From the NCBI GenBank assembly GCA_950295325.1, contig OX485805.1, positions 5,394,501 through 5,458,500 of the forward strand: a DNA stretch of 64,000 nt, written 5' to 3'. This DNA comes from Polytrichum commune. Lineage: Eukaryota > Streptophyta > Polytrichopsida > Polytrichales > Polytrichaceae. Below the pieces are notes generated by a model. It worked only from the letters and a program-made list of their open reading frames with translations, had not been told where the DNA came from and made no database searches. The translations under genes and the position numbers were made by a program. Shown here piece after piece: positions 1-64,000 of this stretch; positions within the stretch are counted from its first letter, which is position 1, and each line of letters opens with the position of its first letter.

Positions 1-1540
1 ATCTTACTAAATTGTTGTGTTATATATCAAGTGATATAATTGCTCAACATACACTTAACCATAATCAATTGCTAGTGTATCTAAGTTACTCTACTAACCT
101 TATCTTTCTATAAAGATCAATGAGATTACCATATTTAAGTCACACAAGTAAATGATTGCCTACATAATGAAAGAGTTAATATTAATGAAAAGCATCATGA
201 ACGTAAAACAAACTATGATGGGTTTCTCAATTATATTAATATGATGGTATTAAATTCAACAATATCAACTAATGACTCCAATAGTGGAAATCAACATTAA
301 GAGACTACACAAAGAGTCAAAGGATGAGAGAATTGGTTTAAGAAGCTCATGAGGAGAGTGTGAAGATTGATTATTGAAAGAAGGCCACTAAGGATTACTT
401 GATTCCATGGCTAAGTGTTACATACACAAGAGTGACTACAAAAGATCATTCGTTACTCAATTATTTGGTTAATTGAAGAAGAAACTACTCAACATGGTCA
501 CTTGAATACTTGCAAAAATGATTTAATATAAAAGATCACTCGGCTACATGGTTACTTGAATATTTGGAAAATAGATATTACTCAAAGAAGTTACTTGGAT
601 ACTTGTAAAAACAATGCTCAAAAGAGATTATTTGGATACTTTGAAAGAAGTTACTTAAAAACGTTATTTGGATACTTGAAACTTTGATATTTAGTGTGAT
701 GATGGACAAAATAACTACATAGAACTCACCCCTTGAATGCTACTTGGTGCTACCTCGTGCCAGAAGTTGTAATATTTGAGGGTCGACTCCGTGGCAAATT
801 ACAAGAAGTTTAGCAATCAAGCAAGATTAGACTTCTATCACTACAAAGGAGCTTAGGAAAAAAGATTAAGAAACAACCATGGTAAATGAAGAGTCACAAT
901 CTTCGAGGAGGGGTTGTGTGACTACAACCAACACTAAGTAGTAACATTTGACCTTAAGAGACAACTACAACATATGAAGAGCTCCGACACCTAAAGGGAG
1001 TTCGATTCAACCAAGTTAAAATACTAAGAGTAACATTGACTTGATAGGAACCACTCGAAGAGATATCACCAAGGGAGGGGTCCATCTTAACAAGGAGCCT
1101 TTAAAATAAGATCAATGGTTCCTTGATGAAAATGTCAAGGTAGAGGAGTTTCTAAAAGAATTCTTCGTCACCAACAACACAAAAGAAGAAGCCATCGACA
1201 GGAGTTTGAAGAAGTACAATAAGTGATCAACGAGGATAATATGTAGACAGTTATCTCGATCCAGACGACACTCTCAATCACTACGATATGGTCAACCTTA
1301 AAAACAAGTACATGTAGTTGAGCTCCGCATTTGCATGGCTAGCCCATCGAGGCCTCAATCATTCTCTTTGTTTGGTGTATCCAACTTTGCCCTTGATCGG
1401 ATTCAACCATAATCACCCTTGGTTTGCAACAATTCTACCTTGGCAAGGATATTACCATCACATGTGGAAATAGGAATATGCTGATATAATTTCTTATCAC
1501 GTATAGAGAGAACACCCTCTTTGAAGACATTTGCGTCTCT
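1..1540. other. AT-rich intergenic stretch with no gene seen
   Basis: No long open frame or conserved motif is visible. From about 470 to 690 there are diffuse repeats of short phrases such as TACTTGGATACTTG and TTACTTGAATA. The same phrases recur near 4.07-4.57 kb, which suggests remnants of one repeat family. Everything else looks like eroded repeat DNA. Confidence 0.5.
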
Positions 1541-1569
1541 TCAAAGGTTGTGCACCTCTATAGCATGAG

Positions 1570-1572
<3 letters not shown>

Positions 1573-1601
<29 letters not shown>
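1573..1601. repeat. (AT)n microsatellite
   Basis: An uninterrupted run of alternating A and T of about 29 bases, seen directly. The minus-strand open frames that read through it (poly Tyr-Ile) are products of the repeat and not genes. Confidence 0.95.
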
Positions 1602-2479
1602 ACCCTCCATTGGATTGCAATGTAGCGGCCAATAGCCAATGATTTGGTTGCATTCCCCAACACCTCGTCATTGTCTTCATGCACAACCAATTTTTTTGCA
1701 AACATGTAAGTAGAAACAAATATAGGCATAGGCATTGCACATGTAGAATTGTTGTTGAAAGTTGATATGATTGCATATGCAAGCATGACTGTATGAAACT
1801 TCACTGTTGCAGACATTGCATTAATAATGGTATTTACAATTGGTGTAAAATTTGTATCGACATTTATTACTATAGTAAGTTGAAACTTGTAGTCAACAAT
1901 CCACCTCCGACACCTAGTCACATGGTTATGTCATCATTAATAGACAAATAGTCTGAGTCATGATTGTGGTTATTTGTGAAATTCTTTTTAAGGCATGTAC
2001 AGTCAAAGGTTTCATAAAAAATAAAATGTCTATTAAAAAATGATTTGTTAATCGATTCCCAACGGAGTTTACCAAGAGTCTATATGTTTTTAATACTCAT
2101 TGCAACTTGTAAAAAACATTAATGTAAGTTTGGCTATAGTTTATGTGTATAGATGTTTAGGATTTATTACATAGGCAATATATTTTGTAATATACATGAC
2201 ACATGTCAAAGTGAATATTATTTATGTCCAAAATAATAATAATAATAAAATAAAGGGAATATATTTTGAAGATAAATTGCAATTATTAGATGCTCACCCT
2301 AGTATAATTTAATAAATTAAATATGCCAATCATGTAACAATGGCTCCTACCAAAGTACAAAATTTCATGTCACTAACTTTTTAATAATGGAGGGTGTGTA
2401 GGGATGTAAACTTACACTAAATGCCCATGGGTCTAACAAAGTAATTTTTGATGTATACTACTCCTCATTGTTATATCAC

Positions 2480-3785
2480 AATATGTTAAGACACCCTTCA
2501 AACAAAGGAAACTTGGGATAGAGCATTGCAAGCTAGAGCGGAGGGAAGGAAGAAGGACAAATAAAAACCATTACCGTAGAGCAATAGCATGCAAGCACCT
2601 AGGAGCGGGAGGGACGACGAAGGCTTTGGGCAACATGTAAGTGCAAGAGGGTTTAAGTTGTGTCCCTCCGCTGCATTGCCTTGAGAACACAAGGGGAACA
2701 TGGTTGGCCTTTAGAATGCAGGGGAACACATTGGGAACTAGAGCAACTCAAGACCCAACTTAAGACCCCCGGCGTTGTCGCGCACCTCTCCATGAGGAGT
2801 GCCCGAAACACCATGGGCACAAGGGGGACCCTGGAGTGACACCCGGGACTTGTGGCGCCGTTGGTGAGAGGGCCCAAGTGATCCTAGTGTGGGTGAGGGC
2901 CCCGGGCGTTGGGAACGTCTCCCACCCACGAAGATTAGGAGGCACAAGGGTAAGGCCATGAGTTATGCGTAGCTCATGGCGTGGTGATTCTAGAAAGCTC
3001 AAGAACACCTCAATCGGAGGTGTGAGCTAGGAGTTATGGCCATTTGAGTGGGGCGCTGTCCCGGGACAGCGCCCTGGTACAGCAGTGCCTGGGAGTGATT
3101 CCCGGGACTGCCAAGGTTCAAACAGGCATAACTTCCTCAAGACTTGCTCAAATGGGGCAAGAGAGGAGTCCATCGGCATCTACGTGAATCGTAGATGAAG
3201 ATGGAGTGGTTGGTTGTTATGATCAGACATCATACAAGGAAGTTATGATGGTCTGAAGCTGCTGGGGGGGGGGGGGGTTCTAGGCCCAGCAGCTAAAGGA
3301 AAATGTCCACTTGGCCCCAACTCTTGGTAGAGAGACAAGAGGTTGGTTGACGGTGGGGTAGGGGCCCCGCGTGAAGTCCTAGAGGCTTATATGGGTGAGG
3401 TGGTGTGGCCTCACCCACCCGAGGCCGAACGGCTCGGCCTTCATGGGCTTTGGCCCATTGTGAGGCCATAGTTGCCTAGTATGGTTCGGGTTGTTGTAGT
3501 GTTGCTCCGGCAACGCGATGATCAACATGGGATTGGACTTCCATGGACGGAAGTCCACATCTAGGAATGGGTTACCGATTAAGGGGTGAGTCCCGAAAGC
3601 AAAGTAGGAGGGTTGGTTCCCTCCTATGAACTATAAGGTCCGGGGTAGGAGGAGCTAACCATTAGCATGGCGGAATGCGAATGGTTAGCGCTCGTAACCT
3701 TTGCTAGAATTGAAAATTGGCAAGATTGTCAAGGGGGGCTAGCAAGGGTTGTGACAGGCATTGTAGTGTAAGACCCCTAATCTTA
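2480..3785. mobile_element. GC-richer block resembling an old LTR
   Basis: The base composition changes from AT-rich to GC-rich at about 2.5 kb and back at about 3.7 kb. The block contains a perfect 24-bp palindrome (3051-3074), a 14-base G run (3264-3277), and a right edge near GTGTAAGACCCCTAATCTTA, all of which resemble plant LTR sequence. No coding domain, matching second LTR or target duplication was found. The minus-strand frames in it overlap one another in different phases and show no domain. The call rests on composition and general appearance only. Confidence 0.3.
3051..3074. repeat. Perfect 24-bp GC-rich palindrome
   Basis: The half-site GGGCGCTGTCCC is followed directly by its reverse complement, centred on CCCGGG, with no spacer. 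As RNA or single-stranded DNA it would form a 12-bp stem without a natural loop. Confidence 0.9.
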
Positions 3786-4068
3786 GAACTCCAATACTTA
3801 AGAAGTTTACTTTGGAAGTAGTTGGAACACACTACTTAGCCACCAAATATTAATGGAAAAATAAAATTTTGAAGATGGTTAGAACTTTAGTATATAACAA
3901 TAGACTAGATATTAAATTTAGATTATATAGACATAATGTGACTATACAAAGACTATATAAATGGGGAACTAAGAGATCCTATTACACTTCATCCAACCCA
4001 ATACAATTTATATCAAGTGTTAACCAAAATCTCTATAAGCATGAAACCACTTGAGGCTTGGAAATTAT

Positions 4069-4570
4069 AATTAGATACTTAGACTTGATACTTGATACTT
4101 GAAACTTGATACTTGGAGCTTGGTACTTGTTCACTTTGAGATTAACACTTTGAGGTTAACACTTTGAGATTACTTAGAATTGAGCATTTCTTACGGATAC
4201 TATGAAACTACTTAGAATTGTAAAGCTTGAGACTTGAGCATTTCTTATAGATACTTTGAAATTACTTAGAATTTGAAAGCTCAGGATTTGAGCCTATCAC
4301 ATGGGTACTTTAAAATTACTTAGAAATTGAAAACTTGTAAAATGATATTTGGGATACTTGGACACTCAATTTACTTGGATATAAGTCAAATTTTACTTAG
4401 AACAAGAAGATTTATAACTTAGAACAATTTGGAAATGGACAATTTCATTACTGAAGACATAAAGGATACTTAGATGCTTGCAACACAAAGAGTTGAAGAC
4501 TTTGATAAACTAAATCACTTGAATGGTTGAATCACTTGGAGATTTAGTGTTTAAATACTTGGACTATGCA
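4069..4570. repeat. Degenerate ACTTG-rich short tandem repeats
   Basis: Phrases such as ACTTGATACTTGAAACTTG and TTTGAGATTAACAC recur many times with small changes. Unit length varies (about 7 to 15 bases). The same vocabulary is present at 470-690. Not coding. Confidence 0.55.
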
Positions 4571-6101
4571 TTGTGACTTGATACTTAGCCAAAATTATAA
4601 AGAGACATCTGAACAAAACATTATATATGACCCAAGGCGAGAACTTAAATCAAAGAGGCTAAGGGTCTAGCTGCACTTAAAAGTCCCAACCCAAAACCGG
4701 TTACAAAGTGGGTGACATTTTAGCGTGGAAATTGGGAAGGGCTTTGTCTTACGGACCCAACCTATTGTTTGCAACCTAACACTCAATACTAACCAACCTT
4801 TACTATTTTGGGGTCACCATACAGGTAACGACTCACCACTTGCCAATTTTTAGCTTATAGTATATACAAAAACCATGGCAATGGAGTATGCACATGCAAT
4901 ATTGCCATTTTATAGACCCAAACATTGAGTTTTTCGTCCTTGATTTGTGCACTTTTTGGACCTTGAAGCATTGGTAAGCAATAGTTATCCAACGTGACTA
5001 ATGCAAAATTATTTTTTTGCTTGTGTCTTTAGATTTCAACACTTGTAGAAAACAAAAACTACATATCATGCACTACAAATTTTTGGAATGGTATTCCTTC
5101 ACATGCTTTGTGTGCAATGGAACATGTCTTGACGATTGCATATGGTTCTCTACTTACTTGCATTCTTCACTTGGGTCTACTTTCTTACCTTCCACTTTTC
5201 TATGGGATGTAGAGTGTGCAATCAAGGCCCAAATAACTTTCACTTCCTCCTTGCTAGCAATTGTTGTTGTGATTGTGTAATCCATGACCATTAATGCTAG
5301 GCATATTATACTCAAACCACATATTTTACATGGTTATTCTATTGAATTGTGTGTAAATCATTGGATGCCACTAGCATGCTTGTACTTGTAGTCTACATTA
5401 TGTTCAAAGCCGCTATCATTCTGTGTAATGTCTATTTTGGGAAACTATCCAATATCTTGTAGTTTATTAGATTATAGGAATTCTACAAGCGTCAGAGGTG
5501 TTATAATTAAATATGGATACGACAGGTTCGTATCCTTCACATGTGTGTTTATGTTGGACTTAAAATGAACAGATGACATGTCTACATGTTTATATTTCCC
5601 TTTAGGATACACTAGGATTAGTATTGCATTTGAATCCCCTATGTCCACTTGTGTATACATGATTAAATCATGTGGCAAGCATTGTCAAAGCTACTGAGAG
5701 TGGCATTAAATGAGCAATCAACTAATAAGGTACAAAACTTAGAAATTGTTGTTATCATTTTGCACTAGGTGTATGTGTATTGCAATTTTTTTGAATACAT
5801 GGCCTCCTATGCTACACTTGATAACCAAAAGTTGCAGACAAATTATCTTAATCTTGGTACACTTGTGAGATATTATTCTCACATGTGTGTATCTTTTACA
5901 TGTGTTACTCCCTTGATTCTAATTGATTCCTTTAATGTAGCCTCAAGTTCTTTGGGTTTAGCCTCCTTACATATTGATCTTCCCCACCTTCACAATTGCT
6001 TTGATAATGAGCTTGATTGCATGTTGCATCATCTATTTTTATTACATTCTTCCTCTTTGATGATCTTTCCGTTAGATTCCTTGCTTTGTTTTGGTTGAAC
6101 T

Positions 6102-6570
6102 ATGGAGTTCATCGACAACAATGAAGATTAATTGCTTCCTCATGGTGTGGAGCACATCGCTCGCGAAATGCAAGCCATTGTTGGCGGGAAGCATAGAACT
6201 CTAAAACACGACTTGGAGTCCCTTGAGGGCGCCATCAAGTTGTGGATGTATGAGCATTGTGATTTTACCAAGGCAGATGTTGATTTTGCCATTCAACATC
6301 TCAATCCAAATATGCTACAAGATCTTGCCAAGTGTCCCAATAATTTGGATGTTTCTAAGGGTTAGCGCTACGCAAACCTTGTATGCTATGGTGCCACTAT
6401 GTTTGTGAGATCATGGACTTGCATGAGCAACGTGCTTGCTAGGGGCTGCAAATCATTCCGAAACACATGTGATAGGAAACGATCACTTCTAGATTGCCCC
6501 AATTGGGATGCGGTGAATGAACCTGATTATGGTTACCTCTTCAACACATGTGAGGGTTTTGAGTAAGCTA
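6102..6570 (+). pseudogene. Degraded coding-like stretch of unknown origin
   Basis: From the ATG at 6102 one frame reads through a TAA at 6129-6131 and a TAG near 6364 and still looks protein-like, including the segment KHDLESLEGAIKLWMYEHC and, after the second stop, SLLDCPNWDAVNEPDYGYLF. I do not recognise a family. Upstream frames at about 5.0-6.1 kb are short and unrelated in phase. The stops inside an otherwise protein-like frame suggest a decayed exon or transposon fragment, but it could also be chance. Confidence 0.25.
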
Positions 6571-6599
6571 TGTTTATTTATTTGTTTGCAACCAACATA

Positions 6600-9500
6600 A
6601 CATTACCCAACCCCCTTGGTGAGTTGGGTGGACCATGGACAAATCTTGCGAGATGCCAAGAATATAAGCTGGATTCAATCTATTTCGGTTGAACAATGAA
6701 CAATGCCATCTCAATGCAACACACTGCAACTTATATCACCAACAATACAACATGAGGTAAGAAGACTCAGGGCTATATTAGGCATGGAAGTGAACTCTTT
6801 CACTAATTAGTGTTATGGAATCACGAGGGCAATGAAATTGAGAAAATAAAATCATATTCACATATATATAGTGTTCCAACATGCATTTTGGTAGGCACGT
6901 ATTTTCTATATGGTACATTGTATATTGTGTACCATCCCCAAAATATCTAAGGTATGTAGTACGTGCCTTTTGTGGTTGGATAGTTTGGGGTTTGTAGTTG
7001 GATGTTAAATTCCCCTTTTCTCCTAAGGATGCATTTCATCGAGGAAGAAGATTATAGACCACCATTGACTAAATTCTAAAGATAGTTATGAATTTTATTA
7101 TGAATTTTATACTAGGCAATGGCCACGGGCAAGCAAGCTTGCTTCCACCCTCAAGCCTAGGTAACCTCCTACAAGCTACCAACCACACATTGGAGGATCA
7201 TTTTCCTTATACTTAAAAGTCAAACCATTTTTGGGAAACACCTTGGCTGCATATACTTTCTCTCCATATATCATAAGGGTGGGCTTATGCTAGTGTCCGA
7301 GACCCAAGAAACTCCAAAATCGAGAAATATGATAAGTTGAAAGCAAAATTTTGTGACCAAGCAATTTACACTAGGGTTCGGGTCCAAAATACAGAAAAAT
7401 GAAGTCAAGACACTAACGTGGCATCGTTTTCCTGCAAATATGAGCAATCCCCACTCAAAAAGTAACTCCTCCTAGTTTGAAAAACTAATCTTCAAAGCTT
7501 GGGTGCAAATCTTGAGTCCGAAAGTAAGGCCCACACATGGTCTATTGGATCCAAACCCTAGTGTAAACCCCACCTATAAACAAAGTCTTTCCGGTACACA
7601 AAATTTTCTACTCAATAGATGGGCAAAAAAAATCCTTTCCGTAAGGGTAACGTGGGAGTGTGAGAAAGTAAACGTAACATGCACATGACTAAAAGACTCA
7701 TTGAAATTGAAAAAGACTTTCTTACACTAACTTGGAGGTTGCCAACAAAGAAAGCAAGCCCCACCAAACTTCGATTCCACACTAACTCAACCTTCACAAT
7801 TTCTACCTTCAAAATTCCCTTTATCGATTCATCACAATTTGCAAGTTAGTACTTGACACACCCAGAGTTCAAAGACACATCCAAAGCATTTCGAATTCAA
7901 AAAGCTGTGGACTCCAGCTTCAATCTACTACCTGTCTGCAAATGTGTAAGCACCTACCTTGATGCCAACAACTCAAAAATTCCATGCGATTTCAAGTTGC
8001 TAAGTTGCTTGTCGTTTGAAATCAGTTGTCTGACCTTGTTGGGGTTGAAATCTCCCATCGTGTAGAAAATCTGCCTGATTCACATGTAACTTACACGTTA
8101 TCAGATTGAAGGAAATTTGTGAAGGTTCAACTTTTGTGTAAGGTACTAGGTTTTGTGGGGTTTGCTCGCAGGAATATTCCAGTGCTGATTTTTTCCCATC
8201 ATGTCGAATTTTTGGGCTTTGTTCTAGTGTGATACTTACATCTAGTGAAGTTAAATTCTGGACTTTGTGTTCTATCGTGATACGTACATTGAAGGTTTGA
8301 AAAGGAAAGTGTGGAGTTTTAGACTCACAATGTAGTGATATTGTATGTAAGTTATAGTACACGTGGATTTGCTTGCTTTGGAACTTTGAGATCAGAACTT
8401 TGCATTTGTCGGTATGAGGTTTGACCAAGTTGGCAACCGTGTAGGGAGGTGCCACGAGGTAGTGTCTGATTCGTATGTCTTTTTATAAAAAAGAACACTT
8501 ATAATCAATTATCTTGGTTTTAGCGGTGTTAATTTGCCCTCTCCAGGTGGATTAGAATTTAGAGTCAGCAAGCGAGTAGGGAGTCGGCAGGTGGGGAGGT
8601 TTCATGTCACTGTGGATTGAATCGAATCGAATCGAATTTGACTTTGAGGAAATTGGGGGAAGAAAGTAAGTGTTTAGAAAGGTGAGCACACTAGGGCTTC
8701 ATGTTGGTTTTGTTGTTTTGTTATGAGGGGTGAGCTTGGTGCTGGTTCGAAAGCTCTTCATACCTTAAAAACCCTAGAACATTGAAAAATTGGGTTGGGA
8801 GGTTTTGGCCTTGAACTCAATTATTCGCCCTAGTACTCAAGATGCTTCTGTGCAAAAGGGTTTTGCAGTTTGAGTGAGCTTTGGGCATGGTGGCCATTGG
8901 TTTCTAATTTAGTTGAGGCTATGGTAGCAAGATTTCTTACCTCTGTTCAACCTCAAATTTTTCTTCTGATTCTGTATTCCACAAGTTTCTCTAACTCAAA
9001 CTCGATTGCCTTTGATTGCTTTTGATTGCCTTCTGTTTTGAATCTGTTGGGCATTCCAGGGACTTGGACAATTTAGTACCACTTTCTTTTCGGGTGCAAA
9101 TATTTTTGTGAGGTTTATAGGTTGTTGACGATGTGTTCAGGAGACAGGTACTAGGTGCATTGTTAGCTTTTCCAAATTGATGAAGCTTACGATTTCAGCA
9201 TTAAATCTCTAGAACATCAAACTGTTAGTTGGGTTGGGAAGTTTTGGCTTAAATTCTTCACCCCCAGTACTCGCTAGGGTTTGCGATCATGGGAGTGGAG
9301 TTTGACCTTGAGGGCATGGTGTGGTTGCCAAATTCTATTTTCTATTTTACTTCAATTCTCTTACACTTCTCTGAATCTTTTCAAGCCTCCAAGTTCTCTA
9401 CACTGTTTATTTAGTCTTTGAATTCCCTTTTGTTTTGAATCTATTTAAAATTCCAATGACTTCGTCTCAGAAGTTTAGTGGTACCTCATTTCTTCCTGCA

Positions 9501-9900
9501 TCTCATAGCAAAATGACCAGCCTTTTGATGTGAAGTCCGTGTTGACGATACATGGATTCAACTCACAATTCAACTGTTTCGATTCTTGCAACTATAAAAC
9601 ACAGAAACAAAAGATCAAATTGCAACCGAATGTTTGGTAGGCGTTAGTTCAATGGTGATGTATTTCATCGTAATTGAATCAATGTATTTAGAGGTGAATT
9701 TTGGGGATGATCACAGATTATTCTGACATGTCACCGCCATGGGGTATGCAGATTTGGAGACGATGCCAAGTACAATCAAAGTGGTCCCCTAAATCAAGAT
9801 AGAATGTGAAAATGGCAAATGGGCGTCAATTGACAAGAACTGATTGAATCCTCCGATCAAACAGTCGGACTTAATTTGCAGTTCTGAGAGTTTGGGTGGT
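6600..9900. other. Non-coding stretch, nothing identified
   Basis: AT-rich sequence with no domain-bearing frame. A minus-strand frame of 151 codons at 8000-8455 has no recognisable motif. A short GAATC repeat occurs at about 8618-8638. From about 8.5 to 9.9 kb the sequence has the look of leader or intron DNA ahead of the small possible exon at 9905. Confidence 0.4.
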
Positions 9901-9904
9901 CATC

Positions 9905-9973
9905 ATGGAGCAAGATGAAGTGGCCAGGCCACTGGAGATGGAACAACAGAATTTGGAGACTTCACATTTATTG
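9905..9973 (+). CDS. Possible first coding exon of an unidentified gene
   Basis: An ATG opens a 23-codon acidic stretch beginning MEQDEVARPLEMEQQ and ending exactly at TTG|GTATGC, a good plant splice donor, in phase 0. No following exon could be linked to it with confidence. Another short frame begins at 11957 (MDDLQNPLLPAM), and 12840-13010 has exon-like sequence ending at a GTAAAT donor, but none shows a known domain. This may be the start of a decayed host gene; the function is unknown. Confidence 0.2.
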
Positions 9974-11473
9974 GTATGCCTTGTTTCTTCCTTTTTGGTT
10001 TTTAATCATGGTAGACTTTTTAGCCTTTTCTGTAAATTATTTAGGATTTAGGATTAGGATTCAAGGTTGATTAAAGTGGTAATCCCCCCTAAGCACCTAT
10101 AAAGCCCTATGTGGGGTTTTACATGCACGAAAATGTGTACTTGTATCTTGAATCAACTCATTCATCAAAAAGTGCACGTTTTTCAATTGGTTGATTACCT
10201 CAATGTAATAAAAGATACGGGTTCAAAAACTCAACCTGGGTGCCCTTGGATGCACCTAAGCTAGATGGGTTTTCAATCGTACCTTTTTCCAGCTAATTGC
10301 ACTTCTCCAGGATATGAAACATATGATTAGTACGAGATGGTTAGTGAATTTCAAATGAAGGCCATATCCACTTTTTTCATATTTTTTGGAGTTCATATGA
10401 CTGTGTTATTCACTAAAAAAATTGAAGATTCTAGTGCTCATTAAATGGTCATATCGGTCCCCCCCCCCACCCAATTATGTTGACCATTGAGCCTAGAATG
10501 GTTATCATGTTTTGAGCATGTAGTCCAACCTCTTCTAAACACATGTTTTTTTTTTAGTATTTGTTCTTGGAGCCTCACCAAACCACATACCACTCAAATA
10601 TAGGTTTCTGATTAAGATAAGGAATTGAATTAGGCGCTTTTTCCTTATGTACGCCAATGTCACATATGACTACATTCTTATCTCCTCCTTGACAAAAGAT
10701 TATGTGCAATATAAAGTTACAAACCCATAAATACAAAAAAAGAAAAAGGAAAACCCATATATAAAGACTTGGTGAGGACTTGTAGAAATGGTAGTAAACT
10801 AGGGCCCTTAGACCTTTAGGGTGAATTGTGATGAAACTTCAATTCAAGGTAAAAAAATTGGCTCTATGTAATGTGGTGATGTGATAATGATCAATTTTTT
10901 CAATCAAAGCAACAGCTCACCACAAGGACGCATGCACGAAGCAATTCAAGTAGATCAAAAGAGTACGAGCAAAAAAATGATGGCAGTCTTTAGTACTCTA
11001 TCCTCCGGCCGTTGCCAACCCCACTCCACGAATGTTTTTGTCTGTTTTTATCACATTGTGAGGCCTTGTTAGATAGAAGCACACATCATATAGGAGTAGC
11101 AAATTTTGCATTAAAAAAAAATGGAGTTTGAGCCGCATCTCGAGGTGAGCTGATTTACAGTAGGTGAAAGGAGTGTCTTACAAATCGATCATAACTCCTA
11201 AATACTCAAAGGGTTTCGCCCTTTCATAAGATTTTCTACTATAGAATGATGTTTTATGGTGTCAAAATGCATCTTGTGCTTCTTTAAAGTGGTTAGAGAT
11301 GTTTTGAGGACTCTATCAACCCAGTTATATACGCAAACTCCTTCATGAGCTCCATATTTATTGGCTTAGCAACATTTAGTAAGGATGTGCCATATGTAGG
11401 CAGGCCTCTTGGAGGGCTTATGTTTCATTTGAGGTCTCCATAAGCTGAATGAAACATGTGTTTAGAGAATGGG

Positions 11474-11495
11474 TTTAGGGTTTAGGGTTTAGGTT
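11474..11495 (+). repeat. Interstitial telomere-like repeat (TTTAGGG)n
   Basis: Three consecutive plant-type telomere units, the last imperfect, lie in non-coding DNA. It supports a plant origin. It may be a scar of break repair or a promoter telo-box cluster. Confidence 0.8.
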
Positions 11496-11956
11496 TTTCA
11501 TCCCTGTTTTTTTTTTTCATTTGATTTCATTTGGAGGGTACCGAAGACATCACTCGCAAGGTTAAGTGCTTAGCCCTCCTCCCTCTCCAATGTATTTCTT
11601 ATTTTATTTTCACCCTGAAGGTTAGCCAAGCCTCCTCCGACCTTCAACCAACCTCATTCAGAACATAGTCTCGTAACCTTCATTGTGCTCGATGAATGAG
11701 CATGTGCCCATCATGTCGTTTTACAGTACTAGTTGGTTACAAGAATGTTATAGTTGTCCAAGCTGGAGTTTTGCAGCTTTCCAGCGGAGTTCTAGTTTTT
11801 TTCAATCTAAATGTGAGGAAACCAACTTACTATGACTTGTTGCTGTCTGCAACCAAACACTTTTTCTTTGTTATCCTAGGTTGATATAAAAAAATGAGTG
11901 CTTAAATGTCCTAAGAGCTTCAAGGCTTACTAAGTACCATCTATCAGAAAGAAGAT

Positions 11957-12286
11957 ATGGATGACTTGCAAAATCCCTTGCTGCCTGCCATGATAGTGGC
12001 CCCCTCAACCTTTTCTGAAATTGAGGTTGATCAACCTTCAGCTCTAAAAGGCAAGAAGTTTAGGGCTTTGCACTCGATGAGAAATGCAGCGCAGAAGGGA
12101 AAGAGGAAATATTTACTGTGGAAATGGAGCGTCTGTAGGCTCCTAGTACGCCTCAATGGTTTTTCTAGGCAGTTTGGGGGTGAATCCTCACAACAATGCG
12201 TTAAATTCGGGGTTAGTGCTGCAGAAGGGACCCCATCCCTCTTAGACTGCCGTTTCCCTGGGTTGTCGCCTCTTGCAACCTTCTAA
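11957..12286 (+). CDS. Unrecognised 109-codon open frame
   Basis: It starts at an ATG in a reasonable context and reads MDDLQNPLLPAMIVAP onward, with a basic central part (KGKRKYLLWKWSV). No domain, signal peptide or membrane segment is convincing. No introns can be assigned. It may be chance or a remnant of the same unidentified gene as the 9905 exon. Confidence 0.2.
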   Translation: MDDLQNPLLPAMIVAPSTFSEIEVDQPSALKGKKFRALHSMRNAAQKGKRKYLLWKWSVCRLLVRLNGFSRQFGGESSQQCVKFGVSAAEGTPSLLDCRFPGLSPLATF

Positions 12287-12299
12287 TCTCACCACCTCC

Positions 12300-14990
12300 A
12301 TATTGCTCACTTCACCTTCTACTTGCTCATTTTTACTATAAGAAACATTATTGTTTAAGGTCAACCTTAAGATTCCTTCCAAGAACCTAAAAACAAGATG
12401 GCTTGCATGGAATTAGGGTTTGGAGCAAGCGACTAAGGGTGAAAGGAATGGGATCCCCCATGCAACACTCTACCCAACATGAGGTAGTTGGGACATGTGA
12501 AGGGATTAGAATTACGTTTTTTCCAGCTAAGTGGGGGTTATGTAGACCTGGTAACATGACCTTCAAAGAAATCAAGAGGGGTTCGGATTTGTCAAATTGT
12601 GAGGAACTGGTTTATTGTTTTGTTTTTTGGGGCACGCACAACACCTTGACCCGACAAGATTTACCAGCTCTTCAATAATCTTGGAAGCAGACGAGTACTG
12701 CAGCGAAATGTTGTGAAGATATACAACGTCAAAGGGCTTTGTTGCCCATAAAGTTGCACTCTTGCCATTTTCGTACTTTAGATCAATGTTAAATAAACAG
12801 TAAATATTTGAACTCATGTTGAATTAGCCGTTGGGCAAATTTTGGATCACCCATGTGAAGACATTGAGCCAGAAATGGTCTATAACGACATTGATTCAAC
12901 ATTACATGCTGACCACTTGCATTTGTAATGGAAACCCTGACCAATGCGTAGTGCGGACTCTAGACGAATTTCGCACAAGCTGCGAGGAGCCAATATGGTA
13001 AATTTTAATGCTTTTGGAGTATTCAAACCTAGGACAGGTGCAAGCATCTAACAATGTGTATGCTTTCTTTGTAGTGTGCAGTGTCTTTGATACATTTCTT
13101 GCTTCAACAAATGACCAGATTTTGTGCCACCCAGGCTTCTTTCTCTTGTGTGGTGCTTTTCCACCCGTTTGTGGCTAAGCTATTCCTACACAGAAGGAAC
13201 ACCTGAAGGATCTGTATCAACGGCTTGGTGCGTAATTTCTCACTCATGCGATGCGGGTGGAAAATCGATTGCTTGCAATTATCTATTCCATTATCTAGGA
13301 GTACTTCGACAAAATTGTTTGTCTGCTTAACTGCTTTGATGATTTTTTGCTCTAGTAGACAGGACAGATGGATTATTAGGAAAAACCAAAATGCCTTTAT
13401 GTAGAGATTCCGAATTAAGGTTTTGTGTAGTTCGTGTGAACGTCAATAAGTTGATTGCCTCCTGTTTGGAGAAACTTTAGATCTTTTTGCATTTTGTGCT
13501 CTGCAAGAGTGCCAGTGGGTTGAGTTTAAAGTTGATCATGATGACGACTTGAGGGATAGTTCAAGAACTAATCGGGATTGAAGAGAAGGTGGTTATTGCA
13601 TCTTCTGAATAGTACATCACTTATATTCCATAGTATTAAAGTAGTTTGAAGTTTCAAAACTTTGCATCTCAAATTTGTGCCGCATCGGCATTTGAAGATC
13701 CCGAATTCCGCATTTGACATGGAAGCTTGTTGGCCTCGTAACTTGCACTTCATTGACAATCTTGATTGGAGTAGAGGCCAATACTATGCGTTGATTAGAA
13801 TTGGTACTCCTTAATGGCCATTTAAAATCAAGTAATTTACATATTTGTATGATGGTGGAAAAAAAAATGATCAAATTTCTTATTACAATGCACTGATAAA
13901 TTGAACAAGATCTTTGCTTTTCATATTTTTTGGAAAACTTATTTTGTGGCAATAATTCCAATTTTTATGAGCAGGAATGCAATATATGCAACTAAAAACC
14001 TTTTTAACTTGATCCTACATCTTTATTTGATGAATAGAGTGTTGTAATCTTCAAATTTTGAAGACATTCTAGGTAATTTTATACTTTCCATCTTCACTGC
14101 ATCCAAAGTCAATCTCCATTGAACTAAGCACAAGGATGACGATATTGGGTTGATAACCGGGAGAAAAATAGGAGTATAATTATCAGCTAAAATCATGAAT
14201 TTGTACATAGAGTTTTAATTTGGAAGAGGTTGCTTGAAGTTTTTAATAGGGAGATTGAATGGAGTGTTGCTTCCTAGCACTTGAGGACTTGCATTTGGGT
14301 GACCATCCATTTTTAGCAGCAAGTGGCTTATGAGTTCATTTGGAGGAGCCTATGGGTTATGTCGAGTTGATAACTTCGACTTATTTTTCATTGACTACAA
14401 ATATCATAAAGTAGAATTTTATTCTTGTATATAATCTAGAAATCAATTCTTATCTCGGGGGAGCATTGTGTAGTTATTCATGTTGTGCACTTACTCATTT
14501 TATGAATGAAGCAATGAAGTCTATGAAATATACTACACTTATGTAGTGTAAAGAGTATTGAATTTGTACTTCTAGGATCGCTATTAAATGTTATGTCATT
14601 AGGGATTGGGGAGTATTTTGGAATAGTATTGAATTTGAGCATGTTAGCCCCTATCTAAATACTCAAAAAATGCATGTGTATAGGAAACAAAAGGGGTGGT
14701 GTCTTTGTCATGTTTCATATGTTGCTAATAAGAGAGCATTTGGGGCTAAGATTAACTAGATTTATATGTTTGCATTTATTAGTGGCTACTTTCATGACAA
14801 TTTGTATGTACCTATGTCAATGTAAATTTGTAGTTGTGGAGATATAAAGTGGTTGTCGCTATGACTTTTTGTTACATGGATGTTTGCAGATGGAGTGACC
14901 ACTTTTATATGGTTGGAACCACGTTGATTACTATTTATTTGGACACTTGTTGGCGATCAAGACAATATGGTTTTCTAGGAAATATTTCAT
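12300..14990. other. Non-coding stretch upstream of the kinase-NLR gene
   Basis: No supported gene. Exon-like sequence at about 12840-13005 (frame containing TTCICNGNPDQCVVRTLDEF, then a GTAAAT donor) is not linked to anything. The last 300-400 bases, AT-rich with several upstream ATGs, are presumably the leader and promoter of the gene starting at 14992. Confidence 0.4.
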
Positions 14991-14991
14991 C

Positions 14992-16680
14992 ATGGCGAAG
15001 CTTTTGGAATTGTTTTTTAAGCAACTATCAAGGTTTTGGGATTTGATTGGAACTTGCTTTATGAAGTTTTGGACATATCAGCAAAGGGGAGCCATTGACA
15101 AATATGATGTTAGAGATTTATTGGAATGGCAGGAGGAAGAAATACATAGACTTGAAGGGATTTCAAATGGAAATGAAGTATTAAATAAGAAGCAATGTAA
15201 GCATGTTCTCACCAAGCTTAAAGAAGTCGAAGTATGTGTTCGTGAGATGATCACGTTGAGTAGTGAGATCCAAGAGTTCGGTGTTGCAATGGAGGAGCTA
15301 TGTTGCATTACACAAAAATTGGGAGTTGTGATGAGTGAATGCGGAAATCAAAATCGAAGTCGAGCAATTGCATTCCAAATAAATAACAAGGAGGCTTTTC
15401 GAGAACTTGTGTCCGATTTGAGGTGTTGTTGGGATGTGATACTTGAGATGCATTCAAGAAGCCGTCCACGGTCGCAACCTGTCATGTTTACCTTTGATCT
15501 AGACATGCCGACCTTGAAAGAAATTGAGGACGACGTAAAAATTCTTCAAGAAAGTCTCAACGATGGTAGCAAGTATGAATGGAGAGAACATTTATGGCAA
15601 AGATTGGGGGACTTGCAACTTGAGGGTGGAGAACTCGACAGTGTGAAGGTTCCAATTGTCATTGATTCATTGAAACCAAAACTTTTGAAAGAAATTGGGA
15701 AAGGAAATTATGGTGTTGTGTACGAATCAATGTGGTTGGGATTTAAATGTGCAACAAAGATTTTGCCAATTCCAGATGGAATCCAAAATGTCCGCAAAGA
15801 GGTTGGTATTTTGGCAGGCTTGAGCCATCCGAATCTCATCAAATTCATCTATTGTGGAGTTGGTGGGAGCATAGACGAGTTGTGTTCTTCAACTCTTGGG
15901 AATTCATCAAGTGTTGAATATTCAACACTTGAAGCTCCTTTTAAAAATTTGTATTTGGTGATGGAGTTCATGGACATGAGCTTGAGTGGCATGTTGGAGA
16001 AGCAGTCCAAACTGTTATCATATCTTCTTGCAATTGATATCATGCATCAAATTGCAAGTGGCATGTGTTATCTTCATGACATGCATGTTGCTCATCTTGA
16101 TTCGAAGCCGGACAATGTGCTCATGAGACCCAATTCCATCGAAGGAGGGAAATTGAATTCTAGGCGATATTTGGTCAAGTTGGCTGACTATGGTACTTCC
16201 AACATCGAGGTTCCAAGCAAAGTTCCCAAGGAACAAAAGTGCTATCGTGTTGGTACACCTAGATACATGGCACCGGAGATAATTGATCAAAAGCTTGAAC
16301 CTCATGCAAGTCTATTTCAAGCTGATGTATGGTCGTTTGCTATGACATGTTCAGAGATCTTGTCACAAACTGCTACATTTGAGGGCCTTTCTGTGATAAC
16401 CAAAGACATTTTGAAAAACATTAAGGAATTTGAGAGGCCGCAATTGCCAATGAATTGTGAAGAGCTTACGAGGTTGATCGAGGAATGTTGGGTGGAGGAT
16501 CCTTTACGAAGGCTGACATTTTCAAAAATTTGTGAAAAGTTGATTGATTTGAAGAAAATGTTTTTGAGAGGATCATATTCGGCAAGCCTACGTCCCAAGT
16601 TTGAAAAGGATGGAGCCTCGCTCCAAAAGAAGTCAAGAATTGAGAAGGCAAAGAAGGTCAAGGAGAATTATGTTATAGAG
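14992..16680 (+). CDS. Exon 1: N-terminal region plus protein kinase domain
   Basis: I chose the ATG at 14992 (ATCATGGCG context); the frame is open slightly further upstream but only from TTG. Residues 1-230 are helical with no known domain. The kinase follows: Gly-rich loop GKGNYG at about 236-241, beta-3 lysine in CATK at 256, catalytic loop HLDSKPDN at 368-375 (Asp370, Lys372 and Asn375 present, the usual Arg replaced by Leu), DYG at 399-401 in place of DFG, and APE at 427-429. The C-lobe ends in the typical CW..DPLRRLTF segment. An active kinase is plausible. The exon ends IE|GTACGT, a perfect donor. The open frame running on to 16734 is intron. Confidence 0.85.
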
Positions 16681-16811
16681 GTACGTACCATTTTGGTGTT
16701 TACTAGTCTAATTATAGCTTGTTATTTCTATTGATTTGGATTAAATGCCGGTCTTTGAGGGTGTGATTTTGAATGAGAATTATGTTCTTATTGCATGGGC
16801 TATTTATGTAG

Positions 16812-17885
16812 GTGAATGAGGCAACCATGCAAGTGAACAACATGGTGGTTGGTCTTGAACGAAACTGTACAAAAGTCAAGGATCGCCTCAAGAAAGTGAG
16901 GATTTTGGGTGTCATTGGCATGGGTGGAATTGGGAAAACTACATTGGCAAATGACATATTTCATGAATTGAAGTCCACATACAATGCATCATATTTTGCC
17001 AAAGACTTGAAGAATAGAAGTGATTCACTTGGAATTGTATGTGACATGTTAAAAGACTTTGGAGAAGATCCTGAAAGCTTGCCAACAAATTTGGTGGATG
17101 CACAAAACAAGTTGAAGCAATTCATGGTTGGTAAGAAGGTTCTCATAATATTGGACGACATAAGGGATGAAGATCAACTAGATGATCTTCTCCGTCCGGA
17201 TATTTTGAAGGACAACGCGGGCATCACATTGATTATGACAACCCGCCATTGGGACAAGATTAAACATCGTGTGGAGGAGAATGGCAAAATAGAGGCTCAG
17301 ACATTGGATGGAAATGCAGCAAAGGAGCTTTTTATCCTTCATTCATGTGGGTCCGGAGGTTCTTTACCAATTGGATTTTGTGATATAGGAGGAAGAATAG
17401 TGGAAGCTTGCAATGGCTTGCCTTTAAGCCTAGGAGTATTGGGTGCATTTTTGCGGGATAAATGGAGGTTGCGATGTTGGGAGCGAGCATTACGAAGAAT
17501 GAAAAGGGGAAGATGTTTGGGTGGTGACGAAGAATTTGAAGACACAAAGCTTTGGAGCACATTGAAGATAAGCTTTGATGGATTAGGAACGGATGGAAAA
17601 AATATGTTTTTGGACATAGCATACTTCTTTTGCAAGGATGTGTGGCCTAGAGGCATGTCAATAGATAGAGCCTTGCACGTGTGGACCGTGAATGATATCC
17701 ACGCAACACAATCCTTCAATATGTTGATAGAGCGGTCATTGGTAAATGTTGACGAATATGGACACATAGAAATGCACGACCAACTACGTGACATGGGATG
17801 AATGATTGTGGAAAAGGATGGAGAATACTTGGGCACTCGAGTTCGGAGTGTGGACTTGAGTTCTTCTACTCAATTCATAAAGGAG
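16812..17885 (+). pseudogene. Exon 2: NB-ARC domain with an in-frame TGA
   Basis: After the acceptor TATGTAG the frame continues in phase 0. Motifs in order: P-loop GMGGIGKTT (about residues 599-607 of the spliced protein), kinase-2 VLIILDDI (about 673-680), LIMTTRH, GLPL (about 765), FLDIAYFF and MHD (about 884). They resemble TIR-type NLRs more than coiled-coil ones. At 17799-17801 the frame meets TGA exactly where relatives have Arg in the phrase RDMGR-IV. After it the same frame continues sensibly (MIVEKDGEYLGTRVRS) to a phase-0 donor at 17886, so the stop looks like a single CGA-to-TGA change. Confidence 0.85.
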
Positions 17886-18145
17886 GTATGACATGTAATG
17901 AACGATAATTTTTTCATTGTTTGTTCCATGTTGTAAAGTCCATGCAAACAAAGTGTGTAATTCGATTTGGATTTTATTGGACCATTAGTTAAATGTTTAT
18001 GATGGTCAAGATGTTCATAAAGAATTTAGATTCTTGTGTAATTTTTGCAATGATTTGCTTTATTCTATCTTTTTGCACAATAATATATAATTTTATTGAT
18101 ATTCTAATTGTTTTTTTTATATAATTCTTACATTTTGCAAAGCAG

Positions 18146-20865
18146 GGCAACAAGAAAGTTGAAGGTATGTTGTACAAAATATCGCAATGCCATTTACAAG
18201 GTCAAAACAATTGTTTAGACATGGATCTAAGCAATCTTCGACTATTGGCAATTCATAATGATACCAACAGTGCATCAACCGACTTCCGACTATTCAAACA
18301 TCCTCATTTAAACAACCAACAAAATGTATGTCAATTGAAGGCCATTTTAATAGAGGGTTACTTTCCACAATTGCCTACGCAACTGTGGGAATTGCATTCT
18401 TTGAGAAGCTTTGATATAGAGGGACTCGGAAACCTCGAAGCATTGCATGAGGGACTTGGAAACTTGACTTCCTTGACACACTTGAATTTGTCACGATGTT
18501 CAAGCTTGACAAGATTACCCGAGGGACTTGAAAACCTCCCCTTTTTGACGGAGATTTATTTGTCCAAATGTTTTAGCTTGACAACATTACCCAGGGGACT
18601 TGCAAACCTTACTTCTTTGACGGAGATTAATTTGGAGGGATGTTCAAGCTTGACAACATTACCCGAGGGACTTGGAAACCTCACTTCTTTGACAAAAATT
18701 GATTTGTGGGGATTTTGGAGGTTGACAAGATTACCTGAGGGACTTGAAAACCTCACTTCCTTAACGGAGATTTATTTGCGTGGATGTTCAAGCTTGACAA
18801 CATTACCCAAGGGACTTGCAAACCTCACTTCTTTGACAAAGATTGATTTGTGGGAATGTTGGAGGTTGACAAGATTACCTGAGGGACTTGGAAACCTCAC
18901 TTCTTTGACGGAGATTGATTTGGAGGGATGTTCAAGCTTAAAAACATTACCCGACGGACTTGGAAACCTCACTTCTGTGACGAAGATGAATTTGGAGGGA
19001 TGTTCAAGCTTGATAACATTACCCAGGGGACTTGCAAACCTTACTTCTTTGACGAAGATTAATTTGGGGCGATGTTCAAGCTTGACAACATTACCCGAGG
19101 GACTTGGAAACCTCACTTCTTTGATGGAGATTGATTTGGGGGGATGTTCAAGCTTGACAACATTTCCCGAGGGACTTGGAAACCTCACTTCCTTGACGAA
19201 GATTTATTTGCGGGGATGTTCAAGCTTGACAACATTACCGGAGGGACTTGGAAACCTCACTTCTTTGACGGAGATTGATTTGGGGGGATGTTCAAGCTTA
19301 AAAACATTACCCGACGGACTTGGAAACCTCACTTCTTTGACTAAGATTAATTTGTGGGAATGTTCAACATTGACAAAATTACCCGAGGGACTTGGAAACC
19401 TCACTTCTTTGACAAAGATTGATTTGTGGGAATGTTCAAGCTTGACAAGATTACCCGAGGGACTTGGAAACCTCACTTCTTTGACGGAGATTGATTTGGG
19501 GGGATGTTCAAGCTTGACAACATTTCCCGAGGCCCTTCGAAACCTCACTTCCTTGACGAAGATTTATTTGCGGGGATGTTCAAGCTTGACAACATTACCC
19601 GAGGGACTTGGAAACCTCACTTCTTTGACGGAGATTGATTTGGGGGGATGTTCAAGCTTAAAAACATTACCCGACGGACTTGGAAACCTCACTTCTGTGA
19701 CGAAGATTAATTTGGGGGGATGTTCAAGCTTGACAACATTACCCGAAGGACTTGGAAACCTCACTTCCTTGACTAAGATTAATTTGTGGGGATGTTCAAG
19801 CTTGACAACATTACCCGAGGGACTTGGAAACCTCACTTCTTTGACGGAGATTGATTTGGGGGGATGTTCAAGCTTGACAACATTTCCCGAGGCACTTCGA
19901 AACCTCACTTCCTTGACGAAGATTGATTTGGGGGGATGTTCAAGCTTGACAACATTACCCGAGGGACTTGGAAACCTCACTTCTTTGACAAAGATTGATT
20001 TGTGGAGATGTTCAAGCTTGGCAACATTACCCGAGGGACTTACAAACCTCACTTCTTTGACATGGATTCATTTCGGGGAATGTTCAAGCTTGACAACATT
20101 ACCCGAGGGACTTGGAAACCTCACTTCTTTGACAAAGATTGATTTGTGGAGATGTTCAAGCTTGGCAACATTACCCGAGGGACTTGCAAACCTCACTTCC
20201 TTGACATGGATTCATTTGGGGGAATGTTCAAGCTTGACAACATTACCCGAGGGACTTGGAAACCTCACTTCCTTGATGAAGATTTATTTGCGGGGATGTT
20301 CAAGCTTGACAACATTACCCGAGGGACTTGGAAACCTCACTTCTTTGACGAAGATTAATTTGGGGGGATGTTCAAGCTTGACAACATTACCCGAGGGACT
20401 TGGAAACCTCACTTCCTTGACTAAGATTAATTTGTGGGAATGTTCAACATTGACAACATTACCCGAGGGACTCGGAAACCTCACTTCTTTGACGAAGATT
20501 AATTTGGGGCGATGTTCAAGCTTGACAACATTACCCGAGGGACTTGCAAACCTCAGTTCCTTGACTAAGATTGATTTGGGGGGATGTTCAAGCTTGACAA
20601 CATTACCCGAGGGACTTATAAACCTCACTTCTTTGACATGGATTCATTTCGGGGGATGTTCAAGCGTGACACATTACCAGAGGGACTCGGAAACCTCACT
20701 TCTTTGACGGAGACTGATTTGTTCAAATGTTCTAGCTCGACAACATTACCCGAGGGACTTGGAAACCTCACTTTTTTGAGGGAGTTTAATTTGATCGGAT
20801 GTGGAAGTTTGATAATATTTTCCAAGGAACTTGGAAACCTCATTTGGGGAAGTTTCAATTGTTGA
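18146..20865 (+). pseudogene. Exon 3: leucine-rich repeat array
   Basis: Begins after GCAAAGCAG in phase 0 with GNKKVEGMLYK, the usual junction of TNL-like NB-ARC and LRR. About 31 in-frame copies of a 24-residue LRR follow from about 18440, with consensus LTSLTEIDLGGCSSLTTLPE then GLGN. At about 20667 one base is missing relative to the repeat (GACACATT where other units have GACAACATT). The original frame then stops at 20705-20707, while the shifted frame keeps two more good repeats and stops at 20865. No internal stop lies before 20667, so most of the array is still coding-competent. Confidence 0.85.
18440..20700 (+). repeat. 72-bp tandem repeats coding LRRs, with 360-bp higher-order unit
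   Basis: The 24-codon LRR repeats almost exactly every 72 bp. A variant with TTT (Phe) in place of TTA, ACATTTCCCGAG, recurs at about 19160, 19520 and 19880, 360 bp apart (five repeats), with the following units also matching. A two-repeat block near 20000-20140 is duplicated 144 bp later. Because 72 is a multiple of 3, the opposite strand is also open for long stretches, which is not evidence of antisense genes. Confidence 0.9.
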
Positions 20866-20876
20866 ATTGATCAAGG

Positions 20877-21391
20877 TTGATAACCTTACCTGAGGGACTT
20901 GGAAACCTTAGTTCTTTGACGATGATTGGTTTGGGGGGATTTTCAAGCTTGACTTCATTACCCGAGGCATTTGGAAGCCTTTGTTCAATGATGAAGCTCA
21001 AATCGAAGGGACGGTCAAGCTTGACAACCGTATCCGATGGACTTGGAAACCTCACTTCTTTGAGGGAGGTTGAGTTGGGGGGGGGGGGGGGGGTTGTTTA
21101 AGGTTGGCAATATTATTGGGGGGACTTGGAAACCTCACTTCTTTGACGTAGCTTGATTTGTGTGATTGTTCGAGCGTGACAACGCTACCCGAGGAACTTG
21201 GAAATGACACTTATTTGGTGGAGTTTCAATGCAATGGATGTTCAAGCTTGACAAAATTAGCGAAAGGACTTGGAAACCTCAGTTCTTTGACAAAGATTGA
21301 TTTGGGGGGATGTACAAGCTTGGTAACATTACCCCAAGGACATATGTGTTTACTCTCTCTTGAAACTTGGATGGTAACAAATTCTATGTAG
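20877..21391 (+). pseudogene. Decayed C-terminal LRR repeats
   Basis: Further LRR units can be read in changing frames: 20877-21101 (ITLPEGLGNLSSLTMI), then 21158-21391 (SSVTTLPEELGN, then SSLTKLAKGLGN). They are separated by a stop and a frameshift at a 17-base G run (21077-21093). The repeats are more diverged from one another than in the main array, as expected for older end units. They show that the ancestral protein had about 40 LRRs. Confidence 0.75.
21077..21093 (+). repeat. Poly-G run of 17 in the decayed LRR end
   Basis: Seen directly. It shifts the reading frame of the LRR remnants and is a likely slippage or sequencing-error site. Confidence 0.9.
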
Positions 21392-22525
21392 ATTTCGAAC
21401 GCGTAGTTGCACCATAGGAATGCTCCTCCAAAAACTAACGTTGTCTCACATAGTTCCAATTTCGTGGAATGCAAAAGTGCGAATGATTCATACCCCATAT
21501 GCCAAAAGTTTGTAGGGTTTTTATGAGCACTTTGAATCTTCATGGGCACTTGGATGACTTGTTGATGAGCACAAGAATATTCACTTTGATAATGAATAAA
21601 ATATTTATTTGAGCTCTGAAAATTATGAGCCAAATGGCTTCGGGAATGAATAGAATTTGCAAATCATCTTGTAGTAATTGCATGTCGCATATCCTACAGG
21701 AAGTGGGTGTAGAGAGAAAAGTTTTCATCTTAGTTACATTCAATACCTTTGTGCTTTTATATAGGTTCTCTACAAAATTTTGTTGATTTAGGTATATGGA
21801 CGCAAATGCAACAAACTTCGTTCTTGAAAGATTCATGTGAGTGGAATAAAAGGGAAGTCATTGCTAGACATGAGCATCCTACTTGTGCGTTACTATGTGA
21901 AACGATTATGTCACTGAGCCAATGACGCAAGTTAAATATGTATTGCCTTACTTGATGTGTAGAGTTTCTTCATGGTGAGAGTATTTCGCATTTGCCACTA
22001 CCAAGTGAATTGTGTCTTGTGAGGTGACAATTTAGATAGATCAATTATTGACATGCATGATATACTATGTACTACTATCTACATGCAATGTCCACATATT
22101 TATCCAAAATTAGCTATATGAAACCAAATGCTATATGAACCTTGTTATTGGGAGGATTCATGTGAGTTCGATGGAAGGAACACTATATTCGGTAATTGGA
22201 GACTTTTTATTGATTATAAGACTATTTAAGGATGCATTTTTCAAAATTGGACCAAAAATGACAACCTAAAAATCCCATATGTATAATTTTGGATACTATT
22301 ATTAGACATAAAGGCATCAAAGTGAACAAAAATGTGAGGCATACATGAAAACAGTTGCGTATGAAATGAGAGATCGTTATGAATGGAAGGGAATATGCGG
22401 AGAATGATTGGAAGTTGAATGAATTCAATGGGATTGAAATACAATTATAATGGAAATACCATCAATGTCTTGAGTAACTTGGAATAGAATAGAAAGTAAG
22501 CATGAATATGTTCTACACCTAAGCG
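21392..22525. other. AT-rich region downstream of the NLR gene, no gene seen
   Basis: No supported coding region. It presumably contains the 3' end of the NLR transcription unit. Composition switches sharply to GC-rich at about 22.53 kb, where the next element begins. Confidence 0.5.
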
Positions 22526-22559
22526 CATTTAGGGAGTCCGTCCCACTAGTACGCTTCTA

Positions 22560-23650
22560 GTCCCACTAGTCTGACCCACTATTTTTTTTCGCGGCCTTGT
22601 CCTTGTTTTTGGCAGCCTCCATGGCTTTGAAAATCTCAGGCCCGCGGCTATAACCGTTTTTGTTGACGGACCCAGAATACGTGTCGTTCTTCTATATTTC
22701 CGGATGCGCTCCCGAATTGTACGAAGTGGTATTGTGAGTGGAATACGAGTGCGTTTGCGAGAGGGAATGTTTTGCGCTTCGGCGGAGGGCCAAACAACGA
22801 TCGGACTCGGATGATGCGGCCTTGAGGGCGTGCCTATCCAAGGAGGACGTGGAGGAGGGCCGGGCACCAAGCGAGCGGGTAGCCACCTGCGAAACAACGT
22901 CATAGGAAGATAAAAATAAGAATGAAGTGGGGAAAATAATGAGAGCGGTTTGGGGTGGGCGCTCGTAAAGATAACGGCACGCACACGCAAGACAAGGGAA
23001 GCAAAAGCGGGAAGGGGGTTTAAGAGGGCACCTTGGCTTTGGGGACGTCCAAGCAGGGGACGGTGGGCACGAGGGGGGCGTCGACGGGAGCATCCGGAGC
23101 CGATCGTACTATGGCAGTGTTGAATAACGAGTCGGAATCGAGGCGCGGGGGCCCGACCATGGCGGATCAGGTTGCGGGGGGAGGAAGGGAGTCTTCGGGG
23201 GAGGTGTGGCACGGGGGGCTTTCCATGCGGAGACGCCGGCTGGGCCCACGATGAGCGATGGCGTCGTCCCTCGGGGACGAGAGCTGTCCCAAACGAACGA
23301 GCGTCCGTTTCTCCTTGGAGAGGGGGGAGGGCGACGGGGCGTACGCGCGGGCGACAAGTGCCGGGGGCGGGCTGTTGACAACGCCGTCGTCGATGCCGAT
23401 GTCACGAGAGTAATCCACGGCCGAGGCCGCGTCGATCGCTGAGAACTGGTAGAGGGATGGCATTTGGAAGTCCGTCACGTCGCGGGAAGGGGAGCCACGG
23501 GCCGAGTCGGGACGGGAAGGGCCGTCGAGTACCGGGGTGCCACACATGGGGGAAGACTGGGAAGCCGCAACAACAACAACAAAAAGAGACATCCAAAAAC
23601 GGAGCAAGCATTAGATATGTGAAGCACATGATACCAAGCAAAGACATGGA
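22560..23650 (-). pseudogene. GC-rich proline/arginine-rich coding-like tail of the FCP1-like gene
   Basis: Several overlapping minus-strand frames are open because the DNA is GC-rich, so the true frame is uncertain. The 23607-23167 frame contains VTDFQMPSLYQFSAIDAAS and an acid/proline-rich stretch and is the best candidate for the region following the FCP1-like domain on the same strand. A degenerate copy of the dispersed palindrome sits at 23291-23310. Left edge of the mobile segment unknown; CCCACTAG occurs at about 22530 and 22560 but no matching inverted end was found. Confidence 0.35.
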
Positions 23651-23659
23651 GGCATTTCA

Positions 23660-24235
23660 AATCAATTTATTGAATTTGGCGAGCCTCATGATGCTCTTAT
23701 ATACATTATCGCGGGGGTTTAGTGCCACATTGCCGAAGGGATTGGACCTAACAAAAAACGGGATGCTACCGGCGTGGAGCACGAGCCTTCTAAGGTAGGG
23801 GGCTAGCCTATCGACCAAAAATGTGTCTTTCCTATCGCCGGTCCAAGTGTCCGGGAAGATGACGTTGCCCGGGGGGTTCAAGATGCTCTTGGTGGGGTTG
23901 TCGTCGATGAGCACGGTGTTCTCAAGAGTCGGCCACCACCCGTGGGGTGTCCCCTGCAGCCAGGAGACGCCTCGCCAAAGTCTGGACCGGAGGACCTTGA
24001 GGAACTGTTGTCCTCCGCCTCGACTGCCAAACTTGGGCACCGGTTGACCTTTCTCGTCGAGCAGCTCGTCGCATACCTCTTGGCCGAGGACGAGGCAAGG
24101 GCTCGGGAGATCATGGAACAAGAAGTCAACGATGGGCTCCGTGTTCTCCATGACCATGGAGTTTCACACAATGACGTGAGCGAACTCGACCACCTCGCGA
24201 AGGAAGTCCGCAAGCCGGGACGGGCACGGACAGCT
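23660..24235 (-). pseudogene. FCP1/NIF-like HAD domain, C-terminal part
   Basis: The minus strand encodes the second half of an FCP1-homology (NIF, HAD superfamily) domain: RPGL, then DFLREVVEFAHVIV, NSMVMENTEPIVDFLF, and motif NTVLIDDNPTKSILNPPG with both acidic residues of the LIDD motif present. Two defects are visible: a one-base shift between RPG and LADFLRE (about 24200), and a TGA at 24164-24166 where family members have Trp (IVW-S). The first half of the domain lies at 25859-26052, beyond an inserted LTR. In active members this fold removes phosphate from phosphoserine. Here it looks like an accessory part of a transposon gene, comparable to the one in element D. Confidence 0.65.
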
Positions 24236-25858
24236 ATCAACCCTAAACCCCCACCCCTTAGGCGTCCTAGTCCGAGTGAGGGATAAGGTCAATATGCACC
24301 TACCATGTGTGTTCAACTAACATCCCTGATTCACAATTTCTCACTGGTAGAATCATTCATAAATCTCACATTTTATTCAGAGAACACAAAGTATTAGTGT
24401 TTACAAACACTCTAGCACTTTGTGATCGCCTAACAACTACATTTAGTCTCTAGATTAGCACAATTCATCCCTTAGCTTCCACACTTCCTACCTAACCCAC
24501 CGATCTCCTATTTCCCAACAACTTCACTAATACATTTAACCCATCTAACTCCTTTTCTCTACCTCTAATCCCTTCTTGATTAAGCCTTCCCACTACCCTA
24601 ATACACCACCCTAAACCCCTCAATTAGAGCGGATCCACCCGCCTTCAGTCGTACCCCCTTCGCCGAGAATCAACGTTGTTCACTTCTCAATGCGCCCGTC
24701 AAGAGCCGTCATGGCCCGTCACTGGGAATAGTGGCCTCCCAACAGCCTGTTCGTTGACTCCCTTCGATCCCAGAGCTTGAAGCTCGGCCCAGTGCCTCTT
24801 CCTTTTCATTTCGTAGATCCCAACTTCATTCTTTGATTCCAGCTTGGCTCAATCCAGCCCTTGCTATTGACCGGATGTTTCCTCGCTGGATTTCTCTCCG
24901 CATAGCTGCATATCATCAGCTGATCGGCAGCTGGTCCGAACCCAACATTCTGATCCCAATTTGCTCCCTTTTTCTCACAAAATGTGTTAATACTTCCCCT
25001 GTTTTCTGGTGACCTTGAATGGTAGCCGTTCACGAATCATTCTTGCACCTGTTATTTCAGCTACCCAATACAACCTTCAATATTGTCCTAATCTCACCGA
25101 ATGCCTAGGAATACACACACTGAATCTGTTGTAACTGAAGTAGAATTTTTCCTTTAGATACCCATTCACCTCGCCTCAGGGTAAGCTTTCTTCCAAGAGA
25201 GTCTTGCGCTCCCAATGTCCATCAATCCCTGTTTTCCCAGTGCAATGTGCAATGCTTCATTCAGCTCAACTTGAAGCGCATTGGCCTTAGCCGTCAACTC
25301 TCCCTCCTCGCCCAATTCAGTAGCCTCATTGGTAGAGCAGCCAAGCAACCCAGGTTGTGGCCAACATTGCCATCCCAGCTTCCTTCAATTCCCAGCATGG
25401 CTGAGGTTTTTTCCCAGATTAGCCGCTCTCCGGCCCAACTCCGCCATCGAATCCCCCTTGTTCTCTTGGCCGAGAGTTTTACCTGCCGCCATCCGCCTGT
25501 TTTTTGAAGAGAAACCCAACCGAACTCCAGCAGCCCCTTGTCCATCCCGACTCCGGGATTTTATAGGGAATGCAGTCCCTCTACCCTTGAATGGACAGCG
25601 GCTATCCCTATCTAAGTCAATTACAAAACCAGGCTCTCAAGGCCTTAGTTTAAAACCCAACTAACTAACTAATCAATAATTCATTAAAACATTCTACATT
25701 ACAACTCTAAAATTCAATCTGATCCACTTTTAATCTAATTCAACTCCAACTCAAAAGCCTTCACTTTTTTATGTTTTGAATTTTGGTAACAATATCAAAG
25801 TCACAGTTTTAACACTTCTAACGTTCTAAGAACACATGTGGGCTCAATATTGGGCTCA
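24236..25858 (+). mobile_element. Probable solo LTR inserted in the FCP1-like gene
   Basis: The segment splits a coding exon. The codons on either side rejoin as NRKAV and AVRARPG, and the bases ACAGC occur at both borders (24231-24235 and just inside the right border at 25857-25861, the exact limit being ambiguous). The left end (TAAACCCCCACCCCTTAGG, then GTCCTAGTCCGAGT) and right end (ATGTGGGC, then TTGGGCTCACA) match the ends of the segment at 37098-39341, in the same orientation, so both belong to one LTR family. The interior is pyrimidine-rich with no coding domain or second LTR. Confidence 0.65.
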
Positions 25859-26052
25859 CAGCCTTGCGGTTTATGAGGGTGTCGAGCTCGCCGTCATAGT
25901 CCTTTTCGTCGGGGTGACGGAAGGGACGCGTGGGAACCCTGGGGATGTGTTGGGTGTGACACAAGACCCCGTTGAGGTCAAAAACAATGAAAGGTTTGTT
26001 CCAGGTGTAAGGTCCACTGGTCGAGGGGTTGCGACCTATCTCCGGGGGGGTC
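25859..26052 (-). pseudogene. FCP1/NIF-like HAD domain, N-terminal part
   Basis: After a minus-strand acceptor TTCATCACAG the frame reads TPPEIGRNPSTSG, then KPFIVFDLNGVLCHTQHIPR and EKDYDGELDTLINRKAV. FDLNG is the DxD/N nucleophile motif of FCP1-like proteins, with the first Asp kept. The exon is cut after KAV by the LTR insertion and continues at 24235. Compared with the copy in element D (NMHG), this one keeps the catalytic Asp. Confidence 0.65.
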
Positions 26053-26188
26053 CTGTGATGAACAACTCGACTAGTTTAATGCTATGATCCAATAATGAAA
26101 TTTTGCGTAGAAGATGAAGACGATGCATTATGGGAAAAGACGAGGAAGTGAGGAGAGTGCAAAGAATATGTGCTCAAGGGCACACTTG

Positions 26189-28225
26189 CAAACGAGCATT
26201 CGTGAATGAAGGCTGCGGGCGGCAATGCGCATCATTTACGAGCGCTCGTTCGCGAGCGCGGCTACACGTACATTTACGAGCGCTCGTTCGTGAAGGAGGT
26301 GGACAGTGGGTTGCACCCTTTGACGAACGAGCGTTCGCGAATGAGGTGGGTATGCAAGAATGAACATAATCGCATCAACATCCACAATAGACGAGAAGGG
26401 GACGAGGGCACAGAATTTGAAGTAATGCGATGCAGAGAACATAAGCTCATATATTAATCCGTTGAATATTTTACATTTCTCACGTGATAGCCTATCACAT
26501 TTTCCTAAGGCAACATGATGTCGTGTCCTACAAAACTGGTCGGCCCTAAGGGGGATCGCTGAAGAGGGCTCTCGCGGGCCACTGGATGTCGGTGAAGAGA
26601 AAAACATCGCGATGTTAGTGAGGTTACAAACGCGCATTCGTAAAAAATGGTATTCTCAGAGGAGAGTTACCTCATCATCGGGGGGAGGGGCAGCGGCGCT
26701 AGACCGAGCAGCAGGTCCCTCCTCAACGATAAATGAACGCGCGTTCGTAACCTCCACAACTGCAGCCGCCTCCGTCTCCATGGCCTCAGCCTCACGCTCC
26801 GACTGGGACGCCTGTGTCTGTTGGATGTGCAGTGCGTCTTTTTCCTCGGCGCCCAGGTCGAGCACGTCCATCCGGACATCCTCCATCCACGCAGCAAGGG
26901 TCTCTTCCACGTCCATCCCCTGCACTCTTGCTGCGTCATTGGGGTTCCCCTGCGTGTCCTCCACAATGACCATGTCAGTGTGTCGCGTAGAGTCATCGCC
27001 CTGTCTGTCTACTACCTTGGGGACGACGGTGAAAAAGGTGTCGGTGTCTGAGGGCAGTCCTACCCTTGAAGGGGGAGGGGTGAGGACTGCAGGACTTGAA
27101 GATTCACGAACGCGCGTTCGTAAATCCTTGTCCTCCTGGGTGGCCGCCGCGACAACATCGTGGGAGGTGGTCAAGGGAACCTCTGGGGGCGAAGGAGTGC
27201 CAACAGGCGTAGGGTGGGGCGCATGTTGGTGGGATGGTCCTCCTGGGAAATGGCCCTGCGGGGGGTACTGGCCTGGCGGGGGGTTATTGGACTGGGTATC
27301 CTCTGGGAAGGGATACACGGGCTGGGGAGGCGCCAAAAAGCTCTGCATCCGGTTGAGCATCGCTAGAATGGCGTCCGTCTTCTCATTGGATTGCTTGAGC
27401 TCCTCCTGAATGAGGAACATCTTCTTTGCATTCTCCTCAGCAACATTCGCCATGTCCTCCTTCATTTTCTGCTCGAGCTTGGCGTTAAGCTCGGCGACGG
27501 AGAGGGCCTCCTCTTTGACCCACTTATTCTTGTCGAAGTCGACCCCCAGCTCGACCATTATCTCCATGTCGCCCTCGTCCTCATTGGAGACCTCGATGAT
27601 TGCCCCCGGAGGCAGCTCCATGTAGGGGGTCTTCTTCATCTTCCGCCTCGTGTTGCGGAAGTGGTCCAACGACGGTCAGTAGCGTTGGTCCAAAAGGTTG
27701 AGGTTCTCCATCTTGGGAACCACGACTGGCCTGGGCGACACCGATGTCGAGCATCCCCCGGGAGGGCCGAATGCCTCCGCTCCAGACGTTCACGCGGGGA
27801 GGACATCTTGGGTTGTCCCCGCCGACGACCCCGTGTATCCACCCGGAGTCCCCTACACGTCGGATGGATTTCCCGACGGCGCCAAAATGTGGAGAGGCGT
27901 GACGTCGAAGGAGCGGATGATCGCCTTGATGTTGGCGGAGGGGACGGGCTCATGTCGTCCGTCTCCATGGCGGGCATGCCCTCGTCGACGGGCATGTTGA
28001 AGTCCGTCCTTGGGAGGGACATGTCCTCCAAGTCCATCGTGGACGCCTTCGCCCTGTGCACCTGGAAGTCCTCCTCGTCGATGGCGTCAACGAAGCTGTT
28101 GACGACCAGCCCCAGCATCTGAGATCCAAGCAAATACGTTGGAATATACGAACGTGCATTCGTAAACATCAACGACGAGAAACAATGCAAGTTTTCATGA
28201 ACTTTACGAACGAGCGTTCGTAAAT
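26189..28225. repeat. Dispersed palindrome, core ACGAACGNGCGTTCGT
   Basis: Near-identical inverted sequences with TTTACGAACG arms occur at about 26189-26206, 26234-26258, 26270-26296, 26321-26341, 26624-26645, 26731-26751, 27102-27125, 28145-28166 and 28203-28225, with a weaker copy at 23291-23310. They fall both in protein-coding frames (giving phrases like TNARSFI and LRTRVRE) and in apparent introns, so selection on protein is not the explanation. Possible roles are transposase binding sites or a tiny mobile hairpin. Confidence 0.8.
26656..27669 (-). CDS. Coiled-coil and proline-rich exon upstream of the FCP1-like domain
   Basis: A 337-codon minus-strand frame. The N-terminal part is acidic and helical (ELGVDFDKNKWVKEEA, then a predicted coiled coil AELNAKLEQKMKEDMANVAE). 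It is followed by a Pro/Gln/Gly-rich linker and an acidic C-terminal part. The frame extends upstream through a TGA (about 27676) into a protein-like sequence (MENLNLLDQRY, then PSLDHFRNTRRKMKK), so the ATG at 27669 is probably internal. The order coiled coil then FCP1-like domain on one strand matches the accessory gene of CACTA element D. Three copies of the palindrome ACGAACG..CGTTCGT occur within or beside this exon. Confidence 0.5.
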   Translation of the reverse strand: MDHFRNTRRKMKKTPYMELPPGAIIEVSNEDEGDMEIMVELGVDFDKNKWVKEEALSVAELNAKLEQKMKEDMANVAEENAKKMFLIQEELKQSNEKTDAILAMLNRMQSFLAPPQPVYPFPEDTQSNNPPPGQYPPQGHFPGGPSHQHAPHPTPVGTPSPPEVPLTTSHDVVAAATQEDKDLRTRVRESSSPAVLTPPPSRVGLPSDTDTFFTVVPKVVDRQGDDSTRHTDMVIVEDTQGNPNDAARVQGMDVEETLAAWMEDVRMDVLDLGAEEKDALHIQQTQASQSEREAEAMETEAAAVVEVTNARSFIVEEGPAARSSAAAPPPDDEVTLL

Positions 28226-28310
28226 ATTGGTTGGAGAGCTTAACATCGTAGCGTATATGAACTTGCTGCCTCCGCTGTCGGGTAGAGAGGGTTCCGCCTT
28301 GGGAAAACAC
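27680..28310 (-). pseudogene. 5' part of the same minus-strand gene, frame uncertain
   Basis: GC-rich coding-like sequence with acidic phrases (TMDLEDMSLPRTDFNMP, AMETDDMSPSP), followed on another frame by ANIKAIIRSFDVTPLHILA. Shifts and stops prevent a single clean reading. Two near-perfect copies of the dispersed palindrome lie at 28145-28166 and 28203-28225 in what is probably non-coding DNA. Confidence 0.35.
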
Positions 28311-28593
28311 TGGGCTTTTGGCTACAACTGGACTTGTTTACCGGACCGTCGAATCTTCTAGTCTTCAAGAGTCTTGGTCTTCAGTTTCTTCAAGTCTTCA
28401 AACTCTTTCCCGTCGACCTATCCTGTTGCAGCTCTATATGGGTCAAGGGTAAGGGTAGGGTGATAAGATACCACAGGCCTCGGACGGGTAAAACGGGACG
28501 TCAGAACACGAGCTGACATCCGAAAGATTGGCTCCTAAACTTTCAAACCCACGGTGACCAGCAATCGCGCCTCACCAATGGGAACGACAGAAA

Positions 28594-28685
28594 ACAACCT
28601 TGTGGGTCTTTAATCCCACTTCGTTGTCACAAACATGAAACAACCTTGTGGGTCATCAACCCCACTTCGTTGTCACAAACATGAA
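28594..28685 (+). repeat. Two tandem copies of a 46-bp unit
   Basis: The unit starts ACAACCTTGTGGGTC and ends CGTTGTCACAAACATGAA. The two copies differ at a few central bases. Each contains an inverted pair (GTGGGT and ACCCCAC/ATCCCAC). Not coding. Confidence 0.85.
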
Positions 28686-28699
28686 ATGGGGGTTTGTGG

Positions 28700-30973
28700 T
28701 TTCCCACATAACCCGCAACAAATTTATGATGAAAAATACAAATGCAACTAGCCTCCAAAACCGGCTTGGAATCACAAAAAAAACACAACGAACAACGCTC
28801 TTGAGTCTTGTGAAATTCTCAAATCTTCAAATTTGTCCGTCTTCTATGGTCAGTCGAAGCCTCGGCTCTTCTTTTTTAAGAACCAACAAACCTCCCTCCA
28901 CTCAAACTAGCACAGATTTCGATTGCTAACTTCAAAACAAACAAGTGATATCACTCTTAAAGAAACAACTTTTTGAATCACAACTTGATGCACCCCGTGG
29001 GTCGTTCCCTTGCAATTTAGCTCAAGAAGACTCACGGTGAGACATCACGTAAATTTATATTCGCTTGAGAACTACCGTGCCTCATTAATATGTTCGGTCT
29101 CGAATTAATAATCCTTCTCTTCTCCTTATGATATGAATATAATTATTGGAGTGAACACAATCTCATTATCTTAATTCTTACTCTGAATGTAAGGCATCAT
29201 TGATAATAAGAACCATTAGATTTAAAGAAAGCTTCAAGAGGTGTAACAATATCCTTGATAATAATATAGTTTTCAATAAGTTATATGAATCCTTAAGGTT
29301 CGTAGTTCATAAACATCAATCACACAATTGATAGTAATTTTATAATGATGAAGAAGATCTAATATTTTTGAGTCTTCCTTTTTAAGCTCAAGTGTTACTA
29401 CTTATAATATTGTAACTTGACATGTGAGCATATAGTGGTTATAATTTCATGAATACATCATTGATTGTTTTGCAATGTCACGTTTAACTCCAAAGTGTTT
29501 TAATGACAAGAATAATTATAACTCTCTTGAGGTTTATTCAAGAGAGAGAACTCTTCTCTTTGATAGTTGATCATTCACTTGTAATGACATCCAACAACTC
29601 ACAAAGTATCTTAAGAGAAAAAACATTTTTACTACAAAGTGTTTCTTGATGACGAGAAGATTAGAATATCATTCTTACATTACTCTCTTGAGTGTTTGTT
29701 CAAGAGAGACAACTCTTTCAACTTATAATGACATCCAACAGCTCACAAAGAATCTCGAAAAAGAAAGAAGTTCCAATTAGATATCAATTGTTATAAGTAG
29801 TTTATCAATATTACTTCATTCATATAGATTCAAACTTTGATGTAAATTTATGTCTTCATCATTCTTGTTAATCATAAAATAAGTTCGATACTCAAACATA
29901 TGTTATATAATATAATATGCATAATACTTATAAGTCAATTATGTAGTTTATGATAATAAGTTCCTCCTCTTTTGAAGGAGTTTGTAATCGTTAAGAAGTT
30001 TCACTTAAATCATCCATAACATGCATATAATTCTTCAAACATACAATCACATGTATATTTATAATTCCCTTTTGAGGAGTTCAATGATAAGTTCCACTTT
30101 TGAGAGTCAATCGTAATTCCGACGTTCAAGTTTAAATTGATGTTACTACTCATAACAACTTCTCTCAAAGTTCCATTGATACTCCAATTATTTTTGAGCG
30201 CTTTGTTCTCACCCTCGCACTAATACTTTGAGTTCTTTTCTCAAAACACCTACTCTCCTCTCGTTTATCAATCACTTAAGTCACAAGTACCAATTGACAA
30301 CTCGTAGTTCAATTTGAGAAAGAAAGAAAGAAAGGTCACACACACATTTGTGGAAAAGATAATATATTGCAAAAGGGCTCCGAGAAGAGAGATACAAAAG
30401 TAACTCAAGTGTTTTTGACACTCAAATTTGTGATAACTTCGTTGTGTAGAAAATGAGGTGTGATCTCCTAAAAATGCTTCCCTTATATAGTATTTTCTCT
30501 CTATCCTAAATCTCTAATTAGAGTGGTTGTTAATCTTCACTTTCCTAGATCATCATCTATCTATGACATATGTAGATGATATCTAACATAAACGGTTGTA
30601 ACCGTTTTACCACTCTAATGTTCGTATTCCTAAGATTCTACTATATCCTTGTTGTAGTTACATTCTAAATCCCTTTTTGAAGATCGAATCAAATATTTAT
30701 ATTGATTGATTTGATTCCGATAATTTGTAATTAGAACATACTAGTAGAATGTACCATAGTCCTATATTCCCCTTAGTGTCTTCATAATGTCTCTTGAATT
30801 TAATATCCCAAAATTCCCATATATTCCGTAATTGTGCCTCTTCAAAATCCTACATTCTAGTATATTCCCTAATCATATTCTTCAAAATACTACATTCCTA
30901 TATACTCCATCATTATGCCTCTTTACATTGATCCTCAAAATCTTACATTCCTAAATACTTCCATAATGCCTCT
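28700..30973. other. AT-rich host DNA flanking element E, no gene
   Basis: No supported gene. Internal repeats include two copies of a block containing CAAGAGAGACAACTCT and AATGACATCCAACA (about 29500-29600 and 29690-29760), a (GAAA)n run at 30317-30334, and at about 30780-30973 several imperfect copies of a 50-60 bp unit with CTTCAAAATC.TACATTC. The same unit reappears at 62806-62850 on the other side of element E, showing that E interrupted it. A TATA-like TTATATAGTA is at about 30483. Confidence 0.5.
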
Positions 30974-30996
30974 GGGTGGAAGTATGCTAGACCCTA
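30974..30996 (+). repeat. Left terminal inverted repeat of element E
   Basis: Identical, as reverse complement, to 62779-62801. Preceded by CTCT. Confidence 0.9.
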
Positions 30997-32096
30997 GTAC
31001 TTTTTGCGTCACAGTAAAGTATTTCAGCGAGTACCGTAGCTTTGTACTTAGGTAGAGCATGATGCTTCAATGTTTTTGCAGGTTTTGATCGGAGAATGGA
31101 ATAGGTAAGATGCCGAAGATCTTATTAGCATTGTTGAGAGGGTTTTAAAACTTAACTGCTCATGTTAATTTTGTACTTATGACAGCTTCACTTCATATGT
31201 CCCAAGTACAAAAAAAATGGAAAAGTACAGAAATATATGTTTGGAATTGCATGGATTTTGTTGCCGCTCATGGAGGAAATAGGAAATGGAATGGTCTTTT
31301 TAACACCATTAGAAGATTTGAAGCGGGGTTACATATTCGGTGTGAATCTGTATAATTAGTATTGTACTGTTGGCAGGGCGGAAATGTATGAAAAATTAAG
31401 ATTTTTGTCAATTCAAACGCGGATTTTGGGTATCCAAAGCTTGTTCTATGATGGCTAATCAAAGAATACGTGAAAAAAAAGTTTCCCCGCCATCTCATTT
31501 TATACATGCGATTGCGATCAATCTGTACAAAAAGTACTTGGAGTATATAATGTACAAAACTCTGGTAGATCTTGACCGTCCGTGTTGAGTATCGTTCATC
31601 TCCACCGTCAAATTCTTGCCCCTTGATCCTACATTCTAGGACACCAAGCACTGTCAACGGTTTCCTTGTGTCCTCCCTGCAACTTTGACAGCTCTTCCAG
31701 CTTGGAGAACCAGTCAACTGCGTGTCTTTCTTCTGCTTTGTCTTTCTTCTACATTGCTTTCGTATGCACAGCTTTGGGTCCAGACCATTGCCTTCCCTCA
31801 TTCACTCAACACACCCTTGTTTTTGCACCTTCATCTTCTACTAGGTTTTAGGTTCATACAATTGTAGGGGTTTCGTTTAGACAGAATGAGAGAGCTCGAA
31901 GGGTGGATTCGAACTGTATCAGCTCTCATCCCACAGAGGAGGCTCGAGCTCGTATTTTGCAGGATTGGAAAAAGCCCCTCACACATTTGGCATTAGCATT
32001 CGTATATTAAATGACCATGTTGTTCAACTTGTTCAGTAGGGAAGTCGATCTAACAGTGGGCTAGAAGAACTTTGAGAGGAATCGAGATTCAAGGAC

Positions 32097-32408
32097 ATGG
32101 ACAAACAATTCGGCCCTAGTGACAGAGAGAAGGCCACACTCAAAACATTATCCGTCAAAGAAGACGAAGTGGAACTATGGTGGGACAACCGGGAGCTGGA
32201 GAAGCATTTCCAATTCGGTGCAGATTTTTTCGGGTTGGAGACGCCCTTCGAGATTCACGTTGCCGAAGTGAACGCCAACATCTTAACTTCACTGCTCCTC
32301 ATCCGCATCGGCATAGAGCATGGACGGGAGCTGGCGCAAGATAAAGACATTTGGAACCGTGTTTTTGCAATGTTGTTCAATTTTTATATGAGTAAAGGGT
32401 TACATTGA
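32097..32408 (+). CDS. Small open frame in element E, unknown
   Basis: 103 codons from an ATG, beginning MDKQFGPSDREKATLKTL and ending FNFYMSKGLH. Rich in charged residues, with a helical middle (HVAEVNANILTSLLLIRIG). No family recognised. It lies between the left end of E and the transposase gene on the same strand and could be an accessory protein or a captured fragment. Confidence 0.4.
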   Translation: MDKQFGPSDREKATLKTLSVKEDEVELWWDNRELEKHFQFGADFFGLETPFEIHVAEVNANILTSLLLIRIGIEHGRELAQDKDIWNRVFAMLFNFYMSKGLH

Positions 32409-33152
32409 TTTCTTGTGGTACCTTCCCTTGTAAATGAGGTTCTGATTAGTTTTAGCATATTTTCGTGGTACCCATCGCAACTGCACAAAAGCTGTCAATG
32501 GTCTTGTTTCATTTCGTAACACGCATTTACTCTGATCTGGTTGAAGGATCTCGCATTTACTAAGTCACTGCAAGTATACTACGTAGTCTTTTGCAAATGA
32601 ACATTGTTAAAAAGCAACATTCCTCTACATCATATTGCACGTTTACAAATTCACATCGTGAAACAGTAAAAGTAACATACCTGTATGTTTCTCCACCTTG
32701 GCAGGTCAGAAATCCACAAGATTCGTGTATAAAGCGCAAAGTTTACATACTATTAAATATTGTCCACACGATCAATATTTATCAGCAACATCAACGTCCA
32801 GTGCTCATTTGAACACTGGACCCTCTTATCAATCCACACGGTATGGATTTTGGAGTTAATTGAGTATGTGCATGTGTACACGCAGTGAGTACGTACAGTG
32901 AGTACATTATCTGGTTCCGATAATCAAGATCCTATTTTTCAGGGGCGCCAATCCTAAGATGCCGCCGCCACTAGCAACCCCTTTGCCTCCATGTCGGCGC
33001 CGTCTTCTGAATCTCCCTTCCTCTTAGTGTAGTCGTTGTAATCTGCTGTATTGTCTATCTATTCGATCTCTCTTGGAATTCACCTATAGTTTGTGCATGG
33101 ACATTAAGCAATTCATTGCTAGATTATGCGATTTCTTCTTGTTTGCTAAACG

Positions 33153-33521
33153 ATGTCTAAGTCGAGGCAGCAGTCCCTTCTTGTCCAGAAACTGATTACG
33201 TCGTACTTCCCTTCAAGAGGCTTCCACACGGGATTGCTCTCCGCTAGTACTGAGTTAGACCCCCTTCTCTACACAATGGATAGCCAAACTAGTGACTCTT
33301 GTTACGTTTCTGAGACCCCGGTCTCTAAACAAGGGAACCGTGACTATTATCTAGGCAAATGCAACACCGTATCTGAAGAGTCTTCGAGGCGTGCACTATT
33401 TGCAACCGCAGTTTCTCTAGATCCCTATAGTAGCTACGATTACCTGCCTTCTCTATCTGATGTACAATTTTCCATAGGTTCCCCCACTAGTAGCAGCGAG
33501 TCGATTGCATTTAGGAGGTGA
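33153..33521 (+). CDS. Small open frame in element E with a PIP-box-like motif
   Basis: 122 codons from an ATG. Residues 12-19 are QKLITSYF, an exact match to the PCNA-interacting consensus Qxx(I/L/M)xx(F/Y)(F/Y), preceded by a basic start (MSKSRQQ). The rest is Ser/Thr/Asp-rich and probably disordered. It lies 150 bp upstream of the transposase frame; the stop is close to a possible donor (GGAG|GTGACA), but the phase does not fit a simple splice to 33672. It may be a separate protein. PCNA binding is inference from the motif alone. Confidence 0.4.
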   Translation: MSKSRQQSLLVQKLITSYFPSRGFHTGLLSASTELDPLLYTMDSQTSDSCYVSETPVSKQGNRDYYLGKCNTVSEESSRRALFATAVSLDPYSSYDYLPSLSDVQFSIGSPTSSSESIAFRR

Positions 33522-33673
33522 CAGGCGACTACATTTTGGTAAGTTGTTTCACATTTTTATGTAGACATGTTTAAATTGTTTCGTTTCCATCGCCTCCTTG
33601 ATCCTACTAGGCTCTAAAAGGCACCCTCTATGTACTCATCATTCTCATGTGCTGATATTTCACGGTGTTAGTT

Positions 33674-34450
33674 ATGGGGAATGCTGCAAAGAGGCAACGA
33701 GTGCGAGGGGGTGTTAGTCGGCCTGGTCCTGCAGCGAGGGCTGCTGCAGCAAGGATGGAGGAAAAGCAGAGAACTGTATCTAGAGAGATGGCGAGAGCAC
33801 GTGAGAGAGAGAGAGAGGAAGAGACACGAGGTCTAGCTTCGGAGCCTTTACACGATGGCACACCTGATCAAATGTCAGTGAGGGAGTTGAATCGGATCTC
33901 TTTGCGAATAGTGAAGTATATTGTTGGAGAGTTGAGGAGTTGTCCCGGTCCTTCAAGTAGAAGAGATGCTATTGAGAGGGTTATGAGGCATAACGCTTTT
34001 TGGCCTCTCTTACCTCTGTATTACCCTAGGCCTCAAGAGGCAAAGGTCACATATGGTTTCATAGAGAACTTTAAGAACGAATTGCAGTTGGTGAAGGTGG
34101 CAAACTCGAATGAGCGATTAGCAAGAAAGAGTGTTTTATTAGATGTTGCAGTAAGCTTGGGAGTTGATGGGGTGTCAGCATTGTCGCGTGTACTGGATAC
34201 TTCTGCATCTAGCATCAACATAGCCATGAATAGAAGAGTGTATGGGTTGAGTCCTGAAGAGATAGTGCCTCGGCTTCGCCTCAATCGTCAGAAGAGAGGA
34301 GGCTTGTCAGATTACGTCAAGCTGCAGATTGAGATATGGTGGAACAGACAAACCAAGGTTTCGCCAAATAAGAAGGATGTTGTTAAACACAGGGTAGGAC
34401 GAAATCTGTGGGTGGAGCCTCATCCTACGCACTACCTCTGCGAGACACAG
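33674..34450 (+). CDS. Element E transposase, exon A (N-terminal)
   Basis: Starts at ATG 33674 (MGNAAKRQRVRGGVSRPG), just after a possible acceptor GGTGTTAG, so an upstream exon is possible. It has a basic, nuclear-signal-like start, an Arg/Glu-rich helix (REMARAREREREEE), then a folded region with the phrases GFIENFKNELQLVKVANSNE and LSPEEIVPRLRLNR. It ends YLCETQ at a canonical donor (CAG|GTAAGA), phase 0. It precedes the Cys-rich and DDE-like part in the next exon and probably provides DNA binding. Confidence 0.65.
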
Positions 34451-35002
34451 GTAAGATCTTCCACCGAAGGTTACATATTGTACATTCATCATGTTCCTTG
34501 TATGCGGTTTATACCATAGAATACAAGGTCGTTAGTATCACCCCAATATATAGAGCGCTATGTACTTAATTTCTTACTAACGAAGGGTCGAATGTACTAA
34601 TGTGGGCAACAAGTAATGCCAATATACAAAGTGGTATTACTTGGTGTAGGAGATGTGTACATGAAATACTCTGCTTCCCGTTGGTTAGTACTGAGTTGGG
34701 ACTCCTCATATGTACTCTATACCGGAGATGTACAATAAGGATTAAATGTACGAACACTGAGACACTTTGTGTATATGTCGTACTCATCGGGTGTGGGAGT
34801 CGTCTATACTTAGTACATTCGGTGAGTGTGTTTGAAGTACCGTTGTATTTCTTGTACTGGATGTAATAACAAATCCAAGGATGTTGTACTTAATGAATAC
34901 TTTTGTATAAATTGTATTTCATTCAAAAAGGGTTGTACCGTGCTTTATTACTTTTAGTGTAATGAGTCTAACAATTTTGGAAACATTTGCACTGGTTGAC
35001 AG
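34451..35002 (+). other. Intron of the element E transposase
   Basis: Starts GTAAGATC and ends TTGACAG. Unusually rich in the tetramer GTAC (for example TATGTACTTAA and GTGTACATG), like the rest of E's non-coding DNA. The short frames inside it are not genes. Confidence 0.75.
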
Positions 35003-36519
35003 ACGACGTTCTTTTTGCGTTTTAAGGAGGCTCATCCAGAGTGCAACGTGCGCCAGAGAGCCTTTGAGAGGTTGAAACCATGGTGGGTTAGGAAATTGAA
35101 GGAATGAAACACCTGTTGTTGTATATACCACGTTGAGATGGACTTCATGAAGGTTGGATTGAGCCATCTCAAAGATCAACTAAGTGGGTTGCATTCAAGG
35201 ATCACGTGCAACTGCCAATGTCAAGTATGTAAGGGTGAGGTTGAAGGGACTTGCCATGCACACCAGGCAATTTACAAACGCATCACGATGATGTGGGAAT
35301 CTTGTGTGTGTCCGAAAGGAGAACTGGATGTGTGGCACAAACTTGATTGTCTCATGGGAGAGTGTCCAAATTGTGGCTTTCATTTATTTCCCCTTTGCCC
35401 TTTCGAGTTGTCTAGTACTAACTCCTTTCTTGTGAAGTGGAAGTGTTTTGAATACTATGAGGTTGGCGTTGATAAGAGGACTGGAAAGCCCAAGAAGCGG
35501 CTCAGAGAGGCTTTCAGGGATACCCCTGTGGAAGAATTTTTGTCCTACATGGGGAAAACAGTGTCCACGTTCATCACCCACAACTTCAGAGCTAGGTGGC
35601 AGGATGAGCAATGCCATTTGATGATGAAGAACGTCCCGGAGGGAGTACTTGTGTCACATATTGATTTCGCAGAAAATTATAGCTTTGCTATTCAGAATGA
35701 AGTGCAAAGTTTGTACTATTTCAGCACGTCCGTAACCATCCTAGTCCACATTACAATGTGGAAGGAAGGTGAAACCGTAATGAAGCAGACCCACTTTTAC
35801 ATATCGGACGACAAAGATCACGATTCTGCTTATGTCCAACATTGCTTGCTCTTGCATTGGGACTGGTTAGAGGACTCAGGATTTATTCCGGAGGAACATT
35901 GGGTGTATAGTGATGGTTGTAGTGCTCAGTTTAAATGTGCAATAGCTATGTACTTTGTGGCGAGATATCCCATGCTCACCAAGGGATGCAAGATGCGGTG
36001 GAACTATTTCGAGACTGCTCATGGGAAGGGAGAGTGGGACGGGGCCGGGGCGGTTGTGAAGAGGGCGCTGAGTGCGGAGCAAATTCAGAATCCTCTGAGG
36101 CCATTGGCGAATGCTGCACAAGTTGTCGACTTTCTACAGGAGAAGTACACCGAGCGGGTTCAGAGTTCCTACAAGCGGACAAAGATCAACACGGCTCCAC
36201 CCCTCTCTCGTGTATTCTGGCACATTGGAGAGAAGGAGGTCGTCCATAGTGACAGGAGCATCCGCTGCAACACTTTGCCAGGATCGAAATCTCTATATTC
36301 CATCATGGGCTTCTCTAAAACTGACCCTACTCTTCTCAGGACACGTGCTTTATCTTGTTTCTGTATACCATGCGTTGATGGTGATTGGGCTAATTGCTTG
36401 AACTTATCTCATGTGCAGGGCTGGAATGTTGAGAGGTTGGTTCCGGAGAGGGCTACTTCAGTGGCTGCACAGATGGAGGAAATCGACGATGAGGGTAACT
36501 GGGTGCATGATGGCGTGTC
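35003..36519 (+). pseudogene. Element E transposase, exon B with Cys-rich and DDE-like region, interrupted
   Basis: Joined in phase 0 (CETQ|TTFFLRFKEAHPECNV). An in-frame TGA stands at 35105-35107 (KLKE-stop-NTCCCIYHVEM). Then come a zinc-ligand-like cluster (CNCQCQVC, later CVCP and GECPNCGF) and RNase-H-like acidic motifs: HIDFAENYSF (Asp codon at 35663), YSDGCSAQFK (Asp codon at 35912) and ETAHGKGEWDGAG (about 36011-36045). I have seen this motif series in unannotated invertebrate proteins but cannot name the superfamily. The exon is broken at NWVHDGVS by element A and resumes at 39743. Confidence 0.7.
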
Positions 36520-36794
36520 CAGGGTTGTCTATCGCGACGTCATGACGGGGTCGTGCCGTCATGACGCGTCGTGTCGGGTCGGACCCCTCCGTCACGACAC
36601 AATAGGCTCCTCGTAGGGTTAAACTAGGGTCAACCTAGTAGGGTGGGTAAAATACTTACCTTCTTGCCAAGGTGGCGTCCTATGTGGCAAAAAATGCCGA
36701 CGTGGATGTGCATATTTCCCTTGGCATGTAAACCATTTTGCCATTGTGTTTACCATTTTGTTAAAATCAAAGTAATAAAATATTACTAAGGAGG

Positions 36795-37097
36795 GTGTAG
36801 GTCGGACGGGGGGAACGGGTGGGGAGCACGGGCGGACGTGTGGGAACGCGGGGGAACATGGGGTCGGATGGGGGTGAGGGTCGGGCGGGGGGAAGGGTCG
36901 GACGGGGAGGGAGGACGGGAAGGTAAGTGGGAACGGGGGGGGGGGCGGACGGGGGGGAACGCGGGGAGCGTGTGGGAACGTGGGGAGCGGGGGATGGGAG
37001 CGGGTTTAGGAGGTTTGGATAGGACGGGATGGATGGGAACGGGATCAGGGGAACGGGGGAAGGGAACGGGAGGGAGGACGGGGGGTCGGACGGGGGG
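36795..37097 (+). repeat. G-rich minisatellite, left part, element A
   Basis: Repeated GGTCGGACGGGG and GGGAACGGG phrases with many runs of three or more G. It continues at 39342-39510 beyond the LTR. Strong G-quadruplex potential on the plus strand. Open frames here are repeat artefacts. Confidence 0.9.
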
Positions 37098-39341
37098 TGT
37101 GAGGCCAAACCCCCCACCCTTAAGCGTCCGTAGTCCGAGTAGTGGGTTTGGGCTCACATTCCTCCGCGGTATTGGATTTGGACTTGGATGAGTCCATAGT
37201 ACAAGGTTCACCCTTCAAGTGGTCTTGGATTTAACTGGAATTTCACTTTTAACAACTCAATGTACGATTTCAATACGTATGTGGAGAATGCACAAGTTAA
37301 CTATGTTATTTTAACCTCCTTATGCTCGGGTGCTATTTTGTCTTTGTTTGCTTCTAACGTCCATCCGGCTGCTTTAGCTACACAAGCCCTTAAGGATATC
37401 CCTCTCCTAAATGGAGTCCGTGCCGTTGACTCTATACTACCACTTGAACTATCACTTGTGTATTCCGTATCGCTACTATAAGAGGTCTCACTTGGTGTCT
37501 CCATACCGTACATAAGCCTTTAAGTATTAAGAAATACTTATGTGACTTATGTCAATCTCTCCCTCGCACCTTTGGTCTTTGCTTCCTTTGTCTTGCCATC
37601 GCGAGAGTGCTCTACATTCTCCATTAAGTTGTGCACGTGGTTTATTTTTAAAGAGAGGATGCAAGTGTTAAAAAAACACTATTCTCTATAGTCAATCTCA
37701 AATACATTTACTTGTGAAAGCCACACATAACACTAACTAGCATAATGTAACTAACTACTTGTCTATGAGCTAATTAGGTAGGCTATCTACTAAGCTCCTT
37801 CATGAACCCATCTCTTTACTTTCTAATTACATAAACCTAGCTCCTTCATAAACCCAGCTCCTTCATAAACCCAGCTCCTTCATGAACCCAGCTTCTTAGC
37901 TTCTAACTAAACAAACCCAGCTCCTTCATAAACCCAGCTCCTTCATGAACCCAGCTCCTTAGCTTCTAACTAAACAAACCCAGGTCCTTCATAAACCCAG
38001 CTCTTTACTTTCTAACTAAACAAACCCAGCTCCTTCATAAACCCAGCTCCTTCATAAACCCAGCTCCTTAGCTTCTAACTAAACAAACCCAGCTCCTTCA
38101 TAAACCCAGCTCCTTCATGAACCCACAACTTTGTAGTTGTAATCCCCAACTACCTCACTAATTATTCAAGCCCTTAACTAATTTTCCTACCTAATTTCCC
38201 TAATTCTACTAACAACCCCTTTCTAATCACACAATTCTTCTCTAATCCTAAAATCCTAAAATCCTAGAGAGGAGAGGGGGAGAGAGAATTTCCTAACTTC
38301 ACTAAGACTAACTAATCCACACAAGTATATTTTTGCACTCATCACAACATCAAGTGCTCAACTCTTAAACATGGAACTTGCAACCACGTGTATTCAAAAC
38401 ATGAACTTAAAGTACCACAAATTGGAATCATGAATTAACTTTAAAATCCTTCACGTCAACACTAATTCTACCAAGAGGTCAAGCCCTCTTCAAGGCTAAC
38501 AAGCCTTGGCTCTCAAACTAAAAACTAAGCACACACATGTGCTCCAATATGGCTTCCCACACCCACACTTATAACTCGTGGGGTGCCTTGGAGCACAAAG
38601 GAAAGAGAGGATGAGTGAGAGAAGAATGAGGGATTATATAGTAAGCTTGAGGGGGTGAGCACCCTCAAGGCTCACGATAAGCCCTTGAGATTTCCTCCTA
38701 CTTAGTAGGCGCCAATCCTATCTTCTAAGTCTTCCTCCCTCAAATGATCAACAAGGATCCTAATTCGAACATTTAACTAGCCTTGGCTTTCTACCTACCA
38801 CACTTTACCAAACTTGGGATGCTTCAACCCAAACTTAGCCTCCTTCGCTTTCCGCCGCCATAACTTTCTCCCCTTACTTTCCCAAATCGTCGCTCACCAC
38901 TTAATTCAAACCACGATGCTTAACTCGTGATTTGATTGGTGCTTTGAGAATTTGCTTATCCTCCACCTTGCATTCTTCCTTGGGCCTTCCCCATTAAGTG
39001 GCCATGATGAGGTGGTCCACTTGTGCGCTCCATGTGATCCTCCATTCATCCCAATTCGAATGCACTTGCCTCTTGAGTCACTTTGGTTGTCTCCATCCAT
39101 TTGTACTAGCCTACTCACTAACTACTCAATCCAAGTTCTCCTTACCTATCCTCATTCACTCAAATCCTTCCGAAGGTAAAAACACAATAACAACTCACAT
39201 CCTAGCCTCTTACAACATGGTACTTCTAAGACTAACATTTCACTCTTTTTATATTTTTGTGAAGTAACATGCTACTTCAAAGTGCATCAACTAACGTTTC
39301 AGGGGTCTAAGACTAAATGTGGGCACCCTTTTGGGCTCACA
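37098..39341 (+). mobile_element. Probable solo LTR (2.2 kb) inside element A
   Basis: Begins TGTGAGGCCAAACCC and ends TTGGGCTCACA, with five or six G on both sides consistent with a GGGGG duplication of the minisatellite target. Ends are shared with the segment at 24236-25858. The interior is pyrimidine-rich and non-coding, has a TATA-like TTATATAGTA near 38634, and contains repeats at 37800-38130. Frames at 38906-39267 have no domain. Confidence 0.72.
37800..38130 (+). repeat. Composite tandem repeat within the solo LTR
   Basis: The phrase ACCCAGCTCCTTCATAA recurs many times, interspersed with several copies of TTCTAACTAAACAAACCC, giving an irregular higher-order pattern of about 60-100 bp. 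Non-coding. Confidence 0.85.
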
Positions 39342-39510
39342 GGGGGGAGGGTCGGACGGGAAAAGGGAGGACAAGAAAAGGTCGGACGGGGGGGTCGGAC
39401 AGGAGGGAACGTAGGGAACGGGTTAGGGAACGGGTTAGGGAACATGTTAATGGGCTAAGGGAGTGGGGTTAGGGTACGGGGAACGGGGGCGGACGGGAGG
39501 GCGGACGGGT
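39342..39510 (+). repeat. G-rich minisatellite, right part, element A
   Basis: Continuation of the array on the other side of the LTR, with GGTCGGACGGG and GGGAACGGGTTAGGGAACG phrases. Confidence 0.85.
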
Positions 39511-39742
39511 GCTAGTAATTTTATTCCCCACTTTACCTCTACTTTGCTGACATGTCATCACACGTGGACATCGTAACTCCTACGTGTCCGCAATGGGGTA
39601 ATGTAAATACACAAAAATTCGGTAAAATTCAAGTCCGGCAGGATAAAGACATCATCCGTCATAATGTCGTGACGGATACGTGTCGTGACGGCACGACATT
39701 ATGTCGGGATTACCCTCCGTCACGACACAATAGACAACCCTT

Positions 39743-40151
39743 GGCGTGTCATTGGAATTAGGAGACTTGGTTGAGGTTGGCGATAATTTCATGATACCTG
39801 CAGAAGAGGAGAATGAAGACGGCGTGGATTTTTACATTTTGCAGTGCACAAGATCTAAGTTCGAGGTACAGGGGCCTCTAGATTGTCCATGGGGGGGGCG
39901 TCTTTGCCGTTGGGGATGAAGTCATTAGGGCGAAATACTTCAAGAAGCACGGTCGTGGGGATAAAACCTACTTATTTTGCAATGAAGCTGTAGAGGCACA
40001 TGTCAACGCACATCTCGTCAGGGCGTGCAAATTCCCCATGGTTCTCGCTTCCCATAGGGCCAAGGGCTCCCCAGTGTACAAGATGTCCAGCGAGACCATG
40101 AGAGTATGCAAAGATGCTTTGCGCGATTGGTGGGCATTCCATGAGGAGTAA
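39743..40151 (+). pseudogene. Element E transposase, C-terminal end after element A
   Basis: The TSD GGCGTGTC (39743-39750) repeats the last bases before A, so precise removal of A would restore the frame (GVS then LELGDLVEVGDNFMIP). At 39891-39898 a run of eight G has one base too many for the frame. Beyond it the shifted frame is protein-like (FAVGDEVIRAKYFKKH, then SPVYKMSSETMRVCKD) to the TAA at 40149-40151. This C-terminal portion resembles a small cysteine-poor beta-rich domain, not identified. Confidence 0.65.
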
Positions 40152-40680
40152 TTAACCAGTACTATTGGTGTCTTTGGATACTATACGTACTTTTAATGTC
40201 AATAACTTAGTGTCTATGGATACTCTGTGTATTTTAATGTAATTTGTAATGTAAAATATGAACTACTTTTGAGTATTCTTTGTAGTAATTTGAGAACTCT
40301 TTGTAGTATTTTGAGTACTCTTTGTAACATAATACAAAAATGTGATTTTGATAGATCTTTGCAATCAATTACTGTAAGAACTTTAATGTAGCACTTAGTA
40401 TTTAGAGCCATCACGTGAATAGAGTTTGTTTTTCCTCTTACAACCACTGGAGTTGTTGCAACATTTTCCAACAGCATAGGGATTACAAACTGGAATAGGG
40501 GTAGGCTCCATCCCCCTCAAAACATGTTGTAGATACATACACCCACATGCATGACAAAGCAAAAAAACCCACCATAAATACACAAATGAACAATACCCCC
40601 GTCTCTTTTTTCAGCAGCCTCGTTGCAAGATATGAGATATATCACAATGGCTACATTCCGTAGCCATGTATAAGATCTAC
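40152..40680. other. Space between the converging genes of element E
   Basis: The transposase (plus) ends at 40151 and the RING gene (minus) ends at 40681, so both 3' ends face each other here. The sequence has repeated AGTATTTTGAGTACTCTTTG phrases, probably untranslated ends with polyadenylation signals. No gene. Confidence 0.6.
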
Positions 40681-41612
40681 TTAAGTGCCACGGCGCTTCT
40701 TCCGCTTCTTTGCCTGTGTGGGCGGTTGAAGCTTCTCTTGTGACCTTGTCATCACTCTACCTAATCCAGCTGGCGACTTTGAAGGGGCTTGATGACCTTC
40801 ACTTTCCGGCACATTTTTGACCGCCTTCATCTTTTTCTTCACAGGTGACTTCTCCGATGTCTTCTCAGCTGTCTTCTCCGGTGTTTTGAAGATCCTATCC
40901 TCCGCTGCTTCTCTTATGTCGTCTCCGGCCTCAACAGTTGGCGTCCCATCTTTCTTCTTTGGATTGCGCCCCTCCAAACACTCCGAACCAGGAACCTCCA
41001 CTGTTGCTGTTTTCTTCCATTGGTCCTCCCCAGCATCATTTGTCTTCAGGGACTCATCCAGGCTCACCATCGTCGGAGCTACAATCTCTTGGACCGAAGC
41101 GTTGGCATGATCATCTTGAGCAACCTTCACTCTCAGCGGCTTTTGTGGGCTTATAAACTGTGGGTCATAAGACTTTAGAGTAAGGAACTTCACAACATCC
41201 TCCTCTTCCATGTCTTCCCCATCTGCATCTTCACGCTCCTTGGAATCCACAGACTTCTCACCTTCAGAGTCTCCTTCCTCCGCATTTGAGTGAGTCGTTC
41301 CAGAAGATGATGGCAACTTCAGGTTCATTCCCTGATCGTCATCGCTGGATGACTCATCTCCACTGAGAAGGTCAGGCTCATTACCCTTCCCTCTCACCGC
41401 ACCCGTCTCCAAACATTCATAGAGGACCTCATCCGTCTTTCGTAATTTTTTTATTCTGTTGTTCTCTTTGTGAACCCCTCCCTTGCGGGTCACGTCCTTC
41501 ACAGTGCCTTGCAAAGGGTCTAGCGGCGCAGCAGCAGAGATTGTCGGGCCACCTACGGGAGAGCTTGTTGCTCGACTCGCGTCACCCTCAGTAAAATTTG
41601 ATGGGAAATGCC
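40681..41612 (-). CDS. Element E RING gene, exon 3 (charged C-terminal tail)
   Basis: Minus strand, from acceptor GATTTCAG at 41613 to the TAA at 40681. It completes the codon left by exon 2 (CPNG|G then HFPSNFTEGDASRA), phase 1. The content is disordered and highly charged: an acid stretch (SEGEKSVDSKEREDADGEDM), a middle part with VKFLTLKSYDPQFISPQKP, and a basic end with KSPVKKKMKAVK and KKRKKRRGT, which look like nuclear localisation signals. Element B (17.7 kb) sits in the intron before it. Confidence 0.65.
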
Positions 41613-42194
41613 CTGAAATCCACAGATCCCCACAACAATTGCTTAGAATTGTGCACTCAATCAAAAAGAAGACAGTACTTCTACAATATGAAGTACAACT
41701 AGGGGGTGCAGACATTAGTTCGAATAATACTAAACGATCATACTTCATGCACCCATGAACAATACCATAAGTACATAAGCTCAAATAAGTCTTACCTCAG
41801 AAATAAGTCTTGCCTCAGAGTATACAATGCGTACAAAAGCAGAGTGTTTGTAACCTGAGTATAGGATGCACGTGGAGTACATGAAGAAAGTACCTAAGCA
41901 TTAGTGAACATAAATAACAAGCAGGGTTGTCTATCGCGACGTCATGACGGTGTCGTGCCGTCATGTCGTGTCGTGTCGTGACGGACCCCTCCGTCACGAC
42001 ACAATAGGGTCCACGTAGGGTCAACATAGGGGGAACGGACTAGGGTGGGTAAAATACTTACCTTCTTGCCAAGGTGGCGTCCTATGTGGCAGAAAACGCC
42101 GACGTGGTCGTGGATATGCCTAGCACCAGGTAAATCATTTTGCCATTTTGTTCACCATTTTGTTAAAATCAAAGTAGTAAAATACGACTAAGGA

Positions 42195-42551
42195 GGGTGT
42201 GGGGCGGACGGGCGTGGGGGGGGGGGGAACGGAGCGGACGGGGTCGGGAACGGGGGCGGGAACGGGGGCGGACGGGGGGAACGGGAGCGGACGGGGGGGG
42301 GGGAACGGGGCGGACGGGAGCGGACGGAGGGGGGGGAAATTTTTTTTTAAAAAATGGGGCGGACGGGGAAGGGGGGGGGAAAAAAAAAAAATTGGGGCGG
42401 ACGGGGGAGCGGACGGAGGGGCGGACGGGGGGGAACGGGGCGGACGGGGTTGGGAACGGGGCGGACGGGGGGGAACGGGAGCGGACGGAGGGGGGGGGGA
42501 TTTTTTTTAAAAAAAATGGGGTGGACGGGGAAGGGGGGGGGGGAAATTATT

Positions 42552-42582
<31 letters not shown>

Positions 42583-42641
42583 CTGGGGCGGACGGGGGAG
42601 CGGACGGAGGGGCGGACGGGGGGAACGGGAGCGGACGGAGG
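42195..42641 (+). repeat. G-rich minisatellite, left part, element B
   Basis: Phrases GGGGCGGACGGGG and GGGAACGGG alternate, with interspersed A and T homopolymer runs (for example 42336-42353 and 42545-42582). Very high G-quadruplex potential. The target of element C's insertion is at its right edge. Confidence 0.9.
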
Positions 42642-43649
42642 GGGGGAGGCAGTGTATATGTTTGACAAAGTTTTTGCAAGTTTTTTTCTTTTGACACGCA
42701 AAAACTTGCACAAAAAAAAAATGCACGTCAATTGACACGCACAATCTAGAAATTGACACGTACTGTGACTTGTGAAGAAAAAAACCACACGTCAATTGAC
42801 ACACTAGAAATTGAAATGACACATATTACTTGAGTACTATAAAGTGCAGCTCAAGTATCCGGAAAACATAACCCATAACAGTAGGAGAACTTCCTACACT
42901 CACTCACATACTTAAGTTCAACTTTGCTCTTGCAATTTCTTTTGTGACCGGGAGCTAAGACGGTGATCGGAGAGCGAGACTAACTAGGAACATGGCGAGG
43001 CAAATGTTTGTATCACCGTGGTGCTTGCACATCCTCCACTCCATATGAGTTTTTTCTTGCTTCCAACCAATATGAGTTTTTCTTGCTTTCAACCAAAGTT
43101 GTTTTGAGCAATTCCCTTTGAATCGCAAAGCTCCCTTGTTGAAAGCATCTAAACCCCTTTGAACTTTCTTGGAGCTGGAGAGGCTTCTTATTGCAAAAAT
43201 GACGCAAAAGTGGCACGAAGATCAGTGCCTACTTTCGGTTAGGATTGCTTGTAGCGCACTTTGTTCCAAAGTGAATTGTTATGTTGGGATAATTAATTTG
43301 TAATTATGAAGTTGTGATTGTGTGGTTGCTTTCCACTTCCCCTGCCTCTCTGGAAACACTTGGAAACAATTAATTCCCAACGATAATCAATATTCCGTCT
43401 TGTAACAACCTTTTGTTGGCCAACGCACTAGAAGTGTTTCTATATTTCACAATTCCAGTTCAGAGACCTAGATCAAACCTCACCAATTGAACAACTTTTT
43501 ATTCTTTTTCTTTACCACTAAAGGATATAATATGCTTCAAGAGGATATCGGTTGATATTGATTGTTCAGTAGATAGGTAGATAGATAAATAGATACATTC
43601 AACTAGAATCAAGCAAAGGGAGGAGCATACATAATTGTGAGTCTCAGAG

Positions 43650-43661
43650 CACTAGAAGAAT
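43650..43661 (+). repeat. Left terminal inverted repeat of CACTA element D
   Basis: CACTAGAAGAAT, the exact reverse complement of 57937-57948. Confidence 0.92.
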
Positions 43662-44717
43662 TTCAGCAATCAATGACTATGTTTATAACTCTAAAACTAG
43701 TCATAAAGGACCACAATGACTATAACTATTTTAGTTATTATGGACAAGTTGTAACGGACATATAGTCAATCCGGACATGACATGGATGTCACGTCAACTT
43801 CATCCAAATATGACAGTCGTGAGGATCATGTGCTATGTGGCTCAGACGTGGCTGCCTCCGATGACTAGGTAGCCATGTCACTATCCTATGTGTTTAGGCA
43901 TACACTGACGTGGCATCCACGTCATATAGTTATATAATCTTATGTGTACAATATACCAGCGCCAAGATGTCATTATTTTATTCGTCCATGTGGCCATCCT
44001 CATCCATTCAAATATTGCCATGTGTGAAACTTTCTAGTCATTCTTTAGTCAAATTTACCCGCTTGTCGGCCGCGTAGGATACACTCAGCGTCCAAGTGGT
44101 GTACTCCGATGCCAATTCATGTTTGTTTAGGTGTCCACATGTATGTTGATTCGTCTGCCACGTGTGGTTAGGGTCTACTGTGTGCCATGTTGGAATCATT
44201 TGAGTCATACATTTCTCATTGATTATATTGATCACATGTGACATGTCAACACATTATTGGACAACTAGAGTTCAACTACGACACGCCTCACTGAAAGAAT
44301 GACTACATGTATTCACATACAAATCATATAGTAGTTGTAATCTGGTTGTCAATCATATCTTACTACATCATTTGGCAATTTGGTTGTCATCATTACGGGT
44401 GACACCCATATGTTTGTCCTACTATGAAACGTCATACTCATTTCCACACCCACATGACTGCAATCCTTGGAGGGGACATGCACTGAGGAAAGTGTGGACA
44501 ATACATACAAATCAATGTTGTATGAGGGGTGAGCTGCCTCATGGCCCTTCGTGGCCCGGCCAAAATGCCTAAAGAATGTCAACTTATACATTCCAATGTT
44601 TTTTTGAGTCTAATTTTCAATCCCTACCCCTTCATTGTGGTATGTAATGGAGGTTTACCCTACACTGCATTCCTGTCCTTTATACATGTAAACCATGTCC
44701 AACTAAACACATGTAAA

Positions 44718-45017
44718 CTACACTGAAGCTTTCATATGCTTCTGGCTCCATATCACACTACTACCTATCACATCTTGTACCAAATACTGATCCCCTCCTG
44801 CATGTGGATGCATGAGAGGTGCATCTCCTATTTCAACATGTGTAACGTCAACCTTGAAGAACCATTTGGGAATTGGCTTGAAATGGAATTTATCTGCCCC
44901 CCAAACACCACTTATCTTTCCTGATGCTACTATCTGTCGCGGATTCTTGAAGTTCATCAACTGCACAATCTGGCCAATACCAAACTGCCCCAACCCAGCA
45001 TCCACAACATACACTTC
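44718..45017 (-). CDS. Possible additional exon of the D accessory gene
   Basis: About 98 codons on the minus strand (VVDAGLGQFGIGQIVQLMNF, ending GGDQYLVQDVIGSSVIWSQK and HMKASV-stop). The ending resembles the C-terminal region of plant CACTA accessory proteins, in which an ELGDAxGSxIxWPKxxV-like phrase closes the protein. The preceding small exon (45238-45177) ends in its own stop in the frame that matches exon 5, so this exon would need alternative splicing or is a leftover. Confidence 0.4.
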   Translation of the reverse strand, partial: EVYVVDAGLGQFGIGQIVQLMNFKNPRQIVASGKISGVWGADKFHFKPIPKWFFKVDVTHVEIGDAPLMHPHAGGDQYLVQDVIGSSVIWSQKHMKASV

Positions 45018-45176
45018 AACATATATTCATGACATAGAGCAGACACATTGCACCACCACCCAATGCTTAACATGTTTACCGACATAGAAATCATGCAACA
45101 AAACAAATTACAACCCTCACATGCGTTAAAGAAATCAAATTCATTTCAAGCATTTACCCTGTGCACATTGGGCCCT

Positions 45177-45238
45177 TCACTGTTTGTCTTGGGGACTACT
45201 TTCACTGTCCGCGTTCGGAGTTCCTTCCCCTGGATTCC
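45177..45238 (-). CDS. D accessory gene, exon 6 (short acidic end)
   Basis: After acceptor TTGTGTGCAG it completes the codon from exon 5 (phase 1) and reads GNPGEGTPNADSESSPQDKQ to a TGA. The match of phase and the acid C-terminal end support it as the last exon. Confidence 0.55.
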
Positions 45239-45337
45239 CTGCACACAAGCCCATGGTCCACCAATAAGTCAACTTCAATTCAACATAGGTGAGGGGGCAT
45301 TCCACAGTGTGAACCATTAGCTCACAAGTCCCCTCAC

Positions 45338-46883
45338 CTGACAACTTAGGTTGTCCTGACAGGTTTGGCTTTGAGTGTTTCAGCTTTGTGCTTCGGGTCG
45401 TCCTTCCAACCGCATGTTCATTTGGAACATCTCCAACTGCGTGTTTGGTATCAGGGCATACACTACAAAAACGTTGAACATTAGGACTACCAACTAGGCC
45501 CTGCAGAAGAGGCCACAAATGCTTTCTCAAATAATTTTTATCATCTGCAAGCTTTGTCATGTTTTCCACATAGAAAGCGGGAGGGATGATGTAGTTTGCA
45601 ACTGGATTGCAGTCCACCATAGCTTTGATGTGGTCAATGATCATTGTATTCCCCTCATTCCATTCTGGCCACATACTCCACACTTTGGACAATGGTTTTT
45701 CCCACTTTGGCGTGTCAACTTTCTCAGTAATCTCCTCACATTCCTTGGCTGACCAACAAAACATAGGTTTGTGGCTATCCAAGCCCTCAAACTTCCGCAT
45801 CATCTCTGCCACTACGTCTTCCATGTTTGTTTTACTTTTGATACCCCAAAATGCAACTCTGAAGTTCTTAAAGCACTTGTCTATGAATTCAGTCAGCCAA
45901 GGTCTGAACACAAACCTACGTGTCAATGACTTAGTAGTCATGCGGATAGAGGAGTTAGGATTTGGTTCTGACAAAAGACTGCAATCTAAAAGCGTCCCAT
46001 GCATATTAAATATCAATAGTTTGGGTGCAAAGTTTGTACCCATCCTCCCGAGGTATGTGCTCACCTGCTCTTTTGGATGAGCATCTTGACTGGCAGTGGT
46101 TCCTATATCTGTAAGACACTTCTCCTTGTTTTTGCTCCTAGTTTTAGGAGCAACTCTTTTCTCTGGTGACAATGGCACAGCCATGTCATCTTTCCCGGTT
46201 GCCCCAATTTTAACCTCTCCACTCTCTGACCCTCCACTCCCACCCTCACCACTCTCTGTTGTCCCACTCCCAACATCTGCTGGGGCCTCTATCTTGCTCC
46301 CACCTCCTTCGCGGTGTGCACAAGATTCCCCCCCACCCTCCCCAATCCCAGCTGCTTTAGGAGTGGGCTCCCCAACATCTTCAACCCCATTGCCCCCTCC
46401 TACAGTCCCTCCCTCCGTAACTGCACCCTTTGGACTACCATTTCTCACTGTACCCCCTACATTTTTGGATGATATCTTGCTAGCACCCCCTGGACTCCGG
46501 TCAACCCGCATTACACCCTTCCCTTTCAGCGACGCCACATCTGTGGCATCGTCAGTCCTCAACACCTTAAACCCTTTCATGTGGGGGGTGTCACCCGCAC
46601 TACCTGGATCTGAATTCATCATAGGATCTACACTAGGCATATGAGAGTTAGTATTTTGACCTGTAGGGGACTTAATCTCACACACAACCCCTGGGTTACT
46701 TATTTTCTCCATCATAATGGAGAACATCGACGAAATGTACTCTTTCATAACTAGGGTTTGGGTTTGTAATGACTGCTGGTGGGTTTGGGAGGTGTGCAGA
46801 ACTTCAGACAATTGTTGTTTAAATTCATTTTGACTGCTTTCTAATGCAGTAATCCGTGCTGACATCCTCCCAGATACAGCTTG
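45338..46883 (-). CDS. D accessory gene, exon 5: coiled coil plus FCP1-like pseudo-enzyme domain
   Basis: Begins after TTTGACCAG with QAVSGRMSARITALESSQ, a coiled coil, then a long Gly/Ser/Pro-rich linker with basic patches. From about codon 285 an FCP1/NIF-like HAD domain follows: KLLIFNMHGTLLDCSL (family DLDGT or DLNGT), FVFRPWLTEFIDKCFKNFRV, FWGIKSKTNMEDVVAEMM, MFCWSAKECEEIT, KPLSKVWSMWP and GNTMIIDHIKAMVDCNP. Both nucleophile-motif aspartates are replaced (N and H), and the LIDD motif reads IIDH, so phosphatase activity is not expected. It ends at the donor TTGTCAG|GTGAGG. A binding role is likely but unknown. Confidence 0.7.
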
Positions 46884-47067
46884 CTGGTCAAACATAAACA
46901 CAATATGTTTTTAGTAGGGCATACCAAATCACTCATAAATATGACTGGCAAGATACAATATGACTGCCAAATGACTACTCAAAAGATTGCAAAATGACTA
47001 TCGAAGACACTCCAAAATACCACGCAAAAGACTCCCAAATGACTGCCTACAGCCTACAGAAACTTAC

Positions 47068-47151
47068 AGAGTTACATGCCCCGGTCTGCTCGGACTCTTG
47101 CAAGTCCTCTGCGATTTCCGTAATCCCTGGGCTCCTTTTCCTTTTCGCACG
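47068..47151 (-). CDS. D accessory gene, exon 4
   Basis: 28 codons between TTTGGCAG and GTAAGT, phase 0 on both sides: RAKRKRSPGITEIAEDLQES and EQTGACNS. A nuclear-signal-like RAKRKR opens it. Confidence 0.6.
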
Positions 47152-47244
47152 CTGCCAAAAAAAAGTCCTTAGTCAACTATCATGCATTTGATTATAATAT
47201 AAATATAGGGCACATAAAAGCTATGCAATTCTTTGAAAACGTAC

Positions 47245-48081
47245 CAATCGAGCTTCTTTTCCAGCCTTTCCAGCCCTCCCAACATTCGAAGTGTTCTTCA
47301 CTTGTTTCCTTGCATTGGCCATCAATTGTGCCTTCTACTCTGTCTCGGGTTTCGACCAGTATTCACATAGGCGTGCCCATTGCTGAGGTTCAATGAAAAT
47401 AGGGCATTGTTTTTTCCCGGACATGAACCAACCTTTCATTTTAGACCTCTCTGTTTTCATTTGTCTTTTCACAGCATTTTTGAAACCCAAATTTGATAGA
47501 TCGTATTCCAAGTACTCAAATTCACTGTCTAAGGCAGACCTCAGCTTCTCTATAGAGCTAGGATTCTGCATCTTCCACTTTACTATGCTCACATCTAATA
47601 TCCTAGGTATCAAGCTGCGGAGCGCCTCATCAAACGCATTTTTCCCTTCACAGCCTCCATCTATCCCACCGCCTGCTTTCACCCTCAATGTGTGAGGTTT
47701 CTGCCCCCTGGAACGCCTCAGGTGCTCATTAGTTTCCATCTCCTTCCTGTTAGCTCTCCTTGTTGCTCTTGCTTCACTCTCTGGCCTTACTTGCGGAGCG
47801 CCTTGAGTGCCCACGTGAGTGCCTTCTTCCGCAAGTGGGGGCGGAGGAATCCATTGGCTTGGGAATGCTTGTCCCATCATCCACGGCATGTGTTGTGGCA
47901 TCATCCAAGGGCCTTGTTGGCCCATTAGTCCAGGGGGTGGTTGCATGGCTTGGGCCATGGCTCCAGTTGGTTGTTGCAGTTGTTGCCCCGTCACTCCGGG
48001 TTGCAGCCACGGAGGTTGCATCCATTGCCACGGAGGCACTGTGCCTGTTGCTGCGGGATTGTTTGATTGGGGTGCAACAAC
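47245..48081 (-). CDS. D accessory gene, exon 3: Pro/Gln-rich region plus Transposase_24-like domain, with TAG
   Basis: Begins after GGTGGTAG (VVAPQSNNPAATGTVPPWQW), phase 0, with a Met/Pro/Gln-rich stretch, then a basic part, then a region resembling plant Transposase_24 (Ptta/En/Spm): SIVKWKMQNPSSIEKLRSAL, FKNAVKRQMKTERSKMKGWF and PQQWARLCEYWSKPETE. A TAG at 47335-47337 interrupts the frame. Beyond it the phrase KAQLMANARKQVKNTSNVGR and the in-phase donor at 47244 show the frame originally continued. This is the only stop seen in the gene. Confidence 0.65.
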
Positions 48082-48394
48082 CTACCACCCAACACACATG
48101 AACGAACACATAATAATGTTATGAGTACAACAGGTTTTTGTCAAAGCTCATGATACACCCTTTTCAGTCATGCAACTATAGAATTCAGATACAAGGCATT
48201 CAAATTAGCCAGTTATGGTTAGCATATAAATACTCAGAACATTCAGTTAGTTCTCATGATACACTCTTTTCAGTCTTGCAACTATAGAATTTAGATAGAA
48301 GTTCACCATAAGTCATCTAAATGACTCAACAATGATGGTGAGTTCGGTAATATTACACATGTACATGTATTACTCATGAAGAAAGCACACTTAC

Positions 48395-48504
48395 ATTTTT
48401 TTCTGGTGTCTTCAATATTTGCCGCGCCCGATTTCTTTTCGTTGCAGTGGATTTAGGGAAATCAACCTTCGCTTCATGCACCGACTCCAGGTCCTCATCG
48501 CTAT
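48395..48504 (-). CDS. D accessory gene, exon 2
   Basis: 36 full codons plus two bases completing the Asp codon from exon 1: DSDEDLESVHEAKVDFPKST, then ATKRNRARQILKTPEKN. Flanked by TATTGCAG and GTAAGT. Acidic then basic, probably disordered. Confidence 0.6.
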
Positions 48505-49498
48505 CTGCAATAGGAAACAAATTTGCACTTATGAACTACACCAGGGGGGGAGAACGGCACAATTCCCACACCCGACACCCAGGAAACCCATACGGTTAAA
48601 AAAACGCATTGACATAGGGTTTAGGGTTGATTACACAAACCCCATACACATGAACAGATTGGATTCATTTGAAACAGATAATATCTAGCAGTTTACAACA
48701 CATAGGTCTGCCCTTAAAACACCACTTGCAGCCAAAGGAGCAGCAAGTGAACGCCCTCATACCTGCACAGATGCCCTCCCTTAGTTACACAAAGCCTTAA
48801 CTCAGACATCATCGTACACAAGTCAGGAGAATTGTATACAAAACTGACTCATACTTGCTGTATTACAAAAAAAAATCAAAGTTCATCAAAGGTGGAGTAC
48901 TAGCTAAGAGTGCATTATTCAGAACCTGCAAAACATAAGTGATGAACATGAGGATTTTAGGAATTTGGAAAACTGTGGAATCTGTAGTTTGGACAGTAAA
49001 GAGCATTAACCATTTTACTACATAGAATTTGTGGAATCAACATTAAAGAGATATAGCACTCTGTAAATCCAAATAGTAAGTGACACTAGCAGACATATTT
49101 AGTGTAGCTAAGAAATACTCTTCACCAGCAAGCCCTTTCTTCACATTTTTAAGGGCTTGAGTTAGATGATGAACCCTTTGTATTGAATCTACCAAACAAT
49201 ATCCATGTACTGTATATTTCAAGTTTTACCCAAGACCTGTGGAAACCCTTAACTCACATTCATCCACCCAATCAGACCACCCAACACCCAACATGCACTC
49301 AGATCTTATAAATCCCAACACCCTAAACTGATAAAACATCAGATTGGAACTAAACCCTACTTAGAACCAAAGGACCACCAAGATCACACATATCATATGC
49401 ACACAAAAACCCTCATTGACTTACAAAAAACCCAGCCCAAAACCTTATGATTAGCAACCCTAAACAAAACCAGTTAGACACAAGGTTCAGGGACTTAC

Positions 49499-49694
49499 CT
49501 GGAGTGTAGTCATCCTCTGTCTTTGTCTCATCTGACTCCTCCTCGATGATCATGTTCCTTATGGCAATCACTGGAGAGCCCCCTAGAGCACACCTCCTTG
49601 CGCTCCGTCGACTAGGACCGGCAGGGTTTGTGGCGGAGGCTAGGCGTCGTGGAGGGTTAGTTTTTTGGGTACAGATGTCGCGCCTGGCAACCAT
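49499..49694 (-). CDS. D accessory gene, exon 1 (start)
   Basis: ATG at 49694 (MVARRDICTQKTNPPRRLAS), then an Arg/Ser-rich part and an acidic end (EEESDETKTEDDYTP), to the donor CCAG|GTAAGT in phase 1. The six exons together give 945 codons with one internal TAG. The gene runs away from tnp2, so both share a central upstream region. Confidence 0.6.
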
Positions 49695-50100
49695 GAACGG
49701 ATTCTATCAATGTACTCTTTGAAAGCAGTTCAACACTAGAACACGTGCTCTGTCAATGTGCACAGACAAGGGTCTTCGACGACGCAAGAGTGGGAAGAAG
49801 AAACTGATAGGGTTAGAATGAAAGTGGGGTTAGGGAACCCCCGAGGGTGAAGGAGAGAGACGAAATCTCCACCGTCCACGCATGGTCTCCACGTACGTCG
49901 CATGCCAACATGGCATGCCACGTCATCGTACACATGGGGACAAGTTGGCAGCCATCACACGTGGCTCAAATAAACGACTCAACTATGTCTTGGTTTGCGA
50001 CATTTTGGTCCACGTGTGCAATCAATGACTCAGGCCAATCTATGGAAGTAAGGGTTTTCATGACTAGAGAGGAACCATTTAGAGATTCTGTTAGGTGAAA
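49695..50100. promoter_or_regulatory. Central divergent promoter region of CACTA element D
   Basis: Immediately upstream of the accessory gene's ATG. It contains CCACGTCA (49918-49925), several GTCCACG/CACGTG-like motifs and AATGACT (50024-50030), the same motifs that occur near both ends of D. In En/Spm the accessory protein binds subterminal repeats and the promoter; a similar autoregulation is inferred here. Confidence 0.4.
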
Positions 50101-52700
50101 GAAAAAATTGTAAGCTCTCAATCTGAGCCGGCTCAATGTTCGGGATGAACTACCAATGGCTATGTACAAACAAACCAGTTGAGCATGGGCTTTACACAGT
50201 TCAAGAGTTAAGAGTACAGAAGGGTTACAACTCAGTTTAGAGTACTGTAGTTAGAATGTATCTAAACCCTGAGAAAGCCAAGAGCAGAAGATATCAAAAT
50301 GTAACTGGATAGACTCAAATCCGAAGAACCCTGACCGAGTACGCTGCCATGCGGTCTACGCACAGGTTCCTGAACCTCAAGCGATTTTCACTACATGCCC
50401 ATCAATGATAACAACTAGAAGTGAGAAGAGTATATGGGAGGTCTCACAAATTTGCCGATGCTTCCTGCACTGGCTTCAACATCTCCTGTATTCTCGCAAC
50501 TCTGAGGTCGCGGGCCGTCTCATACGATCCCTTCAGAGGGCCCTCACCGCCATCCACGGCATCGGTATGTACTACATCACTTGGGTTTACTACATTGTTC
50601 ACGCCTGTTTTTAGTGGGGAGCGAACAGAGTCCACACTATTCACACACATGTCTCCTCCACCTGTCATGAGCAATAGAAGCTCTAACTCACTTGCACTCT
50701 GTCAATTTTACCAATTCCTCACCACTTAGTTTGCCAATATGTTGCAGTTGCTATCTTCCTGTATTTTCGCAGTTCAGTCTCCGACTCCCCTTAGACTCAA
50801 TTGTAACATAAACACTTCAGATTGCAATTGTAATGTAACTTCTGCTCACTTTAACTACACCTCACTCACCCCTGCGAGAAACACTCTATATTGTCCCAAG
50901 TAATTGCCATATGGTCTAGAATTTACAGTCCTATCGCATCAATTGTTGTTTACGTTGTGGGCTGTAACGTTGCAATTTCAATTTTAGGGTTTAGGGTAAA
51001 CAAGGGTACTGAAACCCTAGCGATGTCCACTATGACTATGAAAAGACTGTAGACTTATCCACGTGGTCAACATTATGACTAAACAACAACTCTATCAAAT
51101 GATATTAAGGACTATTTTCCAACTAAAATATTACAGCTAATTAGGAGGTGACATCATACCCCAATTGATAAAGCAAGCCAAAAAGATAGGGTTCAGGTTG
51201 AGAGGATCCAGCGAGTGTCTTGCAAAGCAAAGCTCAAGCAGGGGAGCGGGTTATGTGACCGGGTTTTTCCTCGTTCTGCTTTGTAACAAAATTGGCTCCT
51301 GTTCTTGTAGCATACGTGATGACCAGGTGCCCGCATTCTGAGCAGGGATGTAAGGTAGAGTGTATCTCCAAGAACAGCAAGGCCGTTTTAGATACCCTGA
51401 GTGTTTACTGCCACCGCGTTTCAGTTCCCTTGCTATTTTACTGAGTGGAGTTTTTTGATTCTAGAAATTCTGCCCTTCATACACCAAATTTGACTTGGTT
51501 CTTGATTCTGACAAGAGCTTCAAACTCGTGTGGAGTGGAACAAATCGACATTGTCACTGCTATTCATGGTGTAGGGCGATAACTTGTTACTCTTGGTTGC
51601 ACTCGAAACCTCAAGTCATTTTATGTTCTAGTTATGAAATTACACTAGTTTATTTCATGCAGCATGTATGGACATTCATCTGGTCACGTTGACATCTTGT
51701 ATATCTTATTACATTGTAAGCCAACAGCATGGAAGTGCATGCATAGACCATCTCTGAAATGAAATGCATTCAAGATTCTATTTTAGGAGTTCGTGTTTTA
51801 ACAGATTTTTGTTTTGTCTCCTTGCAGTTTGCAAAGACTAGGAAATCCGAAGCAGCCAACTACAACTGGGCTTAAGAAGCTGAGATGATGTAGTGGGAGG
51901 AGGGTATGTCTATGCTAAGGTTGCCGAGTCAAACCAAGATACTCGGCATGCATTTGACCTCTCCCCATGGGTTTCGTTACTGTAGTTGAGACTTTGAGGT
52001 GATCAAAGTGGACACGCAAAGACTTAGTTCTTTTCTGTGGCCGCTGCCAATGCAAAATTCGCCGGTGAAATGTGTTGTCTGTGCTCAAATGTTGTATCAG
52101 CCGCGACTTGCTTTGTGGCAACAAAGTTATGCTATATGCACATTGCTCTTTTAACTGATTAATCAAACATGGTACTTCTTGGGCGCAGTATCCACCTCGG
52201 AGATTGAAGATTTTAACTTTTAGCAAAGTAATTAGTCAAAGTATGTAGATGGATCTATTTTCAAGTAAAAATTGTCAGAATCTTATTGAATTTTTGGGTC
52301 ATTGTTTGGATGTAGTTTAATACCTCCTAAGTGGAGAGTGGCCATGTTCTCTTTGACGCATTATGGAGCAGAATGTCCCATCTCAATGTCTTTATGGGGA
52401 AGAGGATACCATGCAGGATGGAGGGCGAGATTTTGACATAGAAGTAGGCTACACCCGCCGAATTCGACGAAGGAAATCTTTGACAGGTTAGTTGCCTGAG
52501 GGAACTTTTTTCTTGTAAGGTGTTGACACCTTTTACATCATCATGGATGGTCTTAGTTGCAACAATAATCTTCCTCCCCTAACTAATGAAGAGGTTCTCC
52601 ATTATATTATCATGCTCGTCTTGTTGTTGTTCTGTAGTACGTTGTCATGAAAGCATACTTTTCTTTGTAAACCTTGAATTGTTTCACATCTTCTTTCAAT
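50100..52700. other. Non-coding part of CACTA element D
   Basis: No certain exon. An exon-like frame at 52363-52486 begins ATGGAGCAG (MEQNVPSQCLYGEEDTMQDG) and stops at a donor CAG|GTTAGT. It does not join in frame with the SAC-like piece that follows, but could be a 5' exon of another transcript. Short frames at 50405-50729 show no domain. Confidence 0.4.
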
Positions 52701-52718
52701 CAAATTTTTATATTGCAG

Positions 52719-53215
52719 AAGAAAGAAGAGGCCCACTTTGTGAGATTATTGAAGTCGCTGGAGTCAAGCCCTGGTCTTTACTTCTCTTACAATAGAGATT
52801 TGACTTTAAAGTAAGTTCATGCCTCTGACAAAATTGGAAGCTTACTATGAAAGAAGTCTATTCTTTCTAGTTCAGTTCATCTATTACTTGTGTATTCAAT
52901 GTCTAAACCATGCATTTGACTGTGGCGGAGGCTTCAAAAGATCACAGAAGGGTCCACGCCTGTTATTGAGTCAAGTCTCAATTTGAAGAGGCGTCTGAGG
53001 TTAGAAATGTCCATGTCTCATTTGGCTGTTATTATTCATGATTGGCATGTCAATTCTTTTTGTATATTTGTTTGCTTAGAATAGCTTCGTTTCTCTGAAG
53101 TTCTAAAATTCACAAACTATGCTCAATTTCAAGTGCAGGGAGATGTGAAGATGTTGGGGGAAGCACTCCTCTCTGGAATCATATACAATTACCTGGCTTG
53201 ATTAAGAGGCTCTCA
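52719..53215 (+). pseudogene. Captured fragment of a SAC-type phosphoinositide phosphatase gene
   Basis: After ATATTGCAG, 52719-52810 reads KKEEAHFVRLLKSLESSPGL then YFSYNRDLTL, and after an intron with GT..AG borders 52931-52999 continues in phase (KLQKITEGSTPVIESSLNLK, RRLR). The phrase PGLYFSY..DLTL.LQ is characteristic of the SAC domain of plant SAC1-like lipid phosphatases. A third piece near 53147-53215 includes STPLWNHIQLPGLIKRLS. The catalytic CX5R motif is absent, so this is a partial copy with host introns retained, as in CACTA transduplications. Confidence 0.55.
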
Positions 53216-53684
53216 GTAAGACTTCATCACTGTACTGGGGATGGTTTTTGACTTATTTGAGATGTGTGTGTGTGTGTTGTATTTATGTTCCTCCTATGTA
53301 AAATAGGTTAAGGGAGGAATGAGATGTAGAAGTCTGTTTGGAGGAATTTATTTAATTACATTGTTGGGAGCAGGCGGAGGGAAAGTATCTGTGGAAGAAG
53401 ACATTGCTGGAGGACCTGATTCAAAAGAGAGTAAGGCCCTTGACTATCATGTGGACTCGTTATTTTTCATAGTCTTAGAGTGTGTACTTGACTTTAAACA
53501 TGTACATGGGTGGCATGCGACATGTCTCTATTTGAGAATATGAAGATGTTCCATATATTAGAAACGGTCAAACCTTATTTAGGATTTAGTGGAAGTTTGG
53601 TGAAATCTAAGCCCTAAACTAGACTATGCCAACTTTTGTAGCAATGGAAGGTAATTGGAATGATCTATATGTATGCAGTCAAAA

Positions 53685-55412
53685 ATGGAGGAAAGGAGAC
53701 TCCCCATCAACAATAAGAGAAGGCAACAACTGCGAGATGACAGGCTATGGAAAAGGGAACAACAGAGGGCTGCATTGTACAATTTGAAACGCATTCATTG
53801 TCCATGCTCCAAGTGCAAGGGACGTGTTCAGTGCTCGTTGGCAAAGGTCAAGGACCACCTCATCCAATATGGTAGAGAACCCACATATAGAGTATGGAGA
53901 GGGCCAGGTGACAGAGACTCGTCTGACGAAGAGTGGGAAGAAGAGTTCAAGAGACCTTGTATAAGTCATGATGATGGGAAATTGGATGCGGGTTTGGATG
54001 TGCGCTCAATGGTGGAAGATGCATTTCAAGGAATAGACAGAAGTCCACAGCCATTGGAAGAAACAATGGAAGAAATCGTCATGGATGCATTTACTATTGT
54101 GGATGACCTACAAGATGGAGCGAATGATGACTCCGGTGAAGAAGAGAATGAAGAACCATTGGGGGACGAAGGCATTGAGCGTGACGTGGACAATGATCCA
54201 CATGAACTAGAGGATGCAATTCAAGAATTGTATGCTGGTGCGAAGTCATCCATATTGGCTGCAACAATTTTAATCATGACGCTGTGCACAATTCATGGAG
54301 TGAGCAACAAGTTTGCCGATCAATTGTTCGCTCTATTCCGCCTACACCTTCTTCCTGGTGAGAACCGGTTGCCCAAGAATTACCATGCTGCCAAGTCAAT
54401 GATCAGGAAGTTGGGATTAAATTACAACACCATCCACGCATGTGAAGGAGGATGTGTGTTATTTAGAGGGCCTTATGAGAATGACATTTGTTGTCCTAAG
54501 TGCAATAAACCCCGGTACAAAGACAACGAAAAAAAAAAAATACCACGCAAAGTCCTTAGACATTTCCCACTGATACCCAGATTGAAACGTATGTTTCGAA
54601 CACCTGCGATTTCCGAGCTCATGGTCTGGCATTCGCACAATAGGAGCACAGACGGTATGGTTAGACATCCTTGTGACTCGAAGGCATGGAAACATGTTCA
54701 TGAAAAGGTAGATCCTACATTTGGCGAAGATGAACGTAATGTGCATATGGGACTTGCTGCAGATGGTGTGAATCCCTTCAAGCTTCAACGTTCAACCTGG
54801 TCTACGTGGCCAGTGTTGTTGCTTAATTACAACATACCTCCATGGTTGACAACCAAGAATTTTTTTGTTATGTTGGCCTTACTTATTCCTGGAAAACAAT
54901 CAGTTACTGCACAATATTTTGACGTGTATTTGGCACCATTAGTTGAAGAATTGCAACAACTATGGGAAGGGGTGTTAGCATATGATGTGCTGAAGGAGAT
55001 AGGGTTTAGGACATTTAGATTGAGAGCAATCCTATTATGGACAATCCACGACTTTCCTGGGTATGGGACAGTAGCGGGGGTTGCACACCAAGGCTATGTT
55101 GCGTGCCCAGTGTGTGGGCCGGATTTTAGGGCTGAGCATTCCACTGAGCTTGGGAAACAAACATATACAGACACCCGAAGATGGCTTCCACATGATGACC
55201 CTTGGAGATCTGCCGGTATGAAGGATCACTTCAACGGCCGCATAGAAGAACGAGGGCCTCCCACAGTTGTCACTGCAGAAGAGCAACTAGAACGGGCAGT
55301 TCATTACCAAGAATGGCTACGAAAAGGAAACAAGGATGGCAGCGATGGGGATCCCTCAAAAATACATGGTGTCAAAAGAAGAAGCATTCTTCATGATTTG
55401 CCATACTGGAAG
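53685..55412 (+). CDS. CACTA transposase (tnp2), exon 1
   Basis: ATG at 53685 (MEERRLPINNKRRQQLRDDR), 11 bases after a possible acceptor TATGCAG, so a leader exon is likely. A transposase-associated zinc region comes first (HCPCSKCKGRVQCSLAKVKD, HLIQYG), then an acidic linker, then the tnp2 (Transposase_21) core: LLPGENRLPKNYHAAK, YENDICCPKCNKPRY, VDPTFGEDERNVHMGLAADG, LNYNIPPWLTTKNFFVMLAL, LLWTIHDFPGYGTVAG and YVACPVC. Ends HDLPYWK|GTACTC, phase 0. With exons 2 and 3 it makes 1119 residues without a stop, close to full length for this family. Confidence 0.9.
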
Positions 55413-55598
55413 GTACTCACATCTATATTCCCGATGTAAAAGTCAAGAAAACACTATGCTAATCATTCAATCCAAGAACAAGGAGTGCATTATATGAACT
55501 AGTGCGTCATATTGCTGTAGACATGCATTTCAATTCTGCCAGTACTTGTCTTGATTTAATTATGGCTCTTAATGTTTGTTATGTTGTTTTGGTGTCAG

Positions 55599-56497
55599 GA
55601 GCTTCTTATTCGATACACTTTGGATGTTATGCATTGTGAACAAAATCTATCGAAGAACATTTTGAAAACCATTACTGGACACAAGGATACTGTGAAAGTT
55701 AGACGTGATCTACAACGTAGGGGGATCAGGAAGCACCTGTGGCTCACTAATAATCCTAAAAAACCGGGTAAAATGTTAAAACCTGCAGCCCCATATGTAA
55801 TGACTAATGAGGAGTTTGATATTTTTGCTAGCACTATTGAATCGTTGAAGACACCTTCATGCCACATATCAAACATCTCTCCATACATACGAAAGAAGAA
55901 TTTTGGAGCACTAAAGTCACATGACTATCATGTGCTTATGCAACAAATATTGCCGTTAGCGCTAAGGGGTTTGTTACAACCGGGGCCGAGAATGGCAGTG
56001 ATGCGGATTTCTAAGGTATTTCGGAGGATATGCAACAAAGTGTGGAATCCACTTGAGTTTCAGGGTCTTCGTGTGGACGTTGCGCGGAGTATGGCACTCT
56101 TAGAGATGCACTTCCCTCCGTCATTTTTTGATATTATGACTCACTTGGTGTATCACCTTGTAGACGAATTGGACTTGTGTGGACCTGTTTCAACAAGATG
56201 GATGTACCCTGTTGAGAGGTACATGAAAACACTGAAGCACTATGTCCGCAATATGGCAAGACCTGAGGCTTCCATGGCAGAGGGGTATGTGAAGGATGAA
56301 TGCCTTGGTTTCATAACAGAATACTTGCAGAGGTTTGAGGTTGTCGACCGACGAGTTTGGGATGCAGATGAAGAATACGGAGATGCCGAGGAGGTACTTG
56401 AGGGGGCAGGGGCAAATTATCTCTTGACTCCTCCTTTGAGAGAACTTGCTCATCAATATGTTTTAACAAACATAGCCCTCCTCGAACCTTGGCATAG
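55599..56497 (+). CDS. CACTA transposase (tnp2), exon 2
   Basis: After GGTGTCAG in phase 0: ELLIRYTLDVMHCEQNLSKN, the conserved (H/T)LDVMH motif of tnp2. It continues with SHDYHVLMQQILPLALRGLL and the DUF4218-like region (FPPSFFDIMTHLVYHLVDEL, WMYPVERYMKTLKHYVRNMA, EGYVKDECLGFITEYL). Ends LEPWH at CATAG|GTGGGT in phase 2. No stops. Confidence 0.9.
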
Positions 56498-56636
56498 GTG
56501 GGTATGGAGCATTGCAGTCAATGTTTGGTCATTTGTTAGTGGATCATGTTTGTGGTATGACTGTAATATGATTAAATAATGAGTACTCGATGATTGCCAT
56601 ACAAGCCATATACTAATGTAAACATGTTGTGTTCAG

Positions 56637-57369
56637 GCAATGGAGGGATGAACATCAGTTGAATCCCGACATCGCAACATTTGATGTTTGGGTTAGAAGC
56701 GCAGTGCACAACCATCCACATGATCCCAGCAACAGTGACGACATTGATAGGATTTTGTTGTGCAGTAGGCCATCGCAAAAAGCAACACGGTACACGAGGA
56801 TGCGTGCATTTGGGAACCACTTTCGAGTGGCGGATTCGCAATCCGCATTGTTACAAACATACGACAGTGGAATTGCTTCTATATTTGAAATGCCAACAGG
56901 AGATTCTCAAACCGAGGTATCACTAAATTATGTGGGAGTGCTACAAGATATTTTGAAGTTGGATTATGGTCCATTGCGGACTCCAGTAATTCTTTTTCGA
57001 TGCGAATGGCTCAAAAGGGAAGACAATCGCGGAAATCCAACTTACGTACGGGATGATGCCGGTTTCATGGTGGTAAATTCTCGGCACAAACTACCTAAGA
57101 TGTCGGAGCCATTTATTTTCCCAAGCCAAGCTACACAAGTATTTTTCTCCAATGATTTGAGAAAACCAGGTTGGAAGGTAGTGTTGCGAAAGGAAGCGCG
57201 ATCAAAAAGAGAAGAACAAGACACAACTAATGTTTTCATTACAACTACTGTAGAAGTTCAGGGCATGAGCGCTCCAAACTGTGTGCCTCCACCTCCAAGT
57301 ATTGCCTCTCTAGTGGGGGCCATCGAATTATCAGATGTCGATAATTTGTTGGCAATCGCAAAGTTTTAA
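56637..57369 (+). CDS. CACTA transposase (tnp2), exon 3
   Basis: After TGTTCAG it completes the Arg codon (R|QWRDEHQLNPDIATF) and carries a DUF4216-like region: TRMRAFGNHFRVADSQSALL, LKLDYGPLRTPVILFRCEWL and PFIFPSQATQVFFSND. TAA at 57367-57369. The C-terminal extension is typical of plant CACTA transposases. Confidence 0.88.
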
Positions 57370-57936
57370 AGTACGCATGATATTTTGTTATGAATCATGC
57401 ACTTGTGTCATTTTTCTATTTATTCAATGTATGCCACATTTACAAACGCGACAGAACAATGATTCCCAAATAGCTAGCATAAGGTGTAGGGTATAGGGGG
57501 TATTATGCCACCTCAGCTTATTAAACCTCACAGAGTCGTTGAGGTTGGAATACTAGTCATTCTTTTGACACGTCACTACTGTCCATCATAATGTCAACTC
57601 CATACATCAGTATTTTCCACGTCGTAAAAGAATGGTATTAGTAAGTAATAGTAGATATGTAGTCGTTAAATACCAACCAGATAATGACTAATAATTAGCC
57701 AGGTCATGATATTCTATCCACGTCATACACTCCCGGATGGAGTGGATGATACATGATAGACAGAAAATGATTATGTTGTAAGGTCTTCAACAGAGTTCAT
57801 CATTAGCCATTCAAATGACTAAACAATGACTCAATTGTTGACCACATCACAGATGGTGAGTTGGGTAGGTGTCACAGTCATTCAATGAGTTGTTTAGGAC
57901 AATGAGTCATTCATACCATGGTTGGAATGGACAAGG

Positions 57937-57948
57937 ATTCTTCTAGTG
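57937..57948 (-). repeat. Right terminal inverted repeat of CACTA element D
   Basis: ATTCTTCTAGTG on the plus strand, followed by the GAG duplication. Confidence 0.92.
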
Positions 57949-57994
57949 GAGCCTCCGTACTGAAGTGCAAGAGAGTCATCCATGTTGATCACCT

Positions 57995-58440
57995 TTGAGA
58001 GTTTCTGTCCGTAATTATCCAAGTGATGATAGTAACCGAATCACAAATACCGAATTGTGGCTAGAAAGGATATTGTTGAAGTTTCAATACAGTGAAGAAG
58101 AGAGTGACATGTGTAAGGGAGAACTCTTGGAATTTACAGAAACACTTCGACATGAGTGTGAGAACAAAACATATTTGAGGCTTGGCGCATATATGGTAGC
58201 AATTTGGAATGGCACACAAATTGGCCTAAACTTATGCAACTTTGGAAAAAAATTATACTCATTTCATCAAGTATAGCTATTTGTGAGAGAGGATTTTCCA
58301 AACAAAATGCATACAAAAGCCACTTGCGCAATAGGTTGAACTTGAAGACCCTTGATGCTCTTATGCGGGTTTCTCTTTGTGGGCTTGAAGTGGATGCAAT
58401 GGATTGGGCTACCATCTTCAACATTTGGAGAAACATGTGA
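57995..58440 (+). pseudogene. hAT transposase C-terminal remnant (element C)
   Basis: Two overlapping plus-strand frames carry the end of a hAT transposase. The second ends with WPKLMQLWKKIILISSSIAI, then CERGFSKQNAYKSHLRNRL, LKTLDALMRVSLCGLE and DWATIFNIWRNM, which is the hAT C-terminal dimerisation region (ERGFS..N..K...RN.L...LD.LMR). A one-base shift near 58220 separates it from the upstream frame (TELWLERILLKFQYSEEE, then LGAYMVAIWNG). The N-terminal zinc finger and catalytic core are absent. Confidence 0.8.
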
Positions 58441-58677
58441 GCCCGAAGGATACTTACGCTTGATAGTTTTTTTTTTGTTACAAATCAAGTTTGTTTTCTA
58501 TTATTCAAAATTTTAGTTTTCTAAAATATTGTGTAAGCCAAAAATTGAGGTGACATTTTGGGATAAATTGTAGATGTCAATTGACATTCATTTTTGTTTT
58601 TGAAAACGTCACGTGACACTTTGGATTTGAGGTTGAACGTCACATGAAATTTGTCAAACATACACACTGGGGGGAGG

Positions 58678-59398
58678 GGGGGAGGAATTTTTTTTTTTAA
58701 AAATGGGGCGGACGGGGAAGGGGGGTAAAAAAATTAAAAAAAAAATTAAAACTGGGGCGGACGGGGGAGCGGACGGAGGGGGGGGAAATTTTTTAAAAAA
58801 AAATGGGGCGGACGGGGGAGCGGACGGGGGGGGGGGGGGAACGGGGCGCGGACGGGGGGGGACAGGGGGGGATGGGGCGCGGACGGGGGGGAACGGGGCG
58901 CGGACGGGGTTGGGAACGGGGCGGACGGGGTTGGGAACGGGGCGGACGGGGTCGGGAACGGGGTGGACGGGGTCGGGAACGGGGCGGACGGGGTCGGGAA
59001 CGGGGCGGACGGGGTCGGGAACGGGGCGGACGGGGTCGGGAACGGGGCGGACGGGGTCGGGAACGGGGCGGACGGGGGGGGGGGAACTTTTTTTTTTAAA
59101 TAGGGCGGACGGGGAAGGGGAAAAAAAAAAAAAAAAAAAAAAAAACTGGGGCGGACGGGGGAGCGGACGGAGGGGCGGACGGGGGGGAACGGGAGCGGAC
59201 GGAGGGGGGGGAAATTTTTTTATAAAAAATGGGGCGGACGGGGAAGGGGAAAAAAAATTTAAAATTAAATAAAATTTAAAAAAATGGGGCGGACGGGGGA
59301 GCGGACGGAGGGGCGGACGGGGGGGAACGGGGCGTACGGGGTTGGGAACGGAGCGGACGGGGTCGGGAACAGGGGCGGACGGGGGGGCGGATGGGCTC
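58678..59398 (+). repeat. G-rich minisatellite, right part, element B, with 21-bp tandem core
   Basis: Contains about eight near-perfect tandem copies of a 21-bp unit, GGAACGGGGCGGACGGGGTC plus G, between about 58910 and 59075. Long A runs interrupt it (59118-59146). Glycine-rich open frames here, such as 58703-59272, are translations of the repeat and not genes. Confidence 0.9.
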
Positions 59399-59636
59399 TA
59401 GTAAATTTTTCCCCACTTTACCTTTACTTTGCTGACATGTCATCACACGTGGACATTGTAAATCCTACGTGTCTGAATTGGGTTAATGTAATTACACAAA
59501 AAAATCGGTAAAATTCAAGTCCGTCAGGATAAAGACAACATCCGGCATAATGTCGTGACGGATACGTGTCGTGACGGCACGACATTATGCTGGGATTACC
59601 CTCCGTCACGACACAATAGACAACCCTGATAACAAG

Positions 59637-59830
59637 TATTCTAATGTCCACGTATATATTTCCAATACATTAAGCAAATATTACAAGTATTCTAAGGTCC
59701 TCGTATATACTTCCAATACATTAAGCAGATATTACAAGTATTCTAATGTCCTCGTATATACTTCCAATACATTAGGCAGATATTACAAGTATTTTAATGT
59801 CCTCTTATATACTTCCAATACATGAAGCAA
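59637..59830 (+). repeat. Four tandem copies of a 51-bp unit
   Basis: The unit contains TATTCTAATGTCCTCGTATA and CTTCCAATACATTAAGCAGA. It lies in the intron of the E RING gene just right of element B. A plus-strand frame of 84 codons here is a translation of the repeat (51 is a multiple of 3). Confidence 0.85.
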
Positions 59831-60295
59831 AGTAATTCCTAAGTATACTCGACTTCTAATCTCACATTGTATACTACAGCTACTTGTGAGGTAGATAGTC
59901 AATGTACACGAATAATACTAAACCTTTAACCTAGTCAGTATGTGGAGATTTTTGGAGTACTATAAGTATATTGCATAGAGATCGATTTTCCATCCAGCTC
60001 ACACGTTACTACTCTAGACATTGTGAATACGTAATCGTTCGCAGTGGACAACACGAATCACGTTGACAGTCGTACTTGTTACTACTCTCGAGAGACACGT
60101 ACTTTAAACGTTGTGCAGTGCACCGTCTTGAGACTAATCATTCTACTGAAATATATCGTTAGCATACCTTTAAAATACAAAATGAAGACCTAACATACTT
60201 ATGGTATATTCAGATTCATTCATTAGAGACCGAACCATACTCTTATGTACTAATTAATTAGCAAGAACATATAGACTCTAGACTAGAAAACTTAC

Positions 60296-61100
60296 CACCA
60301 TTTGGACAAGTTGCTTTCGCTTCCTCCATCCTTAGTTGCAAGGTTTTCCTCTGCTCCTCGGCACATCCAAGCATCTCGGCCATCTGGAGCATCTCAGCGC
60401 TAGGCTCTCCCCACCCAAAACTCTTATGCCACTCTGGATGTGGCAAATTTTGGCACCCCTTAGCAATACATTTACCTCCATGTACAAATACAACCGACGC
60501 ACAATAGGGATGATACAAGTGCCTACAAGATGATACAATAATGTCACTGTTAGGAAACGGAAATTGACACAGTGAACAAGTGGAAATCTCCAGAAATCCA
60601 CTCCGATCTGAAATCCCTGCACCCTTCTCCTCTAAGTAAACCATGGGCCGTGGCCAGAAGGACCCCAAAGTCTTTCCTTTCTGCAACTCTAACAACTCCG
60701 CCTTCAATGCCTTGTATTGTAAGCGATGGGCCTCAATTCCATGTGCCATGTTGACCACCACCGACTCTGCCCATTCCAACTCTGCCCTTAAGGCCAACAG
60801 CCTAGTCTGTTCTGAAGCTAATTGCTCCATTATGCCCTCCATCTTGATTTTCTCCCGGTCAACATCACCTCCCTCACCCAGCATGGCATCAATCTTCAAC
60901 CCCTTCTCCACCTTCTGGTTCTCGTAGCTCTCGAGGAGACATTGTGACTGCTCCACCTTTAACTTACACCGATCCCTCCTCTGAAAGGCCTCCTTCTCTC
61001 GCACTATGTCCGCCTCCGTCTCCACCGATAATACGGTAATCAACTCTTGAACCTCCCTGCCCTTCTCCTTCACCGATTCTGCACAGTTCAAGTTCAATCT
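60296..61100 (-). CDS. Element E RING gene, exon 2: coiled coil plus RING-H2-like finger
   Basis: From acceptor CTATTAG (RLNLNCAESVKEKGREVQEL) to donor GGTG|GTAAGT, phase 1. The first two thirds form a long coiled coil (REKEAFQRRDRCKLKVEQSQ, EQLASEQTRLLALRAELEWA). A zinc finger follows: CSLCQFPFPNSDIIVSSCRH, LYHPYC, then KCIAKGC, that is C-x2-C, C-x-H-x2-H-x2-C and C-x4-C, a RING-H2-like pattern. Then HPEWHKSFGWGEPSAE and another helix. Such a protein could be a ubiquitin ligase or a structural DNA-complex component; the role in E is unknown. Confidence 0.7.
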
Positions 61101-61201
61101 CTAATAGATTAATGCATAAAATTCAATAAGTTAAAAAAATGGAAAGATCAACAAAAATCCAACATGTAGACAGATCAAGAGGATGGAAAGGCTGAATTTA
61201 C

Positions 61202-62066
61202 CATGAGTCCAACATCCACCTCTGCGTGCATATTCTGTACCACCTTCAACACAGACCCCTGATCCCATGCCAGACTCGAACAGTCCACCACAATCCGATG
61301 TTTCACCGAGCCTTGACTTCGTCCTCCCCTCTTCCCCCATTCTATCTCCCCTCCTGACCCCTGAACTCCATGTCGGACTTTCCCCACGCACCCCTGGCTC
61401 TACCTTTATTTTTGCCCACTCTCTACCCCGAACCTCTAGAGGCTTATCCCCCTCAAGCGTCTTCCTCAACGCCAACAACTTCTGGACACTTTGCTCATAG
61501 CGATTCACTTGCCTCTTGTTAGTGTCAGCCCCAAAGGCACACCAATCTACTTTCCCTTTCCCCTCATCAAACTCAACTGCAACACCCTCGGCAAAATGTA
61601 TCTTCAAGTAAGGAGGGATCTCACTCGGTGGATGTTGGTAGAGAATTGGGTGTAGGTATTGAATCCTCTTCACCACCCCTGCGTCTTTGCACCCTGCCCA
61701 CCCGTAGCCTTGGCGTCCACCATCGCCATATGGTTCTCCAAACATTTCCTTCAACAAACCAGGAGACACTCTTCCTTTCCGAAATTGATGTGGGTTGTCG
61801 CCATCGCTTGCAAGGGTCGGGTACTCATGCTGAAAATCTTCGCGTGTCAAAGCTCGCGGTGGTTGCCTTAACCTGGCGATCTCTGCATCCACCTGGTCAA
61901 TCCTCTCTATCCTGGGCTTTGACGTCTTCTTCGGCGCGGGACGTCTTCGATGTACAGCCCTGTCATCAGAGTTGTCAATCTCCTCAAATTGACTATCTCC
62001 CGTGCTTCCTCGCGCCTTGCGACCGCTGTGAGTGCTCCCCGAATGTCGTCCAACAGAACCCTCCAT
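61202..62066 (-). CDS. Element E RING gene, exon 1, with a suspected frameshift
   Basis: The first ATG in frame is at 62066 (MEGSVGRHSGSTHSGRKARG); the frame is open slightly upstream. It is basic at the start (RRRPAPKKTSKPRIERIDQV), then a folded region (HPILYQHPPSEIPPYLKIHF, VEFDEGKGKVDWCAFGADTN). Near 61320-61390, a G-rich stretch, the reading moves to another frame, which gives KHRIVVDCSSLAWDQGSVLK and VVQNMHAEVDVGLM and reaches the donor ATG|GTAAAT in phase 0, matching exon 2. The original frame would not splice in phase, so one base has probably been gained or lost. Confidence 0.6.
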
Positions 62067-62102
62067 TCTCTTCAATCCGTTGTCGCCCTCCGCCTTCAAT
62101 GC

Positions 62103-62200
62103 AGCTCACAGCGTAGCAATAATGTCCTCCTCAATCCCTAAACCCTAAAACCCTAAACCCCAAAGCTCACAGCGTAGCAATAATCTCCTCCTCAATCCCG
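62103..62200 (-). repeat. Duplicated leader sequence of the E RING gene, with telo-box motifs
   Basis: The phrase AGCTCACAGCGTAGCAATAA, followed by TCTCCTCCTCAATCCC, occurs twice, 62 bp apart. Between the copies lie CCCTAAACCCTAAAACCCTA repeats, i.e. telo-box motifs common in plant promoters and leaders. Upstream of the gene's ATG at 62066. Confidence 0.75.
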
Positions 62201-62778
62201 GTCGTTAGCAGCCGAAGACGATGGACTCTCACAACGAGGAAGAAGACGACCGCCGGTGATCACCCGTTGGTGATGGTGAGGAACTGGTGATCACCGGTCA
62301 TCACCAAATATGAACTCCAGTCAACTGGCAACCACCAGCGATTGGGCCGTCCACCGGCAGTAACCAGTTATTCCTCACTGTCGACCTGTAGTCACCGGTT
62401 ACCACAAGCAAAATGTAACATCTTATCCTCTGATGACCGGTCCATTCAGTGGCCAACGAGTAATTACATATTAGCCTATGAACATGCCTTTTTTTTGGCC
62501 CTGTTCGAACACGTGTCAAGGCGTGAGTGGCTGCCATAATAGTGGAGTTAGGTGGCCTCAACAGCCGAGCCAAAAGTCCCATGTACTACTCCAAATAAAG
62601 CCATTTTTTTTCGCTGCCACCTTTTGTAAGACAGCCCCTTCTCCATTGGAGGATTCAGATCCGCCAACTTCCACCCTCGATCTCAAATGCGTGGCAAAAT
62701 TAGAAACCCGAAGCCAATAGTGAGTACATGTGAGTACTTTTGTGTAGTTATAGTACCCCTGAATTTAATACAAGTATA

Positions 62779-62801
62779 TAGGGTCTAGCATACTTCCACC
62801 C
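62779..62801 (-). repeat. Right terminal inverted repeat of element E
   Basis: Reads TAGGGTCTAGCATACTTCC then ACCC on the plus strand and pairs base for base with the left end. Followed by CTCT and then TCACATAG, which matches the host repeat. Confidence 0.9.
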
Positions 62802-62805
62802 CTCT

Positions 62806-63164
62806 TCACATAGTCATTGGTTATCAAAATCTTACATCCTATATGCCCTAATATACTCTTCCTATAAGTCTTAATATACTTTTATAATGATCCTCTATCA
62901 CTAAGTACTTAATTTTCTTTGCTAAGCTGATGGGATCCCATTCCCGTGGGTTAGGAACCCTATTGCCGCGCGTAAGGTCCCGTATTTGCGCGGCTAGGAC
63001 CTAATCCCGTGGCCGAGGGGTCCAGGGTTCTAAGTCTCGGTGCCAGGGTTCCTTCTCCTCGCCCTCCTCAACAGTCTATAGTCTCTTGTGGCTCTCCTCC
63101 TTAGCTTACAGGCTGCAGCTCTCTTCTGAGATTCCTTCCTCCTTTTGTACCAATTTCCTCAAAG
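62806..63164. other. Host DNA to the right of element E, no gene
   Basis: The first about 100 bp continue the host repeat seen at 30780-30973. From 62940 the sequence is GC-richer (CCCGTGGGTTAGGAACCC, GCGCGTAAGGTCCCG) and may be the 5' part of the LINE fragment that follows. Nothing else identified. Confidence 0.5.
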
Positions 63165-64000
63165 CTCTTTTTGGGATCGATTATCACTATACAAGAAACA
63201 AAGTTAGCCGCCACTAAATCCACTAACCACATCCAAAGATTATTTCCACACTACAAACTTTTCTTTAACAACACGCATAACATCATAAGAATCACACGCC
63301 AAAAAATGACCTACAGGGGATATAGAGGAGGCCTACTACTACTTATCCATAAAAAATATGCATTCCCAGATAACCTCTCCAAAATCCCTATACCCGCAGA
63401 TGTATCCCCGTTTCTCCAAATAACGCGGATAACAAACCACCCCCTACAACCTTGGCTACTAATCAACCTATACATGCCCTCACATAAAGAAGACCTACCT
63501 CTCATCCCCACCATACAACATACAATAACTAACCAAATAAATACGCACCCTAACCACACATACATCCTATGTGGAAATTTCAATAAGGACATCGCCTTAA
63601 TAGGTAGACAAAACGACCAACAAACCACGCCATCACAAACCGAGGATTACCTATGGAGATCCTTTACGACCGGCCTTGGCTTATCATACGTCCCGACAAA
63701 TACCCCCTTTTCAAGACAAGGAGGACACAACTACACACAAAATAGTCTAATAGATGGTTTCTTCATAAAAACCCCCAACAACAACCAATATACCTCAACT
63801 ATAAACCAAAATATGCATTTAAACTCCGACCACCTACCCATATAACTACAAATCCCCCCAAACACGCTCATAGCCAAAACACCACTCATAACTTCCGAAC
63901 CACCACCTAGGATATTCAATCCCATACCAAAGGAGAAACTCGAGGAATTTAACATAACATTTTTTGAAAGACACTCAAACCAAATAGATGAGCTTACACA
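63165..64000 (+). pseudogene. LINE (non-LTR retrotransposon) endonuclease domain, truncated
   Basis: The frame reads GSIITIQETKLAATKSTNHI, then GGLLLLIHKKYAF, LINLYMPSHKED, YILCGNFNKDIAL, NSLIDGFFIKTP and HLNSDHLPI. This is the apurinic-like endonuclease domain of a LINE; QETK and SDHLP are its conserved motifs. The usual GDFN is GNFN, so a metal-binding Asp is lost. A TAA at 63843-63845 follows SDHLPI, after which the frame stays open to the window edge (PPPRIFNPIPKEKLEEFNIT). The start of the domain is missing and the reverse transcriptase would lie beyond the window. Confidence 0.75.

Follow-up and report, generated by a model that had tools for sequence, protein, structure and literature searches.

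What kind of mobile element pairs a transposase-like gene with a convergent gene for a RING-like protein, and what might that second protein do for it? The question is raised by element E, which occupies positions 30974-62801 of a 64,000-nt stretch of the Polytrichum commune genome (OX485805.1, 5,394,501-5,458,500; genome 408 Mb). We refer to this whole stretch as the window and use its coordinates throughout. E is a single DNA transposon of the cut-and-paste type. The 23-bp terminal inverted repeats (TIRs) proposed for it in an earlier sequence-only reading match each other at 23 of 23 positions, and the flanking duplication, given there as 4-5 bp, is present with a length of exactly 4 bp rather than 5. 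A search of the 408 Mb that tolerated up to three mismatches located E's TIR at just five sites: the two ends of E, the two ends of another element (copy 2) and a lone end. It is therefore not a chance repeat. Without its nested inserts E measures ~10.9 kb, and the copy in the window is decayed and dead.

Table 1. Features of element E and of the elements nested in it, in window coordinates.
Feature	Position	Strand	Basis or remark
Target site duplication CTCT, left	30970..30973		sequence
Terminal inverted repeat, left, 23 bp	30974..30996	+	23/23 against right end
Transposase exon 1, 259 aa	33674..34450	+	open frame; GT at 34451
Transposase intron, GT..AG	34451..35002	+	deduced from sequence
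Transposase exon 2, catalytic domain	35003..36519	+	open frame; RNase H-like model after the stop
HIDFAENYSF, first catalytic Asp (residue 186 of the 35108 frame)	35657..35686	+	alignment
YSDGCSAQFK, second catalytic Asp (residue 269 of the 35108 frame)	35906..35935	+	alignment
HGKGEWDGAG, third catalytic Asp (residue 311 of the 35108 frame)	36020..36049	+	alignment
hAT-like insert 1, within transposase coding sequence	36520..39742		8-bp duplication GGCGTGTC and CAGGG ends; last base deduced
Transposase C-terminal part	39751..40151	+	frame broken in E, open in copy 2
Open frame with RING gene C-terminal exon	40681..41796	-	acidic, then Lys-rich tail ..KKRKKRRGT
hAT-like insert 2, between RING-gene exons	41922..59628		8-bp duplication ATAACAAG
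CACTA (EnSpm) element inside insert 2	42650..58669		CAGTG termini; Pfam domains
RING gene exon, coiled coil and RING	60258..61100	-	open frame, Pfam, ligand alignment
RING-H2-like motif C-x2-C ... C-x-H-x2-H-x2-C ... C-x4-C	60453..60578	-	ligand alignment
RING gene N-terminal conserved domain exon(s), from MEGSVGRHS	61131..62066	-	open frame; 3' limit uncertain
Terminal inverted repeat, right, 23 bp	62779..62801	-	23/23 against left end
Target site duplication CTCT, right	62802..62805		sequence

Two hAT-like elements, one of them containing a CACTA element, inserted into E at a later time, and copy 2 provides the empty site for both; insert 1 is classed as hAT-like by its 8-bp duplication and CAGGG ends only. 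The nested CACTA element matches the Pfam families Transposase_21 (5.5e-65), DUF4218 and DUF4216, and a NIF-phosphatase ORF is also present on it. The transposase gene of E is disrupted three times, by an in-frame TGA in exon 2 (35105-35107), by the hAT-like insert at 36520 and by a frame change in the C-terminal part.

The three motifs singled out in the sequence-only reading all lie within the open frame 35108-36616, and the DDE-like transposase suggested there is supported as a DDE/D-type enzyme, with a D-D-D triad on an RNase H-like fold predicted by structure modeling. In an alignment of 15 family members, D186 is kept in 14, while D269 and D311 are kept in all 15. Exon 1 is matched by tblastn in each of nine oriented elements, including copy 2. 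A Pfam search with the 15 members yielded no convincing match, nor did a search of the PDB with their profile. Viral contigs searched with the transposase protein, and also with a longer DFAENY pattern, gave no result. The HGKGxxDGxG DNA pattern occurs at 61 viral loci, none of which matches the transposase by tblastn, and a DF[AST]ENY-type pattern was met in four prokaryote contigs and one viral contig, all judged by eye to be chance.

A search for further copies had been proposed along with the original reading. Copy 2 is a full-length element at another site of the same genome, with different flanks, its own 4-bp duplication (ACCT) and both genes, about 97-98% identical to those of E. More broadly, the genome contains at least 74 transposase-related loci. 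A relative of the RING gene lies downstream and convergent within 40 kb of 48 of those listed, a figure that includes several near-identical copies and so does not represent 48 independent events; one RING locus is shared between two neighboring transposase loci. Within 10 kb the pairing is seen at 40 loci, where random placement gives 0.2, ruling out chance as its cause. These counts derive from match lists and are lower bounds. By transposase identity we judge, without formal computation, that there are roughly eight or nine subfamilies. Both genes lie between terminal repeats in seven elements, perfect TIRs of 23, 17 and 26 bp occur among the elements, and a 4-bp duplication was found in all five elements whose flanks were read (CTCT, ACCT, ATAA, ATGT and CTAT); at the flanks of one further TIR pair, C4_18817, no 4-bp duplication was found. 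The sequence-only reading had named TIRs lacking the genes, with the genes lying outside such TIRs, as grounds for its own refutation, and the outcome mostly favors the reading. Genome-wide recurrence of the pairing speaks for the association, and against it stand the lone TIR end, the 26 of 74 listed transposase loci without a RING partner and the 12 of 59 RING loci that, among the matches listed, are nobody's nearest partner.

Next to transposases that share only about 40% identity with that of E, the RING gene keeps its convergent orientation and place. Between two diverged elements, the one pair measured, dN/dS is 0.12 for the RING gene and 0.15 for the transposase; selection therefore keeps both genes. 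The match scores of transposases and RING proteins show a weak rank correlation (0.41-0.45 for 41-42 hand-picked pairs).

The RING-like gene claimed to converge on the transposase is indeed present on the minus strand of E, its exon borders being drawn from open frames only, so that the three exons given earlier are provisional. Its N-terminal domain is matched by tblastn in five of nine oriented elements, including copy 2. In all six RING proteins compared, the eight zinc ligands are invariant and follow the order C3H2C3. Against Pfam zf-RING_2, the protein of E scores 21.3 bits, under the 27.3 cut-off; three relatives score 20.7, 17.5 and 20.2 bits, also under it, and two have no match. In the structure model of the protein, a helical N-terminal domain and a long coiled coil are confident and the RING part is of low confidence. 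The top Foldseek row is a RING finger (E 0.61), and the structural neighbors listed for the model are coiled coils, with no RING among them, a lack that does not count against a RING fold. A basic tail is present in several relatives. At one relative locus there is an additional nearby C3HC4-type match (E 3.9e-5), which is likewise below its cut-off.

The Chapaev/RAG1 group resembles the E family in that a RING finger is tied to a transposase-type recombinase, and a portion of PMC4411706 describes the RING of RAG1 as a ubiquitin ligase. In that group, however, the RING sits inside the transposase protein, whereas in the E family it is encoded by a separate gene on the opposite strand, and we rejected a Chapaev assignment for E on this ground. 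In the mechanism that we propose, the transposase would bind the TIRs and, by making cuts staggered by 4 bp, would excise and insert the element. The second protein, which combines a helical N-terminal domain and a coiled coil with a RING-H2-like domain and a basic tail, possibly a nuclear signal, would act for the element as a nuclear RING E3 ubiquitin ligase on a putative target. Most likely it would either clear away a host factor restraining transposition or tune the turnover of the transposase or transpososome after strand transfer, a guess that takes the RING ligase of RAG1 as its model. We advance tentatively that this lineage, across subfamilies with transposases only about 40% identical, has kept its own separate, selected RING ligase, arrived at independently of RAG1, and that the element would draw on host ubiquitin to control its transposition or to remove a silencing factor of the host.

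It is rather unlikely that the protein is instead a structural accessory without ubiquitin ligase activity, comparable to the partner proteins that other two-gene transposons encode, and that it uses its zinc domain and coiled coil to help build the transposase complex or direct it to its target. Such a part would suit the final C-x4-C ligand pair, which is unusual for an active RING, as well as the Pfam RING scores under cut-off, the long predicted coiled coil and the basic tail of several relatives. The invariance of all eight ligands in the six proteins argues against it, and the C3HC4-type match near one locus would fit a ubiquitin role.

To which superfamily, then, does E belong? CACTA elements, MULEs and other plant DNA transposons have TIRs and sometimes more than one gene. 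CACTA and MULE elements are alike with E in these respects but differ in the length of their target site duplications, that of CACTA being 3 bp. Superfamilies with other duplication lengths were dropped for the E family. CACTA/EnSpm was further rejected for E on the absence of a Transposase_21 Pfam hit and on an hhalign probability of 0.03 (scale 100) against the nested CACTA transposase. For MULEs the duplication is 7-12 bp. Passages of PMC10741241 and PMC9033089 ascribe to Sola a DDD transposase, a 4-bp duplication, TIRs of 11-1124 bp and occurrence in moss. The sequence-only reading could not place the gene content of E in a known plant superfamily, but its features fit Sola (Sola1 in Physcomitrella; Sola2 of slime moulds), which shares with the E family the DDD triad, the 4-bp duplication, TIRs of variable length and a presence in moss; E is thus set beside Sola by description. 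The pieces of its transposase that can be seen (259, about 505 and about 135 aa) come close to the 888 aa of the Sola2 transposase given in an excerpt of PMC3627910. According to that excerpt, the extra gene of Sola2 is Fanzor1, in contrast to the conserved convergent RING/coiled-coil gene of the E family. We conclude that E probably represents a large family of two-gene, cut-and-paste, Sola-like transposons, with the RING protein proposed as an E3.

That the family is instead a separate, undescribed superfamily combining a 4-bp duplication with a DDD transposase appears unlikely. The lack of a convincing match in Pfam for the 15 members and in the PDB for their profile, the earlier failure to place E, the GGG with which E-family TIRs begin and a RING gene, the last two absent from the passages on Sola cited here, would favor separation. 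Conversely, the triad, duplication, TIR length, size and moss host are as in Sola in the passages of PMC10741241 and PMC9033089, and Sola itself comprises three distinct subgroups, according to part of PMC4455052.

Even less plausible is the reading that the RING gene was captured from the host and travels as a passenger of no use to transposon or host: some DNA transposons, MULEs above all, do acquire host gene fragments (passages of PMC6446971), and the nested CACTA carries its NIF-phosphatase ORF, but the conserved convergent position beside such diverged transposases makes this very improbable, as does purifying selection that, in the one pair measured, matches in strength that on the transposase. 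A passenger would not stay under such selection.

RING fingers in other mobile elements are already on record. A portion of PMC6446971 lists a C3HC4 RING finger for one oomycete MULE, 37_Pi, and fly Osvaldo/Isis-like and Pao LTR elements carry RING fingers within their ORFs according to part of PMC3630058; in PMC8086355 such fingers appear in the reference list only. In these MULE and LTR cases the domain is inside the transposase or LTR-element protein, whereas the E family has a conserved separate second gene, which is what is new here. Helitrons encode the deubiquitinase domains VTD and OTU (an extract of PMC9741609), and thus offer a transposon-encoded enzyme of the ubiquitin system, as proposed for the E family. 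They differ in moving by rolling circle rather than cut-and-paste, in having the opposite activity and in placing it inside the main protein.

RAG1 shows that a ubiquitin ligase can be part of a recombinase descended from a transposase, yet it is a difficult setting in which to ask what the RING does for a transposon. The E family has a separate RING gene under selection as well as open copies, and would make it possible to test in moss whether an element needs its own E3 and what that enzyme marks. For gene annotation, a set of RING-like genes in the P. commune genome adjoins transposases in mobile elements and warrants caution.

Small ORFs upstream of the transposase contain a PIP-box-like motif in some elements. 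In E, the ORF at 33153-33518 contains QKLITSYF, and a genome search found no relatives of it beyond the two E copies. Scanning ten regions for plus-strand ORFs of at least 100 aa, we saw no PIP-box-like motif in seven. Another subfamily has a conserved ORF containing QTLITDFF (18 rows among the matches listed), and 14 of these 18 rows map no more than 4 kb upstream of transposase loci. This small upstream ORF with a PCNA-binding-like sequence may be a third conserved component in that one subfamily.

The sequence-only reading had proposed a single DNA transposon, E, and its ends bear this out: perfect 23-bp inverted repeats (GGGTGGAAGTATGCTAGACCCTA) lie ~31.8 kb apart, and the three protein motifs quoted for the transposase fall in one open frame. 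The target duplication, put at 4–5 bp in that reading, is present at either end of E and measures 4 bp. The 31.8-kb span is inflated because of later insertions, and without the nested inserts E has a computed length of 10,883 bp. Two inserts are termed hAT-like on their CAGGG ends and 8-bp duplication only. G-rich CGGACGGGG arrays were seen in these elements, and an ORF of the nested CACTA element contains an NIF/FCP1-like phosphatase domain (E-value 9.2e-10).

The genome comprises 407.8 Mb in 64 contigs, of which C1 to C7 sum to ~406 Mb and represent seven large chromosomes; the window is C3:5394501-5458500. A search for further copies of E yielded a full copy of 11,048 bp (copy 2), which is ~98% identical to E from end to end, carries the transposase and RING genes in the same convergent layout, and is empty at both hAT sites. 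Its flanking DNA does not align to the window's flanks, it is bordered by its own 4-bp pair, and it has its own defects (a ~240-bp insert after YSDG; a stop codon interrupting the RING exon); its transposase is without the window's TGA, and its C-terminal frame is open. Therefore, an E-type element has inserted twice, at separate sites, and neither copy remains functional.

Positions of elements and features (window, position in the 64,000-nt stretch)
Feature	Position	Strand	Details
E (both genes)	window 30974-62801		flanks CTCT
Copy 2 (both genes)	C1:61538785-61549832		flanks ACCT
C3 element (both genes)	C3:30635013-30643520		flanks ATAA
C4 element (both genes)	C4:34114559-34123065
C6 element (both genes)	C6:28499408-28507948
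C4_1853 (both genes)			two or three mismatches between its ends; flanks ATGT
C6_10568 (both genes)			26-bp perfect TIR; flanks CTAT
Frame with three motifs	window 35108-36616
hAT-like element	window 36520		in transposase gene; 8-bp duplication GGCGTGTC, CAGGG ends
Second hAT-like copy	window 41922-59628		duplication ATAACAAG
CACTA element	window 42650-58669		inside second hAT-like copy; Transposase_21, DUF4218, DUF4216 matches
G-rich arrays	window 36800-37100, 39340-39520, 42200-42640, 58660-59390
Phosphatase-domain ORF	window 45177-46910	minus
QKLITSYF ORF	window 33153-33518	plus	122 aa
QTLITDFF ORF	L109:3702-4160	minus	153 aa
C3HC4-type match	L110:2093-2968	plus
Kinase-NB-ARC-LRR gene	window 14899-20707	plus
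LINE-type endonuclease ORF	window 63105-63845	plus

RING-gene relatives were searched genome-wide, independently of the transposase, giving at least 60 matches at 59 loci. In 48 of 74 transposase loci, near-identical copies being counted separately, a relative lies no more than 40 kb downstream, on the opposite strand, and in 40 of them no more than 10 kb; the independent subfamilies are, in our judgement, fewer, about eight or nine. Forty-nine of 50 neighbour pairs are downstream and on opposite strands (the other is upstream on the same strand). Random placement gives 0.2 on average and never more than 3 in 1000 trials. Seven elements hold both genes between their ends, and 4-bp flanks were read for five of them (E, copy 2, the C3 element, C4_1853 and C6_10568). 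Counting against the pairing, 26 of 74 transposase loci, many of them short fragments, lack a RING partner in this arrangement, 12 of 59 RING loci are no transposase locus's nearest partner, and at one transposase locus, C4_18817, the counted partner is 32.6 kb away with no RING relative inside the 22-bp TIR pair, whose 4-bp flanks are unlike.

Allowing up to 3 mismatches, the E-type TIR occurs at five genomic places: both ends of E, both ends of copy 2, and one lone end (C5:894810), whose interior is by eye unlike E past ~27 bp and which is either a remnant or a different element sharing the terminus. Because these places comprise four ends of the two copies and the lone end, no short gene-less derivative with two E-type ends was seen in the genome at this threshold. 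The TIR of a related subfamily (GGGTAGAAGCACGCTAA) occurs with up to 1 mismatch at nine places, every one at the end of a locus with both genes, and three such pairs bound 8.5-kb elements. At 2 mismatches there are 21 further matches, left out of the count because a reversed control gives 22 in total.

At four loci (C3_30637, C5_50883, C6_10568 and C4_21382), an N-terminal domain, coiled coil and RING form one open frame of 498–565 residues; several elements have a separate downstream frame ending in a basic tail. Eight ligands (C-x2-C, C-x-H-x2-H-x2-C, C-x4-C), then a tryptophan, are common to all six RING regions compared, two of which come from proteins 87% alike. Pfam zf-RING_2 matches four of the six (E-values 3.4e-4 to 5.1e-3, none reaching the curated cut-off); for C6_10568 there is just a weaker RING-like match (0.06), and C4_21382 has no Pfam RING match. 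In an AlphaFold model of the C3 protein, the N-terminal domain and the coiled coil are well modelled but the RING is poor; its best Foldseek match is a RING finger, 2ep4 (E-value 0.61). In a frame near the C4_24439 RING relative, a zf-C3HC4_3 match under the cut-off (E-value 3.9e-5) could mark either an additional exon or another gene.

In one pair of elements (C3:30637519 and C5:50883033), dN/dS is 0.122 over 466 codons of the RING gene (N-terminal part 0.102, coil 0.129, RING 0.106) and 0.148 over 451 codons of the transposase; judged from these codon comparisons, selection acts on both genes in this pair. The separate tail exon is less constrained (0.53 between C3 and C4_1853). Few differences separate E and copy 2; dN/dS is 0.385 in part of the transposase and 0.297 in the RING exon, and in the tail exon 12 changes alter an amino acid and 2 are silent, a pattern consistent with decay.

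Sola elements are described as having a DDD transposase, a 4-bp TSD and variable TIRs, and occur in the moss Physcomitrella (PMC10741241), for which Sola1 is tabulated (PMC9033089). E agrees with Sola in every testable feature, a placement by features and not by transposase homology. Sola2 elements are reported with an 888-aa transposase and an extra gene, Fanzor1 (PMC3627910); a RING gene in Sola is not reported in the literature searched, mostly titles and abstracts. RING fingers are listed for one oomycete MULE (PMC6446971) and for fly LTR elements (PMC3630058). As far as these searches go, what is new is a separate RING-type second gene whose position is conserved across a family of DNA transposons and which is subject to selection.

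E is bounded by TIRs and 4-bp duplications and contains two genes; the catalytic core of its transposase is predicted. This enzyme would cut at the TIRs and insert with a 4-bp stagger, and the RING protein may enter the nucleus, dimerise and serve the element as a ubiquitin ligase, which may target the transposase itself, the complex present after strand transfer, or a factor of the host. The nearest parallel is RAG1, whose RING is described as a ubiquitin ligase (PMC4411706).

Upstream of one subfamily's transposase, an ORF encodes QTLITDFF, which is PIP-box-like. This ORF has at least 18 matches genome-wide (17 with E-values <1e-19, one at 0.004), 14 of these 18 lying upstream of a transposase locus, at most 4 kb away. 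The ORF with QKLITSYF lies upstream of the E transposase and occurs only in the two E copies. Elsewhere in the window, the open frames of a kinase-NBS-LRR receptor gene encode, in turn, a protein kinase, an NB-ARC domain and a long LRR region, and a second kinase and NB-ARC-like stretch was seen by eye adjoining the C4_18817 transposase. Receptors of this type are associated with mosses, and the gene and the seven large chromosomes together suggest a bryophyte, probably a moss. Right of E lies a LINE-type endonuclease ORF (Exo_endo_phos_2, E-value 5.1e-7).
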